Positions 1 through 64,000 of a stretch of DNA of 64,000 nt are shown here, in pieces. Location of the stretch: the NCBI RefSeq assembly GCF_002097715.1, contig NZ_CP020739.1, positions 62,001 through 126,000 on the forward strand, given 5' to 3'. Position numbers and translations under genes: made by a program. This stretch comes from Burkholderia ubonensis subsp. mesacidophila. Lineage in GTDB: Bacteria; Pseudomonadota; Gammaproteobacteria; Burkholderiales; Burkholderiaceae. The notes beneath the pieces are model-generated. The model worked only from the letters and a program-made list of their open reading frames with translations. It was not told the DNA's origin and searched no databases. The first letter of the stretch is position 1. Each line of letters starts with the position of its first letter.

Positions 1-588
1 CGGCGTCCGACCCGCGGCCTGTAATATCTCGAAATATTAAACGATAATGATTCGTATTTTTAATCAATATACCGAGCTGTCGCCTGCCAGCAACAAGCAG
101 CGCTTCGTCGGGCGATGACTTACATCGCACCGATATTTCCCATTCCTGACAAATTGCTTTCGGATAAGGTAATTCCGGCGATGCGTATCGCGTGATTACC
201 TGTTGCGGCGCTGCCGGTTCGTCCTGCCGGCCATGGCATCCGCTGGCCAGGCGAGCGCCCGATACACCGGCGCCGCAGGAAATCGCCGCGATCGATCAGG
301 ATACCGAAGTGGATTTCGCGAGCGAAATCGTCAGCGTGTCGCCGGTCCCAGCCAATTGAGCAGGTACTCGATCCCGCGGTTGCACGGTCGTGGCGGCATT
401 CACGCGATCCGGCGGAAGATGGCGGGGAATATGCATGCCGTGATCCCGTCATGGAGACAGGTCCGGAGGCGCCGCACCTTGCCCGCCAACGTCGGATCTC
501 GCATCGATCCGGGCGTGCGCCCGGGAAACCCTGCTTGCGCCGCCGGCGGTCCAGGACACGCCGGCGGTCGCGGTATCGCGTCGACGCG
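1..588. other. no gene recognised; AT-rich start
   Basis: I see no convincing gene. The first 70 bases are AT-rich and hold a short inverted repeat, AATAT (23-27) and ATATT (34-38), followed by a stretch at 43-61 starting GATAATGAT that resembles a Fur box in its first half only. A 55-codon frame (192-359) ends with a protein-like tail but has no recognisable start or family. Confidence 0.4.
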
Positions 589-1284
589 TTACTCGGTTTT
601 CGCTGCTTGCGGCTCGACCGGCGCCACTTGCGTCCCGGCGTCCGTCGTTTGCGGCTCGGCGACTTCGGCCGGCTGAGCCTGAACGTCGGCCTTCTCCGGT
701 TGCGCGCCGGCCTTCGCGGCTTGTGCAGGCCCCTTTCTCGGGCCGCGTGCCTTCAGTCGTCGCGCGCGTGCCGCGTCGTCCTTCGTCACCCGCCCTACTT
801 CGTTGCCTTGCAGATCGACACGCACCGCATCCTCGACCAGGCAGGACCAGTAACGGTTGCCACGGCACCAGGTCGACATGGCTTCGCGCAGCTCGGCTTC
901 GGTCAGCCCCACTGCCTGCGCCTGGCCGGCGAGATCCGCCCAGATGCCGACCTTCAGCGGCACCTTCGGCGCGGGATTCTTCGGGAATGCCAGCGGGAAG
1001 CGCTTCTGCAGCTTGCCGATCGCGACGACGACCGGATCGACCGGCGCCGACGGCTTGCCGCCGGACGACGGTCTGGCGCCCGTAGACGCTTTGGTGCCGG
1101 ACGACGCCTTCGCGCCCGAAGCCGCCTTCGCCCCGGCGGGCGACTTGGCCCCCGAAGCCGGCTTGCCGCCGGACGACGGCTTGGTTCCGGAATCCGGCTG
1201 CGCCTTCGCGCGCTTCGCATTCCGCTCCTGCTTGGCCTTCGCCGAGAGTTGATCCCGCAGGGCGGCAAGTTGTTCAAAACCCAT
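589..1284 (-). CDS. ProQ/FinO domain RNA-binding protein
   Basis: Predicted RNA chaperone of the ProQ/FinO family, 231 aa, probably cytoplasmic and acting on small RNAs or mRNA ends. The FinO fold lies at about residues 84-175, seen as a KLQKRFPLAFP stretch followed by PLKVGIW, the helical TEAELREAM segment and the RYWSCLVED core. The start at 1284 gives MGFEQLAALRDQL, the usual short N-terminal helix; a longer in-frame extension to 1410 has no family-like sequence. Between residues 29 and 80 lies a low-complexity linker of repeated Lys-x-Ser/Ala-Gly units, and the C-terminal tail is Lys/Ala/Gln/Pro-rich, so both flanks are probably disordered. It stands alone, with no operon partner. Confidence 0.85.
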   Translation of the reverse strand: MGFEQLAALRDQLSAKAKQERNAKRAKAQPDSGTKPSSGGKPASGAKSPAGAKAASGAKASSGTKASTGARPSSGGKPSAPVDPVVVAIGKLQKRFPLAFPKNPAPKVPLKVGIWADLAGQAQAVGLTEAELREAMSTWCRGNRYWSCLVEDAVRVDLQGNEVGRVTKDDAARARRLKARGPRKGPAQAAKAGAQPEKADVQAQPAEVAEPQTTDAGTQVAPVEPQAAKTE

Positions 1285-1638
1285 AAATTCAATCCACCAG
1301 GAATATTGACCGTGGCGTCCACCGCGCACACCGCGCGAGCCCGCGCCGGACATCGCGCAACGGCTCCGGATGGCGGCTTTCGGCCACTCCGTCACCGACA
1401 CGGAAGACACGGCATGAGCAGCATGTCACACGCATCTGTCCAGGCACCCGGCCTCGCTGCCGGATGGAACGCAGGACAGGAGTATACCGCGCGCGTCTCG
1501 TCTGACGGACGGGCGGTTCGCTTTCCTTGTGCGGCCGCAGTCGGGGCCGCAGCTGCTTCAGCGCGTACGTAACCATTTATGGGAGTGCCAGGCCCGCGCC
1601 GGATTCGCCCCCGGTCCGCCCGGTCTTGCGTCTTGTCG
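1285..1638. other. intergenic, nothing recognised
   Basis: About 350 bases upstream of the ProQ-type gene and downstream of the flavodoxin-like gene (both on the minus strand). I see only antisense or GC-bias frames and no clear promoter, repeat or RNA. Confidence 0.4.
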
Positions 1639-2130
1639 TCAGAACACGCCGAGCGCGAGACCGGCCGCCAGGCCCGCGCCGAGTTCGGCGCAGCGCGCGA
1701 GATCGTCAGCGCCGATCGTCTTCGGTGCGAGGATGCGTTCGGGCGTCTGTGCATGAGTGCACACGATCAGGCCCGGCGCCACGTTATTGAGACGCCAGCC
1801 GGTCGCGATGCGATCGATCTGGCGCAACGCGTTCTGTCCGTCGCTGCCGGCACAGATCATCGTCGCGTACGGGCGCCCGTTCACGCGATCGAGCGCCGCG
1901 TAATAGCAGCGATCGAAGAAATCCTTCATCAACCCGGACATCGCGGCGAGATTCTCCGGCGTCGCGAACAGGTACGCATCGGCCGCCAGCACGTCGTCCG
2001 GGCCCGTCTCGTCCGCGCGCTGCAGCCTGACCGACACGCCGGCCTGCTCGCGCGCCGCGCCGGCGGCCGCCTCGGCCATCTGCCGCGTGCCCCCGGTCAT
2101 CGTGTGATAGACGATCAGCAGCGTTTTCAT
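1639..2130 (-). CDS. flavodoxin / NADPH-dependent FMN reductase-like protein
   Basis: A 163-aa flavodoxin-fold protein. The N-terminus MKTLLIVYHTMTGGTRQMAE is the phosphate-binding loop of flavodoxins, and AYLFATPENLAAMSGLMKDFFDR matches the second FMN loop of the NAD(P)H-dependent reductase branch. It likely binds FMN and carries out small electron transfers in the cytoplasm. The start at 2130 was chosen because the FMN loop begins there, and the longer frame to 2172 adds nothing family-like. It lies downstream of the TetR gene on the same strand with about 120 bases between them, so co-transcription is possible but not shown. Its physiological partner cannot be told from sequence. Confidence 0.8.
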   Translation of the reverse strand: MKTLLIVYHTMTGGTRQMAEAAAGAAREQAGVSVRLQRADETGPDDVLAADAYLFATPENLAAMSGLMKDFFDRCYYAALDRVNGRPYATMICAGSDGQNALRQIDRIATGWRLNNVAPGLIVCTHAQTPERILAPKTIGADDLARCAELGAGLAAGLALGVF

Positions 2131-2251
2131 CGGTATTCGTGTATCTCCCGCCCGGCGCATTGCGCCGGCCATATCGCGGCGATGCGATGCCGCACTCGCT
2201 CGCGCGATCCGTGCAACATCGGCATCGGCATCGGCGTGCTTTCAATGTAGC

Positions 2252-2905
2252 TCAACAACCGTTTTCGTCCTTGCCGCCGTCGTCCTGCTTGCGCTCGTAG
2301 TACGCGAGAAACATGTCGGCCGCGGACTCGGCGACCCGCTTCTGCGCCGCTTCATCGAGCGGAGGCTGGCCCATCGTTACCTGCGGCCAGAACGCGGACG
2401 CCTTTATCGCACCCAGCAGCTGAAACGACGCGAAGGCCGGATCCGGCGCTGCGAGCCGGCCGGCAGCGGCAGCCGCGCGAATCCATACCGTCACGTCTTC
2501 CTCGCGCTCGCCGAAACGCTCGACCATGTCGCGCGCGCGCTCCGGCGAATGAATGGCGGCCGCGATCGCGACTCGCGCAAGCGCAATGAAAGACGCGTCG
2601 TTGAGGAGACGCAGCTTGCGCGCCAGTAATTCGAGCAGTTGCCCGCGCAACGGCGCGTCGCCGCGATAGGCAGGCAGGCTGCCGGTCCGGCTTGCGTCCC
2701 AGAGCTGATGCAGGATCGCGGCGAACAGCGCGTCCTTGCTCGGAAAATGGTTGTAGACCGTGCGCTTCGAGACATCCGCGCGCGCCGCGATGCGGTCCAT
2801 GCTGGTCGCGTCGTAACCGGCGGCGAGAAATTCCTCGATCGCGGCGCCGATGATGGCCGCCCGCTTTCGATCCGTCAGACGTTGATGAGTGGCACTCGTA
2901 TCCAT
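2252..2905 (-). CDS. TetR/AcrR family transcriptional regulator
   Basis: A 217-aa one-domain repressor. The N-terminal helix-turn-helix is at about residues 12-60, with the family-typical IIGAAIEEFLAAGYDATSMD, then ADVSKRTVYNHFPSKDALF. The C-terminal half resembles the AefR-like ligand-binding domain (helical, with WIRAAAAAGRL and LLGAIKASAFWPQ). It is divergent from the metallo-hydrolase gene starting near 2977, and a near-palindrome between the two genes (2926-2950) is the obvious operator. It probably represses itself and its neighbour in response to a small hydrophobic molecule; the ligand is unknown. Confidence 0.92.
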   Translation of the reverse strand: MDTSATHQRLTDRKRAAIIGAAIEEFLAAGYDATSMDRIAARADVSKRTVYNHFPSKDALFAAILHQLWDASRTGSLPAYRGDAPLRGQLLELLARKLRLLNDASFIALARVAIAAAIHSPERARDMVERFGEREEDVTVWIRAAAAAGRLAAPDPAFASFQLLGAIKASAFWPQVTMGQPPLDEAAQKRVAESAADMFLAYYERKQDDGGKDENGC

Positions 2906-2925
2906 TCCCGAATTTTACACCCGCC

Positions 2926-2950
2926 AGTTTACTTTTCCCGAAGATAAACT
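2926..2950. promoter_or_regulatory. candidate TetR operator
   Basis: Inverted repeat AGTTTA (2926-2931) and TAAACT (2945-2950) with 13 bases between, in the 70-base gap between the divergent tetR and metallo-hydrolase genes. TetR-family operators are often such palindromes over their own promoter. Only six bases per arm are perfect, so it is a candidate. Confidence 0.45.
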
Positions 2951-2976
2951 ACACTGTGCAGTGCACTTTTATCCGG

Positions 2977-4104
2977 ATGGCTCCCATGACATCGCTCCCC
3001 GATTTCGTTCATCGCACGTTGGGCTTCACCGCCGCGCAGCGCGGCCGCATATCGTCCGCCGGGTCGCGGCAACATGACGGCGAACGCTTCCGCAACGATG
3101 CGCCGCGTCCGGTCGAAGGCGTCGGCAAGATGCTGCGCATCATGTGGAATATGCTGGTCAACAAGCCGCGCGGCGCGGTGCCGGCGGGCGCCCTTCCGGT
3201 CGATACGCTCACCCGCGCACAGCTCGACGCGGCGCCCGACCGCAGCCTGTACCGGCTCGGGCATTCGACGCTGCTCTTCAAGCTGCGCGGCCAGTTCTGG
3301 CTGACCGATCCCGTGTTCGCCGAGCGCGCGTCGCCGTTCCGACGCCTCGGCCCCAAGCGGTTCCACGCACCGCCGATCGCGCTCGCCGACCTGCCGCCGC
3401 TGCGCGGCGTGATCCTGTCGCACGATCACTACGACCACCTCGATCGCGATACGGTGCTCGCGCTGGCCGCGACGACTGGCGTGTTCCTGACGCCGCTCGG
3501 CGTCGGCGATCGCCTGATCGAATGGGGCATCGACGCGGCGAAGGTGCGCCAGCTCGACTGGTGGCAAAGCGCGGAGATCGACGGCCTGGCGTTGACCGCC
3601 ACGCCTGCGCAGCATTTCTCCGGCCGCAGCCTGTTCGACGGCAACAGCACGCTGTGGGCGTCGTGGGTCATCGTCGACGACGATCTGCGCGTGTTCTTCA
3701 GCGGCGACACCGGCTACTTCGACGGCTTCAGGACCATCGGTGAGCGCCTCGGTCCGTTCGACGTGACGCTGATCGAAACGGGCGCGTACGACGCGCAATG
3801 GCCGTATGTCCACATGCAACCCGAAGAGACCGTACAGGCGCATGTGGACCTGCGCGGCCGCTGGCTGGTGCCGATTCACAACGGCACGTTCGATCTGGCG
3901 ATGCACCGCTGGCAAGAGCCGTTCGAGCGAGTAACGGCGCTGGCGGCTGCACGCGGCGTCGAGCTGTCGACGCCGCGCATGGGCGAACGCCTCGCACTGG
4001 CTGCGCCGCATCGCGGCGAGCGGTGGTGGCGCAGCGTCGACGAGAAAGTCGAAGCGACGAAGCCGCCGAGGCTGGCACTGTGCGCGTCGCGGGCGGCCAA
4101 GTGA
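2977..4104 (+). CDS. MBL-fold metallo-hydrolase (UlaG / NAPE-PLD-like)
   Basis: Metal-dependent hydrolase of the metallo-beta-lactamase fold, 375 aa from the ATG at 2977 (the ATG at 2986 is also possible; the upstream codon at 2956 is GTG). The metal motif HDHYDH lies at about residues 149-154, preceded by GVILS. Further ligands appear in PAQHFSGR, in FSGDTGYF and in VPIHNGTFDLAMH, the pattern of the UlaG/NAPE-PLD branch rather than of true beta-lactamases. Substrate unknown; the family acts on phosphodiesters and lactones. It is divergent from a TetR gene, so expression is probably induced by the TetR ligand. Confidence 0.85.
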   Translation: MAPMTSLPDFVHRTLGFTAAQRGRISSAGSRQHDGERFRNDAPRPVEGVGKMLRIMWNMLVNKPRGAVPAGALPVDTLTRAQLDAAPDRSLYRLGHSTLLFKLRGQFWLTDPVFAERASPFRRLGPKRFHAPPIALADLPPLRGVILSHDHYDHLDRDTVLALAATTGVFLTPLGVGDRLIEWGIDAAKVRQLDWWQSAEIDGLALTATPAQHFSGRSLFDGNSTLWASWVIVDDDLRVFFSGDTGYFDGFRTIGERLGPFDVTLIETGAYDAQWPYVHMQPEETVQAHVDLRGRWLVPIHNGTFDLAMHRWQEPFERVTALAAARGVELSTPRMGERLALAAPHRGERWWRSVDEKVEATKPPRLALCASRAAK

Positions 4105-4226
4105 GTGTGTCGGTTGCGCGTGCCGCTTTCCACACGTCATGCGCAAGCAAGACCACTAGCGCGACCGGGCCCTGTGCCCGGGATAGCCGGCTTTGAATAT
4201 GCGCTCCTGCCCTTCCAGATTCGATG

Positions 4227-5096
4227 CTACGCGTCGAACCGGATCTCGCCGTTCTCGATGGCAGCCTGGCTGCCGTATTGCCAGGTGACGTTGCGGTGTT
4301 CATGTCCGATCGGCAGACCCGAGTAGATCGGCAGGCCGAAGCCGCCCAGCACGTCGACAAGCATCTGCTCGAGCGTGAAATCCGCGCCGTCCGGGATCGG
4401 GCAGCGCGTGAATTGCCCGAGCACGAACGCGCGGGCCCCGTCGAACGCGCCGCTCAGACGCAATTGCGTCAGGCTGCGGTCGAGTCGGTAGCCGAATTCC
4501 GTCACGTCCTCCAGCAGGACGATCGCGTCGCGCGAGCGAAGCGACCAGCGCGTACCCGCGACGCTCGCGAGCACCGTCACGTTGCCGCCGCACAGACGTC
4601 CCTGCACCGCACCGGGAGCGCCGGACAAATGCCGCAAGCTCAGCGCGGCGCGTTCGCCGCCGGTCAGCACGGCACACATGTCGGCACGCGTCGCGTCGTC
4701 GACCTTGGTCGCCAGGCTGTGGAATGTCGGGCCATGCAACAAGCGCACGCCGGGCCGGTCGGCGAGCGCGCAGAACAGCGACGTCGCGTCGGAAAAACCG
4801 ATGATCGTCTTCGGCGTCGCGATCTCGTCGGGCAGGTGCTCGAGCAGATGCGCGCAACCGAATCCGCCCCGCGCGAGCCAGACGATGTCGATCGACGGGT
4901 CCATCAGCATGCGCCGCAGATCGTCCGCGCGCTCCTCGGCGGTACCGGCGAAATAGCGGTACCGGCTGCCGAGATGCGCGCCCGTCGTGACCTTGAAGCC
5001 CCAGCTTTCGACGAGCGCGATGCCGCGCTCGACGCCTTGCGGATCGGGCACACCCGCGGGAGCGACTACGCCCACTGTCTTGCGTCTTGATTCCAT
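4227..5096 (-). CDS. LD-carboxypeptidase (peptidase S66, LdcA/MccF family)
   Basis: Serine peptidase of family S66, 289 aa, which in LdcA trims the terminal D-Ala from murein tetrapeptides and in MccF cleaves microcin C adducts. The nucleophile Ser is in IIGFSDAT, the Glu in LLEDVTEFGYRLDRSL and the His in GLPIGHEHRN, so the catalytic Ser-Glu-His set looks complete. The start at 5096 gives MESRRKTVGVVAPAG, the usual beginning of the family; no signal peptide is seen, so it is cytoplasmic. It is convergent with the metallo-hydrolase and ends just before the biosynthetic locus. Murein recycling is the default reading; self-protection against an aminoacyl-type toxin is an alternative given the adjacent NRPS locus. 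Confidence 0.88.
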   Translation of the reverse strand: MESRRKTVGVVAPAGVPDPQGVERGIALVESWGFKVTTGAHLGSRYRYFAGTAEERADDLRRMLMDPSIDIVWLARGGFGCAHLLEHLPDEIATPKTIIGFSDATSLFCALADRPGVRLLHGPTFHSLATKVDDATRADMCAVLTGGERAALSLRHLSGAPGAVQGRLCGGNVTVLASVAGTRWSLRSRDAIVLLEDVTEFGYRLDRSLTQLRLSGAFDGARAFVLGQFTRCPIPDGADFTLEQMLVDVLGGFGLPIYSGLPIGHEHRNVTWQYGSQAAIENGEIRFDA

Positions 5097-5157
5097 TGAA
5101 CGGATAACGTGAAGGGTGAGAACCTGCTGAATATACCCGACACCACCCGCGCGTCGC

Positions 5158-6504
5158 TCACCCGTGCAAGGCGGCATCGAACGCGTGAGGGTGCCGGTCT
5201 CCGGCGTCCGCGAATCCGTTTCGCTGCCAGCGCCGTTTGAGAATCACCGTCGACGCGAAATCGCCGACCGATCGATGCGGGTCCCATTCGATCGGCGAAC
5301 CGAGCAGCACGTCGATCGGATGCACCTCGGAGCCGTCGTCGTTGCGCGCCCTCCCCAGCGTCAACGCGTCGGTCGGTATCGCGGCGATCGAGTCGCCGTC
5401 GAATCCGCGCAACGACCACAGCACGCGCTTCATCTGCGTGAGGTACTGAACCTGGTTGAAGCTGCCGAAGCACTGGAACTGGTTCACGAATGCGATCGAT
5501 GCGAATACCGGGAACAGGCCCGGACACAGAACGCGGTCCCGCAGCGCCGCCGCGACCGACGCCGGCTCCCAGCCCAGGTCGAAGCCCCGTCCGGTCAGGC
5601 GGGCGCCGTCGATGCGCAGTTGCTCGCAGCGATCGCCGTCCGGCCCCGCGCAGCTGAACCAGGAAACATGCGGCAGCGCCTGCCGCAGCCGCGTGTTCAA
5701 TGCGGCATCGAAACACAGCCGCGCCATCGGGTGGCCGTCGTCGAGCAGCACCGTCTGCAGATAGTCGGACACCAGCTCGCATAGATCGAGGAATACCATC
5801 GGACGGCCGAAGATGGCGCTCTCCAGCCTTGCGCACATCGTGGTTGCGAGCGCGGACATGTCGGCGGTGATCGCGGGCGGCACGATGCGCTGCAAGGGTT
5901 CGCTCAGATACGGCAGCAGCTCGTGCGTCCGGTCCGGCACGCGTGCGCCGAACACGAGCCTGCGTGCCAGACGGGCCGGGACGAGCGAGACGCGCCGCTC
6001 GCGCGTCCCGTGACGGCGATCGCGATCCGCGCGCGCCAGGTCGCGCCACGCCGGGCAGCGCGCATCGATCACGTCGCTCAAGCCGTAGCGGTCGCCGAAA
6101 TTCAGGCACCCCGATTTCGCGTCGTTGCTGAACGGCACGCCGCTGAATACGCCGATCACGCAGGGCGTATCGGGGCCGTTCGCAGCCAGCGTCGACAGCC
6201 AGTCGACGCCGAAGAAGCCGGGACCGTTGCTCAGCGTCAGGTGACCGCTGGTCTGCAGCGTCCGGCCGTGCTCCAGGCGGGCGAGCGCGTCCGCGGCGTC
6301 CGCGTCCGGCAGGCCGCTGCGGTCCAGCGCCCGCCGCAGCGCATTCCGGAACGGCGGATCCATCGGCGACGCAGGCCGATAGCGCGCCAGCTCCCGCATG
6401 TAGTCGCCGACAGGCAGGTCGAAGATCGCGAGCATGCGTTCGGCGAACAGGTTCGGCCCGGCGTCGCGCAGCGCCGCACGCGCAAGCTCGGCCGCGCCGG
6501 TCAC
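5158..6504 (-). CDS. unrecognised protein of the biosynthetic locus
   Basis: A 448-aa protein I cannot assign. The GTG start at 6504 overlaps the FkbH stop as GTGA, the same kind of coupling seen elsewhere in this locus, and codon use matches the neighbours. Visible features are a central Gly/Pro-rich segment (GHLTLSNGPGFFGVDWLS), a motif GVFSGVPFSNDAKSG, several conserved-looking Cys (for example SCAGPDGDRC and LCPGLFPVF), and Trp/His-rich patches near the C-terminus. There is no signal peptide or membrane segment. It is the last gene of the minus-strand block with the hydroxyacyl dehydrogenase, ACP and FkbH, so it may act on the ACP-bound C3 unit or on the finished chain. The function is open. 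Confidence 0.7.
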   Translation of the reverse strand: MTGAAELARAALRDAGPNLFAERMLAIFDLPVGDYMRELARYRPASPMDPPFRNALRRALDRSGLPDADAADALARLEHGRTLQTSGHLTLSNGPGFFGVDWLSTLAANGPDTPCVIGVFSGVPFSNDAKSGCLNFGDRYGLSDVIDARCPAWRDLARADRDRRHGTRERRVSLVPARLARRLVFGARVPDRTHELLPYLSEPLQRIVPPAITADMSALATTMCARLESAIFGRPMVFLDLCELVSDYLQTVLLDDGHPMARLCFDAALNTRLRQALPHVSWFSCAGPDGDRCEQLRIDGARLTGRGFDLGWEPASVAAALRDRVLCPGLFPVFASIAFVNQFQCFGSFNQVQYLTQMKRVLWSLRGFDGDSIAAIPTDALTLGRARNDDGSEVHPIDVLLGSPIEWDPHRSVGDFASTVILKRRWQRNGFADAGDRHPHAFDAALHG

Positions 6505-7583
6505 GAACGTGCCGCGCACGACGCGGGCACGCGGTCGAATGCCGTCGCGTCGATCGCGATATACGGCGGCACCGCGCGTTCCCCGGGCGCTTCCAGGCGC
6601 AGGACCTGGATGGCCGGGTCGACCGCCTCCACGCTGTCCGACCGGAAGCCCGCGAGCCGGTAGGTGAGTTCCATCGGCCGGTTGCGGCCGGTGCCGCGCC
6701 AGTCGGCGGTGATGCCCCGGCGCGCCGCTACCCCGCGATTGATGATGGTATGCAGAAACGCGTTCCCGACACCGCGGTTGACGACGCGACACGACGTCAG
6801 GAACAGCCGGATCCGCCAGTCCCGGTCCCCGAGCTCGACGAGCGCCAGGCCGACCGTGCCGTATGTGCCGTAACGATCGTCGACGTCGCAGATCAGTATC
6901 GCGAACCGCTCGTCGTCGAGCAGCGCGTGCAGCGTGTCGCGATCGTACGGAATGCCGGTGGTGTTCATCTGGTTGGTGCGACGCGTCAGCTCCTCGGCGC
7001 GCTCGAGATCGTCCTCGGTCGCCCGCGCGATGCGCATGCGCATGCCGAGGCTTGCGAGGAATGCGTCGGCAGGCCCCTCGAAGCGCTCCTGGTCCGACTT
7101 CCGGCGCGCCTCCTCCTGATAGCGCAGCCGCCGCTCGCCGGCATCCCGGCTGATCACGGCGGGATTCACGTGCGGCAGATCCGGCAGCGTCGCATAGGCG
7201 GCGGCGTCGATGCAGACGACGTTCGGCAGTTCGCTGCGTATCTCGTCGCGCTCGAACGCGAGATCGTCGACCATCATCAGCGCGTTCTCGCCGATGTTCA
7301 GGATCTCGCACAAACGCTTGAGCATCGCCGATTTCGGATACCAGCCGACCTGCGGCGCGACGAAGAACTCGCCGATGCCGAGCCCTTCGAGCCGCGCGAC
7401 CACGTCGTCATGATTGTTCTTGCTCGCGATCGACTGCAGGATGCCGCGCCCGTCCAGTGCCCGGATGATCGCCTCGATGCCGGGCTTCAGGCGTTGCCCG
7501 CCGCCTTCCAGCAGCGCGCCCTCCCACAGCGTGTCATCGCAGTCCCAGACGACGCACTTGGTCACGCCGCGTTCGTCGCGCAT
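6501..7583 (-). CDS. FkbH-like glyceryl-ACP synthase (HAD domain plus GNAT)
   Basis: FkbH-family enzymes take 1,3-bisphosphoglycerate, remove phosphate with a HAD domain and load the glyceryl unit on a free ACP. The HAD motif WDCDDT is at residues 13-18 (Asp14, Asp16). MMVDDLAFERDEI is the late HAD acidic motif, and a GNAT-like half (about residues 190-345) contains LTRRTNQMNTTG, typical of FkbH. The ATG at 7583 has a strong GGAGG six bases upstream and overlaps the ACP gene by 22 bases. A GTG at 7565 is a weaker alternative. The next gene overlaps its stop. Together with ACP, dehydrogenase and acyl-CoA dehydrogenase it points to a hydroxymalonyl-ACP extender. Confidence 0.92.
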   Translation of the reverse strand: MRDERGVTKCVVWDCDDTLWEGALLEGGGQRLKPGIEAIIRALDGRGILQSIASKNNHDDVVARLEGLGIGEFFVAPQVGWYPKSAMLKRLCEILNIGENALMMVDDLAFERDEIRSELPNVVCIDAAAYATLPDLPHVNPAVISRDAGERRLRYQEEARRKSDQERFEGPADAFLASLGMRMRIARATEDDLERAEELTRRTNQMNTTGIPYDRDTLHALLDDERFAILICDVDDRYGTYGTVGLALVELGDRDWRIRLFLTSCRVVNRGVGNAFLHTIINRGVAARRGITADWRGTGRNRPMELTYRLAGFRSDSVEAVDPAIQVLRLEAPGERAVPPYIAIDATAFDRVPASCAARS

Positions 7584-7852
7584 GCATTTCCTCCGGCGGC
7601 GACAGGGGCAGCCCCGGTCAGCCGGGAGTCGATATAAGCGGCGATCGCGCGGATGCTGCCCAGGTTGGCCTGGGTCAGATCGTCGCCCTCGACCGTGAAC
7701 CCGAACGTCGTCTCGATCCAGTCGACGACGGCCATCGCCGTCAACGAGGTCAGCAGCCCACGCTCGAACAGATTCTCTTCCTGATCGATGAACGGCCGGT
7801 TCGTCAGTCCCTGCAGAAACGTCCGGACGGTATCTCGTGTGTCATTGCTCAT
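7562..7852 (-). CDS. free-standing acyl carrier protein (glyceryl/hydroxymalonyl carrier)
   Basis: A 96-aa ACP. The phosphopantetheine-accepting Ser sits in ERGLLTSLTAM, the usual site just before helix II, followed by the amphipathic VVDWIETTFGF helix. Its start overlaps the dehydrogenase stop as ATGA, and the next gene is FkbH, so it is almost certainly the carrier on which the glyceryl unit is loaded and oxidised. The C-terminal 20 residues are an Ala/Gly-rich tail. Confidence 0.9.
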   Translation of the reverse strand: MSNDTRDTVRTFLQGLTNRPFIDQEENLFERGLLTSLTAMAVVDWIETTFGFTVEGDDLTQANLGSIRAIAAYIDSRLTGAAPVAAGGNACATNAA

Positions 7853-8736
7853 GCTTTCGTCTCGCGATAGGTGTGGAATCCCGTTCCCGTCTTGTGCCCC
7901 AGCGATCCGGCCGCGACCAGCCGCGACAGCAGCGCCTTCGGCTCGTAGAAACGGTCATTCGATTCGTCGCGCAGCACGATCAGGCTGTCGCGAATGACGT
8001 CGAGCCCGATGAGGTCGGCGGTCGCGAGCGGCCCCGTCTGGTGCCCGAGGCATCGCACGAATAGCGCGTCGACATCCTCGGCAGAGGCAACGCCGCGCTC
8101 GACGAGGCCGATGGCCTCGTTGATCGCGACCATCAGCACGCGGTTGATCACGAACCCCGTTGCGTCGTTGACGATGTTGAAGCGCTTGCCGAGTCGCCCC
8201 AGAAACCCGGCAACCGTATCGATCGTCTGATCCGACGTGTGCGGCCCGCGGATCAGTTCGACCGCGTCCCGCACCGCCGCGGGATTCATGAAATGGATGC
8301 CGACCGTCCGGTCAGGACGTTGCGTCCACGTATCGATCGTCGCCACCGAGATGCACGACGTGTTGGTCGCAAAGAGCGTGCGGGGCGGACTCGCGTCCTC
8401 GAGCGCCCGGTAGAGCCGCGCCTTCGCGGCGACGTTCTCGGTGATGCATTCGATCGCGATCGCGACGTCGAGCCGGCTCGGCAACGCGTCGACAATGCGG
8501 ATCCGCGCGCAGATGTCGGCGAACGGCGCGCGCGGCGCCGATTCCGGCTTCGCGACGAAGCGCGCAAGCTGATACGCCCGCCTCAGGCGCTCGTTGAACG
8601 AGGCCCGCGCCTGCGCGTCCGTTTCGACGACCGTAACGTCAAACCCGGACATCGCGACATTCAGCGCGATGCCGTTGCCCATGACACCGCCGCCGATCAC
8701 GGCGACGGGAAAATCCGCCACATCGATATCCGTCAT
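7849..8736 (-). CDS. 3-hydroxyacyl-CoA dehydrogenase family oxidoreductase (glyceryl-ACP oxidation)
   Basis: NAD-dependent dehydrogenase, 295 aa, of the 3-hydroxyacyl-CoA dehydrogenase family. The nucleotide-binding loop AVIGGGVMGNGIA is at about residues 12-24. FATNTSCISV, HFMNPA and the NDATGFVINRVL segment are family signatures. In FkbH-type pathways this enzyme oxidises the C3 hydroxyl of glyceryl-ACP to the aldehyde. The start at 8736 was preferred over 8754 because GAGG lies eight bases upstream. It is the first gene of a four-gene block read away from the PKS, so 8737-8966 is probably a shared divergent promoter region. Confidence 0.9.
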   Translation of the reverse strand: MTDIDVADFPVAVIGGGVMGNGIALNVAMSGFDVTVVETDAQARASFNERLRRAYQLARFVAKPESAPRAPFADICARIRIVDALPSRLDVAIAIECITENVAAKARLYRALEDASPPRTLFATNTSCISVATIDTWTQRPDRTVGIHFMNPAAVRDAVELIRGPHTSDQTIDTVAGFLGRLGKRFNIVNDATGFVINRVLMVAINEAIGLVERGVASAEDVDALFVRCLGHQTGPLATADLIGLDVIRDSLIVLRDESNDRFYEPKALLSRLVAAGSLGHKTGTGFHTYRETKA

Positions 8737-8766
8737 TACACGCGCCTCGACCATGCCTCGCGAATT

Positions 8767-8782
8767 CGTCCGGGACCGGACG
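8767..8782. promoter_or_regulatory. palindrome in the divergent promoter region
   Basis: CGTCCGG and CCGGACG separated by two bases, between the minus-strand dehydrogenase (start 8736) and the plus-strand PKS (start 8967). It is a seven-base perfect inverted repeat in the only gap that can hold promoters for both blocks, so it is a candidate operator. No factor is identified; in such GC-rich DNA chance is not excluded. Confidence 0.35.
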
Positions 8783-8966
8783 ATTGCGAGCCATCGTCGT
8801 GGCGAACCAAAGTGGTGTCAAGCTTGCGGCGCAGGTCATATCAACGATGCAATACCTGCGTCCCGCCCATCGATTCGAAGGCGAGAAGCCGCGGCGTGCT
8901 TGACGCTTCGGCGAACGCTCGTGCAAATTTTCTGCTCTCTCAACGCGACTCGTCACGGGAACCCAG

Positions 8967-11900
8967 ATGGCGGATGGTATTGCGGTGGTTGGCATGGCGG
9001 GCCGCTTTCCCGGCGCACCCGATATCGACGCGTTCTGGCGCCTGCTGCATGAAGGCCGCTCCGGCCTGACGGAATTTTCGCTGCGCGAATTGCAGGAATC
9101 GCGCGTGATTGCCGCGAACGACGATCCGCAAGGCTATGTTCGCGTGCGCGGCGTGCTCGGCGACGAAGCCTATTTCGACGCGGGCTACTTCGGTTATGCG
9201 CCGGCCGAGGCCGCCCTGCTCGATCCGCAGGCGCGCCTGTTCCTCGAGTGCGCGGCGGGCGCCCTCGAACACGCCGGATACGGATCGCCCGCGCACCGCG
9301 ACCCGGTGGCGCTGTTCGCGTCGTCACGCCGGTCCGAATACGAGCATTTTCTGCTTCGGCATCTGGACCGCGAGACGCTCGACAGTCCGTTCGCACTCGA
9401 CGGCACCTACGGCGACTTTCTCGCGCTGCGCACCTCGTACAAGCTCGACCTGCGCGGCCCCAGCATGCTCGTGCGGACCGCCTGCTCGAGTTCGCTCGTC
9501 GCGCTTCACCTGGCCTGCCGGAGCCTGCGCAACCGCGAGGCCGGCATGGCCATCGCCGGCGCGGCGTCGATTTCGTGGCCGCCGCGCGCCGGCCGCCACG
9601 CGGCAACGGGCGGCATCATTTCGGCGACCGGCCATTGCCGCCCGTTCGATGCGCGCGCCGACGGCACCGTCAGCGGCGACGCCGTCGTCTGCGTCGTGCT
9701 CAAACGGCTCGACGACGCACTTGCCGCCGGCGACGACATCCTCGCCGTCGTGCTCGGCAGCGCGTCGAACAACGACGGATCCGACAAGATCAGCTTCACC
9801 GCGCCGAGCGTCGACGGCCAGGTCCGGGTAATCCAGGAAGCGCTGCGCGACGCCGGCATCACGGCCTCCGGGATCGGCTACATCGAGGCGCACGGCAGCG
9901 GCACGCCGCTCGGCGATGCGATCGAAATCCAGGCGCTGTCGGAAGCGTACCGGCTGCCGGCGGGCGACGATCACCGGATCGGCATCGGCTCGGTCAAGGC
10001 GTCGGTCGGCCACAGCGACGCGTCGGCCGGCCTCGCGGGATTCGTGAGAACGGTGCTTTGCCTGCGGCACCGCACGCTGGTTCCCACCCCCGGGTTCGAG
10101 GCGCCGAATCCCCTGTTCGACGGCAACGACGCGTTCCTCGAGGTACACCGCGCCGCGCGGCCGTGGACGGAGCGCGTAATCGGCGCCGTGCATTCAGTCG
10201 GCATGGGCGGAACCAACGCCCACGTGATCGTCGGTCCGGCGCCCACCCTGCCGGCGCGATCCGTCACGCAGGCGCCGCAGCTGATTCTATTGTCCGCGCG
10301 AACGCAGCCGGCGCTCGATGCGATGCGGGCCCAGCTCGCCGCGCACCTGCGCAGCCATCCCGATCAGCCGTTCGCCGACGTCGCGTGGACCTTGCAGGCC
10401 GGCCGCGACGCGCGCCCCGTGCGCCACGCGCTCGTTGCCGACGATCCGGTCGATGCGGCGCGCCAGCTGGAAACCCGGATCGTCCATGACTTTCCCGAAA
10501 CGGATCAGGACCTGCCGTTGCGCACGGGCCTGCTGTTCCCCGGCATGGGCGCCGCCGACCTGTCGGCGATGTTCGCGCTCCACGACGAGGTCGCCGCGTT
10601 CCGGCGCGCGCTGGAACGCCGGCTCGACGCGCTGACCGCCTTGTCCGGCACCGACTTCCGCCATGCGTTCGCCAGCCGGCGCGCGACATCCGGGACGTCG
10701 GCCGGGCCCGGCGACGGGCTCGATCAGCCGATCATGTTCGCGCTGCAGCTCTCCCTCTACGACCTGTGGCGCCTGTCGTCGGACGAACCGGCGTTCGTGC
10801 TCGGCTACAGTCTCGGCGAATGGACCGCGGCGACGGTGGCAGGCGTCTATCGCGAGGACGATGCGCTCGCGCTCGTCTGGGAACGCGCGCAGCTGATGCG
10901 CGCCGCGCCGTCCGGCACCCTGCTCGCGGTGCATGCGCCCAAGGAGGGATTCGAGCCGCTGCGCGTGTCCGGTATCGAGATCGCGGCGTACTGTTCGCGC
11001 CGGCTGCTGATCGTCGGTGGGCCGGAGGCGGCGATCGCCGAGCAGGCGATCGCGCTGGAACGACGCAAGATCGCCACGTCGCGCATTGCGTCGCCCCACG
11101 CCTATCACACCGGCCACCTGAGGACCGTCGCCGCAACGCTCGACGAACGCGCGTCGCGCGTCGCCCGGCGCGCGCCGCGCATCCCGTTCGTCTGCCTTCA
11201 TGCGGGCGCCTGGGCCGACACGCCATTGCTCGACGATCGCGCGTACTGGGGGCGACATCTCGCCGACGCGGTGCGGCTCGAGGACGGCATCACGCTGTTG
11301 AACCGGCAGTCTCGGTCGGTGCTCGTCGAACTCGGGCCGGGTTCGTTCCTCGGCGATCTCGTGAAGATTTCGGGTAACCCGTCGCGCCATGCGGTGTTCA
11401 GCCCGTTCGCCGGCACCGGCACGCGCGGCCGCGCGGCCTGGCTGCACATGCTCGGCGCAGCGTGGGAAACCGGCCTGCCCGTCGATGCGGCGCCGCTTCA
11501 CGACGAGCAACCGCGGCGGGTTCCGTTGCCCACCTATCCGTTCGAACGCCAGCGATACGTGGTCGAGGCCGCCGCGCCGCTCGAGGGCGGCGCCACGCGC
11601 CACGCGGGCGAGCCCGCCGACGCCGCGCATCGGGCCACGCCCCGTCGCACGCCGGCCGCGGCGGCGCGGCACGATCTGTATGCCATCTGGGAGCACGTGT
11701 TCGGCGCCCCGCCGCCCGATGACGACGCGCATTTTTTCGAATCCGGCGGCCACTCGCTGCTGGCCATCCAGTTTCTGTACTTCGTCCGGGAACGGCTGTC
11801 GGTCGAGCTGACCGTCGCCGACCTTCGCGCGAATCCGACGGCCGGCGCGCTGCGCGCGCTGATCGATCGTTCCCGCGCCGCCGACAGGGTAGAGCCATGA
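8967..11900 (+). CDS. polyketide synthase, KS-AT-ACP
   Basis: Single minimal type I PKS module, 977 aa. KS is at about residues 5-425 with Cys173 (TACSSS), His309 (EAHGSGT) and His349 (VGHSDASAG), all catalytic residues present. AT is at about 520-810. Its nucleophile motif reads GYSLGEW (Ser615), so the usual His before the Ser is Tyr614, and the later specificity motif reads HAYH. A carrier domain at about 905-975 has FFESGGHSLLA, more PCP-like than ACP-like. No KR, DH, ER or TE is present, so the beta-keto group is left unreduced in cis. Upstream genes supply a hydroxymalonyl-type extender, the likely AT substrate. The thioesterase start overlaps the stop as ATGA. Confidence 0.93.
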   Translation: MADGIAVVGMAGRFPGAPDIDAFWRLLHEGRSGLTEFSLRELQESRVIAANDDPQGYVRVRGVLGDEAYFDAGYFGYAPAEAALLDPQARLFLECAAGALEHAGYGSPAHRDPVALFASSRRSEYEHFLLRHLDRETLDSPFALDGTYGDFLALRTSYKLDLRGPSMLVRTACSSSLVALHLACRSLRNREAGMAIAGAASISWPPRAGRHAATGGIISATGHCRPFDARADGTVSGDAVVCVVLKRLDDALAAGDDILAVVLGSASNNDGSDKISFTAPSVDGQVRVIQEALRDAGITASGIGYIEAHGSGTPLGDAIEIQALSEAYRLPAGDDHRIGIGSVKASVGHSDASAGLAGFVRTVLCLRHRTLVPTPGFEAPNPLFDGNDAFLEVHRAARPWTERVIGAVHSVGMGGTNAHVIVGPAPTLPARSVTQAPQLILLSARTQPALDAMRAQLAAHLRSHPDQPFADVAWTLQAGRDARPVRHALVADDPVDAARQLETRIVHDFPETDQDLPLRTGLLFPGMGAADLSAMFALHDEVAAFRRALERRLDALTALSGTDFRHAFASRRATSGTSAGPGDGLDQPIMFALQLSLYDLWRLSSDEPAFVLGYSLGEWTAATVAGVYREDDALALVWERAQLMRAAPSGTLLAVHAPKEGFEPLRVSGIEIAAYCSRRLLIVGGPEAAIAEQAIALERRKIATSRIASPHAYHTGHLRTVAATLDERASRVARRAPRIPFVCLHAGAWADTPLLDDRAYWGRHLADAVRLEDGITLLNRQSRSVLVELGPGSFLGDLVKISGNPSRHAVFSPFAGTGTRGRAAWLHMLGAAWETGLPVDAAPLHDEQPRRVPLPTYPFERQRYVVEAAAPLEGGATRHAGEPADAAHRATPRRTPAAAARHDLYAIWEHVFGAPPPDDDAHFFESGGHSLLAIQFLYFVRERLSVELTVADLRANPTAGALRALIDRSRAADRVEP

Positions 11901-12721
11901 ACGCTGCATCGTTGATCGAACTGCGACCCGGCGGCTCGCGCCCGCCGATCGTGATGATTCATGCATTGAGCGGCACGCTGCTGCCGTACCTCGCGCTGGC
12001 CGGCGCGCTCGACGGTGCGACGCCGGTGTACGGCATCGAGGCCGACGGCCTCGACGGCAAGCGGCAGCCGCTGCGGGATGTCGCCTCGCTCGCGCGCCGA
12101 TACGCCGCGACGATCCGCGACGCATTCGGCGGCGCCCCCGTCACGGTGCTCGGCTGGTCATACGGCGGCATCGTGGCGGCGGAGATCGCGGCGCGGCTTG
12201 GCGCGTCCGGCGCATCGCCCTCGGCCGTGCTGATCGACGTGCAACGGCTCAATCCGTCGCGCCCGAACCGCACGCTGGATGCCGACGAGGAACTCGTCGA
12301 ATTCGGCCGCCTGATGATGTCGGGCACGGCGCCCGCCGCAGCGAGACCGCCGACCCTCGCCGAGTTGCGCGCGATCCCGGCGCGTGCCCGGCTCGCGCAT
12401 GTGTTCGAGACGATCGTCGCGGCCCGGCCGCGCACCCCGGTCGCGATGCTGCACGACTTCCTGCGGGTGTTCCGCTCGAATCTCGTCGCGCATGACGCGT
12501 ACGTTCCCGGCGAAATCCGTCGGGTCGCCGCGCTGTTCGTCCGTTCGCACGGCCAGACGCATCCGGACCGGGATCCGTCGCTCGGCTGGCGCCGCTGGTT
12601 CGCCGACGGCATCGACGTCGCCGTCGCGCCCGGCGATCACGACTCGATACTCGATGCGTCGAACGTTGCCGGTCTCGCGGCATGTATCGATCAATGGCAA
12701 TCGCTGCACGTTTCGACCTGA
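11897..12721 (+). CDS. type II thioesterase (alpha/beta hydrolase)
   Basis: A 274-aa thioesterase. The nucleophile elbow is GWSYGG, preceded by VTVLG, and PGDHDSILDASN supplies the late His of the triad. The N-terminal IVMIHALSGTLLPY is the oxyanion strand. It is close in sequence style to the TE domains of NRPS proteins, so it may either release the chain or clear misloaded carriers. It is coupled to the PKS by ATGA and followed four bases later by the NRPS start. A separate TE domain ends the Cys module (26187-30239), which favours an editing role here. Confidence 0.87.
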   Translation: MNAASLIELRPGGSRPPIVMIHALSGTLLPYLALAGALDGATPVYGIEADGLDGKRQPLRDVASLARRYAATIRDAFGGAPVTVLGWSYGGIVAAEIAARLGASGASPSAVLIDVQRLNPSRPNRTLDADEELVEFGRLMMSGTAPAAARPPTLAELRAIPARARLAHVFETIVAARPRTPVAMLHDFLRVFRSNLVAHDAYVPGEIRRVAALFVRSHGQTHPDRDPSLGWRRWFADGIDVAVAPGDHDSILDASNVAGLAACIDQWQSLHVST

Positions 12722-12725
12722 CATC

Positions 12726-15700
12726 ATGAGCGACTCCTTCCGCCCCGTTCCGTCCGTCGTCGCGACCACGCTCGCGCACGCCCGCCGCACCCCTCGCGCG
12801 ATCGCGATCAGCTGCGGGACGCGCACGATCGACTATGGCGAAATCGCGATGCTCGCGCAGCACGTGCTGACGCTGCTCCAGTGCATGTCGGTGCGGGCGG
12901 GCGACGTCGTCGCCGTCGAGATCGCCGATCCCGCGCTCGCGATTCCGGCGATGCTCGGGGTCGCGATGGCGCGCGCGGCCTGGGTTTACGTCGATCCGCG
13001 CATGCCTGCGGCACGGCGTGCGCAGATCCTCGACGATGCGGCGCCGTCGCTGGTGCTCGTCGATGGCATGATCGAGCACGCCTACGACGACGCGCCGAGC
13101 CGGCGCTACGTGCGGATCTATCCGCGTGCGTCGCAATGCACTGCGACGGCCGACGTTGCCCCGGGCCAGCACGCGTACCTGCTCTATACATCGGGATCGA
13201 CCGGCCGGCCGAAGGCCGTGCTGCAGAGTCACGACAATCTCGCGCGACACATCGCGGAATACGTGCGGCGGGTCCGTCTCGCCGGCGACGACCGAATCGC
13301 GCTGCTCGCGCCGCTCGACACCGACGCCGCGCTGATGGACGTGTTCGGCAGCCTGTGCGCGGGCGCTTGCCTGCATGTGTATTCGTTGCGGGACGCCGGC
13401 GTGGCGGCGCTCCCGCAATGGCTGGCGGAGCAACGCATCACCGTGGTTCATGCGACGCCGACGGTGCTGCGCGCGCTGACGGCCGCGCACGATGCCCGGG
13501 CGCGCATCGCCTCCGTCACGCGCGTCGTGCTGGGCGGCGAGCTTGCCGACTGGCGCGACGTCGAGCGCTCGCGCCGCGCCTTCGGCGACGGGGTCGAGGT
13601 CTTCAACGGCTACGGGCCGACGGAATGCACGATGATCACGCAGGCGGTATTCGCACCCGACGCACCGTTGGAAGCGGGCACGCTGCCGATCGGGCGCCCG
13701 GTCGACGGCATCGACGTCGTGCTCGTCGGCGACGACGGAACGATCGGCGATCGCGGTGAACTCGTCGTCGTCAGCCCGCGCGTCGCGTTGCGCTACTGGA
13801 ACGCGCCGGAGGAGACGCTGAGCCGCTTCGTCGAGGATCCGCGCGGCGGCGGCGCGCGCGCCTACCGGACCGGCGACCGCGCGATGCGCGTCGCGAGCGG
13901 TGAGCTCGTACACCTCGGGCGCGTCGACGACCAGATCAAGCTGCGCGGGCATCGCATCGAGCCGAGCGACATCGAAGCCGCCCTTACCGGCGTGACGCGC
14001 GCGCGTCACGCCGTCGCCGCCGTCGTCGAGCTGGCGTTCGGGCCGCAGCTCGTCGCGGCGATCGTGCCGCCGGCGCAGGCGTCCGGATTCGACGAACGCG
14101 CGACGATCGCGGAACTCGCGTTGCGGCTGCCGGCGTTCATGGTGCCGGCGCGCATCGTGGTGCTCGACGACGTCGTGCTCACCCGCAGCGGCAAGGTCGA
14201 TCGCCGCGCGACCACCGTCCTGATCAGGGAGCAACTGGCCGACGCGCCCGACGACGCGGAGGTTCCGGTCGACGACACGCCGGTCACGTCGCGGCTCCTC
14301 GACATCTGGCGCGGCGTGTTCGGCGCCGCGGCGGGCGGCGGCGACGACTTCGTCGCGCTCGGCGGCGACTCGCTGGCGGCCGCGAGACTGGCCGCCGCGA
14401 TCACGTCGAGCCTGGGCATCCCGATATCGCTGCGCGAGGTCTTTGCGCATCGGACGTTCAACAGCCTGGCCCGCTTCGTCGCGGCGCAACCGGTGACGCT
14501 TGCGCCGGCCGAAGCCGGGAGAGACGGCGACGGCCACGACACATTCGAGACGACGCCGTCCGCCGAACAGGCGCAACTGTTCATCTCCGAGTCGATCGCA
14601 GGCAGCGCCCCGGTTCTCGAAATCGCCCACGCGCTCGCGCTGACGGGGCCGGTCGACGCCGCCCGCCTGGAACGGGCGCTGGCCGCAGTAAGCGAACGGC
14701 ACGACGCGCTGCGCACGACTGTTGCGCTCGCGTCGGATGGTACGTTGCGGCGCGAGCCCGCGACGCCCTATTTCGACCACGCGACGGAGCCGTCGCGCGA
14801 TGACGGCGCGATGCCCGACGCCGCACGCGTCGCCGCGCACCTCGACGCGCTGCGCAGGCTGTCGGCCGGACGCCGTGCGCCGTTGGCGCTGCGCCTCGTC
14901 GGGATCGACGCCCGGCGCTCGCTCCTGCTGATTGTCGCGAATCACCTGTCGGTCGACGGTCTCTCGCTGCGTATCGTGATGCGCGAGCTGGCGTCCGAGT
15001 ACGCGTGCGCCGACGGCAACGCGCCCGCCGCGGCCCGCGCGCGCGCGCCGCGGTATTCGGCCTTCGTCGCCGACCAGCACGCATGGCGACGCACGGACGC
15101 ATGCCGGCAGGCGCTCGAATGGTGGACGCACCAGCTGCGTCACGCCGAGCCGCTCGACCTGTGCGGCGCGATGTCGGCGGGCGGCAAGCCGGACGGCCAT
15201 GCCAGGCGCCATACGTTCGCGATCGACGCGGACCTTCGCGATGCGTTGCGCGCGCATTGCCGGGCACAAGGGTCGACGATCCACGCCGTGTTTCTCGCCG
15301 GGTTCGGCCTGCTGTTGTCCCGTTACTGCCGGCGCACCGACGTCTGTATCGCGGTGCCGGTCGCGAACCGCCCTGCGAGCGACTTCGAAGAAGCGGCAGG
15401 GGTGTTCGTCAACACGGTCGTCATGCGGCAGCACATCGACGAGTCGCAACCCGCGGCCGCGCTCCTCGGTCACGCGGCAGACGTGACCTTCGACGCGCTC
15501 GATCGTCAGCGCGTGCCGTTCGCCGACGTCATCTCCGCGCTGGGCCTGAACGGCCGCCTGTCGAAACCGCTCGCCGAGGCGATGCTGGTCGTGCAGCGCT
15601 TCGGGCCGCCGCGGTTCGAGGCCGAGGGGATTCACAGCACGGACCTCGCGATCCCGCCCGCCACGCTGATGTCCGATCTATGCCTGACCGTCGACGAAAC

Positions 15701-17675
15701 GGACGACGGCGTCGTCTGCCATTTCGATCACGACGCCGGCCTGTTCGACGCGGATCTGGTTCGACGCATGGCCGGCCATCTGTCGAACCTGCTGCGCGGC
15801 CTGCTGCAGCACCCCGATGCAACGGTGCGGGGGCTCGAGATGCTGTCGCCCGCCGAAACGGAGGCGCTTGCCGCCGGCATCGGGGCCACGACGGCCACTT
15901 GGCCGAAGCAGCGGCCGATCGTCGAGGCGTTCGTCGAGCAGGCCCGCAAGACGCCGGATGCGATCGCGATCATCGCGAGCGGCATGACGTATTGCTACCG
16001 GCAGGTGGACCAGGCTTCGACGGCCGTCGCCGCACGTATCCGTCACCGGCAGTCCGGCCGTGGCCGGCTGGTTCCGCTGATCACCGAACGTCGCGAGACG
16101 CTGCCGATCCTGCTGCTCGCGATCCTGAAAAGCGGGCATGCGTTCGTCCCGATCGATGCGAACTGGCCGCCCGCCCGCATCGCCGGCGCGCTCGGCCGGT
16201 GCGACGCGGATATCGCCGTCGTCGATCCGGATTCGCCGCACCTCGGCACACTGGGCCCGCGCGCGCCGATCGCGTTGACCGCCACCGATGCCGACGCGCC
16301 TTCCGGCCCGGATCTGCCGCTGCCCCAGTACGATCCGGAAGCGCCGATCTACGGCATCTTCACGTCGGGATCGACAGGCGAGCCGAAGCTGCCGGTCATC
16401 GCGCATCGCGGCATCGACAACCGGTTCGCCTGGATGACCGAGGTATTTTCCGCGGACGCGCCGCCGACCACGCTCGCCACCACGCCGCACATCTTCGACA
16501 GCGCCGTCTGGCAGTATCTGTGGCCGCTGACCCTTGGCGGGAAAGTCGTCGTCCCGGCCGACGGCCCGCTCGTCGACGCGGACGACATGCTCGCGCTGAT
16601 CGACCGGCACGGCATCACGATGGCCGATTTCGTACCCTCGCTGTTCGATCGCATGGTCGATCAACTCGAGCGGAGCGGCCCACCGACGCCCCGCCTCGAT
16701 CGCCTGAAATTCCTGATCCTCGGCGGCGAGGCGCTGCGGATCGATTCGGTCCGGCGCTTCCGCGCGATCGCACCTCGCGTGTGCGTCGTGAACCTGTACG
16801 GACCGACCGAGGCGTCGATCGGTTGCGTATACAACGTCGTCGATCCGTCGCTCGAGCGCCAGCCTATCGGCAAGCCGATTCCGAACTGCCGGGCCCTGAT
16901 CCTGGACGACGACCGGCGGCTGCTGCCGCGCGGCGTGGCCGGCCATCTCCATCTTGCGGGCGTCTGCGTCGGCCTCGGCTACCGCAATGCCCCCGAGCAA
17001 AGCGCGGCGAGTTTCGTCGCGAATCCGTTTCCGCACGCGCCGGGCGCGACCACGCTCTATCGCACCGGCGATCTCGCCCGCTTCGGCGCCGACGACAGTC
17101 TCGACTACCTCGGACGGGCGGATAACCAGATCAAGCTGCGCGGCGTGCGCATCGATCCGGCGGAGATCGAAACCGTGATCGGCTCGTTCGACGGTGTCGC
17201 GACAGTCGCGGTCGACGTCTGCGCCGACCCGGCCGGCGTGCCGCGCCTCGTCGCGTGGGTCGGCCCGTCGGCGCCGGCAGGCCTGCACGCGTTCTGCGTG
17301 TCGCGGCTCCCGATCTCGATGGTCCCGGAGTGCCTGATCGACACGCCTGAATTGCCGCTGACGCCGGGCGGGAAGCTCGACCGGAAGCGGCTTCGCTCGA
17401 CGGTCGTCACACCGTCGGCCACGGCCGCCGACGCGCCCGCCGATGCGCCCGCCGAGATCGGCGCCGCGCCGCACCGGCGCGTGTCCGAGATCTGGTCCAA
17501 CGTGCTCGGCCTGGCCTCCATCCCGGTCAACCGCAGCTTCTTCGAACTCGGCGGCAATTCGCTGCTCGCGATGCAGCTCGCGTCGAAGATGTCGGCGACC
17601 CTGAACCGGCGCGTCACCGTCGTCGACATCTTTCGCTATCCGACCGTCGCCGCCCTGTCCAACCGCTTCTGCTAA
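12726..17675 (+). CDS. nonribosomal peptide synthetase, A-PCP-C-A-PCP
   Basis: 1649 aa. A1 is at about residues 15-500 with YTSGSTGRPK; PCP1 about 555-625 with LGGDSLAA; C about 660-1090; A2 about 1115-1530 with FTSGSTGEPK; PCP2 about 1565-1640 with LGGNSLLA. There is no N-terminal C domain, so module 1 starts a chain, and no TE. The C-domain motif is NHLSVDG (Asn739, His740, Asp744): the catalytic second His is kept and the first His is replaced. My by-eye specificity codes are D-A-M-H-V-G-G-M-I-K for A1 and D-S-W-D-I-G-L-I-G-K for A2; neither matches a code I know. The Asp at pocket position 4 of A2 could pair with a second amine, as in a diaminohexanoate. Confidence 0.93.
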   Translation: MSDSFRPVPSVVATTLAHARRTPRAIAISCGTRTIDYGEIAMLAQHVLTLLQCMSVRAGDVVAVEIADPALAIPAMLGVAMARAAWVYVDPRMPAARRAQILDDAAPSLVLVDGMIEHAYDDAPSRRYVRIYPRASQCTATADVAPGQHAYLLYTSGSTGRPKAVLQSHDNLARHIAEYVRRVRLAGDDRIALLAPLDTDAALMDVFGSLCAGACLHVYSLRDAGVAALPQWLAEQRITVVHATPTVLRALTAAHDARARIASVTRVVLGGELADWRDVERSRRAFGDGVEVFNGYGPTECTMITQAVFAPDAPLEAGTLPIGRPVDGIDVVLVGDDGTIGDRGELVVVSPRVALRYWNAPEETLSRFVEDPRGGGARAYRTGDRAMRVASGELVHLGRVDDQIKLRGHRIEPSDIEAALTGVTRARHAVAAVVELAFGPQLVAAIVPPAQASGFDERATIAELALRLPAFMVPARIVVLDDVVLTRSGKVDRRATTVLIREQLADAPDDAEVPVDDTPVTSRLLDIWRGVFGAAAGGGDDFVALGGDSLAAARLAAAITSSLGIPISLREVFAHRTFNSLARFVAAQPVTLAPAEAGRDGDGHDTFETTPSAEQAQLFISESIAGSAPVLEIAHALALTGPVDAARLERALAAVSERHDALRTTVALASDGTLRREPATPYFDHATEPSRDDGAMPDAARVAAHLDALRRLSAGRRAPLALRLVGIDARRSLLLIVANHLSVDGLSLRIVMRELASEYACADGNAPAAARARAPRYSAFVADQHAWRRTDACRQALEWWTHQLRHAEPLDLCGAMSAGGKPDGHARRHTFAIDADLRDALRAHCRAQGSTIHAVFLAGFGLLLSRYCRRTDVCIAVPVANRPASDFEEAAGVFVNTVVMRQHIDESQPAAALLGHAADVTFDALDRQRVPFADVISALGLNGRLSKPLAEAMLVVQRFGPPRFEAEGIHSTDLAIPPATLMSDLCLTVDETDDGVVCHFDHDAGLFDADLVRRMAGHLSNLLRGLLQHPDATVRGLEMLSPAETEALAAGIGATTATWPKQRPIVEAFVEQARKTPDAIAIIASGMTYCYRQVDQASTAVAARIRHRQSGRGRLVPLITERRETLPILLLAILKSGHAFVPIDANWPPARIAGALGRCDADIAVVDPDSPHLGTLGPRAPIALTATDADAPSGPDLPLPQYDPEAPIYGIFTSGSTGEPKLPVIAHRGIDNRFAWMTEVFSADAPPTTLATTPHIFDSAVWQYLWPLTLGGKVVVPADGPLVDADDMLALIDRHGITMADFVPSLFDRMVDQLERSGPPTPRLDRLKFLILGGEALRIDSVRRFRAIAPRVCVVNLYGPTEASIGCVYNVVDPSLERQPIGKPIPNCRALILDDDRRLLPRGVAGHLHLAGVCVGLGYRNAPEQSAASFVANPFPHAPGATTLYRTGDLARFGADDSLDYLGRADNQIKLRGVRIDPAEIETVIGSFDGVATVAVDVCADPAGVPRLVAWVGPSAPAGLHAFCVSRLPISMVPECLIDTPELPLTPGGKLDRKRLRSTVVTPSATAADAPADAPAEIGAAPHRRVSEIWSNVLGLASIPVNRSFFELGGNSLLAMQLASKMSATLNRRVTVVDIFRYPTVAALSNRFC

Positions 17676-17711
17676 TATTTCCGCCACCTTGGGCGGTCGA
17701 AATCGCGCAAC

Positions 17712-18401
17712 ATGCACTTTGATCAGATTCCACGCATCCGCTATGGATTCGGCACGAGCCGGGACCTCGTCCCGCCGTCGCTGCACGCGCTGAACGCCGA
17801 CTGGCCGATCGTGCTTCAGACCCACGGCACCCGGATCGTCGAGGTGACCGATCCGGCGCAGCCGTGCGGCGAAGCCGACGGCATGATCACGCGCCTGCCG
17901 CGTGTCGTGCTGTCGGTCATGACGGCCGATTGCGTGCCGATCCTGTTCGCGCGACGCGACGGCAAGCGCGTTGCCGTGCTGCATGCCGGATGGCGCGGCC
18001 TGCTCGACGGCATTGTCGCGACGCTGGCGGAACGCATCGGCAATGACGATGACGTCGCGGACTGGAGCGCGCTCGTCGGCCCGTCCGCAGGCCCGTGCTG
18101 CTACGAAGTCGGCGATGCGTTCATCGAACAGTTCGCGAAGACGAGCGGCCTGCCGCCCGGACTCATCGCGCCGCCCGGCCGCGCGCATCTCGACCTGCCG
18201 GCGATCGCCGGCCATCTGCTCGCCGATGCCGGGTTCCACGTCGCCGGACAACACGCCGAATGCACCATGTGCGCGACCGCGTCCGGGGCGCCGGGCGGAG
18301 CACTCCGCTACAACAGCTATCGTCGCAACGTCAGGGCGCAACCCGACGCCCGGACGCGCACGCCGGTGCCGAACCAGCTTTCCGGCGTCGTCATCCTCTG
18401 A
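17712..18401 (+). CDS. PgeF/YfiH (laccase-domain) family protein
   Basis: A 229-aa member of the polyphenol-oxidase-like YfiH/PgeF family, whose characterised members are zinc-dependent purine nucleoside phosphorylases or act on muramic species. Motifs seen are TADCVPILF, HAGWRGLL, GPCCYEVG and the C-terminal CTMCA with YNSYRRN; these hold the usual His/Cys metal ligands. It lies 36 bases after the NRPS and its stop nearly touches the MFS start, so it is in the plus-strand operon. A housekeeping copy is expected elsewhere, so this one is probably a specialised paralogue. Whether it acts on the product or on a precursor is not visible. Confidence 0.85.
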   Translation: MHFDQIPRIRYGFGTSRDLVPPSLHALNADWPIVLQTHGTRIVEVTDPAQPCGEADGMITRLPRVVLSVMTADCVPILFARRDGKRVAVLHAGWRGLLDGIVATLAERIGNDDDVADWSALVGPSAGPCCYEVGDAFIEQFAKTSGLPPGLIAPPGRAHLDLPAIAGHLLADAGFHVAGQHAECTMCATASGAPGGALRYNSYRRNVRAQPDARTRTPVPNQLSGVVIL

Positions 18402-18402
18402 C

Positions 18403-19647
18403 ATGACGCGCTCACGCCTCCTGACACTCGGCCTGCACGCCGCCCGGCACGACGAACGTTGCATCCTGATCGTCTCGATGTTCGTGGCGGCCGTCGGTTC
18501 CTACCTGATTCTCCCGTATTACTCGATCCATGCGACCCAGCATCTCGGCCTGCCGCTGTCCCGGGTCGCCGTGCTGCTGACCTGCATCGCCGTCTGCGAG
18601 CGCGGCATCGGGATCGGCGGCGGCTTCCTCGTTGACCGGGCCGGCGCGCGCACGGTGATCGCGCTCGGCATCGCGCTGCGCGTCGTCTCGCTCGTGATGC
18701 TCGCCTATGCGGAGACGTTTTCGATGCTGCTCGCCGCCGCGCTGACGAGCGGCTCCGGCAGCGCGCTGTTCCAGATCGGCGGCAAGACGCTGCTGCTCGC
18801 GCGCGCGGACAACGTTCGCAGCTTCGCGATGCGCAACATCGCGTTGAACGTCGGCATCGCGATCGGTCCGCTGCTCGGCTATCCGCTGATCGCCCACTCG
18901 TTCCGCACGGCCTGCCTGCTGAATGCCGGCCTGTTCGCGTCGATCCTCGTCTATTCGCTCCTGCTGCCGAAAAGCCCTGCGGCCGCCGCAGCGGCCCCGG
19001 GCGCCCCCGCGCGGAACGACATCGACCTGTTCTCCCGCGAACTGGTGTTTCTTTACGTCACGCAGGCGCTGTTCTTCTTCTTTTACACGAACTTCGAACT
19101 CACGCTGCCGCTGTTCGCAAAAGCCCACTTCGGCCTGTTCTGGGTCGGCATGCTGTTCACGATCAACTCGGTCGTCGTCGTGCTGCTCAGTTTCTCGGTC
19201 GCCCGCTTCTCGCGCCGCCACGAGCAGTCGCTGCCGGGTGGTTTCATCGTCCTGGCCCTGTCGTTCGGCTGTTTCTTCGGAGCGATCGCCGCGCCTCCAG
19301 CGTGGCGGCTCGCATGCTACGTCACCGGCGTGCTCGCGTTCAGCATCGCCGAGGTGTACTTCATGCTCGCGATCGAACTGCAGATGGCCGCGCAACACGC
19401 CGGTGCGGCGCTCGGCCGGATCCTCGCGGCTTCCGCGTTCGCCTCGGCACTCGGCGTCGCCGCCGGCAATCTCGTGCTGGGCCCGGCGTATGTCCGCGCC
19501 GCGGAACGGATGCCCGTCAATTACTGGCTGATGCTGGCGATCGGCTGCCTGCTCGCGTTCGCGGCGCTGTCGGTCGCGCGTCGACGCGTGCGGCGCGGAT
19601 CGATCGCCGCGCCGCGCCCCTCGCCCGAACCCCACGGCACGCGCTGA
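18403..19647 (+). CDS. MFS transporter
   Basis: A 414-aa inner-membrane carrier with about 12 hydrophobic segments (for example FVAAVGSYLILPYY, VALGIALRVVSLVML, LVFLYVTQALFFFFYT). Between segments 2 and 3, GGFLVDRAGARTVI is the cytoplasmic loop motif of the major facilitator superfamily. It lies one base after the PgeF-like gene stop within the plus-strand operon, so export of the product, or of an intermediate, is the likely role. A second, DHA2-type exporter is in the minus-strand operon. The C-terminus is a basic, Pro-rich tail. Confidence 0.88.
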   Translation: MTRSRLLTLGLHAARHDERCILIVSMFVAAVGSYLILPYYSIHATQHLGLPLSRVAVLLTCIAVCERGIGIGGGFLVDRAGARTVIALGIALRVVSLVMLAYAETFSMLLAAALTSGSGSALFQIGGKTLLLARADNVRSFAMRNIALNVGIAIGPLLGYPLIAHSFRTACLLNAGLFASILVYSLLLPKSPAAAAAAPGAPARNDIDLFSRELVFLYVTQALFFFFYTNFELTLPLFAKAHFGLFWVGMLFTINSVVVVLLSFSVARFSRRHEQSLPGGFIVLALSFGCFFGAIAAPPAWRLACYVTGVLAFSIAEVYFMLAIELQMAAQHAGAALGRILAASAFASALGVAAGNLVLGPAYVRAAERMPVNYWLMLAIGCLLAFAALSVARRRVRRGSIAAPRPSPEPHGTR

Positions 19648-19699
19648 CCCGTCCGGTCCCGCCGCGCGGCGCCTCGCCATCCCCAGGAGCTTTTTTTCG

Positions 19700-21280
19700 A
19701 TGAATACCCGGCACCTGTCCGCCCCCGATCCCGTGCTCGTCGTCGGCAAGCGGATCGACGACATCTATAGCCTCGATCCCGCGGTCGCAGCCGAATTCAC
19801 GGCCGGCGAAATCATCCATAACCTGTATGACCGGCTCTTTTCGCCGCCGCGGGAAGGCAGCGCCGAGCGGATCGGCGTCGCGGAGCACTGGCGCGCGTCC
19901 GACGACCTGCGCAGCCTGACCGTGACGCTGCGCGCCGGCGTGCGCTTCCAGTCGGGCCGCCCGCTCGGCGCCGACGACGTCGTCCATTCCCTGACGCGCG
20001 CGGTCATGCTCGGTCGCGAGCCGGGCGTGCCGTTCCGGACGCTCGGCTGGCACCCCGACAACGTCGGCGAGATGGTGACCGCCACCGGGCCGCTGACGGT
20101 CGTGCTGCGCTTCCCCGCGCCCGTTTCGTTCGACCTGGCCCGCGGCTGCCTGTCCTCGCGCGGCGCTTCGATCGTGGATCGCGTCGAGATCGCGTCGCAT
20201 GCGCGCGACGGCGACTGGGGAAGCGGCTGGCTCGCATCGCACTCGGCGGGCAGCGGCCCGTTCGCGCTGATCCACTGTCGTCCCGGCGACGAGGTCGAGC
20301 TGGCGCGCCACGACGGCTACTGGCATCGGCCCGCCGGCATCCGCGGCGTGCGCTACCGGCACCTGCCCGACCCGCAAACGCAGCTGGAACACCTGTCGAG
20401 TGGCGAGATCGACGTCGCGCGCGATCTGACGACTTCGCAACTGGCGACGCTCGAACACGACGAAGCCTGCACGCTCGTGCGCTCGCAAAAACGCACGCTG
20501 TTCTACCTGGCGCTGAACCAGCAGGTCGAGCCGTACACGCATCCGCTCGTGCGGGCCGCACTGCGGCGGCTGATCGACCATCACGGCATCGAGCAGGAGA
20601 TACTCGCCGGCCGCTTCGAGCGCAATCACGCGATGTGGGCCGACGATCATCCGTCGCGGTTCCCCGCCGACCGATTCCGTCTGGACGTGGAGGATGCGAA
20701 GCACATGCTGGCCGAGGCCGGCTATCCGGAGGGTTTCGTGGTGTTCCTGAACATCATCGATGCGCCGGATTACATCCGCATCGGCGAATCGCTGATGCGC
20801 ACCTTCGCGCAAGCCCGCATCACCGTGCGCCTCACGATCGCCAGCCAGTCGGCGGAAAGCCGGCTGTACCAGCAGCGCCGCCATGACGCGATCCTGATCC
20901 GCTGGGCGCCCGATTTCGACGACCCGCATGCCGCCGCGATGTTCTTCGCGCTCAATCCCGACAACGGCGACGACTCCGCCTATCGGACTGCCGCGTGGCG
21001 CTGCCGCTGGGTCGACGCCGGCCTCAACCGGGCGGTGCTCGACGCGGCGCGGCAAAGCGACGAGCAGGAACGCATCGCGGCATATCGCCGGATCGACGAA
21101 GCGCTGGCGGCCGACGGCCCGTTCATCTTCCTGTTTCGCCAGATCGACTGCGCGGCCGTCTCGACGCGCTTCGACGGCCTGACGCTCGGCCCGCTCGACG
21201 ACACGGCCTCATACGCCGCCGTCAAGGCGCATCCTGGCGTGCCGGCGATCGCGCCGGAAACAGCTGGTCCGGACTGCTGA
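19700..21280 (+). CDS. oligopeptide-binding (SBP family 5) protein without signal peptide
   Basis: A 526-aa protein of the extracellular solute-binding family 5 (DppA/OppA/SgrR C-terminal type). LYDRLFSPPREG, RAGVRFQSGRPLGADDVVHSL and the GSGPFALIH stretch are family signatures. Known members are exported binding proteins of peptide ABC importers, but this one begins MNTRHLSAPDPVLVVGKRI with no hydrophobic or lipoprotein signal. No permease or ATPase lies nearby, so it is probably cytoplasmic. AGGAG lies upstream of the start. It ends the plus-strand operon and overlaps the acyl-CoA dehydrogenase gene tail to tail by 59 bases. It may bind or sense a peptide-like intermediate. Confidence 0.85.
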   Translation: MNTRHLSAPDPVLVVGKRIDDIYSLDPAVAAEFTAGEIIHNLYDRLFSPPREGSAERIGVAEHWRASDDLRSLTVTLRAGVRFQSGRPLGADDVVHSLTRAVMLGREPGVPFRTLGWHPDNVGEMVTATGPLTVVLRFPAPVSFDLARGCLSSRGASIVDRVEIASHARDGDWGSGWLASHSAGSGPFALIHCRPGDEVELARHDGYWHRPAGIRGVRYRHLPDPQTQLEHLSSGEIDVARDLTTSQLATLEHDEACTLVRSQKRTLFYLALNQQVEPYTHPLVRAALRRLIDHHGIEQEILAGRFERNHAMWADDHPSRFPADRFRLDVEDAKHMLAEAGYPEGFVVFLNIIDAPDYIRIGESLMRTFAQARITVRLTIASQSAESRLYQQRRHDAILIRWAPDFDDPHAAAMFFALNPDNGDDSAYRTAAWRCRWVDAGLNRAVLDAARQSDEQERIAAYRRIDEALAADGPFIFLFRQIDCAAVSTRFDGLTLGPLDDTASYAAVKAHPGVPAIAPETAGPDC

Positions 21281-22391
21281 CCACGTATCGCGCGATCAGG
21301 GTCTGCTGGATTTGCGACGTCCCCTCGATGATTTCGAGCGAGCGCGCGTCACGCCACAGACGCTCGGGTGCATAGCGCGTCGACAGGCCGTTCGCGCCGT
21401 GAACCTGAATCGCGTCGTTGCACACGGATACCGCGGTCGTGGCGGCGAAATGCTTCGCCATCGTCGTCATCGCGGTCGCATTCTGCGCGCGCCGCGCGCG
21501 CAGACCGGACGCCTCGACGCACAGGGCACGCGCCGCATGCGCCTTGCAGGACGCCTCGGCAATCAACGCCTGGATCAGCTGGAATGCCGTCAGCGCTTCG
21601 CCGAACTGCCGGCGCTCGCGCGCATAGTCGACCATCGTCGCAAGCGCTTCGCGCGCGAGGCCGACGCCGGCCCACGCGATACTGAAGCGCCCGTGGTCCA
21701 GCGCATAGGGCGCGACGAATCGACCGGCGCCATGCTCGACGCCGACGATATCGGCGCTGCTCGCGACGACATCTTCCAGCACCACTTCGGCGAGATGCGA
21801 CGCGCGCGTCGAAATCAGGTGGTCGATCGGCGTCGTCCGCACCTCGTGCCGTTCGCGCTCGAGCAGGAACGCGGTCGTGCCGGCGCCGTCGGCGTCGCGC
21901 GCGAAGACCAGGAACAGGTCGGCCAGCCCGGCGAACGAGATCCACTTCTTCGCCCCGTTGAGCACGTAGCGATCGGCGACCTTCCGGTACGAGCAGCTCA
22001 TCCACTCCGTGCCGGAACCGGCGTCCGCCTCGCTCAATGCGAACGCGCCGATGCGCCTGCCTGCCGCCATGTCCGGCAGCACGTCGCGTTTCTGTCGCGC
22101 ATTGCCCCAGCGCAGGACGGATTGCGCGACGAGCGACAGGTGGACGGTCGACAGCGTTCGCAACGACGAGCAGGCGCGCGACAGCGTCTCCGTGAGCTCG
22201 CCGTGGGCAAGCGGATCGAGGCCGGCGCCGCCGTACTCGGTCGGCAGGGTTGCGCCGAGCACGCCCAGCTCGGCCATCTGCCCGATCACGGACGCGGGAA
22301 TCGCACCGGCCGCGTCGAATTCGCCGGCACGCGGCCGCACGACTTCGTCACAAAAGCGCGACACTTCATCGACGAGTGGAGTCGTGATCAT
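21222..22391 (-). CDS. acyl-CoA dehydrogenase (likely last step to hydroxymalonyl-ACP)
   Basis: FAD-dependent acyl-CoA dehydrogenase family, 389 aa. Recognisable parts are GATLPTEYGGAGLDPLAH, the FAD loop FALSEADAGSG, WISFAG, and the C-terminal RDARSLEIIEGTSQIQ with the catalytic-base Glu in EGT. The start at 22391 gives MITTPLVDEV; the longer frame is shadow sequence. In methoxymalonyl and hydroxymalonyl pathways this enzyme finishes oxidation of the ACP-bound C3 unit, and the other three components lie at 6501-8736. It sits seven bases after a LysR gene, at the end of the long minus-strand operon, and overlaps the peptide-binding gene. Confidence 0.9.
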   Translation of the reverse strand: MITTPLVDEVSRFCDEVVRPRAGEFDAAGAIPASVIGQMAELGVLGATLPTEYGGAGLDPLAHGELTETLSRACSSLRTLSTVHLSLVAQSVLRWGNARQKRDVLPDMAAGRRIGAFALSEADAGSGTEWMSCSYRKVADRYVLNGAKKWISFAGLADLFLVFARDADGAGTTAFLLERERHEVRTTPIDHLISTRASHLAEVVLEDVVASSADIVGVEHGAGRFVAPYALDHGRFSIAWAGVGLAREALATMVDYARERRQFGEALTAFQLIQALIAEASCKAHAARALCVEASGLRARRAQNATAMTTMAKHFAATTAVSVCNDAIQVHGANGLSTRYAPERLWRDARSLEIIEGTSQIQQTLIARYVVSSPDQLFPARSPARQDAP

Positions 22392-22398
22392 TTCCAGC

Positions 22399-23340
22399 CT
22401 ACATGCAAGGGTTATAGACGCGCATGTCGACGCCCCGGGCGCCGAGGTCGCGGGCGACGATTTCGACGGTTTCATAGACATAGTCGACAAAGTCGTCGAC
22501 CAGCACCGATGCATAACGCGACGCCGAACGTCTGAGCGCGAGGTCGAACGGCAGCGACGCGTCGACCGGCCGCAGCGAGAGGCCGGGGCCCGCGGCGGAT
22601 GCCGACAGCGGATCGATCACGGTGATGCCGATCCCGTGCCGGACGAAGGACAGCAGCGTGTTCACCGATGCCGCCTGCGCCGTCGGCTTCCACGCAAGGC
22701 CGTCGCGGCGAAACGCGGAGCGCAGCAGATCCATGCCGTGCGAGCGCTGGTCGGCCTGGACGAGTGGCCAGCGCGCGAGCTCGCGCAACGACACGCGTGC
22801 CTGCGCAAGAATCGGGTGGCCGTCCGGCGCGACGCATACCGCCTCCGACCTCAGGACCTGCTCGAAACGCGAAGACAGCGGCGGCCTGACGTCGGTGACG
22901 AACACGACATCGGCGGACTCGACCGATTGCCAGTCGTCGATCAGATCGATATGCCGCTCGTCGACCAGGATCGATGCGGTGTTGTGCCGTTGCCGGAAGC
23001 GCCGGTAGATGGACGCGAGCAGCGATTGCGAGAACGACTGGACCGCCGTGATCTTCAGGACGCCGGCGGGCGATTCGCGCAACTGATTGACGGTTTCGAG
23101 CAAGCGGTCGAGCCCCTGGTACGAACGCTCGACCTCGGCGTAGATGACGGCCGACTTGCGCGTCGGCACGAGCTTTCCACCGGTTCGCTCGAACAGCTTG
23201 AATCCCAGCGACCGCTCGAATATCGCGAGCTCCCGGCTGACCGTCGACTGCGAGGTCGTCAGTATCTTCGCGGTCTGCGTCGCGCTGCCGGTTTGCATGA
23301 GCAGCCTGAAGATCTCTATGTGCCGATGTGAAAACGCCAT
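22399..23340 (-). CDS. LysR family regulator of the locus
   Basis: A 313-aa LysR-type regulator. The N-terminal winged helix reads HIEIFRLLMQTGSATQTAKI with SQSTVSRELAIFERSLG, an OpcR/NocR-like variant, and an effector-binding half follows. The ATG at 23340 was used; the frame extends two codons to a TTG. It lies within the minus-strand run, 69 bases after the DHA2 exporter and seven before the acyl-CoA dehydrogenase, so it is probably both a product and a controller of the locus. Members related to OpcR and NocR answer to opine-like amino acids, in keeping with a lysine-derived effector, but this is inference. Confidence 0.9.
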   Translation of the reverse strand: MAFSHRHIEIFRLLMQTGSATQTAKILTTSQSTVSRELAIFERSLGFKLFERTGGKLVPTRKSAVIYAEVERSYQGLDRLLETVNQLRESPAGVLKITAVQSFSQSLLASIYRRFRQRHNTASILVDERHIDLIDDWQSVESADVVFVTDVRPPLSSRFEQVLRSEAVCVAPDGHPILAQARVSLRELARWPLVQADQRSHGMDLLRSAFRRDGLAWKPTAQAASVNTLLSFVRHGIGITVIDPLSASAAGPGLSLRPVDASLPFDLALRRSASRYASVLVDDFVDYVYETVEIVARDLGARGVDMRVYNPCM

Positions 23341-23409
23341 GTTCAACTCTATATTCCGAGAAACTGTGCGGCGACCGAGCCCGGCATGTATTCCGGGCTC
23401 GGTCGCCCG

Positions 23410-24849
23410 CTATGCCGCTGCTTTTTTCGTGCGAATCATCATGGCCAGCAACAGTGCCGACACGCCGAGGCATGCGGCAACACAAACGAGCGCCACGGCG
23501 AAAGCCGGGCCGATTGCGCCCGGCCCGGTGCCCGCGCCGAGCCACGCGTAGTACACGCTGCCGATCACGGCCACGCCGAGCGCCGCGCTGATCTGAAACG
23601 TCGAATTGATCATGCCCGACATCAGGCCCGACAAATGCGCGGGCGCTTCCGCGAGGATCACGCGCAGCAGCATCGGCATCGCCAACCCCTGGCCGAAGCC
23701 GATCAGGAACAGCAGCGGCACCAGCGCGGCGGTCGACCCGGGCAGGGCCGACCACACCTCCCATGCCGCCGCGAGCAGCGCCGCGACTTCGACGAGCAGG
23801 GCCAGCACGACTGTCCAGGCGCCCGTGATCCGCGTGGCGCGCGGCGCGCAAAGCGGCCCGAGGAAGAAGCCGATGCCGAACGGCGCGAAGCGAAGGCCGG
23901 CGGTGAACGGGTCCTCGCCAAGCCCGTCCTGCAGGTAGATGGCCAGCAACAGGAACATGACCGCGATCGAGTAGAAGAACAGGGCCGCGCCCAATCCCAG
24001 CCTGACCGACGGAATCCGCAAGGCCTCCGGGTCGACCAGCGGCCAGCCGCCGCGCGCGACCCGTTGCTCGTGCTTCCAGAAGCCCAGCAGCAGGAGCGGA
24101 AAGGCGACCACGAGCAACCCGAACGACCACCACGGCCAACCGGCCTCGCGGCCTTCGATCAGCGCCACGATCAGCGAGGCGAGCGCCAGCGCCAGCAGGA
24201 TCACGCCTTTCACGTCGAGCTTGCGCCCCGTCAGCCCGGCAAGCTTGGGCAGGACCGGCGTCGCGATGCAGACGACGGCGATGCCGACCGGCACGTTCAG
24301 CAGGAAGATGGCCCGCCACCCCAGGTGCAGGATGTCGAGCGAGATGAGCAAGCCGCCGATGATCTGCGCGGCGGCCGACGCGAAACCGTAGGTCGCCGCG
24401 TAGACCGAGAATGCGCGCGGCTTTTCCTGCGCGGGGAAGATCACGTTGACCGTCGCCAGCCCCTGCGGCACCATCACCGCCGCCGACAGCCCCTGCAACG
24501 CCCGTCCCACGATCAGGAAGGTAATCGTCGGCGCGAGCCCGCACATGATCGACGACGCGACGAAACCCAGGAGCCCGATCGTGAAGACGCGCGAGCGGCC
24601 GTACAGGTCGCCGAGCCGTCCGCCGATGATCAGGAACACCGCATACGACGCGGCGAACGTCGAGATGATCAACTGCAATTGGGCGGATGTCGCATGCAAT
24701 TCGTGCTGAATCGCCGGCAGCGCGACATTGACGATGAAGAAATCAAGCGGCGCGAGGAAGATGCCGCACAACAGGATCGCGAGCATCGTCCAACGACGCG
24801 GCTCGACCGTGTCGCCCAGCGGCGGATGCAGGGAATTGATCGAGCTCAT
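23410..24849 (-). CDS. DHA2-family MFS drug exporter (14 segments)
   Basis: A 479-aa exporter of the EmrB/QacA (DHA2) type. About 14 membrane segments can be counted. LDFFIVNVALPAIQ in segment 1 and GGRLGDLYGRSRVF in the first cytoplasmic loop are the DHA2 hallmarks. The start overlaps the monooxygenase stop as ATGA, so the two are translationally coupled. It is a likely self-resistance and export pump for the product, and no EmrA-type partner is seen. The C-terminus is a short basic tail. Confidence 0.92.
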   Translation of the reverse strand: MSSINSLHPPLGDTVEPRRWTMLAILLCGIFLAPLDFFIVNVALPAIQHELHATSAQLQLIISTFAASYAVFLIIGGRLGDLYGRSRVFTIGLLGFVASSIMCGLAPTITFLIVGRALQGLSAAVMVPQGLATVNVIFPAQEKPRAFSVYAATYGFASAAAQIIGGLLISLDILHLGWRAIFLLNVPVGIAVVCIATPVLPKLAGLTGRKLDVKGVILLALALASLIVALIEGREAGWPWWSFGLLVVAFPLLLLGFWKHEQRVARGGWPLVDPEALRIPSVRLGLGAALFFYSIAVMFLLLAIYLQDGLGEDPFTAGLRFAPFGIGFFLGPLCAPRATRITGAWTVVLALLVEVAALLAAAWEVWSALPGSTAALVPLLFLIGFGQGLAMPMLLRVILAEAPAHLSGLMSGMINSTFQISAALGVAVIGSVYYAWLGAGTGPGAIGPAFAVALVCVAACLGVSALLLAMMIRTKKAAA

Positions 24850-26141
24850 GCGTGCGCCTCCACGATCACGTCGGGCTGCAACGCGTCCGGCAGATGCTCG
24901 CGGCAGTAGTCCCGGAGCGCTTCGATCCGGCTCGCGCGCGAGCGCGCGAGGTCCTTCAGGACGCTCAGCGGTTCGAGACCGCCGCGCGAATCCTCGGGCG
25001 CAAGCCAGTCGACCAGGCACGCGATTTCGTCGACGCCCGCCGCGCGCAGCTGATCGACGATCGTCGCGCAACTCTGCGGCGTGCCGATCAGCGCGGCGGT
25101 CCGCGAGTAGCGTTTGAACGCGAATTCCGCGATCGCGTCGAGCTCCCGTTCGGAGAACTGCTCGATGTCCTCGCCGGGCGGCAATGCGGGTCGCAGCAGA
25201 TCGATGTGTTTCTTCATGTATTGGACGAACGACGGCTTGCATTTGGCCAGCGTCCGATCGAGGTCGTACGAGACGAACGTATGCACCATCACCGTCACGC
25301 GCCCGGCGTCCGGCGCATGGCCCGCGGCGGCCAGCGCCGCGCGATACGCCTCGATGTTCTCGCTCAGCTTGCCGATGCTCTGGTCCCACAGATGCGTGAG
25401 CACGCCGGCGCCGATGCGCCCCGCGTATTCGAACGTGTCGGGGTTGCCGGTCGCCGTCACCGACAGCGGCAACGTCGCCTGCACCGGCCGGGGAAAGATC
25501 CGGATCGGCGTGGCGGTCTGCTGGCCGTCCTCGAGCGTGATCGCGTCACCGGCCCACAGCTTCCTGAGCAGCTCGATGCCCTGCACGCGATCCTCGCGGC
25601 GGGTCGCGAAGCGCTCCGGCGCGAGCACGAAGTCGCGCGGGTGCCATCCGGTGGCAATCGACACCCCCGCGCGGCCGTGCGACAGGCAGTCGACGACCGC
25701 CCATTCCTCGGCGACGCGCAGGATCTGGTGCAACGGCAGCGCAACGCTGCCGGCCCGCAGTTTCACGCGCTCAGTGATCACGGCCAGCGCAGCGCTCAGC
25801 GTGGCCGGGTTCGGATAGAACCCGCCCACTTCGTGGAAGTGCCGCTCGGGCGTCCACACCGAATCGAAGCCGTGCCGGTCGGCGAACCGGGCCGCATCGA
25901 GATAGAACGCGTAATCGGCGCCTTGCGTCGCGTCCGCGTGCGCGCCGAAGAAAAACAGGCTGAAGTCGATCGGCGTCGGCGCATCGGGTGGTTCGTGCGC
26001 CTCCCGGGGATCGAACGCGACGCGCGCGATCAGTTGCCGCGTCCCGACCGCGTCGTCGGACCACGACACGGATGCGCCGCCTATCGCCGGATGCGCACTC
26101 AGTACTGCCTCTATGTGACTAAGGTCCTGCTGGGTCGACAT
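24846..26141 (-). CDS. luciferase-like monooxygenase inside split NRPS adenylation C-subdomain sequence
   Basis: A 431-aa flavin-dependent monooxygenase of the luciferase-like class found in NRPS/PKS systems (TIGR04020-type). The core, about residues 55-375, has IDFSLFFFGAH, DSVWTPERHFH and GWHPRDFVLAPERF. Outside the core, residues 1-45 (HIEAVLSAHPAIGGASVSW) read like the start of an adenylation-domain C-terminal subdomain. Residues about 395-431 (LRDYCREHLPDALQPDVIVEA) read like that subdomain's continuation. It therefore looks like an inserted MOx domain cut out with its host shoulders, lacking the main A domain. It likely hydroxylates or oxidatively cleaves a carrier-bound amino acyl group, with the adjacent NRPS as partner. 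Confidence 0.88.
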   Translation of the reverse strand: MSTQQDLSHIEAVLSAHPAIGGASVSWSDDAVGTRQLIARVAFDPREAHEPPDAPTPIDFSLFFFGAHADATQGADYAFYLDAARFADRHGFDSVWTPERHFHEVGGFYPNPATLSAALAVITERVKLRAGSVALPLHQILRVAEEWAVVDCLSHGRAGVSIATGWHPRDFVLAPERFATRREDRVQGIELLRKLWAGDAITLEDGQQTATPIRIFPRPVQATLPLSVTATGNPDTFEYAGRIGAGVLTHLWDQSIGKLSENIEAYRAALAAAGHAPDAGRVTVMVHTFVSYDLDRTLAKCKPSFVQYMKKHIDLLRPALPPGEDIEQFSERELDAIAEFAFKRYSRTAALIGTPQSCATIVDQLRAAGVDEIACLVDWLAPEDSRGGLEPLSVLKDLARSRASRIEALRDYCREHLPDALQPDVIVEAHA

Positions 26142-26186
26142 GTCGCAGACTCCACTATGAATTTGATTGGTTGAACCGGGCCGCGC

Positions 26187-29100
26187 TCACGCGCGCTCGA
26201 GCACGAGCCGGTCGGTGACGAGGCTCGCCACCCGCTCGATCAGCGGCGCGCGCATGATCGCGAAATGGTCGCAATCGAACGCGTGCTCGTCGACCGTCCG
26301 GGCCGCCGGCGTCCACGGGCGCAGCGCGGTCGCCTCGGGCGACAGCGCGTGCGTCGCGCGCAGCAGCAGCACGTCGACGTCGCAGGACGTCGGGCGGTAC
26401 GCATAGAGCGCGCCCAGGTTGCGCGAGAACGTGTCGAAGACGCGGCGCAGGTGTGCGACCGGCGGATCGGCCGGCAGCACCTTCTGGTCGACCAGATCCG
26501 CCATGTAGGCCGCGAAACGCGCGTCGTCGTCGCGCGCCTGCTGCGCGAGCGCGCGCTCCGGCGGCGCGTAGCGCAGGCCCGCGATGCCCGCGAGGTCGCG
26601 GCAGAACGCCTCGAGCATCGGCGCCGGATCCGCGTCGCGTACGGGCGGCCGGGCCGCATCGGCCGGCAGGTAGTACGGATCGATCAGCGCGGTCAGGCAT
26701 ACGTCGCGACCCGCCGCCACGAGGCGCCGCGCGGTCTCGACGGCGACCGCCGCGCCCATCGACCAGCCCAGCAGCGCCATGGGCCCCGTGGGCGCGGCGC
26801 GCCGGATCCGGTCCGCGTAGTCGTCGGCCAACGCCTCGATGCTCGACCGCTCGGCCTCGTCGGGCGTCGCATCGGTGCGCTGGATGCCGAACATCCTCAC
26901 GCCCGCGGGCAGATGTGCGCCGAGCGGCATGTACGCGTGCGCCGCGCCGCCGACCGCGTGGATGCAGAACAGCGACAACGACGCTTCGGTTTCGCCGGCG
27001 CCCGCCTGCCGCAGCACGATCACGGGCTGTGCCGCGCCCGTCGCACCGGGCTTGCTGTCGATCAGGTCGGCGAGCCCCTGCAGCGTCAGCGTCGACGTGA
27101 ACGCGTCGAGCGTCAGCGTCGCGCCGAAACGCTCGCGAACCTTCCCGACGAGCTGCAGCGCCTGGAACGAGGTGCCGCCCAGCGCAAAGAAGCCGTCGTC
27201 CGCGCCGACCGCGCCGACGCCGAGAATCTCTTCCCACAGAGGCGCGAGCGAAAGCGCCGTCGCGGAACCGGACGCCGCGTCGCCGGCGCCGCGCCGGGCC
27301 GGGGCCCCGGCCTGCGCCGCGCTGCGCGCGTGCAGCTCGGTCAGCGCCGCGTGATCCACCTTGCCGTTCGCGGTCAGCGGCAATGCGTCCAGCACGTGGA
27401 TCGCGCTCGGGATCATGTAGGCAGGCAACGTGTCCTGGAGCGCGGCGCGCAGCGACTGCGGCACGACGCCCGCGCCAGGCTCGGCCGTCGCGAACGCCAC
27501 CAGCTGCTTGTCCGCGTCGGCGCCGCCCAGCGCCTTGACGACCGCGCCGCCCACGCCCGCGCACGACGTCAGCGCCGCCTCGATCTCGCCGAGCTCGATC
27601 CGGAAGCCGCGCAGCTTGATCTGGTGATCGCAGCGGCCGAGAAACTCGAGATCGCCGCCCGGGCGCAGCCGGGCGAGGTCGCCGGTGCGATAGAGCACCT
27701 GTCCGTCGATCACGGCGGTCAGGAACCGCTCGCGCGTGCGCTCGACGTCGCCGAGATAGCCGCGCGCGACGCCCGCGCCCGCCAGGTACAGCTCGCCCGT
27801 CTTCCAGAGCGGGCACGGCTGGAACTGGTCGTCGAGCACGTAAGCCTGCTGGTTGGCCAGCGGCCGGCCATACGGAATGGTCGGCCATTGCGGATCGAGT
27901 TCGCCGATCTCGTGAATGACCGACCAGATCGACACCTCGGTCGCGCCGCCCAGGCTGTGGATGCGCGCCGCCGGCGCCATGCGCCGGCCCTGCTCCGGCA
28001 ACGGCAGCGGAATCCAGTCGCCGCTCATCATCACGTGGCGCAAGGTCGGCATCGGCGTACCCAGGTCGCGCGCCGCGTCGACGCCCAGCTGGAACAGCGC
28101 GGGAACCGAGTTCCACAGCGTCACGCCCGTGTCGTTCACGAGGCGCGCCCATTCGGTCGGATTGCCGAGCTCGGCCGGAGTCGGCACGACGACCGCGCCG
28201 CCCGTGGCCAGCAGGCCGAAGATGTCGTACACCGACAGGTCGAAGCTCAGCGACGACAGCGCGAGCACCCGGTCGCGCTCGCCGACCGCGAGCCGCCGGT
28301 TGATGTCGAGGATCGTGTTGACCGCGCCGCGGTGGTCGATCACGACGCCCTTGGGCGTGCCGGTGGAACCCGACGTGAAAATGACGTAGGCGATGTCCCG
28401 CGAACTGCGTGCGCGCGCGGGCGCCTGCGCGCCGCCGCCCGCTTCGTCGGCGAGTGCGTCCTCCGGCGCGGTGACCGCGACGACCGGCAGATTCGCCGGC
28501 CATGCGCGCGTTTCCGCCAGCGCCGGGGTCGTCACGACCGCCACGGCTGACGAGCGCGCGAGCAGTTCGTTCTGGCGCTGCGTCGGCAGGCTCGGGTCGA
28601 TCGGCACATACGCGGCGCCCGCACGCACGATCGCCAGCACCGCGACAAGCTGCTCGGCGCTTTTCGGCAGCGTGACCGCCACCCGCCCCTCGCACACGCC
28701 GGCGGCGGACAGCCGGCGCGCCAGCGCGCCCGCGGCCGCCCACAGCGTCGCGTAGGTGATGCGCCGGCCGCCGCACACGACGGCCACGTTATCCGGATGC
28801 GCGCGCACCGCAGCCTCGACCAGGTCGTCGAGCAGCAGGTCCGGAAAGTCGCACTGCGTCGCATTGAGCGTGTCCCACGCGCGCTGTTGCGGCGCCGGCA
28901 GCGGTGCCCGGTACGGCGCGTCCGTCCAGTCGCGCTCCGATTCGGCGAGTTGCCGCAGGCTGCCGACGAAGGCGTCGAACATGTCGTCGATCACGCCGGG
29001 CGCGAACGCCTCGCCGACGTAATCCCAGTTCATCGTCAGGTCGCCTTGCGGCTCCTCGGCGACCTGGTGATCGAGCAGCACCTGCGGCACGTCGAGCCGG

Positions 29101-30239
29101 CTGCCGACGTGTCGCAGCCGCTTGAGCGCGGCCTGCTGCGCGTCGCTCAGGTTGTTGCTGGCCATCATCGACGTGAAGGTGACGGGCGCCACGAGACGCA
29201 GCGCGGAGCCCTGCGCGCGATTGACCTCGCGCGCCACCTCGATGCCCGACACGTCGATGTTCGCGACATCCTTCCAGAACTGCTTCTGCACCGCGCGCGC
29301 GAAATCGGCGAACGAGGTCGGCTGCCGCAGATCGATCTCGAGCAGCAGCGTGGTGCCGAAGTTGCCGACGACCTGTTCCATGTCGCCGTCGGCGAACGGC
29401 CGCTTCGACAGCAGGATCGTGATCGTGAAGTGGCGGCGGCTGCTCCAGCGCGCGAGCGCGCCCGCATACGCGGCGATGATCGCGAACGTGGGCGTCACGC
29501 GCTGCTGCTCCGCGAACGTGCTGAAGCGCTGCCAGTCGGCCGCGGGCAGGCTCGCGCAAAGATGCACGAAGGTCGGCTTCCGCGCGATTTCCCCGGCCCC
29601 CTTGTCGAGCGGCAGGTCGGGGCCGGGCGGCAGCGCATGCGCGCGCTTGGCCCAGTAGTCGCGGGCGCGGGCGCCGCGCGTGTTCCGCGACGCCGTGCGT
29701 TGCTCGATGTAGCGCCGGAACGTGTCGCGCACGGGCGGCAGCGGCGTGTCCGGCGCGTCGCACAGCGCCAGCAGCTCGGCCAGCAGGATCTGCATGCTGA
29801 TCGCATCGAGCGTCCACAGGTTGAAGCGCAGGAACAGGCGCACGCCGGTCGGCTCGACCAGCATCCGCACGTCGAACTGGGGCCATGCGTCGAGCGGCAG
29901 GCGGGTCTCCCACATCGCCTCGCGCAAGTCCTCCTGGCCGCGACGCATCGCTGCGTCGTCCGCTTGCGCGAGGTCCCGCCGCTCGACCGGGTAGTGCGGC
30001 ACGGCCGGCAGCACACGCTGCTGCCCATCCGCGCCCAGGACCGCGCGCAACATGTCGTGGCGCCGGATCAACGCATTCCACGCGTTCTCGATGCGCTGCG
30101 CGTCCATCGGCGGAAACGCCATCTCGCGCAGGAATCGAGCCGTCGTGGCGAGCGGCAGGCCGGGCTGCTCGCCGACGTAGTAGGCCATCTGCATGTCGTC
30201 GAGCGGAAAGCCATCGTTCCGCACAAGGTCAGTCGTCAT
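26187..30239 (-). CDS. nonribosomal peptide synthetase, Cy-A(Cys)-PCP-TE
   Basis: 1350 aa. The first domain (about 10-440) is of the heterocyclisation class: FPLDDMQMAYYVG at the front and the LDHQVAEE plus MNWDYV segments. Its DxxxxD motif reads NLWTLD (Asn140, Asp145), so the first Asp is changed. The A domain (about 465-955) has FTSGSTGTPK, and its pocket reads D-L-Y-N-M-S-L-I-W-K by eye, very close to the Cys code. The PCP (about 990-1060) has LGGTSFQA. The TE (about 1085-1340) has GWSMG, and its His is in CDHFAIM. It probably adds Cys, with or without thiazoline formation, and releases the chain. Thirty-nine bases separate it from the upstream flavin enzyme. Confidence 0.93.
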   Translation of the reverse strand: MTTDLVRNDGFPLDDMQMAYYVGEQPGLPLATTARFLREMAFPPMDAQRIENAWNALIRRHDMLRAVLGADGQQRVLPAVPHYPVERRDLAQADDAAMRRGQEDLREAMWETRLPLDAWPQFDVRMLVEPTGVRLFLRFNLWTLDAISMQILLAELLALCDAPDTPLPPVRDTFRRYIEQRTASRNTRGARARDYWAKRAHALPPGPDLPLDKGAGEIARKPTFVHLCASLPAADWQRFSTFAEQQRVTPTFAIIAAYAGALARWSSRRHFTITILLSKRPFADGDMEQVVGNFGTTLLLEIDLRQPTSFADFARAVQKQFWKDVANIDVSGIEVAREVNRAQGSALRLVAPVTFTSMMASNNLSDAQQAALKRLRHVGSRLDVPQVLLDHQVAEEPQGDLTMNWDYVGEAFAPGVIDDMFDAFVGSLRQLAESERDWTDAPYRAPLPAPQQRAWDTLNATQCDFPDLLLDDLVEAAVRAHPDNVAVVCGGRRITYATLWAAAGALARRLSAAGVCEGRVAVTLPKSAEQLVAVLAIVRAGAAYVPIDPSLPTQRQNELLARSSAVAVVTTPALAETRAWPANLPVVAVTAPEDALADEAGGGAQAPARARSSRDIAYVIFTSGSTGTPKGVVIDHRGAVNTILDINRRLAVGERDRVLALSSLSFDLSVYDIFGLLATGGAVVVPTPAELGNPTEWARLVNDTGVTLWNSVPALFQLGVDAARDLGTPMPTLRHVMMSGDWIPLPLPEQGRRMAPAARIHSLGGATEVSIWSVIHEIGELDPQWPTIPYGRPLANQQAYVLDDQFQPCPLWKTGELYLAGAGVARGYLGDVERTRERFLTAVIDGQVLYRTGDLARLRPGGDLEFLGRCDHQIKLRGFRIELGEIEAALTSCAGVGGAVVKALGGADADKQLVAFATAEPGAGVVPQSLRAALQDTLPAYMIPSAIHVLDALPLTANGKVDHAALTELHARSAAQAGAPARRGAGDAASGSATALSLAPLWEEILGVGAVGADDGFFALGGTSFQALQLVGKVRERFGATLTLDAFTSTLTLQGLADLIDSKPGATGAAQPVIVLRQAGAGETEASLSLFCIHAVGGAAHAYMPLGAHLPAGVRMFGIQRTDATPDEAERSSIEALADDYADRIRRAAPTGPMALLGWSMGAAVAVETARRLVAAGRDVCLTALIDPYYLPADAARPPVRDADPAPMLEAFCRDLAGIAGLRYAPPERALAQQARDDDARFAAYMADLVDQKVLPADPPVAHLRRVFDTFSRNLGALYAYRPTSCDVDVLLLRATHALSPEATALRPWTPAARTVDEHAFDCDHFAIMRAPLIERVASLVTDRLVLERA

Positions 30240-30278
30240 TGGTCACCCGATTGATAGTGGTTCGGCGACATGCCGCTG

Positions 30279-31442
30279 CTACAGCAGCGGATCATGCGCG
30301 TCGAGGCCGGCCAGCGCCGCGCCGAGCACGCCGCCGAAACGGGGCACGCTGTTGGCGGTATGCAGGCTGGCCGTGTTGATGTCGGTCCATGCGCGCGCGA
30401 GCGGCTGGCTCGCGTCGACGGCGCCCAGGCCCTGCGTGCGGAACAGCTCGCCGACGGCCGTCACGCACTTGCCCAGGATCTGCGCCGCATCGAGGCGCAG
30501 CGCGGCGCGGCGCGGCAAGTCGGGAATCGTCGCCGCGCGGGCCGCTTCGACGAGCGCCGCGAGATTGCGCGCGGCGCTCGCCCGGCATTCGGCCGCGGCC
30601 GACGCGGCGAGCGCGATCGCCAGCTTCGCGTGCGGCGCGGCCGTCGCGGGCTCGCGCCCGATGCGCGCGACGCACGCGTCGAGCGCGCCTTCCAGGGCGC
30701 CCACGCCGGGCAGCGCGATCGTCAGCCCGAACAGCTGGCCGAACGGGATCCGGTAGAGCGGATTCGCGTGCAGCGCATGCCCCGGACAGACGCAGCGGAA
30801 GCCGTCCGACCCACGGAAGATCCGGTGCCGCGGCACGCGCGCCTGTTCGACCACGATGCTGTGACTGCCGGTCGCCCGCAGCCCGATCGCCTGCCAGTCA
30901 CGGCGGATGTCATAGTCCGCACGAGGCACCAGCAGCGCACAATGTTCGCGGCCGCCCGCGCCGTCGTCGAGCCATGCGCCGAGCATCGCCCAGTCGCTGA
31001 AGCGGCAGCCGGACGCATAGCGCCAGCTACCGGACAGCAGCCAGCCGTCGGCGGTCGGCTCGACGCGCCCGACCGGCATGAATGACGACGCGATCACGGC
31101 GCGCGGATTCGCAAGCCATACGTCCTCCTGCGCGCGGCGCTCGAACAGCGCCAGTTGCCACGCCTGCAGGCCCAGCACGCCGACGAGCCAGCCCGCCGAC
31201 ATCGAGGCCCGCGCGAGCCGGCGCTGCACGTCGAAGAAGAGGTCCGGCGCTGCCTCGAACCCGCCGAAGCACCGCGGTTGCAGCACTTGCAGGAGTCCGC
31301 CCTCGACCATCGCCGCCATCAGGTCGGCGGGCAGGTCGGTGTCGGCGTGCCCGCTCGCGTGCAGGCGCGCCAGCCGCTCGGCGATGTCGTCGGCGCTGGC
31401 GAGCAGCGCGCCGCTGTCGGTCGCTTGTTGCAGTTCGCTCAT
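30279..31442 (-). CDS. acyl-CoA dehydrogenase-fold flavin enzyme (HsaA/HpaB-like oxidase or monooxygenase)
   Basis: A 387-aa protein of the acyl-CoA dehydrogenase superfamily, type-2 C-terminal branch. LPADLMAAMVEGGLLQVLQPRCFGG and RASMSAGWLVGVLG match the N-terminal domain, and WLLSGSWRYASGCRFSDWAML the middle domain. The EGT catalytic-base motif of true dehydrogenases is not present, so hydroxylation or oxidation of a carrier-bound or free substrate with reduced flavin is more likely. The start at 31442 has GGAG upstream. No flavin reductase is seen in the operon. The position between a methyltransferase and the Cys NRPS suggests tailoring. Confidence 0.82.
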   Translation of the reverse strand: MSELQQATDSGALLASADDIAERLARLHASGHADTDLPADLMAAMVEGGLLQVLQPRCFGGFEAAPDLFFDVQRRLARASMSAGWLVGVLGLQAWQLALFERRAQEDVWLANPRAVIASSFMPVGRVEPTADGWLLSGSWRYASGCRFSDWAMLGAWLDDGAGGREHCALLVPRADYDIRRDWQAIGLRATGSHSIVVEQARVPRHRIFRGSDGFRCVCPGHALHANPLYRIPFGQLFGLTIALPGVGALEGALDACVARIGREPATAAPHAKLAIALAASAAAECRASAARNLAALVEAARAATIPDLPRRAALRLDAAQILGKCVTAVGELFRTQGLGAVDASQPLARAWTDINTASLHTANSVPRFGGVLGAALAGLDAHDPLL

Positions 31443-31507
31443 CGAAGCTCCAAACGTTGGAATACTCAAGTCGCACCCGTGTGCGTGAGCCGGCCGGTCC
31501 GCGCCGC

Positions 31508-32395
31508 TCATTCGAACTGCGCGCAGCAGAGATGAAAGCCGCCCACGGCCCGGCCCGCTTCCGTGCCATCGGTGCGCGTCAGGAAGCGGCGCTCGATCTC
31601 CGCCGCGTCGTGGTCGTGCGTGACCACGAGTCCCGCGGCCGCGCAGCGGTCGCGAATCGCATCCCGGGACGCGCAGAAGCGGAATGTCACGCCCTCGTCG
31701 CGCTCCATCAGCTTCACCTGTTCGCCGCCGTAGTACCCGGCCGGATTCACCAGCACGGCGCCGTCGAGGTAGTCGAACGCCACGCAGGCGCCCGCCGGCG
31801 CGCGACGCGCGCGCAGCGCGTAGAGCAGGCCTTCGAGGAACGCCGGGTCGAGGTAATAGAGGACGCCCTCGGCCATCACCGTGAACGGCGCCGTCCAGTC
31901 GACGCCGGCCGCCTCGAGCCGCGCGACGAGGCTGCCCGCATCCGGTTGCGGATCGATCGGCACGATCCTGTTCGCCGGCGCCGCAAGGGCCGCCGCGGCG
32001 GCCCGCTCGGCCTTCGCCCGATGGACGTCGGGCGTATCGACCTCATAGAACGTCAGCGACGCCGGCGCGTCGAAGCGCCACGCGCGCGAGTCGTATCCGG
32101 CGCCGATCAGCACGAACTGCCGGACGCCGGCGTCGACGCTGCGCGCGACCACCTCGTCGAAAAAGCGCGTGCGCGCCACCACGTAGCCGTACAGGCCGGG
32201 CGCCGTGGCTTCGAAGCGGTTCAGCATCGCGCGGCGCATGCGCAGCAGCATGCGCGTCTCGTCGTCGAGGAAACGCTGCGCGAGATGATCGCCGCAGCGC
32301 ACCGAAGCATCCGGCTCGGCGTGACCGAGCGCGCGCAGCATCGTCACGCGCAGCGCCGGCGTCAGGGTCGGCCCGTCGTCACGCATGAGTCGCAT
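31508..32395 (-). CDS. class I SAM-dependent methyltransferase (LCM/PpmP-like)
   Basis: A 295-aa methyltransferase of the leucine-carboxyl-methyltransferase-like family (TIGR00027 style). The SAM loop is FVLIGAGYDSRAWRF, the acidic binding residue is in FYEVDTPDVHRAK, and the post-motif is VMAEGVLYYL. The family acts on oxygen, often a carboxylate. An ATG at 32386 is an equally possible start; both overlap the ligase stop. Possible targets are a carboxyl group of an intermediate or the hydroxyl of the C3 extender, which would give methoxymalonyl-ACP. Sequence alone does not choose. Confidence 0.85.
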   Translation of the reverse strand: MRLMRDDGPTLTPALRVTMLRALGHAEPDASVRCGDHLAQRFLDDETRMLLRMRRAMLNRFEATAPGLYGYVVARTRFFDEVVARSVDAGVRQFVLIGAGYDSRAWRFDAPASLTFYEVDTPDVHRAKAERAAAAALAAPANRIVPIDPQPDAGSLVARLEAAGVDWTAPFTVMAEGVLYYLDPAFLEGLLYALRARRAPAGACVAFDYLDGAVLVNPAGYYGGEQVKLMERDEGVTFRFCASRDAIRDRCAAAGLVVTHDHDAAEIERRFLTRTDGTEAGRAVGGFHLCCAQFE

Positions 32396-33800
32396 CCCGC
32401 GTGATCCGCACCAGGTCGGGCTTGCCGGACGGCAGCTTGGTCACCGCGTCGACGATCGTGCAGCGCGACGGCACCTTGTAGTCGGGCATCCGCTCGCGGC
32501 AGAACTGCAGCAACGCGTCGGCGTCGATCTGCGTCTTGTCCCTGACGACCACCTGCGCGGCGAGCTCCTCCGTGCCGAACGCGCTGTTGAACGGCGCCAC
32601 GGCCACGTCGATGACGTCCGGATGCGACGCGAGGACCGTCTGCACCTCGACCGGGTAGACCTTGTAGCCGGAGCGCTTGACGAACGACGACGCGCGCCCC
32701 AGCACGCGCAGCCCGTCGTCGTTGAGCACGCCGATGTCCTCGGTGTCGAGCCAGCCGTCGTCCGTGATGCGCTTGTCCGGACGGCCGAGGTAGCCCTGCA
32801 TCGCCGGGCAGCCGCGTACGAGGATCCGGCCCGCCGCGTCGGGATCGCCGAGCGGCGTGTCGCCGTCCCCGACGATGCGCACCTCGACGCCCCGCGCCGG
32901 ATAGCCCACCCCGTGCGGCGCGCGCCGCTCGCCGAGCCGCTCGCAGCTGATCAGCAGGAATTCGGTCAGGCCATACGTGCGCAGCAGCGGGATGCCGTAA
33001 AGCCGCTCGAAGCGCTCCTTGATCGGCTCCGGCAGCGGCGCCGCGCCCGATACCGCGACGCGGATCCGCGAGCCGAGCGGACGCTTCGCGAACGCCAGGA
33101 AGCCGTAGAAGCTCGCCATCGACAGCAGCACCGTCGGCTCGATGCGCGCCAGCGCCGCGAGCCGCTTCGACAGGTCGTCGTCGAACACCGGCGCGATGCA
33201 TGCGCCGGCGTACAGCGTCGCGTTCAGGCCGCGATTCTGGCCATACGCGTGCCAGAACGGCACGGTCGTCAACTGCACGTCCGCGGCGGTCAGGTTCACG
33301 CTGTTCGCGCATTCGAGACTGGCCGCCAGCAGGCTCTCCTGCGTCAGCATGACCGCCTTCGGCTTGCCGCTGCTGCCCGACGTGAACAGCAGCTGCGCGG
33401 GCGCTTCGGCGCCCGGATACCACGGCGCGGCGTCGGGCGGTTCGAGCGCGGTGACGGTCGGCACCTGCGCGCCGTCGGCCGCGATCTCCACCCGCCAGTT
33501 CGCGCGCGACACCTCGAGCAGCGTCTGCTGCATCGCGTGCTCGAGCTGCGGCTCGATCGGCGCGGCGGTCGCGCCGATCGACCAGACGGCGATCAGCGCC
33601 GCGACGTAATCGTCGGACTCGGCGCAGCAAACCGCGACACGATGGCCCGGCCGGATCCCTGCGTCGAGCAGTTGCGCACGCACGGTGTCGACGCGCGCGA
33701 GCATCTCGCCGTACTCGACCTGCCGGTCCTCGAGGCGCAGGAGCGCCGCACCCGGGCGCGAGCGTCCATGAAAGCGCAAAAGGTCGTACATCGAATACAT
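32379..33800 (-). CDS. AMP-dependent acyl/aminoacyl ligase
   Basis: A 473-aa adenylate-forming ligase. FTSGSSGKPKAVML is the ATP loop, LLRTYGLTEF the second core motif, and GWLDTEDIG with GRASSFVKRSGYKVYPVEV the hinge. The catalytic Lys falls near LPSGKPDLV. It is shorter than an NRPS A domain with carrier and stands alone next to a free ACP (33814-34068), so it probably activates an acid and loads it on that carrier. Because an amine-transferring NAT-like protein is adjacent, the acid may be an amino acid or an acyl group destined for an amide. Confidence 0.88.
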   Translation of the reverse strand: MYSMYDLLRFHGRSRPGAALLRLEDRQVEYGEMLARVDTVRAQLLDAGIRPGHRVAVCCAESDDYVAALIAVWSIGATAAPIEPQLEHAMQQTLLEVSRANWRVEIAADGAQVPTVTALEPPDAAPWYPGAEAPAQLLFTSGSSGKPKAVMLTQESLLAASLECANSVNLTAADVQLTTVPFWHAYGQNRGLNATLYAGACIAPVFDDDLSKRLAALARIEPTVLLSMASFYGFLAFAKRPLGSRIRVAVSGAAPLPEPIKERFERLYGIPLLRTYGLTEFLLISCERLGERRAPHGVGYPARGVEVRIVGDGDTPLGDPDAAGRILVRGCPAMQGYLGRPDKRITDDGWLDTEDIGVLNDDGLRVLGRASSFVKRSGYKVYPVEVQTVLASHPDVIDVAVAPFNSAFGTEELAAQVVVRDKTQIDADALLQFCRERMPDYKVPSRCTIVDAVTKLPSGKPDLVRITRDATHA

Positions 33801-33813
33801 GGCTGCACTCCTC

Positions 33814-34068
33814 TCAGGCCGTCTTGACGGGATTGTTGGTATTGAGCTTCTCGACGAACTCGTTGATCGACAGGCTGAACAGCTCGAACGCGTTCTCCAG
33901 CTCGAGCTCGTAGCCGAGCAGATCCTGTATTTCGATCAGCGCCCGCATCATCCGCAACGATTCGAGCTTCAGCCCGGAATCGAGGATCGGTATGTCGAGG
34001 CTGATATCGATCTCTTGCCGAAACACTCGGCGAAATACGTCCACTACGTCTTCCGTCGTGATCGCCAT
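33814..34068 (-). CDS. second free acyl carrier protein
   Basis: An 84-aa carrier, encoded 13 bases before the ligase. The phosphopantetheine site is the Ser of LDSGLKLESLRMM, followed by the acidic helix ALIEIQDLLGYELE. It is acidic and of normal ACP length. Genetically it is paired with the ligase and with the NAT-like gene, forming a small load, carry and transfer set distinct from the glyceryl-ACP at 7562-7852. Confidence 0.88.
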   Translation of the reverse strand: MAITTEDVVDVFRRVFRQEIDISLDIPILDSGLKLESLRMMRALIEIQDLLGYELELENAFELFSLSINEFVEKLNTNNPVKTA

Positions 34069-34112
34069 GATTTCCTCATTGAAATGATCTCGCGCACTGC
34101 ATGCCCATCGCG

Positions 34113-34946
34113 TCAGGCGACGCGCTGCAGGCGTTCGTAGAACGGCGGGAACAACCCGGACTCGAGGAAGCGCAACGCGTCCTCGCGCTCCGCGCGCGCG
34201 GCCGCGAGCCGCTCGGCGATGCCGGCCCGCACGTGCGCGGGCACCCACGCGTGCTCGTCGATCCGGTCGGGCGTGAAGACCTGGTAGCTGGCGCCCTTGG
34301 TCGCCAGCAGCGCGTCGTCGCGCGGCGAATAGAAGATCGCCTGCCGCACCGGCCGCAACACCTGGTAGAACGGGGCCGTCACGCCGAACGGCGAAAATTG
34401 CCGATAGCGCGTGCGAAACTGCGCTTCGCGCATCGCCAGCGGCCACTCGAGATTCGCATGATCGGCGTCGACCACGCGCGCTCCGTCGATGCGGGCGAGC
34501 ACGAAGCGCGCGGCGTCGACGCGCGTGACCTCGAACTCGCCCGTGCGCAGCGCGCCGGCGTCCGGGACCGGAAGCATCACGTTCCGGTAGTACGGATCGC
34601 ACACCCACATGCCGCCATCCAGCCGGACCACGACGAGCGGCTTCGACAGCGTGATCCTCACGCCATTGCGCTCGTCGTGGTAATCGGCGTTGATCAGCCG
34701 CGCGTCGAAGCCGGCTTCGTGCAGCACGGCCTCCAGCAGCACGCTGTGCTCGACGCAATGCCCGCCGCCGCCGTCGAGCACGGCCGCCAGCATCTGCCCG
34801 GCGTTCTTGATGAGCACGCCGGACGCAAGATTCGACAAGGTCTCGTACGGTATGCCGAGCGACAGGTACCAGTCGAACAGCCTTGCGAGCCCCGCCGGCG
34901 ACACCTCGACGTCGCTCAGGTATCCCAACTTTGACAAATAGCGCAT
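34113..34946 (-). CDS. arylamine N-acetyltransferase-like protein (amide synthase candidate)
   Basis: A 277-aa member of the NAT/transglutaminase-like fold. GGGGHCVEHSVLLEAVLHEAGF corresponds to the NAT active-site Cys segment, DYHDERNG offers a His and MWVCDPYYRN an Asp, so a Cys-His-Asp triad is plausible. In rifamycin-type pathways a NAT homologue (RifF) forms the macrolactam amide; other members move acyl groups from carriers to amines. GGAGG sits right before the start. It neighbours a free ACP and ligase, which fits transfer of a carrier-bound acyl group to an amine of the product or precursor, perhaps as a protecting group. Confidence 0.75.
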   Translation of the reverse strand: MRYLSKLGYLSDVEVSPAGLARLFDWYLSLGIPYETLSNLASGVLIKNAGQMLAAVLDGGGGHCVEHSVLLEAVLHEAGFDARLINADYHDERNGVRITLSKPLVVVRLDGGMWVCDPYYRNVMLPVPDAGALRTGEFEVTRVDAARFVLARIDGARVVDADHANLEWPLAMREAQFRTRYRQFSPFGVTAPFYQVLRPVRQAIFYSPRDDALLATKGASYQVFTPDRIDEHAWVPAHVRAGIAERLAAARAEREDALRFLESGLFPPFYERLQRVA

Positions 34947-34956
34947 CTCTCCTCCG

Positions 34957-35778
34957 TCAGGCGCCGACGAAGCGCGGCGGCCGGCCTTCCGCGCGCGCGT
35001 TCATCGCCTCTTTGAAGTCCTGCGAATCGAACGCGTCCAGCATCTCTCGATTCGCGATCCCGGTCGATTCGTGCAGCGTCTGCATCGACGCATCCCAGAC
35101 CTGCCGCTTGATGATGCGCAGCGAGCGCGGCGAGCACGCGCGGGCGATGTCGCGCGCGTACTGCATCGCACGCTCGAGCAGCGCGTCGGCCGGGCAGACG
35201 AAGTTGACGAGCCCGAGCCCCTTCGCCTCCTGCGCGTCGACGCGCCGCCCGGTGAGCAGCAGGTCGAGCGCGTTGGCCGTGCCGATCGCGCGCGCCAGCA
35301 GCCACGCGATCCCGTGCTCCGCGACCAGGCCGGTGCGCGCGAACGAGGTCGCGAACACCGCATCCTCCGACGCGAATCGCACGTCGCACGCGAGGCCGAG
35401 CACGAACCCGCTGCCGGCGGCCGGCCCGTTGATCGCGGCGATCACCGGCTTGCCGATCGACGGAAAGTAGTTGAACAGGCCCTCGAAATCGGCGCGCTCG
35501 GACGCCCGCGGCATCTCCGGCGGGAACTCGGTGCTGCGCCGGCGCGCCCGGTTCTCGTCGGTTTGCGACAGGCAGGCGTAGTCCATCCCGGCGCAGAAGC
35601 TGCGGCCCGCCCCGGTCAGGACGATCGCCCTGACCTCCGGGTCCAGCGCCGCGCGGGCGAACGCGTCGGCCAGCTCCGCGCCCATTTCCGGCGTCCACGC
35701 ATTCAGGCGGTCCGGCCGCGCGAGCCGCACCAGCGCGACGCCGTCCGAGCACGCGTATTCGATCGTCGTATAGCTCAT
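34957..35778 (-). CDS. enoyl-CoA hydratase/isomerase (crotonase) family protein
   Basis: A 273-aa crotonase-fold enzyme. VRAIVLTGAGRSFCAGMDY gives the first oxyanion-hole strand, and KPVIAAINGPAAGSGFVLGLACD the second. In the usual position of the catalytic Glu pair, ARTGLVAEHGIAWLL has a Glu at AEHG. It starts on the FAD oxidase stop as ATGA. In context it could hydrate, isomerise or cleave a CoA- or carrier-bound intermediate that the CoA-transferase pair made. The exact reaction is not readable from sequence. Confidence 0.88.
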   Translation of the reverse strand: MSYTTIEYACSDGVALVRLARPDRLNAWTPEMGAELADAFARAALDPEVRAIVLTGAGRSFCAGMDYACLSQTDENRARRRSTEFPPEMPRASERADFEGLFNYFPSIGKPVIAAINGPAAGSGFVLGLACDVRFASEDAVFATSFARTGLVAEHGIAWLLARAIGTANALDLLLTGRRVDAQEAKGLGLVNFVCPADALLERAMQYARDIARACSPRSLRIIKRQVWDASMQTLHESTGIANREMLDAFDSQDFKEAMNARAEGRPPRFVGA

Positions 35779-37223
35779 GAAGCCGCGACCTCGCCGGCGC
35801 CTGCGCGCGCGTTGTCCACGATCTCGTAGAACAGCTTGTGCAACGTCTCGTTGAACGGCGCCTCGCGCAGCCGCGACTGGATCATCGCGCGCAGCGATTC
35901 GCCGTTGCCGTCGTCGACGATCGCGTGCAGCAGGCTGCGCAGATACGTCTCGAGCTCGCCCGCGCGGTTGTACGGCAGCGGGCTGCGCGGCTCCTGCAGG
36001 AACGCGACGATGTCGCGCGTGCCCACCTCGATCAGCCGGTCCATGTCCCAGCCGTCGACGCGCGCCTCGTCGATGACGGCGAACGGATTACCCTCGTACG
36101 CTGCGTCGCGCAGGCCGAGCTCCTTCGCGATCAGCGTCGCGACGAGCGGCGCCATCAGCACAACGTTGCGATAGGTGCCGGTCGCAATCAGCAGGTTGGG
36201 CACGCGGGTCTTGCCGACGAGCGGCCGCCGGAAGCCGGCGATCGGGCGGAAGCCGACGCGGATCTGCTCGATGTGGCTCGTGCGGATATCCGTGTTGATC
36301 TGGTGGATCGTCTCGTCGAACAGGCCATGAAGCTCGGCCGGCTGCACCTTCTCCTCGCTCTCGTGGTCGACGCCCATGAAATTCGTCGCGCCGACGTAAA
36401 GCAGGCCGCTCGCGGGACGGGGCACGACGTGAATGCCGCAGGCGAACGCGCGATTCGGCGTGCGGATCGTGTGCGCCACCGACGGTACGCCGCTGACGAG
36501 GCACGACACGCCCTTGCCGAAATAGAGCGGCGGCAGGCCGGCGTCCTCCACCAGCGTGGGGTCGAGGCACTGCAGCGCCCGCGAGCCGTTCGCGAGGATC
36601 ACCGCGTCGGCCGTGATCGTGCTGCCGTCGCGCAGCGTCGCGGTCCATGCGTCGCCGTCCGGCTTCACCGACGTCACGTCCGTGTCGAGGTGCGTGTACG
36701 CGTCGCGCCGCGCCAGCGCCGCGATCATCGCATCCAGCAGCTCGCCGGAATCGACTGCGTGCTCGTTCCCGAGATACAGGCACAGGGCCGGTGCGCGCGC
36801 CGCGCTCGGCTTCAGCCCGGGCACGTCCTCGGGCTCGATCCACTGCGCCGGCTCGCCGCGCCGCTGCGCCTCGTCGTGCATGCGCCGAATGCAGTCGCGG
36901 TCGCGCACGCCTTCATTGTTCGCGATGATCACGGTGCCCGGCACCTGCGTGACCTTCATGCCGGACAGTTCCTGGAGCCGGGCGAGCCACGCCGGGTAAT
37001 AGCGCTGCGCGGCCAGGCGGAAATCGAGTTCCTCGATTTCCGCGGGACCGTCGTCGGCCGTCACTTCGCCGAACGCGCCCAGCATGGCGCCCGCCGCGCG
37101 CGACGCGGACAGCACGTCGCCGGCGCGATCGAACGCGTTGATTACCTGCACGCCGCACTCGGTCAGTTCGAGTGCAATCGATAGGCCGACGACGCCGCCG
37201 CCGATCACGATGACTTTCTTCAT
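35775..37223 (-). CDS. FAD-dependent amino acid oxidase (DadA/glycine-oxidase family)
   Basis: A 482-aa flavoprotein of the DAO family. The N-terminal KKVIVIGGGVVGLSIALEL binds FAD, and SRAAGAMLG with FRPIAGFRRPLVG and TGTYRNVVLMAPL are family motifs. About 100 residues at the C-terminus (after IDEARVDGWDM) exceed the usual length. The start at 37223 has AGGAG eight bases away. The family oxidises amines or D-amino acids to imines. Given the lysine aminomutase in the same operon, a 2,5-diaminohexanoate is a plausible substrate; the oxo product would close to a methylpyrroline carboxylate. That is inference. Confidence 0.87.
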   Translation of the reverse strand: MKKVIVIGGGVVGLSIALELTECGVQVINAFDRAGDVLSASRAAGAMLGAFGEVTADDGPAEIEELDFRLAAQRYYPAWLARLQELSGMKVTQVPGTVIIANNEGVRDRDCIRRMHDEAQRRGEPAQWIEPEDVPGLKPSAARAPALCLYLGNEHAVDSGELLDAMIAALARRDAYTHLDTDVTSVKPDGDAWTATLRDGSTITADAVILANGSRALQCLDPTLVEDAGLPPLYFGKGVSCLVSGVPSVAHTIRTPNRAFACGIHVVPRPASGLLYVGATNFMGVDHESEEKVQPAELHGLFDETIHQINTDIRTSHIEQIRVGFRPIAGFRRPLVGKTRVPNLLIATGTYRNVVLMAPLVATLIAKELGLRDAAYEGNPFAVIDEARVDGWDMDRLIEVGTRDIVAFLQEPRSPLPYNRAGELETYLRSLLHAIVDDGNGESLRAMIQSRLREAPFNETLHKLFYEIVDNARAGAGEVAAS

Positions 37224-37233
37224 GGTGTCGCTC

Positions 37234-38277
37234 CTAGTACGCTTCGGCTTCCGCCGCAGATGCTTGCTTCCGATATTCAAAGGTGTCGTCGAATCCGCGT
37301 GCCACGTGCGCGCCCATCGTCGTCGGCGCGTAACGCGCAGGGGTGTCCGCCGACACGAACTGCGGCAGCGGCTCGACCACGCAGTCGTGGTCGGGATCGA
37401 AGAAGAATGCGAGCGAGTGACGCGTCTCGCCGGACAGGTTCACGACCCGATGGGGCGTGGCCCGCCAGTAGTCGTTGGTCCAGATGCCGGTCACGTCGCC
37501 GAGCGGGCACGTGAACGTGCCGGGAATGCGCGGCGCGCGGAACCACTGGCCCGACGCGTCGCAGATCTCGAGTCCGGCCACGTCGGTTTGCCAGATCACC
37601 GACACGATGCCGTAATCGGTGTGCGTGCCGCAGCCGATCGCACCGCCGGATTCACCCGGCGGCTGCTGCGGATAGCGCGCGGCGCGCAGCTGCGCGAGCG
37701 GCTTGACGGTTCGTTCGGCGAAATAGCCGTTCGGCAGACCGAGTGCGATCGCGAACAGCTCGCTGATGTTTTCGCAGAGCGCCTGCCATTCGCGATACAG
37801 CCAGAGCATCGTCGGGCGCAGCTGCGGCATGACATCCGGCCACGCGTTGTAGCCGTGGAAGAACTTGCCGGCGAGCACGTCGGGATCGTCGGGCGCGAGT
37901 TCGAGCGCCATGTCGAACACTTCCTTGATGTCCTTGATCTTGCTGCCGTACGCGTTCTCCTCGCCCGACGGCGCGTAGCCGCGATGGAACGGCGACTTCG
38001 AGATGTGGATCGCCATCTTGTCGGCCATCGGCAGGTCGAAGAACTGGTTCACCGCCGTCTCGGCCGTCTTGAGCAGGATCTCCGACACGCCATGGTGCTC
38101 GACGTAGAAATAGCCGATGTGCCGGCACACCTCGCCGAGCGCCTCGGCCAGCGCGCGCTTTTCGCGCTCGTCGCGCGAACGCAGCGCGGCCAGGCTCACG
38201 ATCGGGATGCGCTGCCCGTCGACCGTGTGATACCTGACGAATCGATTCTGTTCCAACTTACTCGCCCTCATTGTCAT
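37234..38277 (-). CDS. 2OG-Fe(II) oxygenase, isopenicillin-N-synthase family
   Basis: A 347-aa non-haem iron oxygenase. The facial triad is His and Asp in GTHTDYG and His in WRATPHRV, and the RxS-type motif RHSLAFF follows. The N-terminal IPIVSLAAL and HIGYFYVEHHGV are the DIOX_N signature. The start at 38277 has AAGGAG upstream. The family hydroxylates, desaturates or closes rings (IPNS). A hydroxylation or desaturation of the diamino acid is the simplest role, and a ring closure on a Cys-containing peptide is possible given the Cys NRPS. Only 10 bases separate it from the FAD oxidase. Confidence 0.9.
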   Translation of the reverse strand: MTMRASKLEQNRFVRYHTVDGQRIPIVSLAALRSRDEREKRALAEALGEVCRHIGYFYVEHHGVSEILLKTAETAVNQFFDLPMADKMAIHISKSPFHRGYAPSGEENAYGSKIKDIKEVFDMALELAPDDPDVLAGKFFHGYNAWPDVMPQLRPTMLWLYREWQALCENISELFAIALGLPNGYFAERTVKPLAQLRAARYPQQPPGESGGAIGCGTHTDYGIVSVIWQTDVAGLEICDASGQWFRAPRIPGTFTCPLGDVTGIWTNDYWRATPHRVVNLSGETRHSLAFFFDPDHDCVVEPLPQFVSADTPARYAPTTMGAHVARGFDDTFEYRKQASAAEAEAY

Positions 38278-38329
38278 TCCTCTCTCCTTGACTCGATATC
38301 GCAGCAATCCGGCATGCGTTTCGGTTTCT

Positions 38330-39487
38330 TCATCTGTGGTTCGCGACGTAGTCGCGCAGTCTCTCCATCGCGGACTGCAGGCGCGCCTCGCTCAACGCGA
38401 AGCAAAGCCTCAGGTAGCCGTCACACGCGCCGCCGAACGCCGAGCCGGGCGCGAGCCCCACGCCGGTCTCGGCCGCGAGCGCGACCGCGAAGGCCAGGTC
38501 GTCGCTCACGCCGTCGACGCAGAGCAGGCCGTAGAAGCCTGCGCTTGTGCTCAGCATTCGCACCCGCGGGGCATCCGCGAGCGCCGCCTCCACGCACGCG
38601 CGGCCCTGCGCGCAGCGCGCCCGCAGCGCCTCGGTGATCGTGTCGCCTTCGGTCAGCGCCGTGATGCCCGCGCGTTGCACGAACGTCGCCGGGCCGGTCG
38701 TGTTGACCGCATTGAGTTCGCCGACGACCGCGTCGGTGTGCGCGGGATGCACGAGCCAGCCCAGCCGCCAGCCCGTCATCGCCCATGTCTTCGAGAAGCT
38801 GTTCGCCACGATGACGGGCGCGCCGTCACGCGCGAAGCCCTGCATCGTCGGCGCGACCGCGCGGTCATTCGCAAAACGCTCGTACACCTCGTCCGCGATC
38901 ACGTGGATGCCGCGCGACGCGCAGAACGCGACGATCTCGCGTTGCGCGTCCGGCTCGCAGATCCAGCCCGTCGGGTTGCCGGGGCTCGCCAGGTAGATCG
39001 CCTTCGTGTCGCCGTCGACCGCGTCGAACAACGCGTCGAGATCCAGGTGCCAGCCGTCCTCGTAACGCAGCGACACGAAGCGGCAACACGCGCCGACCGC
39101 CGCCACCGCGCCGCCGATGTTCGGCCACGCGGGCGCGACGACGACGACGTTCGACCCCGGCGTGACGACGGCCTGCAGCGCGATCATGATTGCCGACATG
39201 CCCGACGCCGTCACGGTGATGCGCGCGGGGTCCGTCGCGATGCCGTGCAGGCGCTGCTGATAGGCGGCCAGCGCGTCGCGCAGCGCGGGCAGGCCGCGGC
39301 GCGGCGCATAGAACGTGTCGCCCGCCGCGAGCGCGCGCGTCGCAGCGGCGCAGATCACCTCGGGCGTCGGCACGTCGGATTCGCCGAACCAGAGCCGGAT
39401 CTGCCGGCCGGACGCCTCGGCGGCGTTCGCCACGGCCATGATCGGGTTCGCGGTGCGCGCGATGAGCGAAGCGAGCGGCGCCGTCAT
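38330..39487 (-). CDS. PLP-dependent class I/II aminotransferase
   Basis: A 385-aa fold-type I aminotransferase. The PLP lysine is Lys233 in NSFSKTWAMTGWRLGW, SPGNPTG is at about 168-174 and IADEVYERF at 197-205, all family signatures. It resembles AspC/AatA-like enzymes. The start at 39487 overlaps the CoA-transferase stop as ATGA. In this operon it could transaminate the keto acid made by the FAD oxidase, or act on a product of the ThDP enzyme. Substrate unknown. Confidence 0.92.
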   Translation of the reverse strand: MTAPLASLIARTANPIMAVANAAEASGRQIRLWFGESDVPTPEVICAAATRALAAGDTFYAPRRGLPALRDALAAYQQRLHGIATDPARITVTASGMSAIMIALQAVVTPGSNVVVVAPAWPNIGGAVAAVGACCRFVSLRYEDGWHLDLDALFDAVDGDTKAIYLASPGNPTGWICEPDAQREIVAFCASRGIHVIADEVYERFANDRAVAPTMQGFARDGAPVIVANSFSKTWAMTGWRLGWLVHPAHTDAVVGELNAVNTTGPATFVQRAGITALTEGDTITEALRARCAQGRACVEAALADAPRVRMLSTSAGFYGLLCVDGVSDDLAFAVALAAETGVGLAPGSAFGGACDGYLRLCFALSEARLQSAMERLRDYVANHR

Positions 39488-40185
39488 GCGCGGTCTCCGG
39501 CGGCGGGCGCATCGTGCAACGGCATGGCGCGCAGCCCGGACGCTTCGGCGAGACGCCATTGCGTCACTTCGCGCAGGTGGCGCATCGTGATGCCGGGATG
39601 GATCTCGCGCACGATCCCGCCTTGCGGCCCCACGTCGATCACCGCGAGATCGGTATAGACGCGCGACACGACGCGCGCCCCCGTCAGCGGCAGCGAGACC
39701 TCGCGCACCAGGCGCGAACGGCCGTCGGCCGTGCAGTGCTCCATGCCGACCCAGATCGCCTGGGCGCCGATCGCGATGTCCATCGCCCCGCCGACTGCCG
39801 GCGGCACCCCGGATTTGCGGCGGTCCCAGCTGGCCAGGTCTCCGGCTTCGGAAATCTCGTAGCCGCCGAGAAACGCGATGTCGACATGGCGGCCGCGCAG
39901 CATCGCGAACGATTCGCAGCAGTCGAAATACGACGCGCCGGCCTGCACGGTGACGAACTGCTGGCTCGCGTTGACGAGATTGCGGTTGATCGCGCAGTCG
40001 GGCGCGATGCCGCCGACGCCGAGAATGCCGTTCTCGCTATGGAAGATCACCTCGCGTCCGGCCGGGACATGGCGCACCGCTTCGGTGGGAATGCCCACGC
40101 CGAGGTTGACGTACGCGCCTTCGAAGAAATCCTGCGCGGCGCGCCACGCAATCTGCTGGCGCCGCGCTTGCTGTGCATCGCTCAT
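39484..40185 (-). CDS. 3-oxoacid CoA-transferase, subunit B
   Basis: A 233-aa beta subunit of a family I CoA-transferase. The catalytic Glu is in HSENGILG, and VNLGVGIPTEAV is the N-terminal signature. Its start overlaps the A-subunit stop as ATGA, as expected for an obligate heterodimer. In lysine fermenters an AtoDA-type CoA-transferase works beside lysine aminomutases, so the pair here may have come as part of the same metabolic module. It would form the CoA thioester of a short keto or amino acid. Confidence 0.92.
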   Translation of the reverse strand: MSDAQQARRQQIAWRAAQDFFEGAYVNLGVGIPTEAVRHVPAGREVIFHSENGILGVGGIAPDCAINRNLVNASQQFVTVQAGASYFDCCESFAMLRGRHVDIAFLGGYEISEAGDLASWDRRKSGVPPAVGGAMDIAIGAQAIWVGMEHCTADGRSRLVREVSLPLTGARVVSRVYTDLAVIDVGPQGGIVREIHPGITMRHLREVTQWRLAEASGLRAMPLHDAPAAGDRA

Positions 40186-40841
40186 AGGGTCACCACCTGA
40201 TCGACGTAAATGCCCGGCGTGACCACTGCCTCGGGGTCGAGCTCGCCGAGCGCGACCATGCGGTCGACCTCGGCGATCGTGCGCCGCGCCGCGCCGGCCA
40301 TCACCGGACCGAAATTGCGTTGTGCCGCCTGGTAGACGAGATTCCCCCAGCGGTCGGCAAGATGCGCGCGGATCAGCGCGAAATCGGCATGAAGCGGATA
40401 TTCGAGCAGGCAGCGCTGGCCGTTGATCTCGCGAACTTCCTTGCCGGCGGCGAGCACGGTGTCGACGGCCGTCGGCGTGTAGAAGCCCGCGATGCCCGCC
40501 TTCGCCGCACGGATGCGCTCGGACAAGGTGCCTTGCGGCACGAGTTCCAGCTCCACCTCGCCGCGCGCGTAGCGCTCCTCGAAGACGAACGAGCCGGTGC
40601 GCCGCGGGTACGCGCAGATCATCTTGCTCACCTGCCCGCGCTTCAGCAGCATCGCGACGCCCTCCAGCGCCCGGCCCGCGTTGTTCGACACGATCGTGAG
40701 GTTCCGCGGCCCCAGTTCGACGAGCGCTTCCACGAGACCGAACGGCATCCCCGGGTCGCCAAAGCCGCTGACGAGAATCACGGCTCCGTCGGTCACGTCC
40801 GCCAGCGCGTCGACCGCGCGCGATACGAACTTGTTGATCAT
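40182..40841 (-). CDS. 3-oxoacid CoA-transferase, subunit A
   Basis: A 219-aa alpha subunit. SGFGDPGMPFGLVEAL is the family I glycine-rich CoA-binding segment and TIVSNNAG follows in the usual place. It starts on the ThDP-enzyme stop (ATGA) and overlaps the B subunit. Donor and acceptor are unknown; acetoacetate/acetyl-CoA-type chemistry is typical of close relatives. Confidence 0.92.
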   Translation of the reverse strand: MINKFVSRAVDALADVTDGAVILVSGFGDPGMPFGLVEALVELGPRNLTIVSNNAGRALEGVAMLLKRGQVSKMICAYPRRTGSFVFEERYARGEVELELVPQGTLSERIRAAKAGIAGFYTPTAVDTVLAAGKEVREINGQRCLLEYPLHADFALIRAHLADRWGNLVYQAAQRNFGPVMAGAARRTIAEVDRMVALGELDPEAVVTPGIYVDQVVTL

Positions 40842-42484
40842 CGTTCATTCCTCGATGGGTTCCCGGCGCCTCTCGTGCGCGGCAAGCGCAACAGCGGCCA
40901 GGGGTCTGACATCGCGCCGACGGGCACCTCGATCACGGTCGGGAGATCGCGGCCCAGCGCGTCCCGAATCGCATCGGCCAGCGCGGCGGCCGTGTCGACC
41001 CGCTGGCCGAACGCGCCGAATGCGCGCGCATACGCGACGAAATCCGGGTTGTGCAGCGCAGTGGCCAGCTGGTAGCCGTTGGCCGCCTGTTCGCGCAACA
41101 CGTTTCCGTAGGCGTTGTCGTTGAAGACGACCGCAATGACGCCGAGCCGGTGCTGCACGGCCGTCGCCAGATCGTTCGCCGTATACAGGAAGCCGCCGTC
41201 GCCGTTGATCGAGACGACCGCGCGGCGCCGCTGCGCGGCCTTCGCACCCAGCGCCGCGGCAAAACCGTAGCCGAGCGCGCCCTGGTAGCCGGACGTGATG
41301 TAGGTACGCGGCGCGTAGACCGGATAGCCGATGCGGCACGCGTAGCCGATTTGCGTCAACTCGTCGACGAGGATGCCGTCGTCGGGAAGCGCGGCGCGCA
41401 GCGCCGCGACGAATCCGGCCTGCGGCGAAAGCGCGGCGAACTCGCGCTCGACCGCGTCGCGAACCGCCGCCAGCTCGACGGCGCGCGACGGCGCGCGATA
41501 ATCCGCGAGCCGCTGCTCGAGGCCGTCGATCGCCGCTTGCGCGTCGCCGACGATGGCCAGCCCCGCGAAGCCGGCTTCCATGCGCGTGCGATCGCTGTCG
41601 ATCCGGATGACCTTCAGTGCGTCGTCGGTGCCCCATTCGCAATACGGCCGGCCGAGACGCGTGCCGACCGCCAGCACGACGTCCGCGGTTTGCCACAGAC
41701 GATGCCCGGCAGGCACCGACATCGCGAGCGGATGCCGCGCATCGAGCACGCCGCGACCGCCGCCGTTCGACACCACGGGCGTTTGCAGGCGCTCGGCGAG
41801 CCGGCCCAGCGACGCGCGCGCGCCGATCGCGCCGCCGCCGACCACCAGGAGCGGACGCCGGGCGCCCGCCAGCCACGCCGCGGCACGATCGAGCACATGC
41901 GGGTCCGGCTGTTCGTCCGCCGTGCGGCCGACGCCGTCGCCCGCCGCGCGCGCGCCCGCCGGCACCGGCATGCGCAGCACGTCCGGCGGCACCTCGAGCG
42001 CGACCGGCCCGGGCGCGCCGGCGCGCATCGCCGCCAGCGCCGCGTCGAACGTCGCGGCCGCGTCGTCGGCGCACGCGATCCGGTCCGCCCACTTGGTGAC
42101 CGACCGCAGCGTGAGCAGCTGATCCGGCAGCTCATGCAGATAGCCGAGCCGCTTGCCGATGGCGGCCAGCGGAATCTGGCCGGTGATGCAGAGCACCGGC
42201 GCGCCCGCCGCATAGGCGACGGACAGGCCCGCGAGCGCATTCAGCGCGCCCGGCCCCGGCGGCACGATGCACACGCCCATTGCGCCGGTCGCGCGCGCCG
42301 CGCCGTAGGCCATGTAGGCCGCGGTCTGCTCATGCCGCACGACGACGGCCTCGATGCGGTCCCGGCGTACGTGCAGCGCCTCGAAAAGCGGCGAAAGCTG
42401 GTCGCCCGGCATGACGTACACGGTGTCGACACCGCGCGCAATCAAGGCGTCGACGAGCTGGCCGGCGACAGTAGTGACTGACAT
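40838..42484 (-). CDS. thiamine-diphosphate enzyme (acetolactate synthase/benzoylformate decarboxylase family)
   Basis: A 548-aa ThDP enzyme. The catalytic Glu is in VVRHEQTAAYMA, and the ThDP/Mg motif begins GDGGFL and continues to NDNAYGN. The middle FAD/Rossmann-like domain is also present. The ATG at 42484 has GAGGGG seven bases upstream; the ATG at 42499 overlaps the previous stop and is possible. The family decarboxylates 2-oxo acids or joins two-carbon units to acceptors. Being in an operon with DapA, a CoA-transferase and an aminotransferase, it may process pyruvate or the oxo acid from diaminohexanoate. No small regulatory subunit of acetolactate synthase is seen. Confidence 0.9.
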   Translation of the reverse strand: MSVTTVAGQLVDALIARGVDTVYVMPGDQLSPLFEALHVRRDRIEAVVVRHEQTAAYMAYGAARATGAMGVCIVPPGPGALNALAGLSVAYAAGAPVLCITGQIPLAAIGKRLGYLHELPDQLLTLRSVTKWADRIACADDAAATFDAALAAMRAGAPGPVALEVPPDVLRMPVPAGARAAGDGVGRTADEQPDPHVLDRAAAWLAGARRPLLVVGGGAIGARASLGRLAERLQTPVVSNGGGRGVLDARHPLAMSVPAGHRLWQTADVVLAVGTRLGRPYCEWGTDDALKVIRIDSDRTRMEAGFAGLAIVGDAQAAIDGLEQRLADYRAPSRAVELAAVRDAVEREFAALSPQAGFVAALRAALPDDGILVDELTQIGYACRIGYPVYAPRTYITSGYQGALGYGFAAALGAKAAQRRRAVVSINGDGGFLYTANDLATAVQHRLGVIAVVFNDNAYGNVLREQAANGYQLATALHNPDFVAYARAFGAFGQRVDTAAALADAIRDALGRDLPTVIEVPVGAMSDPWPLLRLPRTRGAGNPSRNER

Positions 42485-42495
42485 GTCGGCACCCC

Positions 42496-43572
42496 TCATC
42501 GGTCTTGCGCGAATGCGGGAGCCGGGCGGTGCCCGGATGCCGCGACTCGCGGGTAGGACGCATGCAGCACGTCATGCACGGCGACGGGCGGCACCGCGGC
42601 CGCGAGGCGCGCGACGAACGCCCCCGAGTCGAAGCTGCGCAACTGCGGCGCGACCGGGTTCACCGTGATCGCACACAGACGGGTGTCGCGCAGCACGCAC
42701 AGGTGCAGCCCGCGCTTCTCGTACCAGCCGACGCCGTTTCGATTGAAATAGAACTTCGAGCTGTCGGTTGCGACGACCCGCACGTCGGCATCGTCCTCGC
42801 ACGCGCGCAGCACGCTGTCGAGGAACGCCTCGCAGACGGCGCCGCGCAGCAGGATGCGGGCGAACGGCCCGTGTTCGGCACGCCATTGCTTCAGCGCGTC
42901 GGTCCGGTCGGTGAGCCCGAATCCGGGCGGCAACGCGATCCGCTTCCCCGCCACCGTCACCAGATGGTCGGACGATCCGTGCCCGACGCCGTCCGCCGGC
43001 GTGACCGGCAGCCTGAGCCGGCGGATTTCCTCGACCGTGTACCTGACGACCGCGTCGAGATCCTCGCCAAGAATGGCGCCCGTCGCGACGATGACCGCAT
43101 CGGTGACGTCGGGGCTGGACGCGCAGCGCCGGTTGATCGATCCATCGACGATCACCTTCTCGGCGCCCAGCGCGAGCATGCGTTCGATGACTGCCTTCAT
43201 CTGCGCGACCACGCTCGGCCCGGCCACCTCGACGACGCCGGCCTCCGCCATCCGGGCGATCGTGACCGTCCCGAGCGGGTTGCGATAGGGCGTGGCCACC
43301 AGCTCGTCATGACGCAGGCCGCTGCGCTTGAGCAACGAGCGCGTGGTCGCGACCAGCGCGCCTGCGGGCAGGTGGATCCGCGGCTTCAGGATGGTTTCGT
43401 CGAGCACGTCGCACGCCTCGCCGTCGCGGCCGATCGACGTGATGCCGATCGCGCATCCGCGCGCCGACAATTCGTCGACGAGCACCGTCAGCGCGACCGT
43501 CTTGCCCGTGTTCTTCGCCAACCCGTAGATGGCGACGCGCCGCGCGTCCGCGCAAAGCTCTGAGATTCGCAT
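42496..43572 (-). CDS. kamB: lysine 5,6-aminomutase reactivase subunit (KamB-like P-loop protein)
   Basis: A 358-aa nucleotide-binding protein. The Walker A loop GLAKNTGKT is at residues 17-25, and GITSIGRDGE and VIVDGSINRR follow, matching what I recall of KamB, the subunit that with KamC restores inactivated aminomutase by exchanging damaged cobalamin. It is 10 bases downstream of the aminomutase beta gene. No KamC (MutS-like ATPase) is present in the window. Its presence supports the reading that the aminomutase is used and needs repair. The start at 43572 was chosen where family-like sequence begins. Confidence 0.78.
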   Translation of the reverse strand: MRISELCADARRVAIYGLAKNTGKTVALTVLVDELSARGCAIGITSIGRDGEACDVLDETILKPRIHLPAGALVATTRSLLKRSGLRHDELVATPYRNPLGTVTIARMAEAGVVEVAGPSVVAQMKAVIERMLALGAEKVIVDGSINRRCASSPDVTDAVIVATGAILGEDLDAVVRYTVEEIRRLRLPVTPADGVGHGSSDHLVTVAGKRIALPPGFGLTDRTDALKQWRAEHGPFARILLRGAVCEAFLDSVLRACEDDADVRVVATDSSKFYFNRNGVGWYEKRGLHLCVLRDTRLCAITVNPVAPQLRSFDSGAFVARLAAAVPPVAVHDVLHASYPRVAASGHRPAPAFAQDR

Positions 43573-43582
43573 CGTGGGCCGG

Positions 43583-44353
43583 TTACGCAGAGGTGGACAG
43601 CAACGGAGCGGCGCTCTTGACGGCGAGCCGCCGGGCGATGAAGGACGCGACGTGGTTCGGGTAGCAGCCCTTCGAGAAGCCTGCGTCATAGCCGAGCTCC
43701 TTTGCCAGCTCGTCGGATACGCGCGGCCCTCCGCAGATCAGCAGCACGCGCTCGCGCAGCCCCTGCGAGTCGAGCATGTCGGCGAGCTGCGTCAGATTGT
43801 GGATATGCAGGCTTTGCTGCGTCACCGTCTGCGACACCAGAATCGCGTCCGCGCTCACGGCGATAGCTTTTTCGATCAGGTCGCCGTTCGCGACCTGGCT
43901 GCCGAGGTTGTAGGTCTCGAAACAGTTATAGGCTTCGAGGCCGGGCTCGCCGTTGAACCCCTTCAGATTGAGCATCGCGTCGATGCCGACGCTGTGCGTG
44001 TCGGTGCCGGTGCTCGCACCGATCACGACGATCTTGCGGCCGATGTGCTGCTCGACGAAGCGCTCCACTTCGCTGCGCGACATGAACGCCTCGACGGTCT
44101 CGTCGGTCAGCTCCGACAGATCGACGCCGACAGGGCACTGCGCATAGGCGATGAAATAGGTGTAGCCCTGGGTCAGCGCAATGCTGTGCACGACCTCGGG
44201 CCGGTACAGGCCCATCGCTTCGAGCAGGCGCATCGCGGCCTTTTTTGCCGTGTTCGAATAGGTGACCGGCAACGTGAACGCGATCTGTACATATCCGTCG
44301 CCGTGATGGTCCGCGTACGGCAACACGTGCTGGGAGGAGGAGTGAGCCGTCAT
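43583..44353 (-). CDS. kamE: lysine 5,6-aminomutase beta (cobalamin-binding) subunit
   Basis: A 256-aa subunit. The base-off cobalamin motif DxHxxG is seen as DTHSVG at residues 118-123, and Lys131 in LNLKGFNG is at the place of the PLP-binding lysine of the family. The enzyme moves the terminal amino group of D-lysine (or beta-lysine) from C6 to C5 using adenosylcobalamin and PLP. It starts on the alpha stop as ATGA. The length fits KamE (about 260) and not the large subunit of ornithine 4,5-aminomutase (about 730). Confidence 0.92.
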   Translation of the reverse strand: MTAHSSSQHVLPYADHHGDGYVQIAFTLPVTYSNTAKKAAMRLLEAMGLYRPEVVHSIALTQGYTYFIAYAQCPVGVDLSELTDETVEAFMSRSEVERFVEQHIGRKIVVIGASTGTDTHSVGIDAMLNLKGFNGEPGLEAYNCFETYNLGSQVANGDLIEKAIAVSADAILVSQTVTQQSLHIHNLTQLADMLDSQGLRERVLLICGGPRVSDELAKELGYDAGFSKGCYPNHVASFIARRLAVKSAAPLLSTSA

Positions 44354-45897
44354 GCTTGTGCCATCCTTTCGAGAAACGGATTCACGTAGTATTTGTGCCG
44401 CGCGATCACGCCGTCGGCCCCGCGCCCTTCGTCGATGGCGCGGCGCACGCCGCCGAACATCCCGCTCTGCACTGCCCCGAACACGCCGTCCTGCACGCCG
44501 GCGAGCAAATCGCGCGCGCCGGCGAGCACCGCCTGCGCGCGGCGCTGGATGAACCCGTCCTCTCGGAAGGTGACCTCGTCGACCAGGTTCTTCGCGAACC
44601 GATGCACGTAGCGCGCGCATTCGAGCCCGAGCACCCGGTCGTGGATGTGCGGCGTGAAGATGCCCTCGGTTGGCACGCCGAGCGTCTGGATGCGCTGTTT
44701 CGTCAGGATCGACACGAAATTGAACATCGTGTCGTTCGCGTGCGTCCGGAACAGGTTGCCGTCCATGAAGCGCGTCGGCGGCATGTACTTGACCGGACAG
44801 CGCGGAAACAGCTGCCGTGTCAGTTCCGCGTGCGCGATCTCGAACAGCAGCCCGTTCTCGGTGTCCGGATGGATCTCGAACGCGTTGCCGATGCCGATCT
44901 GCCCCTCGGGCACGCCGCACGCCATTGCGAGCTCGTAATTGATCAGCTGCGACGCCACCACCGACGGCGCGGCCTCGACCGGGTCGTCGGTCCGCAGGTA
45001 GTTGTCCTCGCCGGTGTTGATCGTGATGCCGAAGTAGCCGTTCGCCATCCGCGAGAACTGCTGGTCGACGATGGTCCGGACCATGTTGATGTCGCGGTAC
45101 AGGATCCCGTACAGCGCGTCGTTGACCATGTTGTCGAGCCCTTCGATCGCGCCCATCACCGCGATCTCGGGCATGCAGAGGCCTGAGCAGAAGCTCGACA
45201 GCCGGACATAGCGCCCGTTGCTGCGCGTCCAGTCGTCGAGCGCCTCACGCATGATCCGGAAATTCTCCTGCGTCGCGTACGTGCCGCCATACCCTTCCGT
45301 CGTCGGGCCGTACGGCACGAAGTCGAGCAGGCTCTGCGCGGTCGAGCGGATCACGGCAACGATATCGCCGCCGTGCTCGGCCACGGCCTTCGCATGGACG
45401 ATGTCTTCGTAAACGTTGCCGGTCGCGGTCAGCACGTACAGCAGGGGTACCGAGTCGTCCGTCGCACGCTGGCGCGCGTCGCGCCGCTGCTCGTGCTTTT
45501 CGGTCAGCCGATCGAGGATGTCGTGCGCTGCCGTGTCGGCGATGTTGGACGCTTCATCGGGATTCAACGGATCAAGCCCGGCAAGCTGGACGCGGCCCGA
45601 CGCGACCGCTTCGACGAACTTCTGTGCGGTCGTGCCGTGGCGCTTCATCCCGCTTGCGATCCAGTAGGCGGCGCCCATCTCGACGCCGCCGATGCGCTTC
45701 AACGCATCGACGAACACATTGGGCAACGGCACGCCCGATTCGTCGACGCCGTCGACGCCGAACAGCCGGACGACCGCGCGCTCGACCGAAACGGTGGTCT
45801 TGTTCTCGATCGCGGCCAGCGTATCGGCCGCCACACGCTTCGCGAGCGTGCGGCATTCGTCGACCAGCGCCGGATTCAGGGCAAGGCGATCGATCAT
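44350..45897 (-). CDS. kamD: lysine 5,6-aminomutase alpha subunit
   Basis: A 515-aa catalytic TIM-barrel subunit of D-lysine/beta-lysine 5,6-aminomutase, matching KamD in length. Conserved-looking stretches include YGGTYATQENFRIMREALDD, GLDNMVNDALYG, TGEDNYLRTDDPVEA and KYMPPTRFMDGNLFRTHA. The start at 45897 overlaps the dapA stop as ATGA. Neither a lysine 2,3-aminomutase nor a lysine racemase is in the window, so D-Lys or beta-Lys must come from elsewhere. Its products would be 2,5- or 3,5-diaminohexanoate. In lysine fermentation this starts catabolism; here the NRPS neighbourhood suggests precursor synthesis. Confidence 0.92.
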   Translation of the reverse strand: MIDRLALNPALVDECRTLAKRVAADTLAAIENKTTVSVERAVVRLFGVDGVDESGVPLPNVFVDALKRIGGVEMGAAYWIASGMKRHGTTAQKFVEAVASGRVQLAGLDPLNPDEASNIADTAAHDILDRLTEKHEQRRDARQRATDDSVPLLYVLTATGNVYEDIVHAKAVAEHGGDIVAVIRSTAQSLLDFVPYGPTTEGYGGTYATQENFRIMREALDDWTRSNGRYVRLSSFCSGLCMPEIAVMGAIEGLDNMVNDALYGILYRDINMVRTIVDQQFSRMANGYFGITINTGEDNYLRTDDPVEAAPSVVASQLINYELAMACGVPEGQIGIGNAFEIHPDTENGLLFEIAHAELTRQLFPRCPVKYMPPTRFMDGNLFRTHANDTMFNFVSILTKQRIQTLGVPTEGIFTPHIHDRVLGLECARYVHRFAKNLVDEVTFREDGFIQRRAQAVLAGARDLLAGVQDGVFGAVQSGMFGGVRRAIDEGRGADGVIARHKYYVNPFLERMAQA

Positions 45898-46823
45898 GAT
45901 GCGCTCCGTTTCGAGCGCGCGCCCGCGTCGGCCACGTCGTCGCACCATTGCGCGAGCTCTGCCAGGATCGCGTCGACCCGCGCCCGCTTGTCCGCCGCCA
46001 GCGGCACGAGCGGCAGGCGAATGCCGTCGGGCATCCAGCCGAGCCGGGCCAGCATGTACTTGACCGGAATCGGGTTCGTGTCGATCGACAGCGCTTCGTA
46101 GAGCGGCAGCAGCTTCGCGTTCAACGCGCGCGCGGCCCCCACCTCGCCATCCAGCGCCAGGGAACAAAGACGGGCCATCGCACGCGGCGCCACATTGGCC
46201 GCGACCGAAATCGTCCCGTGTCCGCCCAGCAACATGTAGGCGAGCGTGGTCGCATCGTCCCCCGAGTAGCAGCCGAAGCCGGGCGGCAGTTGCTCGAACA
46301 GCCGCGCCGCGCGGGCCAGATCGCTCGTCGCGTCCTTGATGCCGACGATGCGCGGATCCTTCGCGAGTGCGACGACCGTTGCGTCGTGCATATCCGCACC
46401 GGTACGCGACGGGATGTTGTAGAGGATCTGCGGGAAATCGGTTGCAACGGCAACGGTTTCGAAATGCCGGCGCATGCCCTCCTGATTGGGGCGCACGTAG
46501 TAAGGTACGACGGATAGCCCGCTCGAGGCGCCGGCGTCACGGGCCATCTGCGACAGTTCGATGGCCTCGTGAGTGGAATTCGCGCCCACGCCGGCCACCA
46601 CGGGCATCCGCCCCCTGCAACGGTCGACGACGTGTTGAACGAGATGGGCCTGCTCCTGGGCACTCATCGTCGCCGACTCCCCCGTCGTTCCGGCCACTAC
46701 GAGCGCCGCCGTGCCTGCCGCCACGTGCTGCTCGATGATTTCTGCAAGTGCTTCATAATCGATTTGACCCGCGCCCGACATCGGCGTAGCCAGAGCGACG
46801 AGACTGCCCTGAACCACATTCAT
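45894..46823 (-). CDS. dapA: 4-hydroxy-tetrahydrodipicolinate synthase (extra copy)
   Basis: A 309-aa DapA-family aldolase condensing pyruvate with aspartate semialdehyde, the committed step to lysine. GTTGESATM, the Tyr of VVPYYVRPNQEG, NIPSRTG with its Arg, and the Schiff-base Lys of VGIKDATSD are all present, so it looks catalytically complete and canonical rather than a divergent aldolase. It is the first gene of the long minus-strand operon and is coupled to kamD, so it probably raises lysine supply, possibly as a feedback-insensitive isoform. A divergent use with another aldehyde is not excluded. Confidence 0.88.
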   Translation of the reverse strand: MNVVQGSLVALATPMSGAGQIDYEALAEIIEQHVAAGTAALVVAGTTGESATMSAQEQAHLVQHVVDRCRGRMPVVAGVGANSTHEAIELSQMARDAGASSGLSVVPYYVRPNQEGMRRHFETVAVATDFPQILYNIPSRTGADMHDATVVALAKDPRIVGIKDATSDLARAARLFEQLPPGFGCYSGDDATTLAYMLLGGHGTISVAANVAPRAMARLCSLALDGEVGAARALNAKLLPLYEALSIDTNPIPVKYMLARLGWMPDGIRLPLVPLAADKRARVDAILAELAQWCDDVADAGARSKRSAS

Positions 46824-47934
46824 GACGTAACCTTTCTCGAATTCTTGGGAATTGGAATATTCAACGAATCGCCGACATTCCTGTCTGTTGAATTGATTTT
46901 TGAAATTATGACCTGTCCGACCCAGAAGTCATGGGTGAAGCAGCCTTGGACGTTGAAATAGAATGTTTACAGGGCGGAGCCTCGGCCACGAATCTGCAAT
47001 GTCAGACAGAATCTATTGGCCTAGGGTTAACCAGAATCATTTTCCTGTTATTCGACAAGCCATTGAAATAAAATTTCATATCGTTTCTTCAGCTTTCTTT
47101 CACTACCAAAAAGCCTTTTTTTATCAATGGGTTGACTCTTTTTTAGATGGTGTAAATTACAGATTGAAAGGTAAAATATTCTTATTCAATCTCCTCCAGC
47201 ACTGCATCTTGTGATATGTACCGGATCCAGTATGAGCGTGGCCTGCATCATTCCTGGCATGAGCGGATATGAAGAGGCCGCATTCCGTGGCATGCACCTC
47301 GGCAGCCTGCGATCTGGTTTTTAGCATTCAGCCCTCTATGCAGTCTTTCGACAGTCAGGTTGATTGAAAAAGCCGGCGATATACACATTTGTGATTTGAT
47401 CATATCGTTTATTTCGTACGAAACTGTCAATTTTGATAGGTCTGCAAAAGTGGGGAGTGTGATAGTGGGCATTAGTCCGAAATGGTTCTATTGATTGTTT
47501 AGAGCGCATCCTCTTTTTTATTCTCGATACGGCAGAACTCGACACAGAAGAAGTGATTAACCGAGGAGTGCATCGTCGACATGCTGCGGCAGATCCAACG
47601 TCGGTAAATGCCGGTGAGGAACTTGTGCAGGTGCCACAAATTCGCGTCACTGCTTTGCCGATCTCGAATGTTGAACACCAGGCGCCTTGAGGTTGTGAGA
47701 GCCTTCGCTTCGGTGACGATGCTGGCTTAGTTTCTCGTACCCCAGCGGCACCGGCACGAGAGGAAATTCCAGGAATTCGGAGGACAACTGCCGCAGGTTC
47801 GCACTGCACTTGGCATCTCGCTTCTGAGGGCGTTTGCAGGTTGCATCCGATCCTCCTAGATAGATAGCGATCCTTATTTTTATCAGTAGACGATATGGCA
47901 TCCGAAATAATGGTTCGCGCTGTTCCGCGCTTGC
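46824..47934. other. AT-rich promoter region and unassigned debris
   Basis: No intact gene. From 46824 to about 47530 the DNA is strikingly AT-rich compared with the locus on its left and must hold the promoter of the dapA-led operon. An inverted repeat ATTCAAC (46859-46865) and GTTGAAT (46887-46893) lies just upstream of dapA. From 47530 to 47934 the sequence is of mixed composition with many stops in every frame; I could not assign it. Confidence 0.5.
46859..46893. promoter_or_regulatory. inverted repeat upstream of dapA operon
   Basis: ATTCAAC and GTTGAAT, perfect seven-base arms with 21 bases between, 36-70 bases upstream of the dapA start. The position suits an operator or activator site for the long minus-strand operon, for example for the LysR protein encoded at 22399-23340. 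A third, imperfect half (GTTGAAAT) lies near 46953. Confidence 0.4.
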
Positions 47935-48478
47935 CGGCGCACCTGCGGGTACTCGCACGCGCGAACACGCTGCGTTCGCACGTCGGCGACTACGACGCGA
48001 CATGCTTTGGCTGGCAACCAATGCGGTAGCCGATCGGGATCTGCTGCGAGACACAGTGCACGACAGAGCCGCGCCAGCGTGGCCAAGGAGGCCGTGACAG
48101 ATTAGCGTGTGATGGCTTTCACGTTCGGCGGCACCCGTTCGCGCAACTCGCGACGCGGAGCAAGTGCCAGTTTACAAGTGCATGTGATCTCGCCGCGGCG
48201 ACGCAGTGGCCGGACGTGGCCAACGGCGCGCCGTTCATGACGCTCGAGAACAAGGCGGGCAGACCAACATCATCGTATGGCTGGCTCTGCCGAAAAGTAC
48301 CGGAGGGAAGTGCTTGGTGCGTCGCTACTCGCCGTCGCGAGATTCGGCATGGGGTGCGATGCGGTCAGACCGGCTCGGGACGCTGAGACGGTGCAGGGTT
48401 TTGCTAATCGCAGTCGGTCGATCCGCAGCGGGGACTCCTTTGCGCACATCAACCTTCGATGGCTGCCTTGTCTGACGC
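47935..48478 (+). pseudogene. decayed 3' end of dnaE2/imuC (error-prone DNA polymerase)
   Basis: Pieces of the DnaE2 C-terminus can be followed across frames: HLRVLARANTLRS, then RDMLWLATNAVADRDLLRD, then SVAKEAVTD followed by an in-frame TAG and RVMAFTF, then RRHPFAQL, then QWPDVANGAPFMTLENKAG, then TNIIVW, then KYRREVLGASLLAV. These correspond in order to the helix-hairpin and OB-fold tail of DnaE2 (compare the intact FMTIEDETG and NVIVW motifs). At least three frameshifts and one stop are needed, so it is dead. No imuA or imuB is seen. Confidence 0.75.
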
Positions 48479-48795
48479 ATGGAGCTGAAAGATTCCGTTC
48501 TCGATCCGAATGTATGCGTCGTCTGGCATGAGCAAAATTCCTTGGTCATCTGCGACTTCGATCCTCGGACTCGCGGAAAGGACTCCGTCCGTCTTCTATA
48601 TGGTTAGCGTGCGACTGAATCTCCCCCTTTCTTCCCCGCGCAAGAAGTTTCATTCCCGCATTCTGGACGAATGGGCTCAGCTTGTTACCGACGCGCGCAG
48701 TCAACGAATTGCCGACTGCCATGTGCGTGCCCTGCTCATTGGCCCAATTGATTGGCTGGGCCCCCGGAAGACGCGCAGACGTATTGGTCGACAAG
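48455..48795 (-). pseudogene. decayed T6SS VgrG C-terminal (DUF2345) fragment
   Basis: On the minus strand one frame reads AVGNSLTARVGNKLSPFVQNAG and MKLLARGRKGEIQSHANHIED. After a frameshift, IEVADDQGILLMPDDAYIRIENG continues to a TGA at 48455. This is the pattern of the beta-helical tail of VgrG spike proteins (MKL.AA.GKVEIQ, ILLTSGGAYIRI). The 5' part is missing, apparently cut at the IS element. It cannot be functional. Confidence 0.65.
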
Positions 48796-48796
48796 G

Positions 48797-49747
48797 CTAG
48801 TTCGGAAGGACCTGTCGAACAAAGACACCGGCTCCTTGAACACGTTTGTGTCTCCCGCGCCGCCGTCGTGAACTACTTGGATATTCTGGACAGCTTCGAG
48901 CGTTAGTGCCGGGTGTTTCATGAGCCTCCGGCCGAAGGCTGTATTGCCGGGCGAATTCGCCCGGCGTCAATTCGTTGAGCGCCATGTGAGGCCGGGTCTC
49001 ATTGTAGTCCCAGCGCCACGCCTCGATCTCGCGTTTTGCCTCTGCCAACGACTCGAACCAGTGAGGGTTCAAGCACTCGTCGCGGAACGACCCGTTGATC
49101 GTTTCGATGAAGCTGTTATCGGTCGGCTTGCCCGGACGACTGGAGTCGATCTGTACCTTGTAGTGGTATGCCCACATATCCAGCAATCGCCCCGAGAATT
49201 CGCTGCCGTTATCGGCAAACAGAAACTTCGGCGCCCGGCGCTGCGCAACGAGCCGATTGAGCGCGGCCACCACATGCTCGGCTCGTAAGCACTGCCCCAC
49301 CTCAATGGCCAGTGCTTCGCGACTGAAGACATCCACCACGGTCAGTGCCCGAACACGTGTGCCGTCCGCCAGTTGATCTGCCACGAAGTCCAAACTCCAG
49401 ACCTCGTTGGGGTGCTTCGCGACATAGCGCTGCCGACGCGATACCACCATCTTTCGTCGCGTGGGTAACTTCGAGCGTAGTTGCAGTTGTTCTTCGGCAT
49501 AGAGCCGATAGGCCCGATTCCGGCTCACCCGCCAGCCATCACGCTTGAGCAGCACGTGAATGCGCCGGTAGCCATAGCGCACGCGGGTATGCGCCAATTC
49601 CCGCATGCGATGGCGTAACGCCGTCTGCGGATCTTTGACGCTGGGTATACGCGCCTGCTTGACCAACCGGCACGCCCGCTGCGTGTTGAGGCCGTAGTGA
49701 CCCATGATGTAGTCCACGGCTTGACTCTTCAGCACGGGCGCGGCCAA
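48797..49747 (-). CDS. IS3-family transposase orfB
   Basis: DDE integrase-type transposase, 316 aa. An HTH_21-like helical start leads to YGYRRIHVLLKRDGW. The catalytic triad lies in WSLDFVAD (Asp), LFADNGSEF (Asp) and NSFIETINGSFRDE (Glu). The frame begins at a TTG overlapping orfA, as in IS3 elements that make an OrfAB fusion by -1 frameshifting. The last 45 residues run to the very end of the element. The catalytic half looks intact, but orfA upstream has a stop codon, so transposition is probably impaired. Confidence 0.9.
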   Translation of the reverse strand: MAAPVLKSQAVDYIMGHYGLNTQRACRLVKQARIPSVKDPQTALRHRMRELAHTRVRYGYRRIHVLLKRDGWRVSRNRAYRLYAEEQLQLRSKLPTRRKMVVSRRQRYVAKHPNEVWSLDFVADQLADGTRVRALTVVDVFSREALAIEVGQCLRAEHVVAALNRLVAQRRAPKFLFADNGSEFSGRLLDMWAYHYKVQIDSSRPGKPTDNSFIETINGSFRDECLNPHWFESLAEAKREIEAWRWDYNETRPHMALNELTPGEFARQYSLRPEAHETPGTNARSCPEYPSSSRRRRGRHKRVQGAGVFVRQVLPN

Positions 49748-50048
49748 TTTTTTGTGGCGATATCCTGCAGGATTGCCTTGTCCAGGCTTAGTTCCGCGAC
49801 CAGCTTCTTGAAGCGCGCATTCTCATCCTGGAGTTGCTTCAGTACGCGGACCTGGTTCGATTCCAGGCCCGCGTACTGCTTCTTCCAGCGGTAATACGTC
49901 TGCTCGGATATCCCCAGTTGTCGGATCAGGTCTGCCACCGGCATACCCAACTCAGCCTGCTTGAGTGCCGCCACGATCTACTCCACTGAATACTGTTTGC
50001 GCTTCATCGCCAACCTCCCGCGCGCATTGGGAAAATTGCTCCGAAACA
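48798..50048 (-). mobile_element. IS3-family insertion sequence
   Basis: An element of about 1.25 kb with overlapping orfA and orfB on the minus strand. The ends look like TAGTTCGGAAGG on the left and, read inward, TGTTTCGGAGC on the right, sharing TTCGGA. CTA at 48797-48799 and at 50049-50051 may be a 3-base target duplication, but the exact left edge is uncertain by a base or two. It separates vgrG/dnaE2 debris from the parS region. Confidence 0.75.
49729..50007 (-). pseudogene. IS3-family orfA with nonsense codon
   Basis: From the ATG at 50007 the frame begins MKRKQYSVE, then reads TAG at 49978-49980 where relatives have Gln. It continues IVAALKQAELGMPVADLIRQLG with the HTH and the leucine-zipper-like LKQLQDENARFKKLVAELSLDK. 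A GTG at 49974 could restart translation, leaving the HTH almost whole. Confidence 0.8.
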
Positions 50049-50475
50049 CTAACACTCATTTCTTTCCAGGATTTCCATAGCAGATCAATGGAATATCTCC
50101 AAGGGGAAAGATCATAACGGTGGCAGGCCGAACGCCGTTCAGACACGAACATAACTTGGTGCAGGCCAACGCAGTTGTGTTTCAGTTAGCCAAGCGCCTT
50201 GTGTGCACTTCATTGGAATAGCCATCAGCACCACCGCAAACGAGACCGAATCTCAGGAGCGGAAGTCTGTCGATGATTCGGCGACTCGGTGTGCAGAGCT
50301 CAATGCAAGCAGCGGGGGCGATATGCAAGCCGTGTAGCTATCTACCCCACCGCATCAAATTGCTCCATTCCCAGGGCTCCGGCTCCGGGGGCGATCGCTA
50401 TTGAAATCGGTCGTCCTTAGTTCGCGTTATCGTCAAATGCCGCTCCGTGTCAGGTGATAGGGCATGGGATATCGC

Positions 50476-50491
50476 GTTGTCACGTGACAAC
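50476..50491. promoter_or_regulatory. parS: parS site 1 (perfect)
   Basis: GTTGTCACGTGACAAC, a perfect 16-base palindrome, as I recall the published parS of B. cenocepacia chromosome 3. It is the ParB loading site farthest from parA, about 1.35 kb upstream. Confidence 0.9.
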
Positions 50492-51239
50492 TCGCGAACC
50501 GGGCATCTCACTGCCGGAAAGATGTCGCGCCACACTCCAATCGGGGCTTGGCGTATACCACCAATCAAGACGTACCAAAAACCATCAAATACGTATTAAT
50601 TGATACGATTCGAAGGCAATATCGAAAAAAATGATGCACGCGTGGCCCCGATCATCATTTACCCCCCGCCGCCACCAATGATCCCACCCAATAAGCGTGA
50701 AACAACTTGAAGAATCGTCCGGAAACCCTTATCGAACAAAGGCCTACGAGCATGCCCCATTTCACGCGCATGTTTCACGATGTGAATTGATACCCACCCT
50801 ATTCCCAGGCCCATTGCATCGTTGATGGCCCGACAACCCCAATCGCGCCCCAGGCCGCATGAATCATCTGTGCCGACAACGTGCCAACCGGATTCAAACC
50901 CCATCTTTCGCCAAACTAGCACCGGCGCCTTCTGCGCTTTCCACAAGAAGCAGCCCGACCGGGACTGACACCTCAGCCCATCCTTAATGGGGCCATATCA
51001 AATAGAGATGGCTTGACGCCGGCTCCTCGCGTGCGCTGCGCCCATCTTTGGAATGGCCTCATGCCAGTTTCGAGGCAGGGAATACACAACAACCCGCGTA
51101 ACCTGGCCACCGGAACAAAAATGCACGCACACACGGCACCCCAAATGCTGGTATCGATCAGGGTTAACGAAACTGGCAAGTCGCAAACTCTCGCTAATTA
51201 TTTTCCCAAACTGCGACGTGCCATCAAATATCCGCACTC

Positions 51240-51255
51240 GTTGTCACGTGACAAC
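51240..51255. promoter_or_regulatory. parS: parS site 2 (perfect)
   Basis: GTTGTCACGTGACAAC, a second perfect copy, about 570 bases upstream of parA. Confidence 0.9.
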
Positions 51256-51370
51256 TCATCGACAAGCGATAAACGCTGGTCCGTCATGATCGCTCATTCA
51301 CTGAAATATGGCGCCTCCCTGCACGGCCCAGCCGCACCCGACACGTAGTTTATCGACGCTCATCACTACA

Positions 51371-51386
51371 ATTGTCACGTGACAAC
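51371..51386. promoter_or_regulatory. parS: parS site 3 (one mismatch)
   Basis: ATTGTCACGTGACAAC; only the first base differs from the palindrome. The inner 14 bases are symmetric. Confidence 0.85.
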
Positions 51387-51478
51387 CGGCCATTTGGTCG
51401 TGCGGCTCAACTATCGACTCGCTGAAGTCGTCGATACCCTGTCAACTTGCTCATCCAGAGTCTTTCACCCGCCTGCAA

Positions 51479-51494
51479 CTTGTCACGTGACAAC
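51479..51494. promoter_or_regulatory. parS: parS site 4 (one mismatch)
   Basis: CTTGTCACGTGACAAC; only the first base differs. Confidence 0.85.
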
Positions 51495-51713
51495 CGCACA
51501 TAGGCCTGCCGACTAGACGACGCGTCGAATTGTTATAGAGACTCGAAAAGCGCCGATCGGGCGTGTGCAATTTCAAATCTCCTCACGCGCCCAAAGCACG
51601 GATCATTCCATTAGCCCTTCATTCCAACGGCGCAATGAAATCAGCGAATCTATTGCTGTCTTTTGTTGTATGCCCCGTGCCGAACGCTCTCCGAAACGTT
51701 GGCCGTTCTGCCA

Positions 51714-51729
51714 CTTGTCACGTAACAAC
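51714..51729. promoter_or_regulatory. parS-like site 5 (two mismatches), near parA promoter
   Basis: CTTGTCACGTAACAAC. It lies about 40 bases upstream of the likely parA -35 element, so a weaker ParB contact here could take part in autoregulation. Confidence 0.6.
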
Positions 51730-51769
51730 CACATCGTCCATCAGATTTCCCCGAAAGGAGCATCTTGTC

Positions 51770-51798
51770 TGGACATTTCTCCAAAAAATGCATATATT
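51770..51798 (+). promoter_or_regulatory. parA promoter
   Basis: TGGACA (51770-51775), 17 bases, then TATATT (51793-51798), a good sigma-70-type pair. Transcription would begin near 51805, just before the GGAGG ribosome site at 51813-51817. Confidence 0.6.
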
Positions 51799-51823
51799 GC
51801 GCAAAACTCCTTGGAGGAATTTA

Positions 51824-52519
51824 ATGGCTTTCAAGATCGCCGTCAGCAACCAAAAGGGTGGTACTGGAAAGACGACCATCTCCGTCAACATCGCCGCCGC
51901 CTTCGAGGCGGGCGGAAACAAGGTTGCGCTCATCGACGCCGATCCCCAGGGCACATCCGTCAGATGGGTCACGAGCGGCGAGAACACACTCCCGATGACC
52001 GTTCTTTCGCTCGCCCCGGCCGGTCGAGGAATCGGTGGGGAGATCAAGAAGCAGGACGCACATTTCGACGTGATCGTCGTCGACTGCCCCGGCAACCTCG
52101 AGGATCCGCGCATCGCATCAGTGCTCGAAGTCGCCGACTTCTGCCTCGTACCGCTGTCGCCGTCACCCGCGGATCTCTACAGCACCGTCGCCATGATTCG
52201 CATGATCGAATCCATGCGGACGGTACGTAACCCTAGTCTTTCTTCCGCGCTGATGCTCAATAGCGTCAATGGAAAAACTAAAATGCGTGAAGAGATTTTA
52301 AAAATTCTAAAGGCAGAAGAAATAGGGGAGCATCTGCTGGACAGCCAGATTGCCCAACGCGAGGTCTACCGACAGACCTTCGCACTCGGCACCACCATCC
52401 ACCATCACAATCGGTACCTGAAGGGCCTCAAGGAGGCCCGTGCGGAGATCGAGAAGCTCGTCACCGAAATGGCCCAATACATCGCGTCGACGCGCGCTAC
52501 CGGAACCGCTCATGGCTAA
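51824..52519 (+). CDS. parA: ParA partition ATPase
   Basis: A 231-aa Walker-type ATPase, the short ParA form without N-terminal HTH. The deviant Walker A KGGTGKTT is at residues 11-18, with DADPQGTS and VIVVDCPGNL behind it. It binds DNA non-specifically and moves ParB-parS complexes. GGAGG sits six bases before the ATG at 51824; the longer frame to 51563 is not coding. Its last eight bases overlap parB (ATGGCTAA). Because the short form lacks a DNA-binding head, autoregulation probably goes through ParB at the upstream palindromes. Confidence 0.95.
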   Translation: MAFKIAVSNQKGGTGKTTISVNIAAAFEAGGNKVALIDADPQGTSVRWVTSGENTLPMTVLSLAPAGRGIGGEIKKQDAHFDVIVVDCPGNLEDPRIASVLEVADFCLVPLSPSPADLYSTVAMIRMIESMRTVRNPSLSSALMLNSVNGKTKMREEILKILKAEEIGEHLLDSQIAQREVYRQTFALGTTIHHHNRYLKGLKEARAEIEKLVTEMAQYIASTRATGTAHG

Positions 52520-53546
52520 AGACACATCGAAAGAGAAGAAGGCGACGGGCAATCTCCATCTCGCAGCCGGTCTTCTGCGCGGACTTGCGCAGGAAAATGC
52601 GGCGCTGGAAACGCGACTGCCCGAACCGTCCGTCACGCCGCTGCCCGCTGCCGTGACGCCCGCCGTCAAACCGGTCATGACGGTCACGACGCTGTCCGCC
52701 GATGCAACGGATCTCGGTGCACCGCAGAAGGTTGCCGTGAAGGACTGCATCCCGAACCCGTTCAATCCACGGGTCTTCTACTCGGAATCGAGCCTGCACG
52801 AGCTCGCGCTGACGTTGAAGCGGGAAGGGCAGATCGAGCCGATCAAGGTGACCCGGCTGCCGGAGTTTCCCGGCAAGCTGGTCGTGATCGACGGGCAACG
52901 CCGGCTGCGCGCCACGAGCATCAACGGTGACGAAACCATCAACGCCACCTTCCGCTCGGATCACACGCCCGAGCAGCTCTACACGATCGCCTATCGCGCA
53001 AACCACGATCACGAGCGCCAGACGATCTTCGACGATGCGGTCGCATGGAAGCGCCTCCTCGACGAGAAGGTGTTCCCCGACCAGAACACGCTGGCGGAAA
53101 AGATCGGCAAGGACAAGGCGACCATCAGCAAGACGCTGTCGCTCAACGCCCTGTCGACCACGCTCCTCGAGCGGATGGCCGCCGCAAACGACGTGGTCGG
53201 CCTGCAGGCCGCCTATTTCCTGAAGCTGATCTTCGAGCGGCTGGGCGAACCGACTGCCGACCGCCTGCTCTCCGCCGTCATCGACCGGAAAAAGTCCGTG
53301 CGCGACCTCGAGAACTTCCTGCGCGCGCAGAACGACGGGAACAAGAAGGCGGGACGGACGCGGTACAGCGTGCGCCACGATTTCGCGGTCGAATCGCGAG
53401 CGATCGGGCAGTTGAAGACCTATCCCGACGGACGTGTCGACCTGCAGCTCAAGGGCGTCGACACCACTCATCAGGAAGCGCTCGCCGACAAGCTCAAGGC
53501 CGTCATCGACGCCTACGTCGCCGAGCTGTCCACCGCACAAAAGTAA
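52512..53546 (+). CDS. parB: ParB centromere-binding protein
   Basis: 344 aa. NPFNPRVFY and the GQIEPIKV segment (residues 106-113) form the ParB/Srx nucleotide-binding fold, with the Arg-rich CTP box DGQRRLRA at 127-134. The HTH that reads parS is at about 190-212 (NTLAEKIGKDKATISKTL), and the C-terminal part dimerises. The first 70 residues are a Pro/Thr/Val-rich flexible extension. It overlaps parA by eight bases and ends at a strong shared terminator. Confidence 0.95.
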   Translation: MAKDTSKEKKATGNLHLAAGLLRGLAQENAALETRLPEPSVTPLPAAVTPAVKPVMTVTTLSADATDLGAPQKVAVKDCIPNPFNPRVFYSESSLHELALTLKREGQIEPIKVTRLPEFPGKLVVIDGQRRLRATSINGDETINATFRSDHTPEQLYTIAYRANHDHERQTIFDDAVAWKRLLDEKVFPDQNTLAEKIGKDKATISKTLSLNALSTTLLERMAAANDVVGLQAAYFLKLIFERLGEPTADRLLSAVIDRKKSVRDLENFLRAQNDGNKKAGRTRYSVRHDFAVESRAIGQLKTYPDGRVDLQLKGVDTTHQEALADKLKAVIDAYVAELSTAQK

Positions 53547-53558
53547 GCTGCCCAAATA

Positions 53559-53591
53559 AAAAGACCTCGCAGTGAAGCTGCGAGGTCTTTT
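53559..53591. terminator. bidirectional terminator between parB and repA
   Basis: A 14-base perfect stem, AAAAGACCTCGCAG with CTGCGAGGTCTTTT, around a 5-base loop (53573-53577). A-rich on the left and T-rich on the right, it can end both convergent transcripts (parB and repA). Confidence 0.92.
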
Positions 53592-53592
53592 A

Positions 53593-54915
53593 TCAGTTTG
53601 CTGCGAGGCTGCTTCTGAGCAGGAACTCCAGCAGGTCGTCCGAAGTCGGTTCGCCCCAGGTATCCAGCGCCAGCCATCTGAAGAAGCTGGTTTGCGCAAG
53701 CTTGCTCGCCTTCTTCTTCGGCGACAACGTCAGATCCTTCGAGCCGGTCACCGTCTCGTTGTAGCGCTCGATGAGCTTGGTCTGGTCGTCGATTTCCAGC
53801 TCGCGGAAGTATGCGCCCGCCTCGTCGATCTTGGCGGCAAGATACTTGTCGCGGATCTGCTCCTGCTTGCTCTGCGCCGTCTCTTTCGCCGACGTCGCCG
53901 TCGCCGTCTCCGTCGCCTGGCCGTCCGACAACGTATAGCCGTGCGTCAGCGCCTTGCGGAAATACGCGCCGACGTTGTCGATCGGCGCCGCATTCTTTTT
54001 CGTAGTCCGATTGAGCGTGTAGGCAATCGCGGCCTTGATGCGCTGCACGCCGTACTGGGAAATCAACCGGCGAGCCTCCGAGCGCGGAACGCCGAATTTG
54101 GCAACTTCCTCGACGAGCGCTTCGTTCTTGACGTCGCCGTCCTCCACGGTATCCGCGCTCGGCTTGCGCGTCACCTTGAACTGGACCGCCTCCACACTGC
54201 GTCCGGACTTGTGCTCGATCAGCTCGAGCGTGTGGTCCGATACTTCGTTGACCTCCTGAATGCACGGCACCAGGACCTTGCTCTTGAACAGCTTGTATTC
54301 CTTGTACGACTGCGACGCCTTGTCCTGCCCCAGGATGAGATCCCGGAATTTCGGCAACGGGATCTTCGCGGTGATGCCGATCCCTTCGTAGCGCACCGTG
54401 TTTTCCCACAGCGCGAGCGAATGCGAGCGCCGGAACTCGCGCGCGATCCGCATATCGATGAGCGCGTAGATCTCGGGATTGAGCAGTTCGCTGCGAATCT
54501 GGTCCGAGAAGCTGTACTTCAGCACCGATTGCTCGAGTTCCGCACCGGCCAGCAGGCCCGACGCCTTCCAGACGGTCGAGCGGTCCCCGGCCAGATAGTC
54601 CCAGTTGACGACGGTGCTGATGAGCGAGTTCACCGTGTCCTTCACGTACTTCGTGTTGTTGCTGTTCAGTCCGCTTTCGTGCGAGAGCGCGGCGATCGAG
54701 ATCGAGAAGCTCGTGCGGCCCGGCTCGAACGCTTCCTGCCGAAGCGCGTTCTTGATCAGCGAGCTGAACATCTTCCGCTGCTGCAGACCGATCTTTCCCG
54801 ACTTGGGTGCGATGTGAATCGCTTGAACCGCCTTGCGCAGCAAGTCGGGAGGCTCGGGCGTCTGGAACAGCGAGACCTGTTTGTCGGAGCCTTTGCTTGC
54901 TGGCTTTCGCGGCAT
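53593..54915 (-). CDS. repA: plasmid-type replication initiator (Rep_3/RepB-like)
   Basis: A 440-aa initiator with two winged-helix-like halves. QQRKMFSSLIKNAL is followed by FSISIAALSHESGLNSNNTKYVKD, and the second half has the ALWENTVRYEGIG and FRDLILGQDK segments typical of iteron-binding initiators. The C-terminal 140 residues are lower-complexity, ending in a FFRWLALDTWGEP patch. It is read away from the iteron array (55066-55880), its expected binding site. TATAAA at 54954-54959 (read on the minus strand) is a likely -10 element. The size and linkage match the chromosome 3/pC3 initiator of the cepacia complex. Confidence 0.9.
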   Translation of the reverse strand: MPRKPASKGSDKQVSLFQTPEPPDLLRKAVQAIHIAPKSGKIGLQQRKMFSSLIKNALRQEAFEPGRTSFSISIAALSHESGLNSNNTKYVKDTVNSLISTVVNWDYLAGDRSTVWKASGLLAGAELEQSVLKYSFSDQIRSELLNPEIYALIDMRIAREFRRSHSLALWENTVRYEGIGITAKIPLPKFRDLILGQDKASQSYKEYKLFKSKVLVPCIQEVNEVSDHTLELIEHKSGRSVEAVQFKVTRKPSADTVEDGDVKNEALVEEVAKFGVPRSEARRLISQYGVQRIKAAIAYTLNRTTKKNAAPIDNVGAYFRKALTHGYTLSDGQATETATATSAKETAQSKQEQIRDKYLAAKIDEAGAYFRELEIDDQTKLIERYNETVTGSKDLTLSPKKKASKLAQTSFFRWLALDTWGEPTSDDLLEFLLRSSLAAN

Positions 54916-55065
54916 CGTGGTGTCCGGATAAGGTGACCTTGTTGAGGCCGGAATTTATACCTTTTCGCCGCCGCCGGCAACGTCCCTGCTCGCAGGTCAC
55001 TTGCACAATCGTGGCTAACCTTGCGAGCACAAAGGATTTTTTTCACGAGGCAGTGTTCCGCGGCC

Positions 55066-55880
55066 CCCATAAGCATCTACCTTGCTGCAGAAACCCCTCC
55101 CAAAAGCAGCTACCTGTCGCTTGCTGCGACCGAATCGTGCCCGGCCTGGGCCTCGCCGAAGGTTACCCTTTATGGGAATCAAACGACCTGAACCACGATC
55201 GGACGCCGGATTCGTGATGCCATGCAGCAGCGCTTCGTATTAGTCCCATATCTTGCTACCTTGACAGTTCCCCATGAATGGGTACCTTTCGATTCACGTG
55301 CGTGTCTATGATCGCGCGGCTCAGGTCGAAACGTACCCGGATCGATCCCATAACTGGCAACCTTTGAAATTCCCCACAAAAGGTTACCTTTCCGTCGAAC
55401 CGATCCTTTTTATGGGAACGCCGGACTCGCCCGGCATCCGAACCCTGCTCGGCACACGTCGCCGTCACTCCCATAAACGGATACCTTCAAAACGTCCCAT
55501 AAACGGCTACCGAAGATCATCCTTGTGGACATCCATCGCGCGACAGCGTGTCCAGATCCCCCATAAGTAGCTACCATCTTGGCTTCCCATAGACGGCTAC
55601 CCATTGCGTTCCACCGCCAAATTCCCATAACCGGGCACCCTCACACCATATCCACAACCCTGATTCCCCATTCCGTGGTACCCAAATCCCCAAATCCACA
55701 GACCTGAGACCCCAAACCCTTCTACCTTCGCTCCCATAAATGGGTACCGAACACCGGTCAAACCCTTGTCAGGCAAGCCTGTGGAGCGTCTAAAAGTAGT
55801 TAAAGAAGTAAACGTTGCTTTCTAAAGATGTAAACACACTGTGTGCTTCCGGAAAAAACCACCCCCCATAACCCGCTACC
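55066..55880. repeat. iteron array (about 17 copies)
   Basis: A 16-base unit close to CCCATAAACGGCTACC is repeated with irregular spacing. I count copies starting at 55066, 55099, 55245, 55271, 55347, 55373, 55470, 55496, 55560, 55586, 55624, 55667, 55711, 55733 and 55865 on the plus strand, and inverted copies ending at 55176 and 55416. CCC at the start and ACC at the end are the most conserved parts. Several pairs are 26 bases apart (55245/55271, 55347/55373, 55470/55496, 55560/55586), which is a regular doublet arrangement. These are the likely RepA binding sites. Confidence 0.9.
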
Positions 55881-56217
55881 AGACGACCTTCAACCGTGCA
55901 CGCACGTGAATTCCTTCGAAGGTTCGTACCGATCAGACACGCGCATCGCACCGTCTGGCAAGCCTTCCAGCACAGAAGAGGTCATTTCGACGTGAGCACG
56001 TACTTACATGCATCGAAACGTATAAAGCTATGGGACAGAATCAGAAGAAAACGCCGTTTTCTGTCGATAGGTTCCCGTCTATGGTGCGCTGTGCCGTAAG
56101 CCAACGGAGACACTTCGACGTCCGCCTCAGTCTGCCGGCCCCTGTGTCGATGCCCTGTGGAAGTGCGAGCGATTCCACGGAACGTCGCCCCCGGCAACCT
56201 GACGACACCGAGCGATC

Positions 56218-56226
56218 TGTGGATAA
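56218..56226 (-). promoter_or_regulatory. DnaA box
   Basis: TGTGGATAA, the exact complement of the consensus TTATCCACA, 340 bases beyond the iterons. A one-mismatch box (ATATCCACA) lies near 55649. Confidence 0.75.
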
Positions 56227-56896
56227 GGCGGCACGACGATGCTCACCCACGACGATCCGCCGACGAGGGCCGAGGGTACCGCGCCTTCGATCCGCGATTA
56301 CGTCACCGCAATTTTCTACCTTTGTGCCACTGGAATCCGTTGCGCGATGCGGGGCGTTCTACGTGACTATCGGTTCGTGACTACGCTCGACGCGACGCGT
56401 CCATCAACGAGCCGGGAAATGCGGTCTAACGTGAACACAAAGGCGCTTCCTTGACTCACCGCAGTCGATCCAGCAGGTGGCTCCCGAAAAGGCTCACCAC
56501 TTCTGTGCCCTGGATCCCGTAAAAGCTCACCATTTTCGCGATACGGACGGACAGGCCAGCCACGTTTGCACTGTGACTGCGATGCAGAAGACGGGACGAG
56601 AGCCTCAGCGCGAGGTGTACTCGAAGACGAGCAACCGTCGCAAGGCGTTGGGTGGTCGTTTATGGGAAGACGTCAATCGCAGGAACGTGTCCATGATCAT
56701 CGTCCCCGGACGCTGCCGACGACAAACGATGCCGTTCCACCCTGCACGGTGCGCCATTCAGCGGTATCCATATCGCCACTGGCGCAGCGACACGGTTATG
56801 ATGCACAAGCCCCGAGCGACGTATCCCCGCTTCGGAGGCAGGGGTGGTATCTCGACGTACTTCAATCTGTAATCAATCAGAAGAAGGAGTTCACTG

Positions 56897-57220
56897 ATGC
56901 ATATCCAAACCAGAAGGTTCACGCTCGTCGCTGCCGCTGCAGCGCTCCTGATCGGCGGCACGGCACCGGCGTTTGCCCAGGCGTCGGCCAGCGAACCCGC
57001 GGCGCAAGCACAGGATGCCAAGGCAGCGAAGGCACAGGCGCGCAAGGAAGCCCGTGCGAAACACAAGGCCGAGCGCAAGGCCGCGCGCGCGAAGAACAAC
57101 GCCGAGCTGAAGAAACTCGAAGACGCGGGATACAAGCCTTCAGCCAATGATCCGAATTATCCGCAGAACCTGCAGGACGCAGAGAAGAAGGCAGGGGCTG
57201 CTGCCGGCGCAAGCCAGTAA
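56897..57220 (+). CDS. DUF4148 family secreted small protein
   Basis: A 107-aa exported protein. A signal peptide (LVAAAAALLIGGTAPAFAQ) is cleaved after about residue 27. A Lys/Ala-rich coil with repeated AxKAxRK units follows, then LKKLEDAGYKPSANDPNYPQNLQDAEKKA, the DUF4148 signature. It is periplasmic and of unknown function, common in Burkholderia. AAGGAG precedes the start. The basic coil is longer than in the other copy at 62130-62438. Confidence 0.85.
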   Translation: MHIQTRRFTLVAAAAALLIGGTAPAFAQASASEPAAQAQDAKAAKAQARKEARAKHKAERKAARAKNNAELKKLEDAGYKPSANDPNYPQNLQDAEKKAGAAAGASQ

Positions 57221-57302
57221 ACGTTCTCCCGGCGTGTGCGCCGTGCGATGACGGCGTGGCGCACCGCTTGTCCTCACCATGTGAGATGGGAGCGTCTCTC
57301 CG

Positions 57303-58205
57303 TCACGCGTCGCGCGAAGCCGACGCACTGCCAGCCAGTTTCAGCCAATCCATGAATGCACGCACCGCGCGGTCTTCCGCGCGCGCCGCGGCCACATAAA
57401 TGAAATAGCGCCACGGCGGCAGCACGGGCGCATCGAACGGCTGCACGAGCCGGCCTTCGGCGATATCGTCCGCGACGAGCGCGATCGGGCCCATCGCGAC
57501 GCCGAGCCCGTCGAGCGCGCCCTGCAACGTCAGGTAGAAGTGCTCGAGCGTAAGCGAATGCCGCGGCACGAGATGCGGGTGCCCTGCCGCCGCGAGCCAT
57601 TCCGGCCACATGCCCGGATAGGTCGCCGAATGCAGCAGCGTGAAGTGCGCGAGATCCGCGGGTTTCCTGAGCGGCTTTTTCTCGAGGAGCCGTGGCGCAC
57701 AGACGGGCAGGCGAACCTCGGAGAGAAACTCCTCGGCCACATAGCCTTCGATCGACTGCGGGCCGCCGCGAATGATCACGTCCACGACGTCGCGGAGCTT
57801 GTCGATCGGCTCGTTCGACGTCGAAAGCCGCACCTCGATGTGCGGATGGGCGACCTGGAACGACGACAGCCTCGGCACCAGCCAGCGCAGCGAGAAGGTG
57901 GCCGGCGCGCTGACGCGCAGCACGCCCTGGTGTCCTCGCTGAAGCTGCTGCGCGGTCGCGAGCGCGATACGGTCGAACGACGCGCCGACTTCGGCCAGGT
58001 AGACCCGCCCGGCCTCCGTCAATTCGACCCGCCGGTTGTACCGCTCGAACAGCGCCTGCCCCAGCCACGCCTCCAGTTGCTGCACGTGCCGGCTGATCGC
58101 GCCGTGCGTGACGCACAGCTCGTCGGCGGCCAGCGTAAAGCTGCCGAGCCGGGCGGCGGCTTCGAACGCCCGCAGCGAGTTCAGAGGAGGGAGGGTTCGG
58201 CGCAT
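57303..58205 (-). CDS. LysR family regulator (GcvA-like)
   Basis: A 300-aa LysR protein of the GcvA branch. LPPLNSLRAFEAAARLGSF and ADELCVTHGAISRHVQQLE form the N-terminal HTH, and PIDKLRDVVDVIIRGG the effector domain. It is divergent from the adenylosuccinate synthetase gene. A perfect ATATC-N4-GATAT palindrome in the gap (58227-58240) fits the T-N11-A rule for LysR sites, so it likely controls that gene. Confidence 0.92.
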   Translation of the reverse strand: MRRTLPPLNSLRAFEAAARLGSFTLAADELCVTHGAISRHVQQLEAWLGQALFERYNRRVELTEAGRVYLAEVGASFDRIALATAQQLQRGHQGVLRVSAPATFSLRWLVPRLSSFQVAHPHIEVRLSTSNEPIDKLRDVVDVIIRGGPQSIEGYVAEEFLSEVRLPVCAPRLLEKKPLRKPADLAHFTLLHSATYPGMWPEWLAAAGHPHLVPRHSLTLEHFYLTLQGALDGLGVAMGPIALVADDIAEGRLVQPFDAPVLPPWRYFIYVAAARAEDRAVRAFMDWLKLAGSASASRDA

Positions 58206-58226
58206 CGCATCGTTTCGCGTGAATTT

Positions 58227-58240
58227 ATATCACGCGATAT
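58227..58240. promoter_or_regulatory. LysR-type binding palindrome
   Basis: ATATCACGCGATAT, perfect five-base arms, 22 bases upstream of the LysR start and about 105 upstream of purA. It is the natural operator for the divergent pair. Confidence 0.55.
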
Positions 58241-58345
58241 CTCAGGTTTAATCGTTTGATCGTCAAAAGTAGCTGCGCCAATATGCCATACGAGCGGCTC
58301 GTGGAGTCCGCCAAGTGTCGAAATTTCTCACATGGAGATCGAAGC

Positions 58346-59644
58346 ATGCCGAATGTCGTGGTGGTGGGCGCGCAGTGGGGCGACGAGGGCAAGGGGCGTC
58401 TGGTGGACTGGCTCGCGGGGCAGGCCGACATCGTCGCGCGGTACAACGGCGGCCACAACGCGGGACATACGCTGGTCGTCGACGGGAAGACCTACAAGCT
58501 CGCGCTGTTGCCGAGCGGGCTGGTGCGCGGCAAGCCGGGCGTGATCGGCAACGGCGTCGCGCTCGATCCTGAAGCGCTGCTCGCCGAGATTGCGCGCATG
58601 GCGGAACTCGGGGTCGCGGTGACGCCGGACAACCTGTCGATCGCCGAGAACGCCACGCTGGTCCTGCCGATTCACCGGGCCGTCGACCGCGCACAGGAGC
58701 AGTTGCGCCGCGAACCGATCGGCACGACGCTGCGCGGGATCGGCCCCGCCTACGAAGACAAGGTTGGTCGCCGGGGGCTGCGGGTTTGCGACCTGGCCGA
58801 TCCGGACGGACTCGCACGCAAGCTCGACGCGCTGCTCGATCATCACAATGCGTGGTTCCGCGGCCTGGGCCTCGACACATGGTCGCGCGACGCGATGCTG
58901 CCGATGCTCGCCGACCTCGCGCCCAAGGTGCTGCCGTTCGTGCGGCCCGTATGGGCCGATCTCAACGACGCGCACGACCAGGGCAGGAAGATCCTGTTCG
59001 AAGGCTCGCAAGCCGTGATGCTGGACATCGACTGGGGCACGTATCCGTTCGTGACGTCATCAGGCACGGTCGCGTCGGCGGCCGCCGCCGGCACCGGTCT
59101 CGGCGCATCGAAGCTCGGCCGCGTGCTGGGCGTGACCAAGGCCTATGCGACCCGCGTCGGCGGCGGACCATTCGTCACCGAGCTTGCCGACGAGATCGGC
59201 GAGCGGCTGCGGGAACGCGGGCGCGAGTACGGCGTCAATACCGGCCGGCCGCGCCGCTGCGGATGGCTCGACGCCGTCCAGCTGCGCCAGGCCGTCAAGG
59301 TGTCCGGCATCGATTCGCTGGCGCTGACCAAGCTCGACGTGCTGGACGGGTTCGACGCGATCCGGCTCGGCGTCGGATACGAGCTCGACGGAACGCGCAT
59401 CGATCATCTGCCCGCGAGCCTCGCTGCGCAGTCCCGCGCGAAGCCGATCTACGAGCAGTTCGACGGGTGGACCGGCACGGTCGCCGGCAAGCGGCGGCTC
59501 GGCGATCTGCCGGAAGCGGCGCGCCGCTTCGTCGAACGCGTCGAGGCGCTCGTCGGCGTGCCCGTTTCGCTGATCACGACCGGACCGGAGCGCGACGACA
59601 CCATCGTGTTGCGGAGCCCGTTCGATTCGTCCGCGCGCGCATAG
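58346..59644 (+). CDS. purA: adenylosuccinate synthetase (secondary copy)
   Basis: A 432-aa GTP-dependent enzyme joining IMP and aspartate to adenylosuccinate in purine synthesis. [16 protein letters not shown] is the N-terminal P-loop, NGGHNAGHT the IMP loop, [19 protein letters not shown] the central signature, and ATRVGGGPF is present too. All main motifs are intact. The start at 58346 fits the family length of about 430. A LysR gene reads away from it. A housekeeping purA is expected on chromosome 1, so this third-replicon copy is probably a paralogue under separate control. Confidence 0.93.
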
Positions 59645-59954
59645 CCGCCGCAGGCAACCCGGTCGCCCTCGCCGGTCACACCATCAGGAGTCCGTCCGAG
59701 CGGGCGTATGTCGACATCGACGATGCGTCGTCCGGAAGCGTCGGGTTGACCGCCGCGGTCGGGATCATGCCGAACTGGACACGCCCTTGGCGCTGCTGTA
59801 CTGTTCCGCACCATTCGTGCCGAAGCGGAGCGACGCCGTCATCAGCTTGCGTTGCAAGGCTCGCGCCGAGACGATACAGGCACGGTCCCGGCCTCGCGCT
59901 TCGCGATGGCCAGGGCCGCATGGCGCGAGGCGATCTCATTCCCGGGGGCTGTCG
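59645..59954. other. intergenic, nothing recognised
   Basis: About 310 bases between purA and the next LysR gene. I see no clear terminator, promoter or small gene. Confidence 0.4.
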
Positions 59955-60896
59955 ATGGACACGCTGCAGATGATGCGCATTTTTGTCCGCGTCGCGGAGG
60001 AGGGCAGCTTCACGAGCGCCGCCCAGCGCCTGGACATCACGACGGCCTACGCATCGCGTTCGGTTGCGCAACTGGAAACGCATCTGCGCACGCGCCTCCT
60101 CAATCGCAGCACGCGCCGCATCGCGCTCACCGATGCGGGGCAGCGCTACCTGGATCGCTGCCAGCGGGTGCTCGCATACATCGACGAGGCCGAGGCGGAA
60201 GCGGCGGACGCGCAGGCCAAGCCGTCGGGCCGGCTGCACGTGCACGCGACGACGAGCTTCGGCCAGGCGTACGTGGTGCCGGCGGTCGTGCGCTACCGCG
60301 AGCGCTATCCGTCGGTGGCGGTCGAGCTGACGCTGTCGCAGCACGTGCCCGACATCATCGACGAAGGCTACGACGTGTCGCTGCAATTGAGCACGACGGA
60401 GCTGCCCGATTCCGGGCTTGTGTCGCAGCGGCTCGGCACCGTGCACAGCGTGCTGTGCGCGTCGCCCGCGTACCTGCGCGAACACGGCACGCCGCAGACG
60501 ATCAGGGACCTCGAGGCGCACGCCTGCCTGCAGATCGTCACGCCGGTGTTTCCGCGCGACCGCTGGCATCTCGACGGCCCCGACGGCCGCGAGACCTTCG
60601 AGCTTCCGCTACCCGACTTTCAGGTGAATGTTGCCGATGCGCTCGGCGCCGCGCTGCGCGCCGGTCTCGGCATCGGCTCGCTGCCGATGTCGACCGCGGT
60701 GCCCGCGCTGCGCAGCGGCGCGCTGGTCCGCGTGCTGCCCGAATACCGGCTGCAGAAGCTGACGGTCTATACGCTGTATCCGTCGCGGCAGTACCTCGAC
60801 GCGAAGATCCGGACCTTCGTCGAGTTCCTGCGGGAATGCGTGCCCGAGATGCTGGCCGCCGACGAGGCGGCGCTGTGCGGTTCCGGTCAATCGTGA
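59955..60896 (+). CDS. LysR family regulator (CrgA/AaeR-like)
   Basis: A 313-aa LysR protein. MDTLQMMRIFVRVAEEGSFTSAAQRLDITTAYASRSVAQLE is the HTH region in the style of the CrgA group (given here with its full span, residues 1-41, for position). The effector half has VPAVVRYRERYPSVAVEL and GLGIGSLPM. It has no divergent partner; the tail-to-tail dienelactone hydrolase is the nearest gene. Target unknown. Confidence 0.9.
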   Translation: MDTLQMMRIFVRVAEEGSFTSAAQRLDITTAYASRSVAQLETHLRTRLLNRSTRRIALTDAGQRYLDRCQRVLAYIDEAEAEAADAQAKPSGRLHVHATTSFGQAYVVPAVVRYRERYPSVAVELTLSQHVPDIIDEGYDVSLQLSTTELPDSGLVSQRLGTVHSVLCASPAYLREHGTPQTIRDLEAHACLQIVTPVFPRDRWHLDGPDGRETFELPLPDFQVNVADALGAALRAGLGIGSLPMSTAVPALRSGALVRVLPEYRLQKLTVYTLYPSRQYLDAKIRTFVEFLRECVPEMLAADEAALCGSGQS

Positions 60897-61054
60897 GTTG
60901 GCGCGGCGTCGCCGTGACGGCGTAACGCGCGCTTCTGTTGCACCGTTCGTTGCGAACGGATGGCGACCGGCACGATACCTTCGAGACCCCGACCATCATC
61001 CGCCGGCCGCATGCTCCCGGCCGGCAGACGACGATCACGCGTATCGCAACGCGC

Positions 61055-61771
61055 TTACTTCGGCTCGGTCGTCCACAGCGTGCGGCCGAGGAACGTGAGC
61101 GTCCGGTCCCATGCGATCTGCGACCATGCCGGATCGTACTGCGTGCCCGGCAGGCGGCCGGTGCCGACGGCGGTCTCGTTCGCGAATGCGTGATGCGCGA
61201 GGTAGCGATGGAACGTGAAGTCGACGTTCGCGGCGCTCAGCTTCTTTTCCAGCGCGTCCACCTGATCGATCGTAAAGAACGCATCCTGCGTCGCCCAGTG
61301 GCCCATCACGGGCGCCTTGATCTTCGACGCGTCGATGTAGTCGAGCGGGGGCAGGCCGTACCACGCGACGCCGGCCGTCACGTCGGCGTTCTGCAACGCG
61401 AGCAGGGTCAGTGCGCCACCCATGCAGAAGCCGGTGACGGCGATGCGCCCGGCGTGCGTCTTCAGGTACTGCACTGCGCCGGGAATGTCTTGAGACGCCG
61501 CGTCGCCGAAGTCGAGCGCGCTCATCAGGTGGTGCGCTTCTTCCGCCTCGACCGTTGATTTCCCGCGGTACAGGTCGGGAACGAGCGCGAAGTACCCGGC
61601 CCGGGCGAGCCGGTCCGCGACGCCGCGGATCTGGTCATTCAGGCCCCACCATTCCTGGATGACGACGACCGCGGGCGCGCCGTCGGTTTTTTCCGGCGTA
61701 GCCAGATAGGCCTGCAGTTCCTGGCCGTCCGGGCGGCGAAAGGTGATCATGGATCCGGATGCTTGAGACAT
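61055..61771 (-). CDS. dienelactone hydrolase family protein
   Basis: A 238-aa alpha/beta hydrolase. The Cys nucleophile is in GFCMGG, the early WWGLNDQIRGVADRLA motif is typical of dienelactone hydrolases, and the late His lies in LAHHAF. Dienelactone hydrolases open lactones in chloro-aromatic breakdown, but many paralogues have other substrates. It stands alone. Confidence 0.9.
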   Translation of the reverse strand: MSQASGSMITFRRPDGQELQAYLATPEKTDGAPAVVVIQEWWGLNDQIRGVADRLARAGYFALVPDLYRGKSTVEAEEAHHLMSALDFGDAASQDIPGAVQYLKTHAGRIAVTGFCMGGALTLLALQNADVTAGVAWYGLPPLDYIDASKIKAPVMGHWATQDAFFTIDQVDALEKKLSAANVDFTFHRYLAHHAFANETAVGTGRLPGTQYDPAWSQIAWDRTLTFLGRTLWTTEPK

Positions 61772-62129
61772 GAAACCGCTCCTTTTGAAAAATGCGCATG
61801 GGTACCGCTTCAGAACAGCCGGCGAACGCGGCAGCGACCGGGATGTTCCCGGCGGTCTTCACGACCTGCGCGCGGCCGCGTCGGCCGGCTCCGTACTCGC
61901 CGGAATTCTATGCTCAAACGTGCCGGGTTTGCGCTCGTGATGATGGAGGTCGGCCGGCCCGGAACGTGGACGTCGTCGGGGCGCAAGGTGCGGACGCGCC
62001 CGATATTCAAGTATTCCTGATTATTTTCAGGGGGAAGTGCCCGAATGTGAAAACACCACGCCCCCGACGGTCGGGGGCGTGGTGTTCAGTCGTTCGATTG
62101 CGCTCGCGATGCGCGAGCGACGGGCCGGC
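61772..62129. other. intergenic with terminator
   Basis: Upstream region of the dienelactone hydrolase gene; it also holds the terminator of the DUF4148 gene at 62051-62085. Nothing else recognised. Confidence 0.4.
62051..62085 (-). terminator. terminator after DUF4148 gene
   Basis: A 16-base perfect stem, AACACCACGCCCCCGA with TCGGGGGCGTGGTGTT, around a 3-base loop. It lies 45 bases beyond the stop of the minus-strand DUF4148 gene and is followed on that strand by a short T run. Confidence 0.85.
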
Positions 62130-62438
62130 TTAATGACCGAAGTAGACCGAGCCGGGGCCGCTCTGTGTGACCGACACGGCGTGGCCCGCGCGAACGCCGG
62201 CCGCTGACTGCGCGCCATAGCCGGTTTCGTCGGCGTTCGTGACGCGCATCTGCGCGGCCTGCAGCGCCTGCGGGTAATGGACGTCGGACACTTCCGGCTT
62301 GTACCCGGCCTGCTCGAGCTGGACCAGTTCCGCGCGAACCTGCGCGCGCGTCGGCGTCGGCTGGCTCGATTGGGCGAATGCGCCATACGACGTCGACAGG
62401 GCAGTGGCTGCGACCACGGCGTAGACGAACGATTTCAT
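62130..62438 (-). CDS. DUF4148 family secreted small protein
   Basis: A 102-aa exported protein. The signal peptide MKSFVYAVVAATALSTSYGAFAQ ends near residue 23. RAQVRAELVQLEQAGYKPEVSDVHYPQALQAAQMR is the DUF4148 signature; it carries the core without the basic coil of the other copy at 56897-57220. Periplasmic, function unknown. It ends in a strong terminator. Confidence 0.88.
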   Translation of the reverse strand: MKSFVYAVVAATALSTSYGAFAQSSQPTPTRAQVRAELVQLEQAGYKPEVSDVHYPQALQAAQMRVTNADETGYGAQSAAGVRAGHAVSVTQSGPGSVYFGH

Positions 62439-62656
62439 GTTGACCTCCGATTTCCTTGATTTCGCGCTTCACTGGTTGTGCTGAGCGGTTGATTGCATCG
62501 TAGCGATGGCGATACCGGTCGGAAATACCGGTTCCAGCGAAAAATTATTGCAATGGGGTTAACGATCCACGGTCGATTCCATGTCTTGTCTGATGATTGG
62601 TCGGGCGTGGATTGATCGAAGGGGAACTCCCCATTCGTATGTTCGCGCTTTGAAGA

Positions 62657-62672
62657 GTTGTTACGTGACAAA
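62657..62672. promoter_or_regulatory. degenerate parS-like site
   Basis: GTTGTTACGTGACAAA differs from the parS palindrome at two positions. It lies about 11-12 kb from the main cluster and about 40 bases upstream of the antitoxin -10 element. Confidence 0.4.
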
Positions 62673-62723
62673 GCCAGGATATCCCGCATCGCCAATGGAT
62701 CGGCAAAACGCCTATAATGGTTG

Positions 62724-62734
62724 GGCAAATTGCC
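62724..62734. promoter_or_regulatory. candidate autoregulatory operator of the RES/Xre pair
   Basis: GGCAA-A-TTGCC, a perfect palindrome right after the -10 element and before the GAGGAG ribosome site, the usual place for an antitoxin operator. Confidence 0.5.
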
Positions 62735-62745
62735 GAGGAGGGCTC

Positions 62746-63201
62746 ATGGCAACCATCGCTTTCCATCCGTCCGGCGTCGCGCATCCGCGCCAGGCCGAGT
62801 TCGCGATTCTCGAACAGCTGCTGGCAACCCGCGTCCGGTCGGGCGCGGATCTCGCCGAGCTGGCGAACGCGCGCGTCGACGTCGCGGTCATCGACCGGCT
62901 GTCGGAGCGCGGGCTCAAGTCGGACGAACTGGCGTTCATCATTCCGCGCCGGACGCTGAGCCACCGTCGCCAGGCACATGAACGCCTGTCTCCCGAAGAG
63001 TCCGACAAGGCGATCCGCCTTGCGCGGATCGTCGCGCAGGCGACCGCCACCTTCGGCGACCCGGACAAGGCGATGACGTGGTTGCGCAGCGGGCTCCAGC
63101 GCTTCGGCGGCCGGACCTCGCTCGACATGGCAAGCACCGAGCACGGCGCGCGGCTCGTCGAAGAGGCGCTCACGCAGATCGACGAAGGGTACTTCGCTTG
63201 A
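62746..63201 (+). CDS. antitoxin of RES/Xre type (DUF2384, MbcA/ParS)
   Basis: A 151-aa antitoxin. The N-terminal half (about 25-70) is the Xre-like part with VIDRLSERGLKSDELAFIIPRRTLSHRR. The C-terminal half is the MbcA/ParS toxin-binding domain with RLARIVAQATATFGDPDKAMTWL and LDMASTEHGARLVEEAL. It neutralises the RES toxin encoded next. The ATG at 62746 has GAGGAG upstream; its stop overlaps the toxin start. Confidence 0.92.
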   Translation: MATIAFHPSGVAHPRQAEFAILEQLLATRVRSGADLAELANARVDVAVIDRLSERGLKSDELAFIIPRRTLSHRRQAHERLSPEESDKAIRLARIVAQATATFGDPDKAMTWLRSGLQRFGGRTSLDMASTEHGARLVEEALTQIDEGYFA

Positions 63202-63677
63202 CGACGCTGTGGCGAATCAGCAATTACGCCGACCTGAAGGGCATCGGCGGGTTGCGCGCCGGCGGCCGCTGGCACTTTGCGGGGCAGCCGGTCGTGTATC
63301 TCGCCGAGCACCCGGCGCTGGCGCTGCTCGAGACGCTCGTTCATCTGGAGATCGCCTCCGTAGCGCAACTGCCGAACGGCTACCAGCTGCTGCGCGTCGA
63401 GGTGCCCGACTCGGTTGCGGTGGCCGAGATCGTCGAGCACGACGCGCCGGCCGACTGGCGGACGAATCCCGACTGGACGAAGGGCGCGGGCACCGAGTGG
63501 CTGCAGACGAAGCCGAGCGCGTTGCTGCGCGTGCCGAGCGCGGTCGTCCCGCATGCGCACAACTTCCTGCTCAATCCTCTGCACCCGGCCACCGCCGAGA
63601 TCCGCATCGCGGAGATCTTGCAAGCGCCGTACGACAGCCGGATCCTGCGGCTTATCCAGCCGAAGCCGCAGGCGTGA
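63198..63677 (+). CDS. RES-domain toxin (NAD-degrading type)
   Basis: A 159-aa toxin. The RES family removes NAD by hydrolysis or phosphorolysis. The TTG start at 63198 overlaps the antitoxin TGA and gives MTTLWRISNYADLKGIGGLR, the normal beginning; the longer frame is shadow. RWHFAGQPVVYLAEHPALALLE holds the conserved Arg, Tyr and Glu, and PSAVVPHAHNFLLNPLHP is the later motif. It belongs to a plasmid-stabilising kind of pair, sensible near a replicon origin. Confidence 0.9.
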   Translation: MTTLWRISNYADLKGIGGLRAGGRWHFAGQPVVYLAEHPALALLETLVHLEIASVAQLPNGYQLLRVEVPDSVAVAEIVEHDAPADWRTNPDWTKGAGTEWLQTKPSALLRVPSAVVPHAHNFLLNPLHPATAEIRIAEILQAPYDSRILRLIQPKPQA

Positions 63678-63875
63678 ACAGGCCCTGGCCGCGCGGCATG
63701 CCCGCCGGCTCGCGTGAAACCGGCATCGCACCGGCAGGACGATCGACGCTGCGCGCACGACGCATATGACCGTCGGCCGGAACCGAGGGAATGCCATATC
63801 CCGATCGCCGCTTGCCGCACGCAGGTGCGGCACTAGAATGGGTAAGAGCAGGTTCCGGGCAGGGGAAGCGATCGT
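63678..63875. other. intergenic
   Basis: About 200 bases without a gene; no terminator or promoter stands out. Confidence 0.4.
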
Positions 63876-64000
63876 ATGCGCTGCGCACATTGCGGATTCG
63901 ACAACCCCGCCGGGGCCGGCTTCTGTGAGACCTGCGGGGCCGCGTTGACGCGCATCTGCCCACGCTGCGGCCACGAGTCGGGCGCCTCCGCGAAGTTCTG
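63876..64000 (+). CDS. double zinc-ribbon protein, 3' part outside the window
   Basis: The first 41 codons of a longer gene. Two Cys-x2-Cys ribbons in a row are visible: CAHC with CETC, then CPRC. AGGGGAAG precedes the ATG. In many proteobacteria such a start belongs to a zinc-ribbon adenylate/guanylate cyclase with ATPase and TPR parts, but only the head is seen here, so that remains a guess. Confidence 0.7.
   Translation, partial: MRCAHCGFDNPAGAGFCETCGAALTRICPRCGHESGASAKF

What the first reader, a model, noticed from the sequence alone, without database searches (positions are those of the whole stretch)
5158..46823. A 42-kb PKS/NRPS locus combining a hydroxymalonyl unit with a lysine 5,6-aminomutase
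One locus holds the four-part hydroxymalonyl-ACP set, a KS-AT-ACP PKS, an A-PCP-C-A-PCP NRPS, a Cy-A(Cys)-PCP-TE NRPS and a cobalamin-dependent lysine 5,6-aminomutase with dapA. Hydroxymalonyl units occur in zwittermicin-type paths, and aminomutases of this type in lysine fermentation. I know no compound that uses both. The assembly order (module 1 lacks a C domain; the last module has a TE) is consistent with a short peptide-polyketide containing a diamino acid, an alpha-hydroxy-beta-keto or reduced unit, and Cys.
Basis: partly seen in the sequence, partly recalled or inferred. Interest (0 to 1): 0.8.

Follow-up and report, generated by a model that had tools for sequence, protein, structure and literature searches.

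The report
Lysine aminomutase within PKS/NRPS island
A Burkholderia-type bacterium carries an acquired 42-kb set of genes that looks built to make an unknown small molecule, and it includes a vitamin-B12 lysine-rearranging enzyme normally seen in lysine-fermenting anaerobes, which probably makes an unusual building block.

Summary
Window 5.2-46.8 kb encodes FkbH, ACP, 3HCDH and an acyl-CoA dehydrogenase, a KS-AT-ACP PKS, an A-PCP-C-A-PCP NRPS, a Cy-A(Cys)-PCP-TE NRPS, and dapA-kamD-kamE-kamB.

The kam genes head a run of 21 minus-strand genes (46823 to 21222) with no gap over 69 bp. The run includes the Cys NRPS and the dehydrogenase, so an unrelated catabolic operon is unlikely. I also found a stand-alone carrier protein beside an acyl ligase, a NAT-type acyltransferase, and TPP, CoA-transferase, aminotransferase and oxidase genes.

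[quoted passage not shown] KamDE most likely makes 2,5-diaminohexanoate from lysine, which is then remodelled into a building block (inferred). The cluster sits in a 47.6-kb insert that three compared Burkholderia replicons lack. Lys-AminoMut_A occurs in 1 of 65 genomes of the genus and 1 of 399 of the order, only here.

The paper searches listed no cluster pairing a lysine 5,6-aminomutase with NRPS/PKS genes; no MIBiG comparison was possible. The product is unknown. The nearest logic is vicenistatin, where a B12 glutamate mutase feeds a PKS through a ligase and stand-alone ACP.

The parts
5158..6504 (-). unknown protein X (start uncertain; GTG at 6519 or 6504, ATG at 6435 or 6399 are candidates); its last ~37 codons lie in DNA shared with other replicons
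   Evidence: no Pfam match at 0.05-0.1 and no significant PDB match; only plasmid match at E 0.01 is the 37-codon tail; starts
6501..7583 (-). FkbH: glyceryl-ACP loading, hydroxymalonyl-ACP set
   Evidence: TIGR01686 240.7 bits, cut-off 146.65
7562..7852 (-). stand-alone ACP of the hydroxymalonyl set (96 aa)
   Evidence: PF00550 31.9 bits; ATG start checked
7849..8754 (-). 3-hydroxyacyl-CoA dehydrogenase, hydroxymalonyl set
   Evidence: PF02737/PF00725
8967..11900 (+). PKS module KS-AT-ACP; AT motifs GYSLG, ATS at the RXR place, HAYH
   Evidence: motifs; compared with PMC4207774 passages
11897..12721 (+). type II thioesterase
   Evidence: PF00975
12726..17675 (+). NRPS A-PCP-C-A-PCP; A codes DAMHVGGMI and DSWDIGLIG; C motif NHLSVDG
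17712..18401 (+). PgeF/YfiH-type protein (family name recalled; PF02578)
   Evidence: PF02578 136 bits, cut-off 22.9
18403..19647 (+). MFS transporter
   Evidence: PF07690; start
19700..21280 (+). family 5 (oligopeptide-type) solute-binding protein
   Evidence: PF00496
21222..22391 (-). acyl-CoA dehydrogenase, putative last step to hydroxymalonyl-ACP
   Evidence: PF00441/PF02771/PF02770; start
22399..23340 (-). LysR regulator
   Evidence: PF03466/PF00126; start
23410..24849 (-). MFS efflux pump, DHA2/EmrB type
   Evidence: TIGR00711 169.5, below its 230.2 cut-off
24846..26141 (-). MupA/Atu3671-family FMN luciferase-like monooxygenase
   Evidence: TIGR04020 423.7 bits, cut-off 244.45
26187..30239 (-). 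NRPS Cy-A(Cys)-PCP-TE
30279..31511 (-). flavin monooxygenase of the HsaA / p-hydroxyphenylacetate hydroxylase C2 type
   Evidence: NF045629 282.8 bits, below the 450 cut-off; PDB 2rfq best, 2jbr lower
31508..32395 (-). LCM-family SAM methyltransferase
   Evidence: PF04072; TIGR00027 149.5 bits, cut-off 93.55
32379..33800 (-). stand-alone acyl-AMP/CoA ligase
   Evidence: PF00501/PF13193; best PDB matches oxalate- and malonyl-CoA ligases
33814..34068 (-). second stand-alone carrier protein (84 aa, motif LKLESLRM)
   Evidence: PF00550 18.7 bits, just below the 20.8 cut-off
34113..34946 (-). arylamine N-acyltransferase family (RifF-like amide synthase role is recalled analogy)
   Evidence: PF00797 34.6 bits, cut-off 22.8; PDB NATs E 3e-5 and weaker, GdmF only E 0.34
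34957..35778 (-). enoyl-CoA hydratase/isomerase family
   Evidence: PF00378
35775..37223 (-). FAD amine/amino-acid oxidase (DAO; ThiO-like)
   Evidence: PF01266; TIGR02352 147.6, below its 250.8 cut-off; start
37234..38277 (-). Fe(II)/2-oxoglutarate oxygenase
   Evidence: PF14226/PF03171; PDB 9ovh best
38330..39487 (-). class I/II aminotransferase
   Evidence: PF00155; NF004770 415.7, just below 422
39484..40185 (-). 3-oxoacid CoA-transferase subunit B
   Evidence: TIGR02428 233.4, just below 243.55
40182..40841 (-). 3-oxoacid CoA-transferase subunit A
   Evidence: TIGR02429 316.3, cut-off 128.5
40838..42499 (-). TPP enzyme, acetolactate synthase / 2-oxoacid decarboxylase family
   Evidence: NF006122 635 bits, cut-off 571
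42496..43572 (-). KamB, aminomutase reactivase subunit
   Evidence: NF052386 262 bits, cut-off 210
43583..44353 (-). KamE, lysine 5,6-aminomutase beta subunit
   Evidence: NF052385 333.7 bits, cut-off 280; alignment to PDB beta subunits
44350..45897 (-). KamD, lysine 5,6-aminomutase alpha subunit
   Evidence: PF09043 703.7 bits; PDB 8t0v/9q1a/1xrs
45894..46823 (-). DapA, first gene of the run
   Evidence: TIGR00674 332.3 bits, cut-off 206.15
4103..51696 (.). insert relative to the syntenic third replicon of other Burkholderia (edges from the B. stagnalis comparison)

Best explanation
This is one horizontally acquired biosynthetic gene cluster, and the lysine 5,6-aminomutase block is part of it. 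DapA raises lysine supply. KamDE (B12 and PLP), kept active by KamB, moves the 6-amino group of lysine to C5, giving 2,5-diaminohexanoate. The aminotransferase, DAO-type oxidase, TPP enzyme, 2OG oxygenase, CoA-transferase and ECH-family enzyme remodel this, for example to a 5-methylpyrroline or 4-aminopentanoyl unit. The acyl ligase loads the product on the stand-alone ACP (33814-34068), or an NRPS A domain takes it up; the NAT-type acyltransferase moves or caps it. The A-PCP-C-A-PCP NRPS starts the chain, the PKS adds hydroxymalonate, the Cy-A-PCP-TE module adds and cyclises Cys and releases the product, and the flavin, LLM and LCM enzymes tailor it. Shown: gene content, order, gaps, conserved motifs, no match for KamA or Kdd in the genome, insertion site. 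Inferred: every substrate, the assembly order and the product.
For: - Same-strand run dapA to acyl-CoA dehydrogenase: 21 genes, gaps of at most 69 bp, nine 4-bp overlaps. It joins kam, the Cys NRPS and the fourth hydroxymalonyl gene.
- KamE keeps the DxHxxG cobalamin motif and a Lys 11 residues after its His, aligned with the PDB beta subunits (the Lys as the PLP lysine is recalled). KamD aligns over about 509 residues with the solved alpha subunits.
- KamA family: no match in the 100%-complete genome while 9 of 14 control genomes ring. Kdd: no match (no control rang). kamC, kce, kal: no BLAST match in the window. Among 80 relatives kamC is found in 68, kamA in 67, kdd in 66.
- The cluster lies in a 47.6-kb insert; in three Burkholderia replicons the same two flanking genes are 1.3-2.1 kb apart.
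- Only G000 has Lys-AminoMut_A among 65 genus genomes and 399 of the order; no control genome rang, but the own genome does with 704 bits.
- AT motifs fit ACP-linked extender units.
- Precedent: a B12 glutamate mutase with ligase VinN and ACP VinL supplies the vicenistatin starter (PMC11284099 passages).
Against: No metabolite, expression or enzyme data. A1 and A2 specificities are unreadable. ACP2 scores just under its Pfam cut-off. The left half has a plus-strand unit and a minus-strand unit apart from the right run, so two products are possible. KamDE needs D-lysine or beta-lysine as classically described (recalled); no lysine racemase was identified in the window. KamC, which sits beside KamB in fermenters such as L007, has no match in the window and was not sought in the genome. 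Lack of kamA, kdd and kce near kamD is not unique: 12 of 80 loci lacked all three by BLAST, many of them short or cut, but L002, L046 and L051 are full 21.5-kb loci. The first Asp of the Cy motif is Asn.
Confidence: 0.7

Rival explanations
1. Two adjacent clusters: the left PKS/A-PCP-C-A-PCP unit with the hydroxymalonyl set makes one product, and the right run (kam block, ligase-ACP, Cy-A-PCP-TE) makes another.
For: The two NRPS genes are on opposite strands and their units meet at about 21.2-21.3 kb. The right run has its own TE, ligase, ACP and efflux pump. The left NRPS has no TE domain and would need the discrete type II TE.
Against: The acyl-CoA dehydrogenase that would complete the hydroxymalonyl set lies in the right run. 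The left NRPS lacks a releasing TE domain and the right NRPS begins with Cy, so they complement each other. Both lie in one insert.
Confidence: 0.17
2. The kam block is an independent lysine-degrading operon that landed next to the NRPS/PKS genes.
For: KamDE and CoA-transferase genes also neighbour each other in lysine-fermentation operons such as L007. AtoD/AtoA relatives are present here.
Against: No KamA-family and no Kdd match in the genome; no kal, kce or kamC match in the window. Four-base overlaps tie the block to downstream genes, and the run continues into an NRPS. The scoA DNA is about 70% identical to stretches in other Burkholderia genomes and elsewhere in this genome, which hints at a different origin from kam (inference).
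Confidence: 0.08
3. KamDE serves the cluster but acts on another substrate, such as ornithine, a hydroxylysine or a carrier-bound lysine, so the building block is not derived from 2,5-diaminohexanoate.
For: The window KamD sits on a long branch with only L002 (58% identity), away from the fermentation enzymes. A 2OG oxygenase lies in the same run.
Against: Both subunits score far above the D-ornithine enzyme, and dapA as first gene points to lysine. The tree tool warns about long branches.
Confidence: 0.15

Closest known systems
Vicenistatin cluster (glutamate mutase VinIH, ligase VinN, stand-alone ACP VinL)
   Same: An AdoCbl/PLP mutase supplies an amino-acid unit that an acyl-activating enzyme loads on a discrete ACP before an assembly line (PMC11284099, passages).
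   Different: Different mutase (lysine 5,6-aminomutase, not glutamate mutase); NRPS/PKS with Cys module, not a macrolactam PKS; no VinO-type decarboxylase identified; product unknown.
Zwittermicin A hydroxymalonyl-ACP branch (ZmaA AT)
   Same: AT with GYSxG and a non-basic RXR motif, as in the paper's tables, and a last FAD-dependent oxidation step (PMC4207774, passages); the FkbH, ACP and 3HCDH parts of that set are recalled.
   Different: One KS-AT-ACP module without KR; no aminomalonyl branch seen; a lysine aminomutase and a Cys Cy module are added.
Lysine fermentation operon (for example L007, a Bacteroidetes MAG)
   Same: KamB, KamD, KamE and a CoA-transferase.
   Different: No KamA, KamC, Kdd, Kce or Kal match in the window; order kamD-kamE-kamB rather than kamA-kamB-kamC-kamD-kamE; embedded with NRPS, PKS and tailoring genes.
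Actinobacteria MAG L002 kamD-kamE-kamB
   Same: Closest KamD found (58% identity) and the same kamD-kamE-kamB order, with no fermentation partner found by BLAST in about 10 kb either side.
   Different: The 15 neighbour reading frames scanned with Pfam include lysyl-tRNA-synthetase-type, amidase and citrate synthase genes and no NRPS or PKS domain.
Arylamine N-acyltransferases and the related amide synthases (RifF, GdmF; relation recalled)
   Same: PF00797 above cut-off and weak PDB matches to NATs.
   Different: Low similarity (GdmF itself only E 0.34); the acyl donor and acceptor are unknown.

Membership tests
Lysine 5,6-aminomutase (KamDE) | alpha subunit (Lys-AminoMut_A) and beta subunit models above cut-off | tested here: met
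   703.7 bits, cut-off 25; 333.7, cut-off 280
Lysine 5,6-aminomutase (KamDE) | cobalamin DxHxxG motif and PLP lysine of the beta subunit | tested here: met
   GTDTHSVG...NLKG aligned with GTDAHTVG...NMKG of PDB beta subunits; role of the Lys recalled
Lysine 5,6-aminomutase (KamDE) | 1,2-amino shift on D-lysine or beta-lysine | not testable with these tools
   needs an enzyme assay
Lysine fermentation pathway | lysine 2,3-aminomutase (KamA) | tested here: not met
   TIGR00238: 0 matches in the own genome; 9 of 14 controls ring
Lysine fermentation pathway | Kdd | tested here: not met
   0 matches in the own genome; no control genome rang, but the model hits two L007 proteins
Lysine fermentation pathway | Kce, Kal and KamC beside kamDE | tested here: not met
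   no BLAST match of the L007 proteins in the 64-kb window; not sought in the whole genome
Hydroxymalonyl-ACP extender pathway | FkbH, ACP, 3HCDH, acyl-CoA dehydrogenase | tested here: met
   the dehydrogenase matches several acyl-CoA dehydrogenase models below their cut-offs, so its role is inferred
Hydroxymalonyl-ACP extender pathway | AT motifs of ACP-linked extender units (GYSxG; no basic residue in RXR) | tested here: met
   GYSLG; ATS eight residues before HAYH against the tables in PMC4207774
Methoxymalonyl-ACP pathway | FkbG-type O-methyltransferase in the set | tested here: inconclusive
   only an LCM-family methyltransferase was found; its substrate is unknown
NRPS heterocyclization (Cy) domain | DxxxxDxxS motif | tested here: not met
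   NLWTLDAIS: Asn for the first Asp, which EpoB, Irp2 and BmdB keep
NRPS heterocyclization (Cy) domain | overall similarity to Cy rather than C domains, with the later Thr and Asp | tested here: met
   best PDB hits EpoB, Irp2, BmdB; T of VTFTS and D of LLDHQ kept (catalytic role recalled)
Vicenistatin-type starter pathway | B12 mutase plus stand-alone ligase and ACP | tested here: met
   kamDE, ligase 32379-33800, ACP 33814-34068; ACP score just below cut-off
Vicenistatin-type starter pathway | glutamate mutase and macrolactam-forming PKS | tested here: not met
   no such genes among the window proteins scanned

The most novel reading that the evidence does not exclude
A lysine 5,6-aminomutase has been recruited from fermentative metabolism into secondary metabolism of a Burkholderia-type bacterium: KamDE makes 2,5-diaminohexanoate from lysine without KamA, and the following enzymes turn it into a C-methylated amine or pyrroline unit that is joined to a hydroxymalonate-derived carbon and a Cys-derived ring, giving a new structural class.
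Probability: 0.4. Interest if true: 0.75.

Novelty: new variant of a known kind. Interest (0 to 1): 0.6.

Why it matters
If true, it adds a B12 radical aminomutase, so far placed in lysine fermentation, to the tools that natural-product pathways use to make unusual amino acids. It also offers a route to a compound with an uncommon mix of units. KamDE with a KamB-type reactivase but no neighbouring KamC also gives a chance to test what the reactivase needs. Clusters of unknown product are common, which limits the interest.

Tried and rejected
Rejected: kam as an unrelated catabolic operon. Rejected: the S66 peptidase as a cluster resistance gene; it is about 91.6% identical to copies on B. ambifaria CF3 and Paraburkholderia PREW-6R replicons, and no other window DNA matched the 17 kb and 30 kb compared around them (in PREW-6R one window MFS protein also matched a stretch at 22% identity). 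Set aside: the purA copy at 58 kb, which is also on the three compared replicons.

Led nowhere: literature for the A codes; NAT-like gene in plasmids (no match); unknown protein X; TPP, NRPS, FkbH, LCM and Cys NRPS relatives in plasmids, in which the listed best rows are 31-46% identical (in one search one record of 2247 is in the 60-80% band, not looked at). The Martelella relative (H85, 40%) has a different gene set. No structure prediction was run.

Results against my reading: no metabolite evidence; Cy motif change; ACP2 below cut-off; KamD tree with a long-branch warning; 12 of 80 relatives also lack kamA, kdd and kce nearby. In the class search 6 of 369 genomes matched Lys-AminoMut_A; besides the own genome, five matched only weakly (best 145-162 bits against 704) over positions 148-506, perhaps ornithine-type enzymes (not checked). 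In some searches none of the 14 control genomes rang.

Full report
OBSERVATION. The window is contig 3, bases 62001-126000, of a 7.84-Mb, 4-contig genome. Its flanks match third replicons of three Burkholderia species at roughly 75-87% DNA identity, so the host is a Burkholderia-type bacterium of unnamed species.

ANATOMY. Left half: unknown X, FkbH, ACP and 3HCDH on the minus strand; PKS KS-AT-ACP, type II TE, NRPS A-PCP-C-A-PCP, a PgeF-type gene, an MFS pump and an oligopeptide-type binding protein on the plus strand. Right half: a minus-strand run dapA, kamD, kamE, kamB, TPP enzyme, scoA, scoB, aminotransferase, 2OG oxygenase, DAO, ECH, NAT, ACP, ligase, LCM methyltransferase, flavin monooxygenase, Cy-A-PCP-TE, LLM monooxygenase, MFS, LysR, acyl-CoA dehydrogenase. 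That is 21 genes with no gap over 69 bp and nine 4-bp overlaps. In one search the first guesses for the DAO, MFS1, X, ACP and acyl-CoA dehydrogenase starts were wrong. Searches gave ATG starts in open frames for MFS1 (18403), acyl-CoA dehydrogenase (22391), LysR (23340), DAO (37223) and ACP (7852); the X start stays uncertain.

DOMAINS. The PKS has TACSSS, EAHGSG and KASVGH in the KS and GYSLG and HAYH in the AT; the residues at the RXR position read ATS. PMC4207774 (passages read) tabulates GYSxG and non-basic RXR in ATs for ACP-linked hydroxymalonyl and aminomalonyl units, against GHSxG in CoA-type ATs. The C domain reads NHLSVDG. The Cy domain's best PDB matches are EpoB, Irp2 and BmdB, but its motif reads NLWTLDAIS, with Asn for the first Asp.

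AMINOMUTASE. KamD and KamE align nearly end to end with the solved D-lysine 5,6-aminomutase subunits and only weakly with the ornithine enzyme. The cobalamin motif and the aligned Lys are kept. The genome has no KamA-family match (9 of 14 controls ring) and no Kdd match (no control rang). As a yardstick, the L007 operon carries kal, kce, two kdd, kamA, kamB, kamC and CoA-transferase genes beside kamDE. Among 80 relatives fetched from species genomes, BLAST found kamC in 68, kamA in 67, kdd in 66 and kce in 58; 12 of 80 lack kamA, kdd and kce, and some loci are cut by contig ends. The window and L002 have no match to any of the four. Without KamA the likely substrate is alpha-lysine and the product 2,5-diaminohexanoate (inference from known chemistry, recalled).

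RARITY AND ORIGIN. In the species-genome scan 264 of 275 pattern stretches encode a relative; the best 80 were kept, and the closest is 58% identical, in an actinobacterial MAG with the same kamD-kamE-kamB order. Close kin of the own genome may be left out of that scan, and relatives lacking the six exact peptide patterns would be missed. None of the 80 loci gave a match to the window's PKS or NRPS proteins. Lys-AminoMut_A matches 1 of 65 genus genomes, 1 of 399 of the order and 6 of 369 of the class, five of these weak; in the genus and order searches the single match is the own genome, and no control genome rang. DNA of window 24846-44840 gives in the other 64 genus genomes only listed matches of about 1.1 kb or less, in NRPS, LLM and CoA-transferase stretches (capped list). 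Plasmid records show no cluster relative by megablast or KamD tblastn. Seven plasmid records match both flanks of the cluster; three of them were compared. Against B. stagnalis the backbone match stops at 4102 and resumes at 51697; in B. stagnalis, B. multivorans and B. pyrrocinia the MBL-fold hydrolase gene and parA are 1.3-2.1 kb apart. So a 47.6-kb insert holds the cluster plus an S66 gene and an IS3-type transposase.

MECHANISM. The best reading is one acquired cluster with its own lysine-derived building block, as set out under Best explanation. The nearest characterised logic is vicenistatin, where an AdoCbl/PLP glutamate mutase, the ligase VinN and the stand-alone ACP VinL supply the starter (PMC11284099, passages). 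The aminotransferase plus TPP pair recalls transamination followed by 2-oxoacid decarboxylation (NCBIfam relatives include 5-guanidino-2-oxopentanoate decarboxylase, below its cut-off), so loss of C1 after transamination is possible; this is inference.

LITERATURE. Searches pairing 6-aminomutase with biosynthetic gene cluster (3 papers, 2 listed), polyketide and lysine (5), nonribosomal peptide (1) and Burkholderia (2), 5-diaminohexanoate with biosynthesis (22, 15 listed), and hydroxymalonyl terms (2; 253 of which 25 listed; 6) listed no paper whose title or abstract start describes such a cluster. I read passages of PMC2667541 (5,6-LAM among B12 proteins found in only 2-26 organisms), PMC11611611, PMC6411801, PMC11284099 and PMC4207774; the rest only as listings. 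Most subscription papers and MIBiG were not searched.

VERDICT. Novelty: new variant of a known kind.

Noticed in passing
window 4171-5271: S66 LD-carboxypeptidase gene about 91.6% identical in DNA to copies on a B. ambifaria conjugative plasmid (near IS elements) and a Paraburkholderia replicon; it looks like a mobile passenger at the edge of the insert.
   Followed up: partly
window 50476-51495: Four copies of TTGTCACGTGACAAC just before parAB, two of them with the leading G that completes a 16-bp palindrome; probably parS sites of the third replicon.
   Followed up: no
window 17712-18401: A PF02578 (PgeF/YfiH-type) gene lies directly after the NRPS gene in the plus-strand unit.
   Followed up: no
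window 48800-49747: IS3-type transposase between the cluster and the replication genes.
   Followed up: no
G000, whole genome: 71 matches to the AA-adenylation model, 28 above its cut-off: an NRPS-rich genome.
   Followed up: no
L098 (Martelella pMM593): A Cy-A-PCP-TE NRPS 40% identical to the window's Cys NRPS, with a carrier protein, two FAD oxidoreductases and an aminothiazoline-carboxylate hydrolase gene nearby.
   Followed up: no
L002:10001-13560: kamD-kamE-kamB beside a lysyl-tRNA-synthetase-type gene in an actinobacterial MAG, without fermentation partners by BLAST.
   Followed up: partly
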